Source of the DNA: a virus | Strand: one strand, 5' to 3' | IMG/VR virus record: IMGVR_UViG_3300034072_000907 | Coordinates: 1-28,370 of that record | Length of the DNA: 28,370 nt | Shown: positions 1 to 28,370 of the stretch, piece by piece | How the letters are laid out: every line of letters starts with the position of its first letter | Numbering within the stretch: position 1 is the first letter of the stretch | Translations under genes and position numbers: made by a program | The notes under the pieces: model-generated | What the model was told of the DNA's origin: nothing | Seen by the model: the letters and a program-made list of their open reading frames with translations, nothing else | Databases searched by the model: none

Positions 1-654
1 TGGGATGAATTCGTGGCGCTGGTCGATCGCGAGATGGCGTTCCACAATGCGCGCGAGGGCCGGAAAGGCCGCGACTATGCCGGGCGCAGCTTTGATCAGG
101 TGTTTGCCGAAGGCTGGAAAACGGCGACGATCAAGCGCCCGAGCCAGCAGCAGCTACGCGACAGCCTGCTGGCGGTCGACCGCAAGCGCGGCGACGGCAA
201 GAATGGCGAGATCAGCCTGTTCGGCAACCGCTACTGGACGATGGAATGCCGGGAGATCGCGGGCAAGTATGTGACCGTCAGGTTCGATCCCGACGATCTG
301 CACACCGCCATCCATATCTACGGCGAAGACGGGACCTTCATGTTCACGGCACCGATCATGGAAGATTTCGGCTTCAGGCAAGCCGAGGGCTCCAAGGTTG
401 TCAGCAAGCGCCGCGCGCATGTGAACAAGCTGGCGAAGCTGCATGCCGAGGCCGAAGCGCTGCTTGATCCGGCCGAGGTCGCCCGGATCAAGGCAGGCCT
501 GCCTTCGGCGCCGGCCAAGCCGCTTGGCGAGCCCGCTGCAAAGATTGGCTATCTGCCGCGCAAGTCGTCTGCAGCGCCCAAGCCGGTGGCTGGAACCAGC
601 CCCGCCGCATCAAAGATTTTCGCCGCTCTCGGGAAGCCAAGGGCAGTGAAATAG
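1..654 (+). CDS. Mu-type DDE transposase A, C-terminal part (5' truncated by window edge)
   Basis: The frame is open from the first base, so the gene starts outside the window; 217 C-terminal residues are visible. They match the end of the phage Mu A transposase family: the tail of the catalytic domain, then a beta-barrel-like Mu transposase C domain at about residues 72-125 (GNRYWTMECREIAGKYVTVR, then AIHIYGEDGTFMF), then a basic, Ala/Pro/Lys-rich tail. The protein would bind the phage ends, assemble the transpososome and carry out strand transfer during integration and replicative transposition. In Mu the C-terminal tail contacts MuB, and a MuB-like gene follows here. The DDE catalytic residues lie upstream and cannot be checked. 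The gene ends 70 bases before the B gene, with a GC-rich hairpin between them. Confidence 0.88.
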   Translation, partial: WDEFVALVDREMAFHNAREGRKGRDYAGRSFDQVFAEGWKTATIKRPSQQQLRDSLLAVDRKRGDGKNGEISLFGNRYWTMECREIAGKYVTVRFDPDDLHTAIHIYGEDGTFMFTAPIMEDFGFRQAEGSKVVSKRRAHVNKLAKLHAEAEALLDPAEVARIKAGLPSAPAKPLGEPAAKIGYLPRKSSAAPKPVAGTSPAASKIFAALGKPRAVK

Positions 655-656
655 GT

Positions 657-694
657 GGTGCGCGGGGCGGCCTAGGAAACTGTCCCCGCGCACC
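657..694 (+). promoter_or_regulatory. GC-rich hairpin between transposase A and B genes
   Basis: A perfect 11-bp inverted repeat (657-667 and 684-694, arm GGTGCGCGGGG) encloses a 16-base loop and starts 3 bases after the stop codon of the transposase. No T-run follows, so it is not a classical intrinsic terminator. It could attenuate transcription into the B gene, stabilise the mRNA 3' end, or act as an operator. Its 3' arm overlaps a degenerate minus-strand version of the 21-bp late repeat (see findings). The stem is seen in the sequence; the role is inferred. Confidence 0.5.
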
Positions 695-724
695 TGTCCC
701 ACAACAGAGACAGGAGTTCTCTAC

Positions 725-1681
725 ATGGAACATGGTACTGAAACGAGTCCCTACATCGAGGAGCAGCGCAGCTGGCTGATCCTCTACAAGGAAGAGAATA
801 ACGTTCCCTGGTCGCAGCTGGCCAAGCGGACGGGCATTCCTCAGGGGACGATCAGCAATTTTGGCGGGCCGAACGGGTACAACGGCAAAAAGATCAGCAG
901 CGAGATGCCGATCGCCGAGAAGGTGGAGCGCTTCCGGCTTTCGCTGGCGCAGCAGGCCGATCTGGACGCCGAGGTTCCCGAGGTTCCCGACTTCTTTGCC
1001 ACTGAAACGACCGAGCAGCTGGAGCGGATGCTTGGCTTTGCCCAGCGCGGCAAGATGGTCATCGCGGCGCTGGAGGCAGGCTGCAGCAAGACGACGGCAG
1101 CCCAGCGCTATGCCGACCTTTACCCGAACGTATTCTATGTTGAAGTGCCGCGATCTGCGGGTGCGCCCAACAACCTGTTCAAGCTGATCCTGGCGGCGCT
1201 TGGCGTTCGCGATGCCTCTGGCGGGACGTTCGATATGTCGCGCCAGATCTGCGAGCAGCTGAGCAAGGCCAGCAAGCCGCTGTTGATCATCGACGAAGCC
1301 CAGCACCTGACCGAAGCTGCGCTGGACGAAGTGCGCAACTGGAACGACACAACCGGCGTTGGCATCGCCTTCTTCGGCAATGTTGGCATCCTGCAGAAGT
1401 TCTCGCGCTATGCGCAGCTCTTCAGCCGCCTGTCGCTCAAGCTGCAGCGCCGCTGCCCGCTTCCTGCTGACGTCGATGCCATGGCGGATGCCTGGCTCAT
1501 CACCAATCCGCAGGTCCGCGCTGAACTGCAGAGCATCTGTGCAAGGCTGGGCGGGCTGCGCAACGGCACCAATGCGCTGCAGCTGGCACGCATGATCGCC
1601 ACGGCAGAGCGCGCCGACCTTTCCCTTGACCACCTGCGCGGTGCCTGGAGCGAGCTCGACGTTCGCCTGGTGGCAGCATGA
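725..1681 (+). CDS. MuB-like AAA+ ATPase, target-DNA selection / transposase activator
   Basis: A 318-aa homologue of Mu B, the ATPase that coats target DNA, recruits transposase A and gives target immunity. The N-terminus (about residues 10-50, including WSQLAKRTGIPQGTISNFGG) is a helix-turn-helix of the kind found in MuB. The ATPase core follows: a P-loop-like stretch at residues 115-124 (LEAGCSKTTA, K122), Walker B at about 187-191 (LIIDE, D190/E191), then a C-terminal helical domain rich in NALQLAR-type helices. The P-loop departs from GxxxxGK[ST]: the residue before the Lys is Ser rather than Gly. The start is supported by AGGAG at 712-716, 8 bases upstream. The stop overlaps the next ATG (ATGA). 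Position after transposase A and the Walker B make the assignment firm. Confidence 0.9.
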   Translation: MEHGTETSPYIEEQRSWLILYKEENNVPWSQLAKRTGIPQGTISNFGGPNGYNGKKISSEMPIAEKVERFRLSLAQQADLDAEVPEVPDFFATETTEQLERMLGFAQRGKMVIAALEAGCSKTTAAQRYADLYPNVFYVEVPRSAGAPNNLFKLILAALGVRDASGGTFDMSRQICEQLSKASKPLLIIDEAQHLTEAALDEVRNWNDTTGVGIAFFGNVGILQKFSRYAQLFSRLSLKLQRRCPLPADVDAMADAWLITNPQVRAELQSICARLGGLRNGTNALQLARMIATAERADLSLDHLRGAWSELDVRLVAA

Positions 1682-2064
1682 GGGCCGCTCTGATCGACGC
1701 TGCCGAGAAGGCAGCCGCCGCCTGTGACCAGGTGCAGACCATCGTTGTCGGCCTGCGGGGCAATGGCTTCGTGGTGATGGGGCGGATCGAGACGCCGCTG
1801 CTTGGCTATACGCACGAGTTGACGGTGCCTTATGCCACCGCCGAGCTTGAGCCGACGGCGCTGCCCTTCGCGGTGGAGCGGATGGAGCGGGCGCTGGAAG
1901 AGCGCCGCGGCGAAATCCCAACCTTCATGATCGACAGCGCGGAGCAGCCGCCAGTGCGCGTGATCGAGCGCAGCGACTGGAGCTTCTGGGACCAGGCGGT
2001 GCGCGCAGTAGCGGTGCTGGCGCTGATCGTCTGCCTGCCGCTGGCTTCGGGAATATGGCCATGA
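1678..2064 (+). CDS. small hypothetical protein with C-terminal membrane anchor
   Basis: A 128-aa protein that I do not recognise. The N-terminal part is soluble alpha/beta with acidic helices (AVERMERALEERRGEIP). The last 20 or so residues are hydrophobic (AVRAVAVLALIVCLPLASGI), which suggests a tail-anchored inner-membrane protein with its bulk in the cytoplasm. The start ATG overlaps the stop of the MuB-like gene by four bases, and its own stop overlaps the next start in the same way, so it is co-translated with the transposition genes. Semi-essential early genes of unknown function occupy this position in Mu; no specific homology is claimed. Confidence 0.65.
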   Translation: MRAALIDAAEKAAAACDQVQTIVVGLRGNGFVVMGRIETPLLGYTHELTVPYATAELEPTALPFAVERMERALEERRGEIPTFMIDSAEQPPVRVIERSDWSFWDQAVRAVAVLALIVCLPLASGIWP

Positions 2065-2492
2065 TCGGCGGGGCACCCTTCTGGCGGGACGGCGACGATC
2101 GCCGTCCGCGCCTTCCCGCGCTGCGCCCGGTGGAAAGTCGGCCGGTATGGGTCTCTCCCTCGCACGTCATCACCTTCGTCTGCCGGTTCTACCGGATCGA
2201 GGAAGCGGCGTTCTTTGCGCATCGCCGGGCCGACGAACTGGTCGCGGCGCGTGCCCTGGTGGTGTGGCTGCTGCGCACGGTTCCGGCGCAGCCGTTCAGC
2301 TATCCGCAGATTGGCCGAGCGATCGAGCGCGATCACACCAGCGCGATGCACCTGCACAAGACGGTGATCGCGATGCGCCTGCAGGACCGCACCTTCAAGC
2401 GCGTGGCCGAGGCGATGCGGTTCCACTTCCAGCAATCGGCCAAAACACCCGGCCACATCGGCAATGGAGGGCACGATCATGCGAGCCTCTAA
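2061..2492 (+). CDS. stand-alone DnaA domain IV-like DNA-binding protein
   Basis: A 143-aa protein whose middle (about residues 36-105) resembles the C-terminal DNA-binding domain of the replication initiator DnaA: a helix resembling the usual KRR-x-x-x-L-x-x-AR segment (HRRADELVAARALVVWLL), then the signature loop and recognition helix (SYPQIGRAIERDHTSAMHLH, with D91-H92-T93-S94). In DnaA these residues read the 9-bp DnaA box. There is no AAA+ domain, so it cannot act as an initiator by itself. It may bind DnaA boxes or related sites to recruit or block host replication proteins during replicative transposition, or act as a regulator. ATG 2061 is preferred over ATG 2055 because it gives the ATGA overlap used by its neighbours. 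The domain call is fairly sure; the role is inferred. Confidence 0.75.
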   Translation: MIGGAPFWRDGDDRRPRLPALRPVESRPVWVSPSHVITFVCRFYRIEEAAFFAHRRADELVAARALVVWLLRTVPAQPFSYPQIGRAIERDHTSAMHLHKTVIAMRLQDRTFKRVAEAMRFHFQQSAKTPGHIGNGGHDHASL

Positions 2493-3210
2493 CGCAGCGC
2501 GACCCAATAACGGGGCCATACCCGCCCAGTTTGACAAGAGCAGCCAGCACCGCCGCGCGATGATCGCGAAGATCCAGATCGCGCGGCAGCAGCTCGGCAT
2601 GGTCGAGGACGACTATCGCCAGATCGTGTTCGAACAGACCGGCAAGACGAGTCTGAAGGATGCGAGCGAGCCGCAGCTTGCCCGTGTCCTTGACGTGATG
2701 AAGTCCAAGGGCTTCAAGCCACTGCCGGGCAAGAAGGCGGCAAGCCATCCCATGGCGATGAAGGCCCGCGCTCTGTGGATCTCGCTCTATCACCTGAACG
2801 CGGTCCACAATCCTGCCGAACAGGCGCTGGAAGCCTTCGCCAAGCGCCAGCTCGGCTGTGACCGGCTGCAGTGGGCCAAGCAGTCTGATGCCTTCCGTCT
2901 GATCGAAGCGCTGAAGAACATGGCGAGCCGGAATGGTTGGCTGCAGCACAACCGCGCGACCGGCAAGGCGTTCGGTCCAGTGGAGCTGCAGGCATCGCTG
3001 TGCGCCGCGATCCTGATCAAGCTGAAGGATGCCGGGATCATTCCGGCCGACTGGCTGCTGCACGACGCGGCGTGGAAGCTGTGCGGCATCGAGAACAAGA
3101 AGGCCGATCCGTGGACGGCCAGCGATTACGAGCACCTGGCCAAGGCGCTGGGCGAGAAATTGCGTGCGCACAAGGATGCATTTGCAACCGATGGAGGCGC
3201 AAATGGCTAA
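2479..3210 (+). CDS. Mu gp16 / GemA-like protein (DUF1018)
   Basis: A 243-aa protein resembling the phage gp16-like DUF1018 family, which includes the Mu early gene gemA/gp16. Typical features are the N-terminal segment RRAMIAKIQIARQQLGMVED followed by YRQIVFEQTGKTSLKDAS, and the downstream helical part with SHPMAMKARALWISLYHLN and ALEAFAKRQLG. In Mu, GemA has been linked to changes in host gene expression and DNA topology; the exact biochemical role of the family is not settled. ATG 2479 is chosen over the upstream ATG 2464 because a perfect GGAGG (2466-2470) lies 8 bases before it. It overlaps the end of the DnaA-like gene by 14 bases. Confidence 0.82.
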   Translation: MRASNAARPNNGAIPAQFDKSSQHRRAMIAKIQIARQQLGMVEDDYRQIVFEQTGKTSLKDASEPQLARVLDVMKSKGFKPLPGKKAASHPMAMKARALWISLYHLNAVHNPAEQALEAFAKRQLGCDRLQWAKQSDAFRLIEALKNMASRNGWLQHNRATGKAFGPVELQASLCAAILIKLKDAGIIPADWLLHDAAWKLCGIENKKADPWTASDYEHLAKALGEKLRAHKDAFATDGGANG

Positions 3211-3427
3211 GCCCGCAACAGCCTTTGTCGACAACCAGGGCAAGCTGCATGCCACGGCAGATGCCGCCGTGTTGGCCGACCTGCAGGCGATCCTTGGCCG
3301 GATCGGCGCCGAAGGTGGCCTGACTGCGGGCCTTGCCCAGCTGGTGCTGGAGAAGCGTCCCGAGATCGAGGCGGTCTTTGCCGACCTCGACGCGATGACG
3401 GGAGGCCACCATGCAAAAGCGGCATAG
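3203..3427 (+). CDS. small hypothetical phage protein (74 aa)
   Basis: A 74-aa, mostly helical and acidic protein (AVLADLQAILGRIGAEGG, LVLEKRPEIEAVFADLDAM) with no motif I recognise. The start at 3203 is set by GGAGG at 3193-3197, five bases upstream, and overlaps the end of the GemA-like gene by 8 bases. It sits among the small early/middle genes between gemA and the mor-like gene, a variable zone in Mu-like phages. No membrane segment or cysteine pattern is visible. Confidence 0.65.
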   Translation: MAKPATAFVDNQGKLHATADAAVLADLQAILGRIGAEGGLTAGLAQLVLEKRPEIEAVFADLDAMTGGHHAKAA

Positions 3428-3548
3428 CAGCCTGACCGATCAGCAGACCCGCATGAACCGCTGGGAGAGTTGGCGATTTGCGCGCGAGCTGGCGGTTGTT
3501 GCGGCCTTCGTCGCACTGATGGTTCTTTTGTTCCGGGCGGTGATGTGA
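3411..3548 (+). CDS. 45-aa single-span membrane peptide
   Basis: A short ORF encoding 45 residues, with a polar basic N-terminus (MQKRHSSLTDQQTRMNRWES) and one hydrophobic helix near the C-terminus (LAVVAAFVALMVLLF). GGAGG at 3401-3405 lies five bases before the ATG. The gene overlaps the previous one by 17 bases, and its TGA shares a base with the next ATG (3548). Tight packing plus a good ribosome binding site support a real gene. The topology suggests a cytoplasmic N-terminus and a single inner-membrane span; function unknown. Confidence 0.6.
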   Translation: MQKRHSSLTDQQTRMNRWESWRFARELAVVAAFVALMVLLFRAVM

Positions 3549-3895
3549 TGGGCCGGCACCAGGACAAGCGGAACATCCGCAAATCTGGCCATGGAATTGC
3601 CGCCACGGCTGCACGCCAGGCTGGGCTGATGCCGGTTTCCGACCACGCGCTGGTCCGATTCCTTGAACGCGCTGGCGGGATGGACGTGGAAAGCGTGCGG
3701 CAGAGCCTGCAGATCGGGCTTGCCCGCTGCGCTGCCGCAGCACGTTCGATGGGCAGCGCCGATTTCGTGATCAAGATGGATGGTCACCTGTTCGTGGTGC
3801 GCGGTGACATGGTGACCACCGTTCTCGACGACAGCGCGGAATTCGGGGAAAAGCCGCTGCCGCTTGGCCGTCCGCAGGCGGAGAGCACCGAGTGA
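3548..3895 (+). CDS. small hypothetical protein, DUF4258/BrnT-like layout
   Basis: A 115-aa protein. After a basic N-terminus it reads SDHALVRFLERAGGMDVESV, then a helix, then two strands (FVIKMDGHLFVVRGDMVTTV). This order (His-Ala-x-x-Arg-Phe-x-Glu-Arg helix followed by an antiparallel sheet ending in a Val-Thr-Thr-Val strand) recalls the DUF4258 and BrnT-type small-domain layout. It is a pattern resemblance, not a demonstrated homology. The start overlaps the stop of the 45-aa gene by one base, and its stop overlaps the start of the mor-like gene (TGATG). A role as host-takeover factor or toxin-like protein is speculative. Confidence 0.6.
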   Translation: MGRHQDKRNIRKSGHGIAATAARQAGLMPVSDHALVRFLERAGGMDVESVRQSLQIGLARCAAAARSMGSADFVIKMDGHLFVVRGDMVTTVLDDSAEFGEKPLPLGRPQAESTE

Positions 3896-4284
3896 TGGAA
3901 CTGCCGGGCGTCCTTTCAACGATCGCGAACGTGGCGGGCGAAGACGCCGCGCTCGCGGTTGCGGACGCCCGCGGTGGCACACAAATTTATGTGCCGCCTG
4001 CGCCCGATGCCGACCACTGGCTGTCCAAGCTGATCGGCGTTAAAGCGGCCAAGGCCGTGGCCGAAGAGCTGACCTGCGGCTTTGCCGGAGTGCGCATCGA
4101 CGTGCCGCTGGGGCCGAACGGTCCCTACCTGCAGCGCCAGGCGACGGTAGACCGGATGCTGCGCGAAGGCCGGTCGGAACGTGACATCGCGCTTGCCACG
4201 GGCTACAGCATGCGGCAGGTCCGACGCCGCCGCGCGAACATCATGCCCGCGCACGATGACAGGCAGCTCGATCTCTTCAGCTGA
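3895..4284 (+). CDS. Mor/C-family transcription activator
   Basis: A 129-aa protein of the Mor/C family, the activators of Mu middle and late transcription. The N-terminal dimerisation part shows the family pattern: a helical stretch ending ALAVADARGGTQIYVPPAPD, then HWLSKLIGVKAAKAVAEEL and GVRIDVPLGP. The C-terminal half is a helix-turn-helix (VDRMLREGRSERDIALATGY, SMRQVRRRR). Mor/C proteins bind as dimers to dyad sites overlapping the -35 region and recruit RNA polymerase. ATG 3895 overlaps the upstream stop; the in-frame GTG at 3892 is less likely. The first copy of the 21-bp dyad repeat lies 16 bp after the stop, a natural candidate target. Only one Mor/C protein is in the window, whereas Mu has separate Mor and C. 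Confidence 0.85.
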   Translation: MELPGVLSTIANVAGEDAALAVADARGGTQIYVPPAPDADHWLSKLIGVKAAKAVAEELTCGFAGVRIDVPLGPNGPYLQRQATVDRMLREGRSERDIALATGYSMRQVRRRRANIMPAHDDRQLDLFS

Positions 4285-4299
4285 CCTTGCGCCACGCCT

Positions 4300-4320
4300 C
4301 ACGGACAGGTGTCCGGGGCG
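4300..4320 (+). promoter_or_regulatory. putative late operator/promoter element, copy 1 (lysis operon)
   Basis: First of three identical 21-bp copies. The core is a 14-bp dyad with 6-bp arms CGGACA and TGTCCG separated by GG (4302-4315), followed by GGGCG. It lies between the Mor/C-like gene and the endolysin gene, 33 bases before ATG 4354. Context and symmetry suggest the binding site of the dimeric Mor/C-like activator at a late lysis promoter. No -10 hexamer conserved among the three copies was found. Repeat identity is seen directly; function is inferred. Confidence 0.7.
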
Positions 4321-4353
4321 ATAGACCGGCTCCCAAGCCGTCAAAAGCGGGCC

Positions 4354-5052
4354 ATGACAGGCCCTTCTCAACAGCCCCCCAGCGCTCAGGAAGACACATC
4401 AAACGATGTGGCGATCGTGGTGCAGGCTTATAGCCAGCGCTATCGCAAGGCGGTGCTGCACGTGCTCGGCATCGAGGGCGGGCATGTCAACGATCCGGTC
4501 GACCGGGGCGGCGAGACCAAGTTCGGCATTTCGCTGCGCTTCCTGAAGGCGGAAGGCGCGATCGACGAAGATGGCGACGGCCTGGCTGACTTCGATCTAG
4601 ACTTCGACGGCGATATCGATGGCGCGGATATTCGCGCGCTGACGGTCGGCGATGCGATCTTCCTCTATCATCGTTGCTTCTGGCTGCGGTTGCAGGCCGA
4701 GACCTTCCCGTTGCCGGTCGGCGAGATGCTGTTCGACCAGGCGGTGAATGGTGGCCTTGTGGCGGCGCGCAAGCTGCTGCAGCGGGCAATCAATTCCTGT
4801 ATCCTGCTGATGCCGGCCAGCAAGACGCGGATCGCGCTGCTGAAGGTTGATGGCGTGATCGGCAATGCCACGCGCCATGCCATGCTTGAAGTCATCCAGT
4901 GGCCGAGCCTTGGCCTGGCGGCGCTGGTGACCGCTTACCGGGACGCCGCGCGCGAGCGATATCGCGCGATCGCGCGTTTGGTGCCGAGCCAGCGCAAGTA
5001 TCTCAATGGCTGGCTGGCGCGGGCCGACAAGCTGGGAAAGGGCTTCGCGTGA
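4354..5052 (+). CDS. endolysin, GH108 N-acetylmuramidase with Asp-rich loop and peptidoglycan-binding domain
   Basis: A 232-aa muramidase that cleaves the glycan strands of peptidoglycan at lysis. Residues 41-60 show the GH108 signature EGGHVNDPVDRGGETKFGIS, where E41 is the expected catalytic acid. A GH108-type helix follows (FWLRLQAETFPLPVGEMLFD, then QAVNGGLVAARKLLQ). The C-terminus (about 145-232, ending RKYLNGWLARADKLGKG) resembles a PG_binding_3 domain. Between them, residues 71-92 form an Asp-rich EF-hand/dockerin-like stretch (DEDGDGLADF, DLDFDGDIDGAD). There is no signal peptide, so export should depend on a holin. ATG 4354 is preferred over GTG 4309, which falls inside the operator repeat, although the ribosome binding site is weak. 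The stop overlaps the spanin start (GTGA). Confidence 0.88.
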   Translation: MTGPSQQPPSAQEDTSNDVAIVVQAYSQRYRKAVLHVLGIEGGHVNDPVDRGGETKFGISLRFLKAEGAIDEDGDGLADFDLDFDGDIDGADIRALTVGDAIFLYHRCFWLRLQAETFPLPVGEMLFDQAVNGGLVAARKLLQRAINSCILLMPASKTRIALLKVDGVIGNATRHAMLEVIQWPSLGLAALVTAYRDAARERYRAIARLVPSQRKYLNGWLARADKLGKGFA

Positions 5053-5663
5053 GCGCCGCCTGGTCCCTTCTGAAGCTGCTGGGCGCGCCGATCGGCGCGG
5101 TGCTCAAGTGGCTGTTCGCCGACTGGCGCAACCTCATGGTCACGGTTCTAGCGCTTGGCCTGTGCAACCTGGCGTTCCGCGTTGCGCCGAGGCTGCGCGA
5201 CGAGATCGCCGCGGTCACCAAGCAGCGTGATGCCGAGCGCGGCACGGTGGCGAACCTGCGGGAGGCCGCGCGACAGGCGGCGATCCGGCAGCAGATCAAC
5301 TTGCAGCGCGTGGGCGCGGCCCATGAATCAATCAACCGGGAGAACGTGAGTGCGTTGCAATCCGATGTGGCTGGCCTGCGCCGCCGTGCCGAGCTGCTTG
5401 CTGGCCAGTTGCGGGACGCCACCGCCCGAACCCATCCCGGCAGCGCCGATCGAGCTGGTTTGCCCGGCATCGTTCCGTCCCGCACCGGAATTGCTCAAGC
5501 GTCCGCTGATCAAGGATTTCCTGCAGCCGCTGGAAACACCTGCCCCATCGTCAGTGGGGCAATGACCATCCAGGAGCGGCTGATTGCCAGCGAGCAGGCC
5601 TATCAGCTCGACCGGCTGATCGACGCCGTTGTCGCATCATCACAGGTGAGCACGGCACCATGA
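5049..5663 (+). CDS. Rz-like inner-membrane spanin
   Basis: A 204-aa i-spanin that, with the nested outer-membrane lipoprotein, fuses inner and outer membranes in the last step of lysis. There is one membrane helix at about residues 29-43 (LMVTVLALGLCNLAF), then a periplasmic coiled coil from about 48 to 120 (DEIAAVTKQRDAERGTVANL through LRRRAELLAGQLRDATA), then a Pro/Gly-containing tail. The start is GTG 5049, overlapping the endolysin stop by four bases; the stop overlaps the holin-like ATG. The N-terminal 28 residues before the membrane helix are longer than in lambda Rz but amphipathic. The presence of an o-spanin in another frame inside this gene is strong support. Confidence 0.82.
   Translation: MSAAWSLLKLLGAPIGAVLKWLFADWRNLMVTVLALGLCNLAFRVAPRLRDEIAAVTKQRDAERGTVANLREAARQAAIRQQINLQRVGAAHESINRENVSALQSDVAGLRRRAELLAGQLRDATARTHPGSADRAGLPGIVPSRTGIAQASADQGFPAAAGNTCPIVSGAMTIQERLIASEQAYQLDRLIDAVVASSQVSTAP
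5350..5565 (+). CDS. Rz1-like outer-membrane spanin lipoprotein, nested in the Rz gene
   Basis: A second reading frame lying wholly inside the Rz-like gene encodes a 71-aa lipoprotein precursor. It has a short hydrophobic signal (MWLACAAVPSCLLAS) and a lipobox LLAS-C with the lipidated Cys at residue 21 if GTG 5350 is the start, or 16 if ATG 5365 is used. The mature protein is Pro-rich from its first residues (CGTPPPEPIPAAPIELVCPA), as in lambda Rz1. GTG 5350 supplies an Arg in the n-region; ATG 5365 does not, so either start is possible. The nested arrangement is the classical embedded Rz/Rz1 architecture. It is lipidated, sorted to the outer membrane and pairs with the coiled coil of the i-spanin. 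Confidence 0.82.
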   Translation: MRCNPMWLACAAVPSCLLASCGTPPPEPIPAAPIELVCPASFRPAPELLKRPLIKDFLQPLETPAPSSVGQ

Positions 5664-6136
5664 TCGAGCCGGTTTCCATCAAGCAGCTGGCCGCGTTCTA
5701 CGGTCCATGGGCCATGTCGGTACTGGCTGCGGCTGTCGGTGAGCCGCGCCTGGCCGCGCATGCCGCGCCGGGCATCGTGGTGCATATCGACAGCCTGGCC
5801 GTGCCGCTGCTGCAGGGCGTGCTTGCGCTGGTTGGCGTCATCATGGCCCGTCCGCTGGCACCGCGTCGCGAGAGCGAAGTGGGCTGGCTGAGGTTTGGCC
5901 TAATCACCGCGATCATGGCGATCGTCGCCGTGATCTGGGTCGGGCAATCGCATCCCGGCCCGCTGCTGACTTTCGTGGTTTCACTTGGCCTGGGCTTCTC
6001 CGGGTATTCGCTGATCGAGTTCGCCGGGCGCGAGATCGAAGGCATGATCAAGCGCCTGATCGGGCTGTCCACCGGCACCACGCCGGGCAGCGTCGGCACT
6101 GGCGGCAACTCCAAGCAAACGGGAACAGACCAATGA
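5660..6136 (+). CDS. putative holin, three membrane helices
   Basis: A 158-aa membrane protein with three clear hydrophobic helices: around residues 45-65 (AVPLLQGVLALVGVIMARPL), 74-93 (WLRFGLITAIMAIVAVIWVG) and 97-120 (GPLLTFVVSLGLGFSGYSLI), and a polar Gly/Thr-rich C-terminus. The topology resembles class I holins, which form lesions that release cytoplasmic endolysin. It overlaps the spanin stop (ATGA) and the next gene. No sequence-level holin family is recognised; the call rests on topology and position in the lysis cassette next to an endolysin that lacks a signal peptide. Confidence 0.6.
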   Translation: MIEPVSIKQLAAFYGPWAMSVLAAAVGEPRLAAHAAPGIVVHIDSLAVPLLQGVLALVGVIMARPLAPRRESEVGWLRFGLITAIMAIVAVIWVGQSHPGPLLTFVVSLGLGFSGYSLIEFAGREIEGMIKRLIGLSTGTTPGSVGTGGNSKQTGTDQ

Positions 6137-6474
6137 CCGGCAGTTGGCTGGAATGGGCCATCATCATCTTTATCGTGTTCTCGATCGGCACCGTGGTGTG
6201 GCGCGGCGGCGCTGCCAATCCGGAAGGGACTGGCAAGCTGCGCACAACGGTGAACCAGTTGCGCGGTGACGTTTCCATCATTTCGCAGCGTGTCGGCCAC
6301 CTCGAAACGGAAGTGGCCGAGCTTAAGGATGAAGCTGCAACGGCCAAGGATATCCAGCGGATCGAGCAGCTGATCGACGAGCGCACCGCTGCACAGAAAG
6401 ACCTGATCGAGCGTCAGGCGCATCAGCTCGATCGGATCGAGCGGCTCATTCTTGCCAAGGGGTTAGGGCATTGA
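6133..6474 (+). CDS. Mu gp25-like membrane-anchored coiled-coil protein (DUF2730-like)
   Basis: A 113-aa protein with an N-terminal membrane helix (WLEWAIIIFIVFSIGTVVW) followed by a long coiled coil (QLRGDVSIISQRVGHLETEV, then AELKDEAATAKDIQRIEQL). This layout and the position before the gp26- and gp27-like genes match the DUF2730/Mu gp25 family. The function in Mu is unknown. The start overlaps the holin-like stop by four bases, and the stop overlaps the TTG start of the next gene. It could alternatively be a lysis accessory (antiholin-like) protein given its topology and neighbours. Confidence 0.65.
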   Translation: MTGSWLEWAIIIFIVFSIGTVVWRGGAANPEGTGKLRTTVNQLRGDVSIISQRVGHLETEVAELKDEAATAKDIQRIEQLIDERTAAQKDLIERQAHQLDRIERLILAKGLGH

Positions 6475-6764
6475 CCGACATCGTGACTGAAGACGCCCGC
6501 CTGTGGACGCTTCGTGAGCTTCAGAAGCAGGTTGACGGCCGGCTCAACGAGATTCTGATCCGCCGTGTGCTGGACACCAAGTACGGCATCAACCGCGATC
6601 GCGATTGGGTGGTGACACAACTGCGCAAGTTGGAGATGCTCGGGGTGATCGAGCTTATCCCGACCGGCACGGTGCTCGTGGCGAAGATTTCGCCGTTGGG
6701 CCGCAACTTCCTCGACGAGCAGATCGTAGTCGAAGGCATAACGCTGCCTTCCGAGGCGCGGTAA
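6471..6764 (+). CDS. Mu gp26-like winged-helix small protein
   Basis: A 97-aa protein with a winged-helix look: helices LWTLRELQKQVDGRLNEIL and RDWVVTQLRKLEMLGVIEL, then a beta hairpin (TGTVLVAKISPLGRNFLDEQ). It resembles the small Mu gp26/VpaChn25_0724-type phage proteins found just before the terminase genes. The start is TTG 6471, overlapping the upstream stop (TTGA). A DNA-binding role in packaging or late regulation is plausible but not shown by the sequence. Confidence 0.65.
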   Translation: MTDIVTEDARLWTLRELQKQVDGRLNEILIRRVLDTKYGINRDRDWVVTQLRKLEMLGVIELIPTGTVLVAKISPLGRNFLDEQIVVEGITLPSEAR

Positions 6765-6765
6765 C

Positions 6766-7359
6766 ATGAGTGGGGCGGAAGAAGCCGCCAAGAACCGGCG
6801 TGATGGCCGAGGCTGGCTCTCGTCGATCGACAAGCTGCCGGACGAGGCCGAAGGCGACGTGATCTGGGCGCTGGAGCAGCTGCGCGAGCGCAAGCTGCCA
6901 CAGAACACGATCCTGATGGAGTTCAACGAGCGGCTTGCCGACAAGGGCATCCCGCCGATCTCGAAATCGGCCTGGTCGCGCTATGCCGTGCGCAAGGCGA
7001 TCCAGTTTCGCAAGCTTGACGAAGTGCAGCGCATGTCGGGCGAGCTGGTGAACTCGCTGGGCACCGATGGTCCGGATCAGGTCACCGTGGCCGTGGCCGA
7101 GATGCTCAAGACGGCGATGTTCCAGCTGCTGGAAGGCGGCGAGGTTTCGACCAAGGGCATCATGGAACTGAGCCGCGCCCTGCAGTCGGCCGTCTCTGCG
7201 CAGAAGGGTTCGGACGAGTATCGCCGCCAGCTGGAAGCGCGCGTTCAGGCGCAGATGGTCAGTGCGGCCGACCGGGTTGAGGATGTTGGCCGCGAAGCTG
7301 GTCTCAGCTCCGAACGGATTGCGCAGCTGCGGCGTGAGTTTCTGGGCGTCAGGCAATGA
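6766..7359 (+). CDS. terminase small subunit-like protein, Mu gp27 family (DUF3486)
   Basis: A 197-aa protein of the DUF3486/Mu gp27 type. Early in the sequence it has WLSSIDKLPDEAEGDVIWAL, then a helix-turn-helix-like region (LPQNTILMEFNERLADKGIP, then ISKSAWSRYAVRKA), a central helical body and a C-terminal helix ending QLRREFLGVRQ. The family is thought to be the DNA-recognition (small) terminase subunit for headful packaging. The stop overlaps the start of the large terminase gene by four bases, in Mu order (gp27 then gp28). Confidence 0.8.
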   Translation: MSGAEEAAKNRRDGRGWLSSIDKLPDEAEGDVIWALEQLRERKLPQNTILMEFNERLADKGIPPISKSAWSRYAVRKAIQFRKLDEVQRMSGELVNSLGTDGPDQVTVAVAEMLKTAMFQLLEGGEVSTKGIMELSRALQSAVSAQKGSDEYRRQLEARVQAQMVSAADRVEDVGREAGLSSERIAQLRREFLGVRQ

Positions 7360-8990
7360 GCCAAGTCGCCGAGCCAGATACCCTGCCGACGGCAACGCAG
7401 GCACCGCCGCTTTCGCCGATCGACAATCTTGTGCCCGGCATGTTGCCGCCCGAAGGCTTCGACCCTTTGGCCGATGGCATCCTGATGGAGCACCAGAAAG
7501 AGTGGATTGCCGACCGATCCCCTCTGAAGGCCGGAGAAAAGGGGCGACGCTGCGGAATTACCTTTGCGGAAGCTCTGGACAGCACGTTGATCGCAGCAGC
7601 GGCGCGTAGTGCTGGCGGTGACAACACTTACTACGTTGGCGACACCAAGGATAAAGGCTTGGAGTTCGTGGCGACGTGTGCGCGGTTTGCTATCATGGTC
7701 GCGAAAGAAGTGCTGGCGGTTGGCGAGTTCCTGTTTGAGGACAAGCAGGAGGACGGCACCAGCAAGTACATCACCGGCTATCGCATCCGCTTTGCGTCGG
7801 GGTTCTCGATCGTCGGCCTATCCAGCAGCCCAGCTAACATCCGCGGTCTTCAGGGCCGTGTGATTATCGACGAGGCAGCGTTCCACCGCAATGTTGCCGC
7901 TGTTATCGATGCCTGCAACGCGCTGCTGATCTGGGGTGGCGTGATCAGGATCATCTCAACGCACAACGGTGCTTTGAATGCCTTCAACGAGCTGCTGAAG
8001 GAAACGCGCGCAGGCCAGTACGATTACTCGATTCACCGCATCACGTTCGACGATGCTGTGCGCAATGGGCTGTACGAGCGCGTCTGTTTGATGCGCGGAA
8101 CGGAAGCGACACCTGAAGGCAAAGCCGAATGGTATCGCAAAATCCGGCGTTCTTACGGCACCCGCGTGGAAGCGATGCGCGAGGAACTTGATGCGATCCC
8201 GCGTGAGGGTGAAGGCGTGCTTCTGCCGCTTGCATGGATCGAGGCCTGCAGCAGCGCAGAGTACAAGGTTTGTCGCTGGGAGCCGCCATACGAGAACTTC
8301 GTGCGGATGCCTGAAGCTGCCCGCTTTGGTGAGATGCAGCAATGGCTGGAAAAGCAAGTTGCACCGATCCTGCAGCGCTTCGCCAATCAGGGCCTGACCT
8401 GGTATGTCGGCGGTGACTTTGCCATGCGGCAGGACCGCAGCTCGTATCCGCTGGGCTATGTTGGCAATGACCTGAAGCGCCACGTGCCGCTAATCCTTGA
8501 AATGCGGCAATGCCCCTATGCCCAGCAAAAGCAGGCGCTCTTCTGGTTGATCCAGCAATGCCAGATGATGGGAAGCTTCGGCGGCGGCATCTTGGACGCT
8601 AACGGTAATGGCATGGTTCTGGCGCAGGAGACGTGCCAGAAGTTCGGCTTCGACAAGATCGTTGAGTTGATGCCATCCAGTTCCTGGCAGCGCGAAACTG
8701 GGCCACGCTTCCGCGCAGCCTTCGAAGACGGGACGATTTTGATTCCCGCCGATCTCGATACCCGCAACGATCTGCGCCAGCTCGTTATGTCAGGTGGCGT
8801 ACCGAAGCTGCCCAGCGATGTTCGCAATGAGGGCACGGACGGTGGGAAGCGGCATGGCGATAACGCCATCGGCCTTTGGAACTTTCACGCCGCGACCATG
8901 CGCGACACCGGAGCGCCATGGCGTCCGCTGATCGATGCACCGGGATCTACGCGACCACGCACTCTCGACGATGTCTGGATTTCCGCATGA
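7356..8990 (+). CDS. terminase large subunit, Mu gp28-like
   Basis: A 544-aa packaging motor. The N-terminal ATPase part has the region KAGEKGRRCGITFAEALDST, where the Walker A function in Mu-type terminases is a degenerate Arg/Gly segment, and Walker B RVIIDEAAF at about residues 169-177, with a motif III-like RIISTHNG near 198-205. The C-terminal nuclease domain begins at about 350 with YVGGDFAMRQDRSS (metal-binding Asp) and includes a second acidic strand, GGGILDANGNGM. It cuts concatemeric or integrated DNA and translocates it into proheads. The start overlaps the small terminase stop (ATGA), and the stop overlaps the portal start. Length is normal for the family. Confidence 0.85.
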   Translation: MSQVAEPDTLPTATQAPPLSPIDNLVPGMLPPEGFDPLADGILMEHQKEWIADRSPLKAGEKGRRCGITFAEALDSTLIAAAARSAGGDNTYYVGDTKDKGLEFVATCARFAIMVAKEVLAVGEFLFEDKQEDGTSKYITGYRIRFASGFSIVGLSSSPANIRGLQGRVIIDEAAFHRNVAAVIDACNALLIWGGVIRIISTHNGALNAFNELLKETRAGQYDYSIHRITFDDAVRNGLYERVCLMRGTEATPEGKAEWYRKIRRSYGTRVEAMREELDAIPREGEGVLLPLAWIEACSSAEYKVCRWEPPYENFVRMPEAARFGEMQQWLEKQVAPILQRFANQGLTWYVGGDFAMRQDRSSYPLGYVGNDLKRHVPLILEMRQCPYAQQKQALFWLIQQCQMMGSFGGGILDANGNGMVLAQETCQKFGFDKIVELMPSSSWQRETGPRFRAAFEDGTILIPADLDTRNDLRQLVMSGGVPKLPSDVRNEGTDGGKRHGDNAIGLWNFHAATMRDTGAPWRPLIDAPGSTRPRTLDDVWISA

Positions 8991-11110
8991 GCTGGCTTCA
9001 ATCCTTCAAATCCTTCGGCATGAAGGCGGCAGAGACCTGGCGCGAGATGCGCCATGGCGGGCGCGTGCCGTTCCTGTCGGGCCTGCTGCGCCGGACGCGC
9101 TTCGACTACCGCAAGGAAGTGGGCGATTGCCTCGATTCCTCGGTTGTGACCGCGCCTGCCATGTGGATCGGCCGCGCGCTGCCCGAGGCAGAGCTGGCGC
9201 TGAAACGCAAGGATGCCAAGGGCAACGTGACCGAGGTGGACAATCACCCGATGCTGGACCTGATCCAGACGCCCAACCCGTTCTATGGCGATATCGCGCT
9301 GTGGATGGCGACGATCGTGTCGTTCGTCATCACCGGCAATGCCTACTGGCTGATCATGCGCAACAGCTATGGCCAGCCTGCCGAGCTGTGGTTCGTGCCG
9401 AGCTGGAACATGGAGCCGTGCTGGCCGCAGGATGGCAGCGAGTTCATCCGGCACTACCACTACCGGCCAGGTGGCAGCAGCGGCGAGACGTTCCATATCC
9501 GACCCGAGGACGTGGTGCACTTCCGCTATGGCATCAACCCGCGCAATCCGCGCATGGGCCTTTCGCCGCTGGAAGGTGTGATCCGCGAGATCTTCATCGA
9601 TCTTGAAAGCAGCAACTTCGTTGCCAGCCTGCTGCGGAACATGGGCGTGCCGGGCGTGGTGATCAGCCCCAAGGCCGGGGCGATGCCGGCACCCGAGGAC
9701 GTGCAGGCGACCAAGACATGGTTTGCGCAAGCGTTCGGCGGCGACAACCGCGGCGGGCCACTGGTGATGGGCGCGCCGACGGACGTGTCCTCCTATGGCT
9801 TCAATCCGCAGCAGATGAACATGAGCGAAGGCCGTGACGTGGCCGAAGAGCGCGTCTGCGCCTGCCTTGGCATCCCGGCCGCAATCGTCGGCTTCGGCGC
9901 CGGTCTCCAGTCGACCAAGGTTGGCGCAACTATGGAAGAGCTGCGCAAGCTGGCCTGGAACAATGGCGTGCTGCCGATCGGGCGGATGCTGGCCGACGAA
10001 TTGAAGCGTTCGCTGCTGAGCCAGTTCACCGGATCGCAAGGCTTGCATGTCTGCTGGGATACGGACGATGTGCCGGCGCTGCAGGAAGACGAGGACAAAC
10101 GCTGCGACCGCGCCATCAAACAGTTCAAGGAAGGCCTGATCAGCCACCACCAGGCGCTGCGCATCGTGGGCGAGGAGCCGCTCTCAACGGCTGACTTCTA
10201 TCTGCGGCCGATATCGGTGAACGAAGTGCCGGTGGCCGAGGTCGGCATTCGCGTTGAACCGCAGTCCACGCTGCCGCTGCTTATGCCGCCCAAGGGTGCG
10301 AAGGCGCAGGCGACGGACGCGGCCTACAAGAAGGGCTATGCCTGGGCACTGCTGTTGCAGCGGCAGTCGACCGGCCTGCAAGCCAGCGCTGAGAAGTCTC
10401 TCAGCCGCTTCTTTGTCGGCCTTGGCATGCGCGCCCGCCACGAGGCGATGCCGTTCCTGGAGCGCGATCCGACCATTGCGGGCAAGGAGGCCGAGAAGGG
10501 TGAGAAGTCCGACGAGCTGCTGGCGCAACTGATCCTGGACAAGCTGGGCATTGCGCAGTTCCAGGCCGATCTGCGCCATATCTACGAGGCGCACTACCTG
10601 GAGGTGGCCAAGGCGACCAATGCCGCAGTTGAGAACGCCGGCATTGGCGTGAACCTCTCCCTTGGCGTGAACCTGTCCGACGTGGTTGCTCAGTCTATTC
10701 TGGCGGCGGGCGGCAAGCGCGTCGGCCTAGTCGACCTTGAAGGGCAGACGCGTGATGCGCTGTTCCAGTCGCTGGCGCAAGGCCGCGCCGAGGGCGAAGG
10801 GCCGATCAAGCTGGCGATGCGCATCTCGGACCTGGTCGAGGCCGGGCCGAGCACTTCGCCGCTGCTTCGTGCCCGCCGGATCGCACGGACGGAAACCGCC
10901 TATGCCCAGAACGTGGCGACGATCGAGCGCGCCCGCGAGGCGGGTTTTGGCACCCTGATCATCTATGACGGGCTGCTGGGGCCGGGCCGATCATCCGAGG
11001 AGCACATGGCGCGGAACGGTTCGATCGTCTCGATCGAGCAGGCATTGATCATGGCCGACGAAGAGCATCCCAACGGGACGCTGAGCTTCGCGCCGAATTT
11101 CGAGGAGTGA
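8987..11110 (+). CDS. portal protein fused to MuF-like head-morphogenesis domain
   Basis: A 707-aa protein. The first part, about residues 40-400, is an HK97-type portal (DSSVVTAPAMWIGRALPEAE, then VDNHPMLDLIQTPNPF, GNAYWLIMR, and PRMGLSPLEGVIREI): the ring through which DNA enters the capsid and to which the tail docks. The C-terminal part, about 440-707, is helical and ends with LRARRIARTETAYAQNVATI and ERAREAGFGT, a pattern of the phage Mu F/SPP1 gp7 minor head protein family. Mu keeps portal and F as separate genes; here they form one ORF with no internal stop. ATG 8987 overlaps the terminase stop (ATGA); longer upstream starts would overlap the terminase by more than 100 bases. The MuF part looks short and divergent. 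Confidence 0.85.
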   Translation: MSWLQSFKSFGMKAAETWREMRHGGRVPFLSGLLRRTRFDYRKEVGDCLDSSVVTAPAMWIGRALPEAELALKRKDAKGNVTEVDNHPMLDLIQTPNPFYGDIALWMATIVSFVITGNAYWLIMRNSYGQPAELWFVPSWNMEPCWPQDGSEFIRHYHYRPGGSSGETFHIRPEDVVHFRYGINPRNPRMGLSPLEGVIREIFIDLESSNFVASLLRNMGVPGVVISPKAGAMPAPEDVQATKTWFAQAFGGDNRGGPLVMGAPTDVSSYGFNPQQMNMSEGRDVAEERVCACLGIPAAIVGFGAGLQSTKVGATMEELRKLAWNNGVLPIGRMLADELKRSLLSQFTGSQGLHVCWDTDDVPALQEDEDKRCDRAIKQFKEGLISHHQALRIVGEEPLSTADFYLRPISVNEVPVAEVGIRVEPQSTLPLLMPPKGAKAQATDAAYKKGYAWALLLQRQSTGLQASAEKSLSRFFVGLGMRARHEAMPFLERDPTIAGKEAEKGEKSDELLAQLILDKLGIAQFQADLRHIYEAHYLEVAKATNAAVENAGIGVNLSLGVNLSDVVAQSILAAGGKRVGLVDLEGQTRDALFQSLAQGRAEGEGPIKLAMRISDLVEAGPSTSPLLRARRIARTETAYAQNVATIERAREAGFGTLIIYDGLLGPGRSSEEHMARNGSIVSIEQALIMADEEHPNGTLSFAPNFEE

Positions 11111-11115
11111 GCATC

Positions 11116-11826
11116 ATGAAGATCAAGGGCATGACGATCGAGAAGATGGACGAGGCCGGAACCGGCCGCGCCCGCATTGCCCAGCTTTCCGCCGTGGACA
11201 GCGACGGCGACACTTATGCACCCGGCGCTTTCAGCTGGGGCCAGGGCGGCGGCCAGTGGGTCAACATGATCCCGGCGCACGATCGGCGAGCCATGCCGTT
11301 CGGCAAGGCCTGGCTGCACGAGGAAGGCGACTGGTGCATCGCAGACCTGTACCTCAACCTCGACACGCAGGCCGGGAAGGACTGGCACGCCACGCTGAAG
11401 TTCGATCTGGCCAAGGGCCTGCCGGTGCAGGAATGGTCCTATGGCTACCAGGTGCTCGATGCTGTCCAGGAGCAGCGCGACGGAAAGTACGTGCAGATCC
11501 TGAAGAAGCTGGATGTCGACGAGATCTCGCCCGTGCTGCGCGGGGCTGGTGTCGGCACGGGAACGCTGTCGATGAAGTCGGCCGAATTGAAGGCGGCGAA
11601 GTTCGCGCCGTTGATCGGCAGTCTTGCCGAGATGGCGGTGGCGATCGGCGACGATCCGGCGGCGCTTTCCGCCACGGGCCTCAAGCAGCTGGGCGAGATC
11701 CACGGCGCGATCACGCTGGTGTTGCAGAAGGCATCTGGCACACCCGATGAGGCCGATGCACGGATCGCCGATCAGGCGCTTGCCGGGTACATGCACCAGC
11801 TCTCACGCAAGCACCTGAAGGTCTGA
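11116..11826 (+). CDS. prohead maturation protease, HK97 (S78) type
   Basis: A 236-aa serine protease that processes the capsid N-terminus and itself during head maturation. Family landmarks are DSDGDTYAPGAF, the expected catalytic His (H55 in MIPAHDRRAMPFGK), the expected catalytic Ser (S108 in VQEWSYGYQV) and the acidic residue of VDEISPVLRG (E136). The C-terminal 80 residues are helical and scaffold-like. ATG 11116 is chosen because AGGAG (11103-11107) lies eight bases upstream, rather than GTG 11107, which overlaps the portal stop. It is the last gene before a 349-base non-coding stretch. Confidence 0.85.
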   Translation: MKIKGMTIEKMDEAGTGRARIAQLSAVDSDGDTYAPGAFSWGQGGGQWVNMIPAHDRRAMPFGKAWLHEEGDWCIADLYLNLDTQAGKDWHATLKFDLAKGLPVQEWSYGYQVLDAVQEQRDGKYVQILKKLDVDEISPVLRGAGVGTGTLSMKSAELKAAKFAPLIGSLAEMAVAIGDDPAALSATGLKQLGEIHGAITLVLQKASGTPDEADARIADQALAGYMHQLSRKHLKV

Positions 11827-11845
11827 ATTGGACCCATGCTGATTT

Positions 11846-11878
11846 GCCACCAGCGCGCTACAGGAGCGCGTTGGTGGC
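11846..11878 (+). terminator. terminator-like hairpin after the protease gene
   Basis: Arms of 14 bases (GCCACCAGCGCGCT at 11846-11859 and its near-complement at 11865-11878) pair with a single G-U wobble around a five-base loop. It begins 20 bases after the protease stop. No T-run follows, so termination may be partial or need Rho. Its position upstream of the second late operator fits the end of the lysis/packaging transcript. Confidence 0.6.
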
Positions 11879-12088
11879 CCTGTCCCCGGCAAAAGCGCCG
11901 CACCTGCCTTCTTAGGCCTTCTTAAACCGCGAAATGGGGCAATTGGTTGCCCACTCTCGGCAACGATCTGCACCTGTTGGCGGTGCAAGGTTGTCAGAAG
12001 CCGGTTTGATCGTTTAGACCCGCCTTCGGTGGCAGGCGATGCCCCGATCCACATCGCCTTCCACTTCACCCACATTCTAGCGCGCCGC

Positions 12089-12109
12089 CACGGACAGGTG
12101 TCCGGGGCG
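12089..12109 (+). promoter_or_regulatory. putative late operator/promoter element, copy 2 (head operon)
   Basis: Second identical copy of the 21-bp repeat, with dyad CGGACA-GG-TGTCCG at 12091-12104, 66 bases before the major capsid ATG. It lies in non-coding sequence, so coding constraint does not explain its conservation. It probably drives the capsid and head-tail operon under control of the Mor/C-like protein. It shares one further base upstream (C) with copy 3. Confidence 0.7.
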
Positions 12110-12136
12110 AAGGCGCGCGCAAGCTCCTGCCACATG

Positions 12137-12159
12137 GCCCGAGATTTTTGGTCTCAGGC
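12137..12159 (+). promoter_or_regulatory. leader hairpin before the capsid ribosome binding site
   Basis: GCC-x-GAGA and TCTC-x-GGC pair around a TTTTTGG loop with one internal mismatch, ending a few bases before the GAGGAG ribosome binding site (12162-12167) of the capsid gene. It may stabilise the very abundant capsid mRNA or expose its ribosome binding site. The pairing is seen; the role is inferred. Confidence 0.4.
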
Positions 12160-12175
12160 TTGAGGAGCGACGGGT

Positions 12176-13492
12176 ATGTCCGAACTGAATTTGACGCAGC
12201 TGCGCGAGAAGGCGGCTGCAAAGCAGGATGAGCTTGGCAAGGTGTTTGCCGAAGCGCTGATCAGCGATGGCGGCGAGAAGAAGTACGACTTCAACCGCGT
12301 CACCGTCTTGGGCCCGGACGTGAAGGGTTCGATTGCTGTGGCCGAAAAGGTCGAGCAGCTGAACAACGAGCTCAACGACATTTGCGCGAAGGCTGAGACG
12401 CTTGAGGCTGCCGAAAAGGCAGCGGCGCAGCATGCCGAGCGGTCCAGGGCTGTTCGCGGTTTCCCGTTCCCGGGCGGCAAGGGCAACCACCCCAACGAGC
12501 AGGCGCGCATCAAGTCGCTGGGTGAGCTGATCGCCGAAAACGAGCAGTACAAGGCCTATGCCGCGCGCGGTGCGGTCGGCGGGCTCGATCTCGGTTTTGG
12601 CGAACTGCTGCTTTCCGACATGCTGGCCAAGGGCGAGCAGTTCGCCACGCTTGGCAGCAAGACGCTGATGACGACTTCGGCGGGCTTTGCCCCGGAAAGC
12701 ATCCGCCTTCCCGGTTATACCGAGGCGGTCACCCGCCCGATCCAGCTGCTCGACATCATTCCCATGTTCCCGACCACGCAGGCGGCGATCAAGTACATGG
12801 AAGAAACCACCCGCACCCATGCGGCTGCGGAAACGGCCGAGGGCGGCAGCTATGCCGAGAGCACGTTCGCTTTCACAGAGCGCACGAGTTCGGTGGCCAA
12901 GATCACCGACAGCGTGCCGGTGACCGACGAGCAGCTTGAAGACGTGGCGATGATGCAGGGCTACCTCAACAGCCGCCTGACCTTCGGTGTGCGTCAGCGG
13001 CTCGACCGTCAGGTGTTGATCGGCGACGGTTCTTCGCCGAACCTGCGCGGGCTGAAGAACGTGAGCGGCATCCAGACCCAGGCCAAGGGCGCCGATCCGG
13101 TTCCCGATGCCTTCTTCAAGGCGATGACCAAGGTTCGCGTCACCGGCCGTGCCGTGCCGACGCACCACGTGATGCACCCGACCGATTGGCAGGGCGTGCG
13201 CCTGCTGCGCACGGCTGACGGCATCTACATCTGGGGTTCGCCGGCTGAAACCGGGCCGGAGCGTCTGTGGGGCCTGCCGGTGGTGCAGAACGATGCCGAC
13301 AGCGCCGGCACGGGCTACACCGGTTCGTTCCAGCCTGCCTGGTGCTCGCTGTTCGAAAAGCGCGGCGTCGATGTGCAGGTTGGCTACGTCGGCTCGCAGT
13401 TCACCGAAGGCAAGCGCACGGTCCGCGCCGATGCCCGCGCCGCGATGGTGTGGATGCGCCCGGCCGCGTTCTGCTCGGTCACCGGTCTCTAA
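12176..13492 (+). CDS. major capsid protein, HK97 fold
   Basis: A 438-aa capsid protein. The first 110 or so residues form a coiled-coil, charged delta domain (LTQLREKAAAKQDELGKVFA and VEQLNNELNDICAKAETLEA) expected to act as internal scaffold and to be removed by the upstream protease. The mature part has HK97-family features: LMTTSAGFAPESIRLPGYTE, EETTRTHAAAETAEGGSYAE, SVPVTDEQLEDVAMMQGYLN and a C-terminal P-domain ending TVRADARAAMVWMRPAAFCS. The start has a good ribosome binding site (GAGGAG, 12162-12167). It is the first gene after late operator copy 2, consistent with its own strong promoter. Confidence 0.92.
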   Translation: MSELNLTQLREKAAAKQDELGKVFAEALISDGGEKKYDFNRVTVLGPDVKGSIAVAEKVEQLNNELNDICAKAETLEAAEKAAAQHAERSRAVRGFPFPGGKGNHPNEQARIKSLGELIAENEQYKAYAARGAVGGLDLGFGELLLSDMLAKGEQFATLGSKTLMTTSAGFAPESIRLPGYTEAVTRPIQLLDIIPMFPTTQAAIKYMEETTRTHAAAETAEGGSYAESTFAFTERTSSVAKITDSVPVTDEQLEDVAMMQGYLNSRLTFGVRQRLDRQVLIGDGSSPNLRGLKNVSGIQTQAKGADPVPDAFFKAMTKVRVTGRAVPTHHVMHPTDWQGVRLLRTADGIYIWGSPAETGPERLWGLPVVQNDADSAGTGYTGSFQPAWCSLFEKRGVDVQVGYVGSQFTEGKRTVRADARAAMVWMRPAAFCSVTGL

Positions 13493-13665
13493 GCCGGAAT
13501 TGAATGCAGGCCCAAAGGGGCGTGGCTGACATCCGGGTCGGCGCGCCTCTGGCCAGGCCATGAGTGGGCGGATCGGCGGGTGCTGCGGGAGCAGCTCCTG
13601 CTTGATCCAGGGCCGCTCGCCCGCCGCCGGATAGAGCGGGCAAACTCTTCAGAAGGATTGGTCCG
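13493..13665 (+). other. intergenic region with inverted repeats after the capsid gene
   Basis: A 173-base gap. GGCGGG (13575-13580) can pair with CCCGCC (13620-13625), enclosing a smaller stem of GCGGGA (13585-13590) with TCCTGC (13596-13601). No T-run follows. It may be a partial terminator or an mRNA-stabilising structure that sets the capsid level relative to the downstream genes. AAGGA at 13653-13657 is the ribosome binding site of the next gene. Confidence 0.35.
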
Positions 13666-14214
13666 ATGGGCAAGATGGGTGGCGCGGGTTCGCGCATCAT
13701 TTCGGTGGCGCTGGGGGCAGCACTGCTTGGCGTCAATTCTCGCGTGCTTGGCGACACGGCGATGGCCGACGGGGAAACGACGGAAGTCACCAGCTTCGCC
13801 GCGCAGCCGGACGTGCCGCGCAACCTGACAGTGACCGGCAACGGTGCAGCGGTGGCAGGCGATGTGGTCATCGTTGGCACCAATGCCGGTGGCGAGACGA
13901 TCACGGAGACGATTGTCGCTGCCGGTGCCGCCACCGTGGTTGGCAACAAGGCGTTCAAGACGGTCACCTCGATCACGCTACCGGCTTACGTCTCGGCGGG
14001 AACCGAGCGCATCCGTGCGGGCACCGGGGCCAAACTTGGCCTGCTGCACAAGCTATCGCGCAACAGCGTGGTCGCCGCCTTCCTAGCGAACGTGCGCGAG
14101 ACCACCGCGCCGACGGTCGCGTTCTCGGCCAGCGCGCTGGAGAGCAACACCATCACTCTCAACTCTGCGCTCAATGGGACGGCGGTGATCGTCGACCTGT
14201 ACGAGACGCTCTGA
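13666..14214 (+). CDS. putative capsid decoration/cement protein
   Basis: A 182-aa beta-rich protein with many Val/Thr/Gly strands (NLTVTGNGAAVAGDVVIVG, GETITETIVAAGAATVVGNK, AFKTVTSITLPAYV). The N-terminus is slightly hydrophobic (IISVALGAALLGVNS) but lacks a convincing signal cleavage site. Position directly after the major capsid gene, its own ribosome binding site and the beta-rich composition suggest a head decoration or stabilisation protein. Family identity is not certain; a minor head or connector-associated protein is the alternative. Confidence 0.6.
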   Translation: MGKMGGAGSRIISVALGAALLGVNSRVLGDTAMADGETTEVTSFAAQPDVPRNLTVTGNGAAVAGDVVIVGTNAGGETITETIVAAGAATVVGNKAFKTVTSITLPAYVSAGTERIRAGTGAKLGLLHKLSRNSVVAAFLANVRETTAPTVAFSASALESNTITLNSALNGTAVIVDLYETL

Positions 14215-14231
14215 CCGAAAGGCACCCTGAC

Positions 14232-14693
14232 ATGGGCAACGTGATTGCAAGGCAGCGGCTGTTCCTGAACGCCGACAAGACGAAGCTCGTGGGCGAAGGC
14301 GATACCGAGGGCGCGTTCCTCTATGTCGCGCCTGGCGATGAAATCCCCGAGGACGCGCACGATCTTTTCGGCCTGGAGGATGGCGCGCTGCCCGACTTCA
14401 AGCCTGCCGATCCCGGCGAGGTCGCTGACAAGGTGCCGAACGTTGCCCCGCCACCGGGCCCGAAGGAAAAGGCGGCGCGGCGGGCGGCCAACATTGAAGC
14501 AAACGCGAAAGCCAGGGAGCAGGCCAAGGTCGGCACCCAGGCCAAGGCCGATAAGGGCGCTTCGACTACCAAGGAAGCTGGCCCCGGCAAGAACAAGGAA
14601 GCTGCCCCGGGGGCGGACAAGTCGGACGGCAAGTCTGCCGATGGCACTGGCGGCGATGCTGGCGGCGCTCCTGGCGAAGGCGGGCAGGCCTAA
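14232..14693 (+). CDS. hypothetical head-region protein with low-complexity tail
   Basis: A 153-aa protein. The first 60 or so residues look folded (VIARQRLFLNADKTKLVGEG, then GAFLYVAPGDEIPEDAHDLF), while the rest is a low-complexity Ala/Lys/Gly/Pro stretch (KEKAARRAANIEANAKAREQ, GKNKEAAPGADKSDGKSADG) that is probably disordered. Similar small proteins lie between capsid and head-tail connector genes in siphophages, but I do not recognise a family. The tail could arise from repeat expansion: short AAG/GCC-rich units recur at 14460-14690. Confidence 0.6.
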   Translation: MGNVIARQRLFLNADKTKLVGEGDTEGAFLYVAPGDEIPEDAHDLFGLEDGALPDFKPADPGEVADKVPNVAPPPGPKEKAARRAANIEANAKAREQAKVGTQAKADKGASTTKEAGPGKNKEAAPGADKSDGKSADGTGGDAGGAPGEGGQA

Positions 14694-14696
14694 GCC

Positions 14697-15263
14697 ATGG
14701 CGCTGATCGACCGGGTCAAGGAACGCACGGGCAGCGACCTTTCCGATACCGAGCTGCAGGCGATGATCGACGGCATTGCCGACGAGATGGAGCTGCGGTT
14801 CGGTCCGGCAGGGCCGGTGCTGGTGCTGTCCGGCGACCCGGCCGATCCGGCCACGCAATATCGCCGCACGCTGCGCCTGGTGCGCGCGATCGACACGGCC
14901 GAGGATATCGAGATTGTCGAAATCGATCCCGGCAACAGTGGCGATGCCAGCGCCCGCGTGACGCTGGCGGCGGACGATTACCGTGTGCTGCATGGCGGGC
15001 GCACGCTGCAGCGCCTGATCAGCGGCACCAACGGGCGCGAGTTCTGGGCACCGATGGTCGAGCTTTCCTACACGCCCAAGGGCGAGCAGGCGGCGCGCGA
15101 GGAAGCGACGATCCAGCTGATGCAGCTGCAGCTTTCCTATCGCGGTGGCCTGAAGTCCGAACGGGCGGGTGACTACAGCTTCACCCTGTCCGGCGACATG
15201 GGCGCAGACCGCGAGAAGATCTTCGAAGGGCTCGCGCAGCGTCGCGGGATGGTGATGGCATGA
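14697..15263 (+). CDS. head-tail connector protein (HK97 gp6-like)
   Basis: A 188-aa protein beginning with the helical LIDRVKERTGSDLSDTELQA, then MIDGIADEMELRFG, the usual start of gp6-like connector (head completion) proteins that form a ring under the portal. The centre is a beta domain (RTLRLVRAIDTAEDIEIVEI, RVTLAADDYRVLHGGRTLQR). It ends with the common segment AREEATIQLMQLQLSYRGGL and KSERAGDYSFTLSG. Order after capsid and decoration genes fits. The stop overlaps the next start (ATGA). Confidence 0.78.
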   Translation: MALIDRVKERTGSDLSDTELQAMIDGIADEMELRFGPAGPVLVLSGDPADPATQYRRTLRLVRAIDTAEDIEIVEIDPGNSGDASARVTLAADDYRVLHGGRTLQRLISGTNGREFWAPMVELSYTPKGEQAAREEATIQLMQLQLSYRGGLKSERAGDYSFTLSGDMGADREKIFEGLAQRRGMVMA

Positions 15264-15457
15264 GCGAAGTTGATGCAGCGCAGGAGCTGCTGACCAAGAC
15301 GGCAACCGCGATCGAGGCTGTGGCCGCGATGCTGAAGGCGATGCAGACGGCATCCTGCGATCCGCGTGGCATGGCCGTCTGCCGCACACAGTTTGAAACC
15401 GCCTTTCTCTGGGTTGCCAATGCCCAGGGCGGCGAACCTGTGTTTGGGGGAGCCTGA
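15260..15457 (+). CDS. candidate Acb2-like (Acb2/Tad1 hairpin) cyclic-nucleotide sponge
   Basis: A 65-aa all-helical protein: an N-terminal helix (VDAAQELLTKTATAIEAVAA) joined by a CDPRG turn to a second helix (MAVCRTQFETAFLWVANA). The turn and second helix follow the pattern of the Acb2/Tad1 hairpin proteins (Arg, then a helix of the type lAlTklEEAxMWxxxA). Acb2 hexamers sequester cyclic di- and trinucleotides and block CBASS anti-phage signalling; in B3-like Pseudomonas phages the gene also lies among structural genes. The protein is shorter than many family members, and the match is by pattern only. It overlaps both neighbours (ATGA and TGATG), so it is expressed with the head genes. Confidence 0.5.
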   Translation: MSEVDAAQELLTKTATAIEAVAAMLKAMQTASCDPRGMAVCRTQFETAFLWVANAQGGEPVFGGA

Positions 15458-15717
15458 TGTTTCGTGGCTTCCGCATCATGGCATTGGCCGCTGCTTTCGC
15501 GGTTTCAGCGTCGCCCATCGGACCGACCGGTGACAAGGGCTTGGCCTGTGAAGTCGCGCCTCGTGCCACTACGCGCCGTCAGAAGGCGCGTCGGCTTGTA
15601 CATAACGGGTGGCGTCGGCGGCGCAGCCGTGGCCCTGCTTCGCATCCCCGCCGCCGTTCAAACCGGCTGCATGTCAGCCGCCGCGTGCGCCGCCGCAATC
15701 GCAGACGGGCAGCATGA
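15457..15717 (+). CDS. small Arg-rich protein with signal-like N-terminus (uncertain frame)
   Basis: An 86-aa ORF. It starts in a TGATG overlap with the previous gene and ends in an ATGA overlap with the next, the arrangement used by most real genes here. The N-terminus looks like a signal peptide (FRGFRIMALAAAFAVSASP). From about residue 37 it becomes extremely Arg-rich (RATTRRQKARRL, WRRRRSRG, RVRRRNRRRAA), which often marks a shadow frame in GC-rich DNA. The +1 frame (15548-15748) looks more protein-like over that part, so a frameshifted or overlapping gene is possible. No function can be assigned. Confidence 0.4.
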   Translation: MFRGFRIMALAAAFAVSASPIGPTGDKGLACEVAPRATTRRQKARRLVHNGWRRRRSRGPASHPRRRSNRLHVSRRVRRRNRRRAA

Positions 15718-15748
15718 CGCGCCCTCGCTCTCCCAAGCTCGTACGTAA
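15548..15748 (+). CDS. alternative/overlapping small membrane ORF
   Basis: A 66-aa reading frame starting at GTG 15548 with AAGGG upstream. Its third codon positions look more GC-rich than in the overlapping 15457-15717 frame, and it encodes a plausible basic N-terminus plus a hydrophobic helix (GLYITGGVGGAAVALLRIPA), then an Ala/Cys-rich segment. It could be a real overlapping gene, the displaced 3' part of a frameshifted version of the previous gene, or spurious. It runs 35 bases into the next gene, which weakens the case. Confidence 0.3.
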   Translation: MKSRLVPLRAVRRRVGLYITGGVGGAAVALLRIPAAVQTGCMSAAACAAAIADGQHDAPSLSQART

Positions 15749-15992
15749 GCCGCTGCAGGTGACGCCTGAGCTGCAGGCGTTGGCCGAGAAGTTCTATCCG
15801 ATCCCGAAAGGCGCAAAGATCTGGCAGGGCTTCAGCTGGAACGATGCTCAAGGCTGCAAGCGTCGCATGCGTCTGTACTTCGACGACGGGCTGCAACTGG
15901 ACGCAAAATTCGGCGCGCCGATCGACGGCATGCAGACGATCGGTAACTACAGCCTGAAGTTCAATCTGGTCACCGAAAGGAACGCAGCGTGA
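15714..15992 (+). CDS. small hypothetical protein (92 aa)
   Basis: A 92-aa protein with a basic N-terminus, a short helix (VTPELQALAEKFYPIPKG) and a beta-rich second half (KRRMRLYFDDGLQLDAKFG, MQTIGNYSLKFNLVTE). I do not recognise a family. The start overlaps the upstream stop (ATGA), and the stop overlaps the GTG of the next gene. It lies in the accessory-looking block between head-tail joining genes, so a role outside virion structure is as likely as a structural one. Confidence 0.55.
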   Translation: MTRPRSPKLVRKPLQVTPELQALAEKFYPIPKGAKIWQGFSWNDAQGCKRRMRLYFDDGLQLDAKFGAPIDGMQTIGNYSLKFNLVTERNAA

Positions 15993-16204
15993 TCCTGACG
16001 CTCTTCCTTGTCTGGCTTGCTGGTCTGAGCATCGGGTTGCTGATGACGTGGCTGAAAGTGCGCAAGCCGATGGACCCGATCGGCGGGGCAATCACCCTCA
16101 TGTTCGGCGTGGTCTTCTCGATCTTCTGGCCGGTGGTCGTTGTCTACTGCGTAGGCATGGGATGCTGGTGCGTCGCGCGTTGGCCCGAGGAGATCGAGCC
16201 ATGA
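15989..16204 (+). CDS. small two-helix membrane protein
   Basis: A 71-aa protein with two hydrophobic helices (ILTLFLVWLAGLSIGLLMTW and GAITLMFGVVFSIFWPVVVV) separated by a short basic loop (LKVRKPMDP), and an acidic C-terminus. GTG 15989 overlaps the upstream stop and the stop overlaps the next ATG. Both termini are probably on the same side of the inner membrane. Candidates include a superinfection-exclusion or holin/antiholin-type protein, but nothing specific is recognised. Confidence 0.55.
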   Translation: MILTLFLVWLAGLSIGLLMTWLKVRKPMDPIGGAITLMFGVVFSIFWPVVVVYCVGMGCWCVARWPEEIEP

Positions 16205-16854
16205 GCCTGGCTGATCCCGTCCACGGGCCGATGCCGGGCCGGGTGCTCTGCAAGGATTGCGCGCATATCAGCGGCGGGACCTGCATCCGTCCGATCGGCC
16301 TGCACTTCGACGCCGGCATCAACGGCTTTCGCAAGCGGCTGCATGTCAGTGCGGCGCTGGAGCGAGGCCGCCTCAAGACGCTGGCCAAGCGCGTCTGTTG
16401 CGGGCCGGATGGGCAGTTCTTCGAGCCGAAGGGCGCGCTTGATCCGATCCTGCCGGTGGATGCGCCACGCGACGATAGCGAGTTCGATATTCCTGCCGAT
16501 CCGGTCGCGTCGGTTCTGGACACGCTGCGAAGCAACCCGCCCGAAGTGATCGCGTGGGCCAAGAGATCAGCCAGCCTGGGAAGGGACCCGACAATGACCG
16601 ACGAGCAGATCAAGCACATGGTCAACCGCTTCCTTAGCTGGAAGCTGCCTGCCGATTTCGCTCCGGATTGCGGGATTTCGTTCGACCGTGTGTCCTGCAA
16701 GGGAACGCCGCACGAGTTTCATTACGCGCCGGTTGGCACCAACCTGCTAACCGCATCGCAGGCCGAAGCAATGATCCGCCACATGCTCGTCGGCATTCCG
16801 GCAGGCCGTGCGCATGACACGATTGCGGACAGCGACGGGGATGACGGCGCATGA
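16201..16854 (+). CDS. Cys-rich N-terminal plus phage C-terminal domain protein
   Basis: A 217-aa protein with two parts. Residues 1-80 carry a Cys pattern, C-x2-C-x7-C (LCKDCAHISGGTCIRPIG) and later CCGPDGQFFEP, suggesting a small metal-binding module. After an acidic linker, the C-terminal 90 residues (TDEQIKHMVNRFLSWKLPAD, then ISFDRV, and GTNLLTASQAEAMIRHMLVG) match a short phage protein that I recall as free-standing in other alphaproteobacterial phages. This ORF may therefore be a fusion of two common small phage proteins. ATG 16201 overlaps the upstream stop, and the stop overlaps the next start. Function unknown. Confidence 0.55.
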   Translation: MSLADPVHGPMPGRVLCKDCAHISGGTCIRPIGLHFDAGINGFRKRLHVSAALERGRLKTLAKRVCCGPDGQFFEPKGALDPILPVDAPRDDSEFDIPADPVASVLDTLRSNPPEVIAWAKRSASLGRDPTMTDEQIKHMVNRFLSWKLPADFAPDCGISFDRVSCKGTPHEFHYAPVGTNLLTASQAEAMIRHMLVGIPAGRAHDTIADSDGDDGA

Positions 16855-16994
16855 CTTCCGAGCAGATCCTGCTGGTCAGCCTTGGCGCTGCTGCGTTGCT
16901 TCTGCTGCCATTCGTCGGCGGTGGTGGCCGCGCCTCGCGCCCCAAGGCCCCGCCGCCGTTACCAGGTACGCCACCACCGCCGCAGAGGAAGTGA
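16851..16994 (+). CDS. 47-aa membrane peptide with Pro-rich tail
   Basis: A short ORF whose ATG overlaps the upstream stop (ATGA). It encodes one hydrophobic helix (ILLVSLGAAALLLLPFV), a Gly turn, then a basic Pro-rich tail (RASRPKAPPPLPGTPPPPQR). It ends one base before the GTG start of the following gene. Overlap and spacing support it. The product is probably a single-span inner-membrane peptide with a cytoplasmic tail; function unknown. Confidence 0.5.
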   Translation: MTSEQILLVSLGAAALLLLPFVGGGGRASRPKAPPPLPGTPPPPQRK

Positions 16995-16995
16995 C

Positions 16996-17304
16996 GTGAA
17001 AGCTGATGTCATCTCTGACAACCCGATGCTGGCAGCGCTGATCGATTGGCGCGAGGATCTGGCGCGCGCGGCAGAGGCGCGCGGTGACGAGATGTTCATG
17101 TTCGTGCCTGACGCCTGGTTCGAAGAGCCGCACTGGTTTTGCACGCAGGGGCATGTCTCTCGAGTCTATCTGCGGACAGACGCCGGGGCGCGATGCGAGG
17201 CATGCCATGGCGAGGTCATTCTTGGCCCTGCAATGACCGAGGCGGACTTTGCCCAAGTGCTTGGCGGGCTTGCGCTGAAAGTGGCGCAGGAAGCTGCGTC
17301 ATGA
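16996..17304 (+). CDS. phage zinc-ribbon protein
   Basis: A 102-aa protein with a zinc-ribbon-like motif: WFCTQGHVSRVYLRTDAGAR then CEACHGEVILGPAM, giving C-x3-H and C-x2-C ligand pairs about 15 residues apart. Small proteins with this knuckle (a CxxGHVS-type strand, then a C-x2-C turn and a LGP ending) are common in tailed phages, with no settled function. GTG 16996 is the likely start, with GAGGA about 8 bases upstream. The stop overlaps the head-closure ATG. Confidence 0.6.
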   Translation: MKADVISDNPMLAALIDWREDLARAAEARGDEMFMFVPDAWFEEPHWFCTQGHVSRVYLRTDAGARCEACHGEVILGPAMTEADFAQVLGGLALKVAQEAAS

Positions 17305-17648
17305 TCTCCGGACGGCTGACCATGCGGGCGCAGATCGAGCGCGAGACGGCGACCGGCAGCGATGCCTGGGGCGGGCCGAATGCGGGCACGTTCGCGCCGC
17401 TGGGCGATCCGGTGGCGTGCTTTGTCTACTCGCAGCAAGCGAGCCAGCTGATCGACGGGCAGAAGCAGGCGCAGATTGAAGTGACGCGCGCATTGTTCGC
17501 GCCGGGCACGGACGTGCGGCCGGGCGACCGCCTGGCGAGCGTCACGGATCGCAAGGGCACCCTGCTGCATGCCGGGCCACTGAAGGTCGAAGGTCCGGTG
17601 CAGTTCAAGCATACGCACCTTGAAGCGACGTTGGAGAGGATCGTCTGA
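17301..17648 (+). CDS. head closure / head-tail adaptor protein
   Basis: A 115-aa mainly beta protein of the SPP1 gp16/HK97 head-closure type: ISGRLTMRAQIERETATGSD, a strand with GDPVACFVYSQQASQLIDGQ, then IEVTRALFAPGTDVRPGDRL and a closing strand LEATLERIV. It would seal the portal-connector channel after packaging and provide the surface for tail joining. It follows the accessory block and starts a run of tail-completion genes. The start overlaps the upstream stop (ATGA), and the stop overlaps the next ATG by one base. Confidence 0.72.
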   Translation: MISGRLTMRAQIERETATGSDAWGGPNAGTFAPLGDPVACFVYSQQASQLIDGQKQAQIEVTRALFAPGTDVRPGDRLASVTDRKGTLLHAGPLKVEGPVQFKHTHLEATLERIV

Positions 17649-18238
17649 TGGCGCAAAGCTCTCTCCGCTGGAACGGCAAGGCCGTGAAGGCGCGCATGCT
17701 TGCGGCGACGATCAGAGGCGTCAACGACACGATGGCTGCCGCGGTGAACCATGCCAAGGCGAACCACGACTGGGACAATGACACCGGCAACCTCAATCGC
17801 GGCATCGTGATCCTGGGCAATGCCGCGCCCGACGAGAAGGGCGTAAGCGGCACCTGGGGCGTGGTCGACGTGGAGTATGCGCTGATCCACGAGCTGGGCG
17901 GCGTGATCGAGCCGAAGAACTCCAAGTTCCTGGCTATCCCGGTGACGGACCTGGCGCGCAAGGCCGGATCGCCGCGCAACCTGGTCGGCCTTGCCTACGT
18001 GCAGAGCATCAAGGGCCAGCCCATGCTGGTCGATGATGAAAGCGGCGAGGTCCACTACATCCTCAAGCGCAGCGTGACGATCCCGGCGCGGCCATACCTG
18101 CGCCCGGCAGGCGATGCGAAGTATCCCGAGCTGGCGGCGAACATCCGCAAGGCATGGGACAGGCTGAAGCCCGGTGAAGCTGGCGGTGCGCCCAGCGGTT
18201 CGGGGGGCGGATCGGCGGGAGGTGACGGCGATGCCTGA
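17648..18238 (+). CDS. tail completion protein, HK97 gp10-like
   Basis: A 196-aa protein resembling HK97 gp10: a helical N-terminus (VKARMLAATIRGVNDTMAAA), the core NDTGNLNRGIVILG, then VVDVEYALIHELGGVIEPKN, and the family-typical IPARPYLRPAGDAKYPELA near the end. Gp10-like proteins join the tail to the head. The C-terminus is a Gly/Ser-rich low-complexity extension that overlaps the next start. The start shares one base with the stop of the head-closure gene. Confidence 0.75.
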   Translation: MAQSSLRWNGKAVKARMLAATIRGVNDTMAAAVNHAKANHDWDNDTGNLNRGIVILGNAAPDEKGVSGTWGVVDVEYALIHELGGVIEPKNSKFLAIPVTDLARKAGSPRNLVGLAYVQSIKGQPMLVDDESGEVHYILKRSVTIPARPYLRPAGDAKYPELAANIRKAWDRLKPGEAGGAPSGSGGGSAGGDGDA

Positions 18239-18662
18239 CATCCCCGCCGATCCGATTGGCGCGATCGTCGCGATCCTGCTGGCCGATGCCGACGTGGCAG
18301 CCCGGGTTGGTACGCGCGGCTTTGGTGGCGAGCTGCCTGCAGCCGAGACCGATGACATGCCGCGCGATGCCTTCGTGGTGAAGGCGTCGGGCGGTGCTGC
18401 CGTGAACGGGCGTGGCTTTGCCGAGTACGATACCCAGCGGGTGGACCTCTATGCCTTCGGGCAGACGCCAGCGCTGGCCGCGTCGCTTGCCGATCTGTGC
18501 GCGCTGAAGCTGCGCCGGGCGCGATCGCAAGTAGCGGACGGCACGTTCGTGCACTGGGTTCAAAGCGCCGGGGGTTTTTCGAGTGGGCGGGAGCCGGTGA
18601 CCGATTGGCCGCGCGCGTGGCGATCGTTCCAGATCCAGTACGCGCTGGTCAAAGTAAGCTGA
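18231..18662 (+). CDS. tail terminator-like protein (DUF3168-type)
   Basis: A 143-aa protein with a layout typical of tail terminators: an N-terminal helix (PIGAIVAILLADADVAARVG), a strand DAFVVKASGG, then the segment VDLYAFGQTPALAASLADLC followed by a beta sheet ending WRSFQIQYALVKVS. It would cap the growing tail tube at the correct length and connect it to the head. ATG 18231 is well supported by a strong ribosome binding site, GGGAGGTGA at 18217-18225. It overlaps the gp10-like gene by 8 bases. Confidence 0.7.
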   Translation: MPDIPADPIGAIVAILLADADVAARVGTRGFGGELPAAETDDMPRDAFVVKASGGAAVNGRGFAEYDTQRVDLYAFGQTPALAASLADLCALKLRRARSQVADGTFVHWVQSAGGFSSGREPVTDWPRAWRSFQIQYALVKVS

Positions 18663-18675
18663 AGAGGAGGTTTAG

Positions 18676-19272
18676 ATGGAACCGTATGAAATCGTAGGAC
18701 AGCCGTTGACGCTGTGGCTGGCTCCGGTCGGCACCGCGTTCCCGGACATTGATGCAGCGCCGGGCAATCCGTGGGTGCTGGTTGGCACCAGCGGCGATCG
18801 CAGCGAGACCGAGGAAGGCGTGACGGTGACGCACAGCCAGACCATCAACAAGGTCCGCGCAGGCGGCTCGGTCGGCGCGGTCAAGGCTTTCCGCCCGGAA
18901 GAAGACCTGATGTTCCGCGTCACGCTGATGGATGTCAGCCTGGAGCAGTACAAGCTGGCGGTGAACGGCAATGCGCTGACCACCGTGGCGGCCGGCGCCG
19001 GCACGGTCGGCACCAAGAAGATGGGCCTTTCCCGGGGCAAGGACGTGACGGTCTATGCACTGATCGCGCGGGGTGTTTCGCCATATGACCCGACGTTCGA
19101 GGCGCAGTACCAGGTGCCGCGCTGCTACGTTTCGGGGAGCCCGGCGATCGTCTACCGCAAGGGCCAGCCTGCCGGCATCGAGCTGACGTTTGAAGCGCTG
19201 GAAGATCTGGAAGCGGCAAGCGAAGACGAGCGCTTCGGCAGCCTGATCGCGCAGCACCAGGCGGCGCTCTGA
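18676..19272 (+). CDS. major tail tube protein
   Basis: A 198-aa beta-sandwich protein with features of siphophage tail tube proteins: YEIVGQPLTLWLAPVGTAFP at the N-terminus, a loop with TSGDRSETEEGVTVTHSQTI, then FRPEEDLMFRVTLMDVSLEQ and a closing strand RKGQPAGIELTFEALEDLEA. It polymerises as stacked hexamers around the tape measure. A strong ribosome binding site (GGAGG, 18666-18670) lies five bases before the ATG. It is the last gene before an intrinsic terminator, consistent with the end of the head/tail-tube transcript. Confidence 0.8.
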   Translation: MEPYEIVGQPLTLWLAPVGTAFPDIDAAPGNPWVLVGTSGDRSETEEGVTVTHSQTINKVRAGGSVGAVKAFRPEEDLMFRVTLMDVSLEQYKLAVNGNALTTVAAGAGTVGTKKMGLSRGKDVTVYALIARGVSPYDPTFEAQYQVPRCYVSGSPAIVYRKGQPAGIELTFEALEDLEAASEDERFGSLIAQHQAAL

Positions 19273-19283
19273 CGGGCAAACCA

Positions 19284-19309
19284 GCGGCGGCGTTGCGCGA
19301 CGCCACCGC
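19284..19309 (+). other. hairpin after the tail tube gene
   Basis: GCGGCGGCGT (19284-19293) pairs with ACGCCACCGC (19300-19309) with one mismatch around a six-base loop. It begins 11 bases after the tail tube stop and lies just ahead of a stronger terminator hairpin. It may protect the 3' end of the abundant tail tube mRNA or form a tandem terminator. Confidence 0.45.
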
Positions 19310-19321
19310 ATGGCCTAAGAG

Positions 19322-19357
19322 ACGGGGAGGCGAGCAGTGCTCCTGCCTTCCCGTTTT
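19322..19357 (+). terminator. intrinsic terminator after the tail tube gene
   Basis: ACGGGGAGGC (19322-19331) pairs with GCCTTCCCGT (19345-19354) with a single G-U wobble, and the enclosed GAGCA/TGCTC extends the stem. The stem runs into TTTT (19354-19357). This is the clearest Rho-independent terminator in the window. It separates the head/tail-tube operon from the next late operator, only 21 bases downstream. Confidence 0.75.
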
Positions 19358-19378
19358 CGTACTGGCCTCACTTTCCCC

Positions 19379-19399
19379 CACGGACAGGTGTCCGGGGCG
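19379..19399 (+). promoter_or_regulatory. putative late operator/promoter element, copy 3 (tail operon)
   Basis: Third identical copy of the 21-bp repeat (dyad 19381-19394), 34 bases before the ATG of the tail chaperone gene and directly after an intrinsic terminator. The position corresponds to a separate tail promoter, as with the P promoter of Mu. Since the upstream transcript should stop, this element is the most obvious source of transcription for the remaining 9 kb of tail genes. Confidence 0.72.
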
Positions 19400-19433
19400 C
19401 AGGTGACATTGTCGGGCGGGCATATCGGCCTGC

Positions 19434-19958
19434 ATGGACAAGCCCGAACCTTCTGAAACAGCGCAAGCATCCGGCCGTGCCGACGGGCCGCTGCTCGATC
19501 TCACCACGCTGATTGTCAGGCCGACGATCATTATCGACGGCAAGATCTTCGAGATCCTTTCTCCCGACGAAGTTTCGATCATCGACAGCCATCGGTTCGG
19601 CTTGTGGGGGCGGCGCATCCAGGCGCTGGCCGACATTGAGGGCGAAGACGCCGAGAAGGAACTGACCGAGCTGGTGAGCAAGGTGGCTCGCAAGGTCACC
19701 GTGGGCGTGCCGGACGAAGTCTTTGCCAAGCTGCCTGGTGCGCATCGGCAGGCAATCAGCGATGTTTTTACCGGGCTCTTGCTGCGCAATCGTCTCGGCG
19801 TGGCAGGAGCGATCGCGAAGGCGGCGGGGCTGGCGAAGGAAGCGACCGAAAGCCTGCCGACTGGGGAGAGACCATACCCCGTCTCGTCCGTTTCTTCGGC
19901 GGAGAGCCGCAGTGGTGGCTGGCTGAAGCCCCTGCGGCGTTGGTTCGGGCGTTCATGA
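19434..19958 (+). CDS. tail assembly chaperone, upstream (gpG-like) product
   Basis: A 174-aa protein placed directly before the second chaperone frame and the tape measure gene, as gpG is in lambda-type tails. After a polar N-terminus comes a folded region (LIVRPTIIIDGKIFEILSPD, then VSIIDSHRFGLWGRRIQALA) and helices (AEKELTELVSKVARKVTVGV, DVFTGLLLRNRLGVAGAIAK). The last 25 residues after PTGERPYP are Ser/Arg-rich, and the -1 frame over the same bases reads more like protein, so many ribosomes may shift before the stop. It would coat the tape measure during tail assembly. The ribosome binding site is weak; expression probably comes from the late operator 34 bases upstream. Confidence 0.7.
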   Translation: MDKPEPSETAQASGRADGPLLDLTTLIVRPTIIIDGKIFEILSPDEVSIIDSHRFGLWGRRIQALADIEGEDAEKELTELVSKVARKVTVGVPDEVFAKLPGAHRQAISDVFTGLLLRNRLGVAGAIAKAAGLAKEATESLPTGERPYPVSSVSSAESRSGGWLKPLRRWFGRS

Positions 19959-20215
19959 CGATGCTGCCGCGCCTTCAGGCTGAAGAGCAGCTGGACGCGA
20001 TCCGCGCGGGCGGACTGGCGTTCGGCGGCTACAAGCCCGACGCCCAGCGCGAAATGATGGCGCGGTTGCACAAGATTGCGAACGGCCATGAGCGGCGTCC
20101 GCGTGCACGCAAGCCCAAGCCTGCCATGCTAGGATCTATGGGTATCGGCATGAAGCTCGTGCCGATCAAAAGCGCCGGCTCAGAAGCTTCTCATGGGCAG
20201 GTAAGCCATGGCTGA
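19955..20215 (+). CDS. tail assembly chaperone, downstream (gpT-like) frame, probably made by -1 frameshift
   Basis: An 86-aa frame from ATG 19955, which overlaps the upstream stop (ATGA). The same frame stays open well upstream and reads GETIPRLVRFFGGEPQWWLA then EAPAALVRAFMTMLPRLQAE from about 19865, which looks like genuine protein. The frame is -1 relative to the gpG-like gene, exactly the relation needed for a G-GT fusion by programmed -1 frameshifting. No canonical heptamer was found, so internal initiation at 19955 cannot be excluded. The C-terminus is basic (HERRPRARKPKPAM). It overlaps the tape measure start by 8 bases. Confidence 0.68.
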   Translation: MTMLPRLQAEEQLDAIRAGGLAFGGYKPDAQREMMARLHKIANGHERRPRARKPKPAMLGSMGIGMKLVPIKSAGSEASHGQVSHG

Positions 20216-22625
20216 GAAGCTCGGTGAAGCGGTACTTGAACTGCGCACTGTCGACGGTGCGTTCAACACCGGTGTCGATAAGGCCGAGGGTCGCGCCAAG
20301 CAGCTCGGCGCGACGCTGGATGTGACTGCGGGCAGCGCTCTGGAGCTTGCCGACAAGATGGCGCAGGCCGGGCGCGCAGGCGGTGAAGGTGCTGCTGTCT
20401 GGCAGCGCGCGGCGGCTTCAATCGATGTTCTGGCAGCGGCCCAGGCGCAGGCCAAAGCAGAGGTCGATATTGCCAACGCTTCGTTGAAAGCAGCCAAAAT
20501 CACGCAGGAAGAGTACAATCGGACAATCCTGCTTTCCAAAGCTGCGCTGGCAGAAGTGGAAGAACAGCATCGCCAGGCGCAGTCTGCGTTGCAGCGCCAT
20601 ATCGCGTCGACCAACCAGGCAACCGGTGCGACTGGCGCGCAAAGGGCCGGCTTGGCCCAGCTGGGCTTCCAGCTCGGCGACGTATCCACGATGTATGCGT
20701 TGGGCATGCGTCCGCAGCAGATTTTCGCCAGCCAGATCGGCCAGGTCGCGCAGTCTATCCAGCTACTCGCAGGTGAAGGTTCGAAATTCGCGCGGTTCCT
20801 CGGTGGGCCTTGGGGCATAGCTTTGATGATCGGCGTCCAGGTGCTGGGTCCGTTCGTTGGCATGCTATTCGAAGCCAAGAAGGCGACAGAGGAGCTGCAC
20901 GCCGCTGAGAACAATCTGTCCAATGTCCAGTCGGCATTGGGCAACGTGTTTGATCTGACTACCGGCAAGATCAAGGATCAGTCCGATGCGACGATCGCGC
21001 TTGCAAGAGCAACTTTGGAACTTGCCAAGGCGCAATCGCAGCAACGCCTCATGGAGGCCAATCGCAGCATTACCAAGTCCGGTCAGGACCAGCGCGAGTT
21101 CAATGCCGGGTTCGGTGGAGGCATCTCCTTCCGGCGCTACACGCCACCGGAAGCAACGGTTGAAAGCAACTATCGGAACGGCGTCATCAATGCGAGCCAA
21201 GCCCAGGAACAGCTCAAGCGGTTCTATGAAAGTGGGAGCATAACGCAGGAGCGCTACCTTGAGTTGGTCAACGCCTACGCCTCTGCTGCTGTGGAGCAAA
21301 TCAACGTCAAGCAAGCGGACCAAGGACTCAACGCAATCGAGGATCGCAAGCTTCCCGCTGCATTTCGGGAGAACAAGCGCGACCGGAAGTCGAAAACCGG
21401 CAAGACTGAAGCCGAAGTCGAGCAAGCCTATCAGCGCGATCTGGCCTCGCTCAACCAGGAAGAGCTGCAGGCCAAGCTTTCCCTTGCCACATCGGCGCAG
21501 GAGCGTGCCGACATCCAGTACCAGATGCTGGCTGACCAGCGCGTCCAGCGCGAAGCCGAGATCAATGCCAACAAGGATTATAGCGAGGCGCAGAAGAAGC
21601 AGCTCCTCGCGGCGCTCGATGCGCTCTACGGCAAGAAGTCTGCGGACGGCACCATCCTTGTCAGTGGCGGCCTGCTGAAAGACCGCATTGCCCGCGATCA
21701 GATCGAGGCGGAAAAGCGGCTCGATGCCGAGATGCTGAGCCGCCAGCAACAGACGCTGGAAGCCTGGGCGCGGGTTGCCGGAACTTCGGCCGATCGCGCG
21801 GCACTGGAACTGCAGTCGCTGCAGCTGCAGCAGCAGATCGAGCGCAACCTGCTCGAGCAGCAAATTGCCACCAGCCAGATCGCCGACGCGGCACAGGCGC
21901 GCGCCTTGCTGGAAAGCCGACAGGCTGCCGAGCGCGAAGGGTTGCGCCAGGCCAATGCCGGACCGCTGGAGCGGTACACCACGCAGCTGCGCCGCAACAA
22001 GCTGGAGAGCGGCGAGCGCGTGGAAGAACTGATGGTCGAGGAACTCGACTATGTTCACCAGTCGCTGACCGACACGATCTCGTCGCGCCTGGGCGTGAAA
22101 GACCCGTTCCTGCGCGGATTGATCGACATGTTCGTGGAGGACGTGTTCATCCGACCGATGGCCGAGGCGCTGGAGCAAGCCAGGGGAAGCGCAGGCGGTG
22201 GCGGTGGTGGCGGTTTCTTCGCGTCGCTGTTCAGTTCATTGCTGGGCGGCGGTGGCGGTGCATCGCCCTTGGCATCCCTTTCTAGCAGCGCGGCCTCGAC
22301 GATTGCCGATCCTGCCTATGCCGGGCTGTTTGCAACGGGCGGGATGATCCCGGCAGGCGGTTGGGGGATTGCCGGGGAAGCTGGGCCCGAGCCGGTGTTT
22401 GCTGGCGCTGGCGGCGCGGTGATCATGCCGAATTCTACCGCAGGGAGCCGCCTTGGCGGTGGCGGGCAGACCATCTTGCAGCTCGATCTGCGCGGCGCGG
22501 TGGTGACCGAAGATCTGCTGCGGCAGATGAACGATATCGCCCAGCAGACAACGGCAGAAGGCCTTTCGCAGTACGATTCGGTTGTTGGCGATCGCGTCAA
22601 AGAGCACCTGGAAAGGCGCGGCTGA
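20208..22625 (+). CDS. tail tape measure protein
   Basis: An 805-aa protein that sets tail length and is ejected with the DNA. It is mostly long helices (AVWQRAAASIDVLAAAQAQA, EEYNRTILLSKAALAEVEEQ), with a hydrophobic segment at about residues 199-222 (PWGIALMIGVQVLGPFVGML) expected to act in membrane penetration, Gln/Glu-rich coiled coils around 400-600, a Gly-rich stretch near 662-690, and a compact C-terminal domain (GGMIPAGGWGIAGEAGPEPV, then FAGAGGAVIMPNSTAG) common in tape measures of Mu-like and GTA-like tails. If the helical part extends at about 1.5 angstrom per residue, the tail would be near 120 nm; this is a rough inference. Start ATG 20208 overlaps the chaperone frame. Confidence 0.88.
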   Translation: MAEKLGEAVLELRTVDGAFNTGVDKAEGRAKQLGATLDVTAGSALELADKMAQAGRAGGEGAAVWQRAAASIDVLAAAQAQAKAEVDIANASLKAAKITQEEYNRTILLSKAALAEVEEQHRQAQSALQRHIASTNQATGATGAQRAGLAQLGFQLGDVSTMYALGMRPQQIFASQIGQVAQSIQLLAGEGSKFARFLGGPWGIALMIGVQVLGPFVGMLFEAKKATEELHAAENNLSNVQSALGNVFDLTTGKIKDQSDATIALARATLELAKAQSQQRLMEANRSITKSGQDQREFNAGFGGGISFRRYTPPEATVESNYRNGVINASQAQEQLKRFYESGSITQERYLELVNAYASAAVEQINVKQADQGLNAIEDRKLPAAFRENKRDRKSKTGKTEAEVEQAYQRDLASLNQEELQAKLSLATSAQERADIQYQMLADQRVQREAEINANKDYSEAQKKQLLAALDALYGKKSADGTILVSGGLLKDRIARDQIEAEKRLDAEMLSRQQQTLEAWARVAGTSADRAALELQSLQLQQQIERNLLEQQIATSQIADAAQARALLESRQAAEREGLRQANAGPLERYTTQLRRNKLESGERVEELMVEELDYVHQSLTDTISSRLGVKDPFLRGLIDMFVEDVFIRPMAEALEQARGSAGGGGGGGFFASLFSSLLGGGGGASPLASLSSSAASTIADPAYAGLFATGGMIPAGGWGIAGEAGPEPVFAGAGGAVIMPNSTAGSRLGGGGQTILQLDLRGAVVTEDLLRQMNDIAQQTTAEGLSQYDSVVGDRVKEHLERRG

Positions 22626-23299
22626 TGGCGACGTTCGATTGGCCGGCCACGCTGGTGCCCCGCAACATGCAGATCCAGCCGCCGCGCCGGACGCAGAGCA
22701 TGACGACAAGCCTGACGGACTTCACGCAGGCTGTCCCGGTCATCCGTCCGCCTTTCACCGTCACCCTGGAATTCGACCAGCTCGAAGGCGGGGAAGTTCT
22801 GGCCTGGCGCGCGATGGAAGCGCTGCTGGAAGGGCGGGCCAACACGGTGCGCCTGCCACTTTTCGACCTGTGGTATCGCGCGCGCCAGGCGCAGATCGGC
22901 GCCGGCGTGGTGCCGCATTCGGACGGCACCTATTTCTCGGACGAGACCGGCTATTCCACGTCCGATCTGTCCGGCGTGCTGGTGACCGGCGTGCAGGGCC
23001 AGCGCAACATCACGGCCGATTTCGGCGGGTATGGCGAGCTGCTGCAGGCGGGCCTTTATTTCGGGCTGGGCGAGCATCCGTATATCGCCAGCGGCGTAAC
23101 GTGGGACGGCGATGTGGCGACGATCCGCTGCTCGCCCACGTTGCGCAAGAGCTACACCGACGAGCCGCTCAAGCTGAAACCGACCATGATCGGACAGCTG
23201 ACCAGCGACGATGGCATGGCGCTGAAGCTGCAGAACCTGCGCCACGGCGCGCCGACGGTGACCTTCCAGGAAGCCTTTCTTGAGGGGCTCTACACATGA
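22625..23299 (+). CDS. distal tail-like protein
   Basis: A 224-aa protein beginning FDWPATLVPRNMQIQPPRRT with SMTTSLTDFTQAVPVIRPPF, a pattern found in tail proteins that follow the tape measure in transposable siphophages and occupying the slot of gp12 in gene transfer agents. The beta-rich body (PPFTVTLEFDQLEGGEVLAW, then NTVRLPLFDLWYR) fits a distal tail ring at the baseplate. The start shares one base with the tape measure stop, and the stop overlaps the next start (ATGA). Family naming is tentative. Confidence 0.65.
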   Translation: MATFDWPATLVPRNMQIQPPRRTQSMTTSLTDFTQAVPVIRPPFTVTLEFDQLEGGEVLAWRAMEALLEGRANTVRLPLFDLWYRARQAQIGAGVVPHSDGTYFSDETGYSTSDLSGVLVTGVQGQRNITADFGGYGELLQAGLYFGLGEHPYIASGVTWDGDVATIRCSPTLRKSYTDEPLKLKPTMIGQLTSDDGMALKLQNLRHGAPTVTFQEAFLEGLYT

Positions 23300-23895
23300 G
23301 CCTGTTCCCGGACACCATTGCGGCCGGCCTGGCAGGAGAGAAGGTGCAGGCGTGCTTCCTGGTGAAGTTCGATTTCACCAGCGCGCCGATGAACCTGTGG
23401 ATCGGCGGCAATGGCGTGCTGGAGACCAACGACGGCGCGAGGTGGAAGGGCTTGGGGCAGATCGGATCGGTGAGCGGCATCGAGCAAGCCGTGAACGGCG
23501 ATGCGCCCGAGATGAGCTTCTCTCTTTCGGGTGTGGATGCCGAGTTGCTGAGCAAGGTGCGTGACGAGTACGACGCCGAAGTAAAGGGCCGGCTTGTCTA
23601 TGTGCTTGTCCAGTTCTTCGGCGTGGTCGATCCGGCCGATCCCGACAACGAGCGCCCGCTCGACCTGCCGTTCCCGATCGCGGCGGGGCGCTGCCTGCGG
23701 CCCGAGTTCAGCCTGGCGGCAGAAGGCGGCGAGAACTCGATCACGGTGAAGGCCGAGAGCCTGTTCAGCCTGCGCTCGCGCCCGCGCTACGCCATGTACA
23801 CCGACGCGGACCAGAAGCGGCGCTTTCCCGGCGATCGCGGCTTCGAGTTCGTGGCTGGCCTCGTCAACAAGGTGGTGACATGGCCGGACTATTGA
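23296..23895 (+). CDS. baseplate hub-associated protein, DUF2163-like
   Basis: A 199-aa beta-rich protein: ACFLVKFDFTSAPMNLWIGG, then NDGARWKGLGQIGSVSGIEQ, and PEMSFSLSGVDAELLSK. The order of segments (substrate-like strands with a W-x-G-x-G turn, a hub-type strand pair, then a Leu-Ser-Gly-Val-Asp strand) resembles the N-terminal part of DUF2163 proteins, which in gene transfer agents sit between the distal tail protein and the NlpC/P60 protein. It is shorter than full-length GTA homologues. The stop lies 16 bases inside the next gene. Confidence 0.6.
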   Translation: MSLFPDTIAAGLAGEKVQACFLVKFDFTSAPMNLWIGGNGVLETNDGARWKGLGQIGSVSGIEQAVNGDAPEMSFSLSGVDAELLSKVRDEYDAEVKGRLVYVLVQFFGVVDPADPDNERPLDLPFPIAAGRCLRPEFSLAAEGGENSITVKAESLFSLRSRPRYAMYTDADQKRRFPGDRGFEFVAGLVNKVVTWPDY

Positions 23896-24359
23896 CCAGC
23901 CCAGTGCGCCGCCCAGCGGACCAGCTCGTGAACGGCGACCTCGTCGCTGCGACGGTCCGGCTGTGGGCGCAGTCCGACTTTGCCTGGGGCAGCCGTGACT
24001 GCCTGGTGTCCGTGGTGCGCTACGTTGCGGAAGCGACGGGGCAGCCAATGCCGAAGTGGCCACGCTACGCCAGCGGGCCAGCGGCATTGCGCATCCTGCG
24101 GCGCCACGGCGGGCTTGAAGGCTATGCGGCGATGGTTCTGGAACGGCTCGGCTGCACGCGCACGGATTTCCCGGTGCGGGGCGACGTCGGGATACTCGAC
24201 ATTCCGGGAACGGGGCTGACCGCCTGCCTTTGCCTGGGTGGCGCATGGGCTGCACGCGGTCAGCATGGCGTTGCGATGATCTCGCTTGAGGCCGATGCAT
24301 GCTGGGCGGTCAAGAGTACGCCTGCGCGACGCATGGAGGCACAGCCATGCCGCAGCTGA
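23880..24359 (+). CDS. NlpC/P60-like (DUF6950-type) tail protein
   Basis: A 159-aa protein with the hallmark of NlpC/P60-like tail peptidases, FAWGSRDCLVSVVRYVAEAT, where C41 would be the nucleophile, followed by RGDVGILDIPG (the GD turn of the family) and GQHGVAMISLEADACWAVKS. H129 could be the catalytic His, but the usual H-x-G-I strand is imperfect, so activity is uncertain. It lies between the hub-like and tip proteins, the location of peptidoglycan-active tail proteins in gene transfer agents. It overlaps the previous gene by 16 bases and the next by 13. Confidence 0.68.
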   Translation: MAGLLTSPVRRPADQLVNGDLVAATVRLWAQSDFAWGSRDCLVSVVRYVAEATGQPMPKWPRYASGPAALRILRRHGGLEGYAAMVLERLGCTRTDFPVRGDVGILDIPGTGLTACLCLGGAWAARGQHGVAMISLEADACWAVKSTPARRMEAQPCRS

Positions 24360-26410
24360 TCGCAATCGCTCTGTCGGCTGTCGTGGTGCCTCTGGTCGGG
24401 TCCACCATCGTGGCGGCCCTTCTTACGGTGGCAATCAGCGTCGGCGTGAATGCGCTGTGGAAGAGTGTATTCGGATCTTCCCGGCCCAAGCCAAGTGACG
24501 GGCAGGTCAATGTTCGCGGCTCGATCGAGTCCCGTTCGCGTCGTTATGGCATCGTCCACTCCGGCGGCGTGATGACCTTCGAGGAGAGCGCCAACGGCAC
24601 CCTTGGCATGGTGGTGACGCTGGGAACCGGTGAAGAGACCGAGATCCTTGAACACCGTATCAACGACCAGGTGGTAACGCTGGATGGCAGCGGGGTCGTG
24701 ACCCAATCGAGCTATCGCGGCGCTGTACGGATATTCACCCGGCCAGGCAGCGATGATCAGACCGCGATCAGCCAGCTGACTTCGGCCTTCCCGCAATGGA
24801 CGAGCGACCATCGCCAGCGCGGCTGTGCCCACGCGGCCATCCTCTGCGCGCCTGTGAAACAGGAGCATTTCAGCGAGGTCTATAACGGGCGCCCGCCGAG
24901 TTACACGCAAGTGCGCAAGACGGCCAAGCTCTATGATCCGCGCAAGGATTCGACCAATGGTGGAAGCGGCAGCCACCGCCTGGATGACAAGAGCACATGG
25001 GAGTGGAGCGACAACGGCCCGCTGGTGATCGCCGACTATGTCGCACACCAGGACGGGTACGGTCTGGGTTACGAGAACATCAACTGGGCCAATATCGCGG
25101 CCGAGGCCGATATCGCCGACGAGACAGTCACCACCGTGACGTCCGAGACCATCGCGCGCTGGCGGCTGTGGGGCAGCTACAAGCTTTCCATGGACGAGCG
25201 CCGCGCGGTGCTGGCTGACATGCTGAAGGCCGTGGACGGCTTCTGTTTCCAGGACGCCGACTTCAAGTTCAACCTGCGCGTCGGAGCCTACGAAGAACCG
25301 ACAGTCACCTTTACCGACGATCATATCCTGGCTGCCGGCGCGACGCTGGGCCCCAAGGCGGCACAGCGGGTGAGCGCGCTCAAGATGCTCTACACCGAGG
25401 CCGCGATTGCCTACCGCGAGCAGGAAAGCGCCCTGGTCGACGTGCCGGACGTGGAGGAGGATCCCAATACCGACCCGCAGGCGGTGGAGCTGTTCTGGGC
25501 GCCGCATCACAACCAGGCGATGCGTGTGGGCAAGCTGCTGGCCGCGCGTCTCGGGGACAGGTGGCATCTTGACCTGACCTTCAACCTCTATGGCCTGAAC
25601 CTGTTCGGCGAGCGGTTCTGCCGGGTGAATTCAGCGCGGCTTGGCATCGATGCCGTGTTCACGATCGACAACGGTGTGAAGCTGGCGATCGGGAAGGATC
25701 GCATCACCGTGAATGCCAGCCTAGTCGAAGTACGGCCTGAGGATTGGGACTTTGACGCGGCGACCGAGGAAGGGACGCCACCGGTATCAGAAGGCAGCGC
25801 GCCGCCGACATTCACGGTGGCAGTGCCGACCGGGCTTGCGCTCTCGGCCGAGCAGATCGTGCTGGGCGAAGGCAACGGCGTGGCAATCGCTGCGAGCTGG
25901 GATGCCGGGCGCGTCGATTACATCTACGAGGTTCGCTACCGGCCCAGCGCTGGCGGCACCTGGGTGATGATGACCGTCGACAACGATGCGTTCACCGCCC
26001 GCAGCGGCGCTGTCGATAGCGGTGTGGAATACGAGGTGCAGGTTCGCGCCGTGACGATCGGCGGACGGACCAGCGCCTGGAGCGCGAGCGAGGAGATCAC
26101 GCCGAGCGCTGCGCTGGTTGTCGGCGCGCCGACGGCGCTGGGCGCGACAGGCGCAGCGGGTTCGGCTGACCTGAGCTTTGCCATGCCGACCGGGGCAAAT
26201 GTCGCCTACGCGCGGCTATATCGCACCACGGGCACCAGCTTCACCAGTCCGACGCAGGTGGGCACCGATATCACGGCATCGCCAGGCGCACTGGTGAGCC
26301 GGACCGACAGCGGCCTTTCGGCCGGGACTTACTACTACTGGGCGCGAGCATTCGACGGCACGGGCGGGCAATCCGCTCTTGCCGGGCCTGTCTCTGCGAC
26401 CGTGAGCTGA
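24347..26410 (+). CDS. tail tip / host-specificity protein with FN3 domains
   Basis: A 687-aa protein. The N-terminus has two adjacent hydrophobic helices (IAIALSAVVVPLVGSTIVAA, LLTVAISVGVNALWKS), typical of tip proteins in D3112- and GTA-like tails. Residues 60-460 form the hub/tip body (SIESRSRRYGIVHSGGVMTF, and ADMLKAVDGFCFQDADFKFN). From about 485 there are two fibronectin type III-like repeats: one with IYEVRYRPSAGGTWVMMTV and EYEVQVRAVTIGGRTSAWS, the other with VAYARLYRTTGTSF and TYYYWARAFDGTG. ATG 24347 is chosen over the in-frame ATG 24299 because GGAGG (24335-24339) lies 7 bases upstream. It probably anchors the following fibre and contacts the receptor. Confidence 0.78.
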   Translation: MPQLIAIALSAVVVPLVGSTIVAALLTVAISVGVNALWKSVFGSSRPKPSDGQVNVRGSIESRSRRYGIVHSGGVMTFEESANGTLGMVVTLGTGEETEILEHRINDQVVTLDGSGVVTQSSYRGAVRIFTRPGSDDQTAISQLTSAFPQWTSDHRQRGCAHAAILCAPVKQEHFSEVYNGRPPSYTQVRKTAKLYDPRKDSTNGGSGSHRLDDKSTWEWSDNGPLVIADYVAHQDGYGLGYENINWANIAAEADIADETVTTVTSETIARWRLWGSYKLSMDERRAVLADMLKAVDGFCFQDADFKFNLRVGAYEEPTVTFTDDHILAAGATLGPKAAQRVSALKMLYTEAAIAYREQESALVDVPDVEEDPNTDPQAVELFWAPHHNQAMRVGKLLAARLGDRWHLDLTFNLYGLNLFGERFCRVNSARLGIDAVFTIDNGVKLAIGKDRITVNASLVEVRPEDWDFDAATEEGTPPVSEGSAPPTFTVAVPTGLALSAEQIVLGEGNGVAIAASWDAGRVDYIYEVRYRPSAGGTWVMMTVDNDAFTARSGAVDSGVEYEVQVRAVTIGGRTSAWSASEEITPSAALVVGAPTALGATGAAGSADLSFAMPTGANVAYARLYRTTGTSFTSPTQVGTDITASPGALVSRTDSGLSAGTYYYWARAFDGTGGQSALAGPVSATVS

Positions 26411-26423
26411 GAAGGGGACTGCT

Positions 26424-28358
26424 ATGGGCGCGATCGCGGACGCTTTTGCCAACGCATTTCGGGATTTCGTTACCGATGGTGTGGCATCGAGCGGCCTGTA
26501 TGAACCGGAGAAGAGCCTGCAGCGCGCGATCGGCACAATCATTGAATCGGCGATCGCCAACATCGGATTAGCTGGGCTGGTCGACGTCACGAAGGACACG
26601 AAGGAGAACCTTGATGCTGATCTCGCCCACGAGGCCGGCACGGTGGCCCTGGTCTACGCCGATGTCACCGATGCGAATAATGACATCTATGTGAAGGTCG
26701 ATGTAAGCGGATCTGGCAGCTGGTCGCTGACCTCGATCTTGCATGATGTCATTGCTGGCTTGGCGCAGCCATTAGTTGAAGCGGCGTCGGAATTCGCAAA
26801 CCGGCTTGTCGAGGACAGCGAAGCTGCAAACCTTGCTCGCTTTGTGGCGGAAGACGCGGATGGCAAGCGCCGCCGCCCTGCTCGCTTCAGGCAGGACGGC
26901 ACGTTTCTGGCCAAGCTCGGCATTTCGGTTGGAATTGGAAACGGCCTGACGCTCACGAGAAACGCGGACGAAACCTATACGTTCAAGTTCGGCACAGTCG
27001 AAGGCACTCTTCCGCTTCCTGCGGGTGCAACGCTGACTTCGGACAGCGACAGCGCGAACCTGATCAAGATGACCGGGCTTGATTCCTTGGGCAGACGGCG
27101 GCGCATCTGGTCGATCAGTACAGCAGGTGTCGTTTCGTCGGGGTCCACGTCGAACGAGGAAGTCACGTCCGCGCGGGGTTCACGTTCGGCGCTCGACACG
27201 CGCATCTCGCAGGGTTTGACCGCTTACGGCAACCAGAAAACGCCGATCCTGTTCCGCGAGAACCTTAAGGGTTTGCGCTCCAAAATCGGGCAAATTCGCA
27301 ACGGTATCACGCCTGTGACCGGGCGCCTGTTGCAAGCGGGCGATAGCTTGATCGATGGCGCGGGCGCCTATGGCGGGCGCTATCTGTGGAACCGGATGCG
27401 CGTTGCGACCACGGCGGGTGGTTTGGGTGCGTCTCATCTCGGATGGACGAGCGCGGCGAAGTCTCAGACCGGCACCTTCCAAGCAGGGATAAGCCCGTCT
27501 CTCACTGTCGCGTGGTCAGCAGGCGCGGTCAACAATGCGCTCAATGGCAACGGTCCTGCGCTTGCGTCGGTCACGCTGGCGACCGGCGAAAGCGTAACGC
27601 TCACTGTCAGCAGTGCAGCGTCTGGAACGGTAAACGCAATTCGTGTCATCACGGGCAATAGCGGAACATACAGCTATTCATGGGATGGCGGCGCGGCGAC
27701 CAACATCGTGCTTTCCGGGACGGGACCGCAGATCAACACCCCGCCCGGATACCCCGGCTCTGGCGCGCAGCGCACGCTTACGATCACGGCAGTTTCTGGC
27801 CCGGTCACGCTCTACGGCTTTGACGTGCAGAGCGGCACCACGACAGGATGGGTGCAAGACAAGTGCGGCCACGGCGGCACGACTTCCTATGACTGGGTCA
27901 ATGCTGACTGGACAATCCTCGGCGCGATCTGGGCAGCGCTCGCGCCCGATGCCGTCATGTGGAACCTCGGAACCAATGACCAAGCATGGACGGTCGCCAA
28001 CCAGAATGACGGCTCTGGCGTCACCCCGGAGAACTTCTACACCAACATGACGACGCTTGTGCAGCGCACGCGCACCTATCTTCCACTGGCTGACATCATC
28101 CTCCAGTGCGCGCCTGAAAACAGCGCTGGCCGCGCAACGCCGATGACGGACTATCGCGACGTGTTGGAGCAGATCGCCAGCGATCAGGGCTGCGTGCTGA
28201 TCGACAACTGCCGCTCATGGGGCGCGGAAAGCACCTACGGCTATCGATCTGGCGGCGGCACCCTTGGCCTGATCGACAGCACCAGTCTTCACCCCACGGC
28301 TGCGGGCGCAGGGCTGCTGGCCGAAACGCACTATAACCTCATCATGGGAGGCATCTAA
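26424..28358 (+). CDS. tail fibre / receptor-binding protein with SGNH-type esterase domain
   Basis: A 644-aa protein. The N-terminal 290 residues look like a virion-attachment region with helices (FRDFVTDGVASSGLYEPEKS, SLQRAIGTIIESAIANIGLA) and beta repeats. Residues 303-640 resemble an SGNH hydrolase: block I LLQAGDSLIDGAG with candidate nucleophile S308, block III LGTND (G516/N518), and block V DSTSLHPTAAG with H623. Between block I and the rest lies a beta-sandwich insertion (about 355-470). Such enzymes deacetylate surface polysaccharides, so the fibre may modify the capsule or O-antigen receptor. Asp is five residues before the His rather than the usual three. AAGGGG lies 6 bases before the ATG. 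The protein could be structural only if the triad is broken. Confidence 0.75.
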   Translation: MGAIADAFANAFRDFVTDGVASSGLYEPEKSLQRAIGTIIESAIANIGLAGLVDVTKDTKENLDADLAHEAGTVALVYADVTDANNDIYVKVDVSGSGSWSLTSILHDVIAGLAQPLVEAASEFANRLVEDSEAANLARFVAEDADGKRRRPARFRQDGTFLAKLGISVGIGNGLTLTRNADETYTFKFGTVEGTLPLPAGATLTSDSDSANLIKMTGLDSLGRRRRIWSISTAGVVSSGSTSNEEVTSARGSRSALDTRISQGLTAYGNQKTPILFRENLKGLRSKIGQIRNGITPVTGRLLQAGDSLIDGAGAYGGRYLWNRMRVATTAGGLGASHLGWTSAAKSQTGTFQAGISPSLTVAWSAGAVNNALNGNGPALASVTLATGESVTLTVSSAASGTVNAIRVITGNSGTYSYSWDGGAATNIVLSGTGPQINTPPGYPGSGAQRTLTITAVSGPVTLYGFDVQSGTTTGWVQDKCGHGGTTSYDWVNADWTILGAIWAALAPDAVMWNLGTNDQAWTVANQNDGSGVTPENFYTNMTTLVQRTRTYLPLADIILQCAPENSAGRATPMTDYRDVLEQIASDQGCVLIDNCRSWGAESTYGYRSGGGTLGLIDSTSLHPTAAGAGLLAETHYNLIMGGI

Positions 28359-28370
28359 TGTCCCTGAAGT
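28358..28370 (+). CDS. start of next gene (first four codons only)
   Basis: The stop of the tail fibre gene overlaps an ATG by one base (28358), preceded by GGGAGG at 28346-28351, so a new gene begins here (Met-Ser-Leu-Lys) and runs out of the window. By position it would be a small fibre-associated protein such as a chaperone or accessory protein; the visible sequence cannot show this. Confidence 0.5.

Follow-up and report, generated by a model that had tools for sequence, protein, structure and literature searches.

A dyad repeated before three late operons of a Mu-like phage: candidate operators of a single Mor/C-type activator

What is the function of a 21-base element present in three identical copies, each placed before the head of an operon, in a viral DNA fragment that encodes a relative of the Mor and C activators of phage Mu? 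The window, by which we mean the whole stretch of 28,370 bases of the IMG/VR record IMGVR_UViG_3300034072_000907, carries this element, CACGGACAGGTGTCCGGGGCG, on the + strand and with 0 mismatches at 4300-4320, 12089-12109 and 19379-19399. It is the sole word of at least 14 bases that is present three times in the window, and no fourth copy was found at up to 3 mismatches in the entire record. Our answer, to which we give a probability of about 0.9, is that the three repeats would be the operators of a single Mor/C-type activator, encoded at 3895-4284, each of them set in a late promoter. While the site, the gene order, the fixed geometry and the covariation of activator and operator come from sequence, binding and activation by Mor at the repeats are what we infer from them.

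The phage fragment and its activator gene

A preliminary description of this DNA had reported the three exact copies, their orientation and their place before operon heads. Positions, strand and identity all hold, and so do the spacings it gave, of 33, 66 and 34 bases between the ends of the copies and the ATG codons at 4354, 12176 and 19434. Among the operon heads that it named, endolysin and capsid are confirmed by family matches; the third, a tail chaperone, agrees with the position of the gene at 19434-19958, although the product has no family match. It had also placed the first copy just after a Mor/C-family gene, and this is indeed the case: since the reading frame ends at 4284, 15 bases separate the two. 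Features are collected in Table 1.

The window represents part of the genome of a Mu-like siphophage. Its gene order runs from a MuB-like protein, a DnaA-C-domain protein, GemA, the Mor/C-family protein, a GH108 endolysin and the terminase to the portal, protease, major capsid protein, major tail protein, tape measure and tail fibre. This is the plan of Mu-like phages, in which a MuB-type transposition protein is followed by GemA and then by Mor, with the lysis, head and tail genes after them. Further marks of a transposable phage are Phage-MuB_C, AAA and TniB domains, GemA, a PHROG transposase fragment and the capsid. The relatives of the phage suggest that its host is probably a sphingomonad. 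Rfam families gave no match in the window.

Table 1. Coordinates of the genes, candidate operators and predicted promoter features in the window
Feature	Position	Strand	Basis or remark
Mor/C-family late activator, 129 aa	3895..4284	+	PHROG 836; predicted recognition helix, residues 106-116; predicted specificity residues R110 and R111
Candidate operator copy 1 (lysis promoter)	4300..4320	+	Dyad CGGACA-GG-TGTCCG at 4302-4315, centre 4308.5
-10-like CAAAAG	4342..4347	+	+33.5 from dyad centre; comparative profile; predicted transcription start ~4354
Endolysin (GH108 / PG_binding_3), first gene of lysis operon	4354..5052	+	Domain and family matches
Candidate operator copy 2 (capsid promoter)	12089..12109	+	Dyad centre 12097.5
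-10-like CACATG	12131..12136	+	+33.5 from dyad centre; predicted transcription start ~12143
Shine-Dalgarno GAGGAG	12162..12167	+	In predicted 33-nt capsid leader, 8 bases before ATG 12176
Major capsid protein	12176..13492	+	Pfam Phage_capsid, E 1.3e-32
Candidate operator copy 3 (tail promoter)	19379..19399	+	Dyad centre 19387.5
-10-like CATATC	19421..19426	+	+33.5 from dyad centre; predicted transcription start ~19433
First tail-operon gene, position of tail assembly chaperone	19434..19958	+	Between major tail protein and tape measure

The protein encoded at 3895-4284 belongs to the Mor/C family by homology, as had been proposed for it: it matches PHROG 836, 'late transcriptional activator' (E 3.9e-20), a family which Mu Mor and Mu C match too (E 1.2e-10 and 2.1e-11, respectively). 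With the Pfam Mor model it scores 21.8, slightly below the cut-off of 24.9, and the same model matches 10 of 19 relatives at E <= 0.001, the best of them at E 1.8e-7. One Mor/C gene was found in the window. An AF2 model (mean pLDDT 82) has helices at residues 95-102 and 106-116, and both residues 110 and 111 are in the latter, the last helix of a helix-turn-helix (HTH). These helices, together with the covariation of residues 110 and 111 with operator bases described below, support a C-terminal HTH that reads DNA. When the model was compared with the PDB by Foldseek, the matches listed were generic HTH domains, none at E < 0.001 and no Mor structure among them, so that the fold adds only a generic HTH; a search of the PDB by sequence did not recover Mor either.

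Relatives, host genomes and promoter anatomy

A sister contig, whose Mor is 98% identical, has three copies of the element. Further relatives were found by protein search, not by DNA, with Mor 28-66% identical, and the closer ones carry a diverged element, CGGAC-N4-GTCCGGGGCG, directly downstream of mor, with a second copy about 8 kb further on. When IMG/VR was scanned with the CGGAC-N4-GTCCGGGGCG pattern many contigs matched; 50 were tested for Mor, and in 15 of these PHROG 836 was matched at E <= 0.001, strongly so in 14. All 24 Mor-encoding IMG/VR records that were examined contain the element, typically in 2-3 copies about 6-8 kb apart, and wherever its orientation was checked it is on the mor strand, except for one record (G049) where the best pattern match is on the opposite strand. 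Records that have the pattern without Mor mostly have one exact copy. Many relatives were found via the operator pattern itself, and the set found by protein gives the same profile. Among genome contigs, a single-sequence protein search gave no match, and relatives there had to be sought with an alignment.

The element, or a TTCC variant of it, is also present in prophages of named Sphingobium, Sphingopyxis and Sphingomonas. All three exact sites in the 4.9 Mb of Sphingobium sp. AS12 lie inside the prophage region, as do both exact sites of S. faniae, plus one more with 1 mismatch. The preliminary description had advised a search of related prophages for the dyad beside Mor/C genes; it lies there downstream of mor, at about three copies per phage. 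It had also held that a 21-mer widespread in hosts free of the phage would speak against a phage regulon. This is not what is found, because the pattern is rare, being present in 8 of 399 Sphingomonadaceae genomes, and several copies on the same strand are seen among these 399 only in AS12, which carries a Mor prophage; in two other pattern-positive genomes, one palindromic site accounts for a match on either strand.

Two profiles were made, one of 44 sites aligned on the dyad centre and one of 63 forward, non-redundant sites. Outside the search pattern, the first has C at +12.5 and a conserved cluster from +33.5 to +36.5. In the second, [C/T]AnA begins at +32.5 or +33.5 in 38 of the 63 sites, as compared with a mean of 1.5 and a maximum of 4 at other offset pairs, and a count of 38 was reached in none of 2000 shuffles; [C/T]A alone is at these offsets in 59. 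A -10-like hexamer, [C/T]AnAnn, weak but conserved, therefore starts at a fixed distance, 32.5 or 33.5 bp, from the centre of the dyad. 'No conserved -10', the preliminary description had stated: the motif is invisible in one genome and becomes clear across relatives. A promoter scan gave no sigma70-type promoter at the three places. The arrangement is that of a Mor/C-dependent promoter, with a dyad, no -35 and a conserved -10, ahead of a predicted start. At capsid promoters the conserved form is CACATGG or CATATGG. Among 16 lysis sites collected through the protein alone, conservation extends on the right through the flank GGGGCGC (1.3-2.0 bits) and on the left does not go beyond two bases, so that the element is polar and more than a palindrome; copy 1, whose homologous sites lie downstream of Mor in relatives, has GGGGCG on its promoter side.

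Where would transcription begin? Zymomonas mobilis, a relative of the sphingomonads, has a -10 consensus TANNNN without T-7, a discriminator most commonly of 6 bp, and frequent leaderless transcripts (PMC7566282). Starts in the window were predicted from the -10 positions and these Zymomonas rules, with a presumed 6-bp discriminator. The first then coincides with the endolysin ATG, and the third falls 0-1 nt before the ATG of the tail gene. From the position of these two ATG codons, we take the mRNAs of the lysis and tail operons to be probably leaderless. Of the 63 sites, 28 have an ATG between +44.5 and +47.5, and none of the 28 has an SD-like motif. It is unlikely, in our view, that Mor activates these promoters and yet the two mRNAs have leaders, either because RNA starts upstream or because an internal start codon is used. 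The -10 is weak, the discriminator length is a presumed one, and an in-frame GTG is present 18 codons into the endolysin gene, with AGGA some 14 nt upstream of it; against this stand the recurrent position of ATG with no SD-like motif upstream, and the commonness in Zymomonas both of leaderless mRNAs and of the 6-bp discriminator.

Covariation of recognition helix and operator

Some relatives have GGAA-N4-TTCC instead of GGAC-N4-GTCC. Sphingomonas ERG5, Sphingopyxis GW247-27LB and two further genomes of the host family carry such TTCC relatives, and more were obtained by a second viral scan. One genome (G409) has exactly three TTCC sites in 3.7 Mb, all of them close to mor, and another (G064) has three in its Mor prophage and one elsewhere; judged by these sites, the operator change within a prophage is regulon-wide in both.

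The recognition helix of the window protein was aligned as ...S-M-R-Q-V-R110-R111-R..., and compared with operators in a set of 58 rows, near-copies included, that comprises 16 TTCC, 35 GTCC and 7 TGTCA rows. Every one of the 35 GTCC rows has Arg as residue 111, whereas the 16 TTCC rows have Lys, Leu, Met, Trp or Asn there, and never Arg. The 7 TGTCA rows (POA1180 type, Afifella, Fulvimarina and others) all keep Arg 111, with Tyr, Phe or Trp as residue 110. There is no exception in the 58 rows: the recognition helix and the operator arms, whose joint variation had been named at the outset as a check of the regulon, do covary. With 26 rows, an earlier tree was still compatible with a single TTCC origin (p-AU 0.27), and the set was enlarged for this reason. 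In the best tree of 45 distinct rows, from which the recognition helix was left out, helix and operator each need 10 changes, all 10 concordant, and a single TTCC origin is rejected (p-AU 4.2e-5). Only three of the ten changes are on strongly supported branches; the three independent pairs on such branches all agree. The Mor/C-dependent late promoter regulon put forward in the preliminary description thus finds strong support in the comparative data and in this covariation. A third operator class, CGGCCA-NN-TGGCCG, hinted at by one genome (G460), was not borne out, the palindrome being scattered throughout host genomes.

We hold it fairly likely that the Mor/C family has an evolvable two-residue recognition code, with some ten switches of whole late regulons, and that the lysis and tail mRNAs made from the activated promoters are leaderless. 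As part of that reading, residue 111 would set the pair at +/-2.5 (G for Arg; T for Lys, Leu, Met, Trp or Asn), and residue 110 would set the pair at +/-5.5 (C for Arg; A for an aromatic residue), these residue-to-base assignments being correlations.

Could the repeats act as RNA hairpins, that is, as intrinsic terminators between operons or as leader structures, rather than as operators? The arms can form a 5-bp stem with a 4-nt loop, and folding is stronger than in shuffles for the copy at 12089 (z -4.3) and somewhat so for that at 19379 (z -2.3). However, for copy 1 shuffles fold just as well (z -0.9), no terminator-like site and no T-run was found at any of the three window copies, and one would not expect of a terminator that it keeps a fixed distance to a -10 and an ATG downstream, or that it changes in step with Mor's recognition helix, all of which makes this proposal very improbable. 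Some relatives, G024 and POA1180 (at 19463), do have a T-run after the dyad, and in these the element may also serve as a terminator. As for binding of the dyads by another protein, for example the repressor of the phage or a host factor that keeps late promoters silent, with Mor acting elsewhere, the position over the promoter would suit repression too and sequence data alone do not name the binding protein, but whenever the operator changes, a single residue of Mor's recognition helix changes with it, the sites are missing from nearly all host genomes, which argues against a host factor, and the distance from dyad to -10 suits activation of the Mor type, so that we give this account hardly any credence.

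A proposed late switch compared with Mu

If the repeats are Mor operators, as we think very probable, the switch would run in these steps. The transposition region would be transcribed early, up to and including mor. A Mor dimer would then bind the 14-bp dyad CGGACA-NN-TGTCCG, residue 111 reading base pair +/-2.5 and residue 110 pair +/-5.5, with the conserved GGGGCG on the promoter side as an extra contact zone. The dyad would stand in for the -35 element, as at Mu Pm, and RNA polymerase with the housekeeping sigma factor would use the weak -10, [C/T]AnAnn, 32.5-33.5 bp from the dyad centre. RNA would start about 45 bp from this centre, which at the lysis and tail operons is the ATG, making their mRNAs probably leaderless, and the capsid operon would have a short leader with a Shine-Dalgarno sequence. 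A single protein would so perform what Mu's Mor and C do in two steps.

To our knowledge, Mor/C regulation is understood in depth from Mu only. The Mor dyad of Mu Pm spans 16 bp and is centred at -43.5, with no -35 and only a -10 (PMC4390567, PMC4287176); from this centre we derive 31.5 bp to the start of the -10 (at -12), as against 32.5-33.5 here, or 1-2 bp farther. The two systems would be alike in their small dimeric HTH activator, in the lack of a -35 and in the use of the host sigma70-type polymerase (PMC4390567, PMC4287176), features that are predicted for the window; in both, the operator is directly downstream of mor. The operators themselves differ, two 5-bp arms with a 6-bp spacer in Mu, a GC-rich 14-bp dyad with a one-sided GGGGCG in the window, and the site downstream of mor precedes the lysis operon here, whereas Mu Pm precedes the middle operon that encodes C. 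The C-dependent promoters of Mu (Plys, PI, PP and Pmom) provide another likeness, with several dyad-dependent promoters ahead of late operons and one activator of the same family (PMC4287176). Yet Mu uses two activators in sequence, where the window has the one Mor/C gene found, and the three promoters here, none of them at a modification gene in the fragment and with probable leaderless starts, are unlike those of C. A single activator, a GC-rich operator, a shifted geometry and probably leaderless late mRNAs would therefore be what distinguishes this system from Mu. The literature searched, outside which most subscription papers lie, contained no earlier description of these operators.

What comes into view is a family with many members in phages of alphaproteobacteria, with clear operators, a fixed promoter geometry and natural switches of specificity. 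With such features, the protein-DNA code of the family and the operator change of a multi-site regulon become testable by swaps of single residues. The findings also point to leaderless late mRNAs in phages, and the dyad plus -10 makes a simple marker for late operons in sphingomonad prophages.

Among more distant relatives, no clear triple dyad was seen in the Sinorhizobium phages StopSmel and Aussie and the Microcystis phage Mwe-Yong1 (Mor about 30% identical), whose matches to a CCTGACA-like half-site are at chance level. A text search of the genome paper of Ochrobactrum phage POA1180 (PMC5492332) for promoter and Mor gave nothing. This phage (NC_070931) encodes a Mor homologue 36% identical to that of the window, and the present analysis found in it three perfect CCTGACA-N-TGTCAGG dyads, likewise ahead of the lysis, head and tail genes. 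It differs from the window phage in the dyad spacer of 1 bp, in a recognition helix with Y-R as against R-R, and in being a myovirus.

Mor genes and operator types in other genomes

One sphingomonad genome (G230) carries two Mor genes about 50 kb apart, both of which belong to the GGAA-N4-TTCC operator type, with recognition helices that match it. In another genome (G460), CGGCCA-GC-TGGCCG lies downstream of Mor, with CAGAAC at +32.5 from the dyad centre; this single candidate site possibly represents a third operator specificity.

Capsid promoters and late operons

Capsid-promoter operators often have a ATCCCGACATCG-like stretch on their 5' side, as at copy 2 of the window and at its homologues in G003, G052, G039, G020 and G056; it seems to be missing from the promoters of the lysis and tail operons. 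It is possibly the site of a second factor, or a contact zone. In two Sphingobium prophages (G061 and G062) the third site comes about 13 kb past the capsid site instead of 6-7 kb, and it seems, therefore, that another late operon has gained a promoter there.

Early-region protein and POA1180 dyads

The early-region product of the window has a DnaA C-terminal HTH domain, and no such protein is known to occur in Mu. In Ochrobactrum phage POA1180 (L011), a T-run follows the dyad at 19463, and this dyad could also be a terminator.

Positions of the features discussed
Feature	Position	Remark
G230 Mor loci	C1:3029377/3038278; C1:3071539/3080368	opposite orientation
G460 candidate operator	C1:3593425	
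ATCCCGACATCG-like stretch, capsid sites compared	window, about 12040-12065	about 20-35 bp upstream of dyad centre
Third site, G061	C16:80928	about 13 kb spacing
Third site, G062	C60:220301	about 13 kb spacing
Early-region protein, 145 aa	window 2055-2492	DnaA C-terminal HTH domain (Bac_DnaA_C, E 2.2e-12)
CCTGACA-N-TGTCAGG, three perfect dyads	POA1180 5409, 19463, 38971	precede head protease, tail sheath, endolysin
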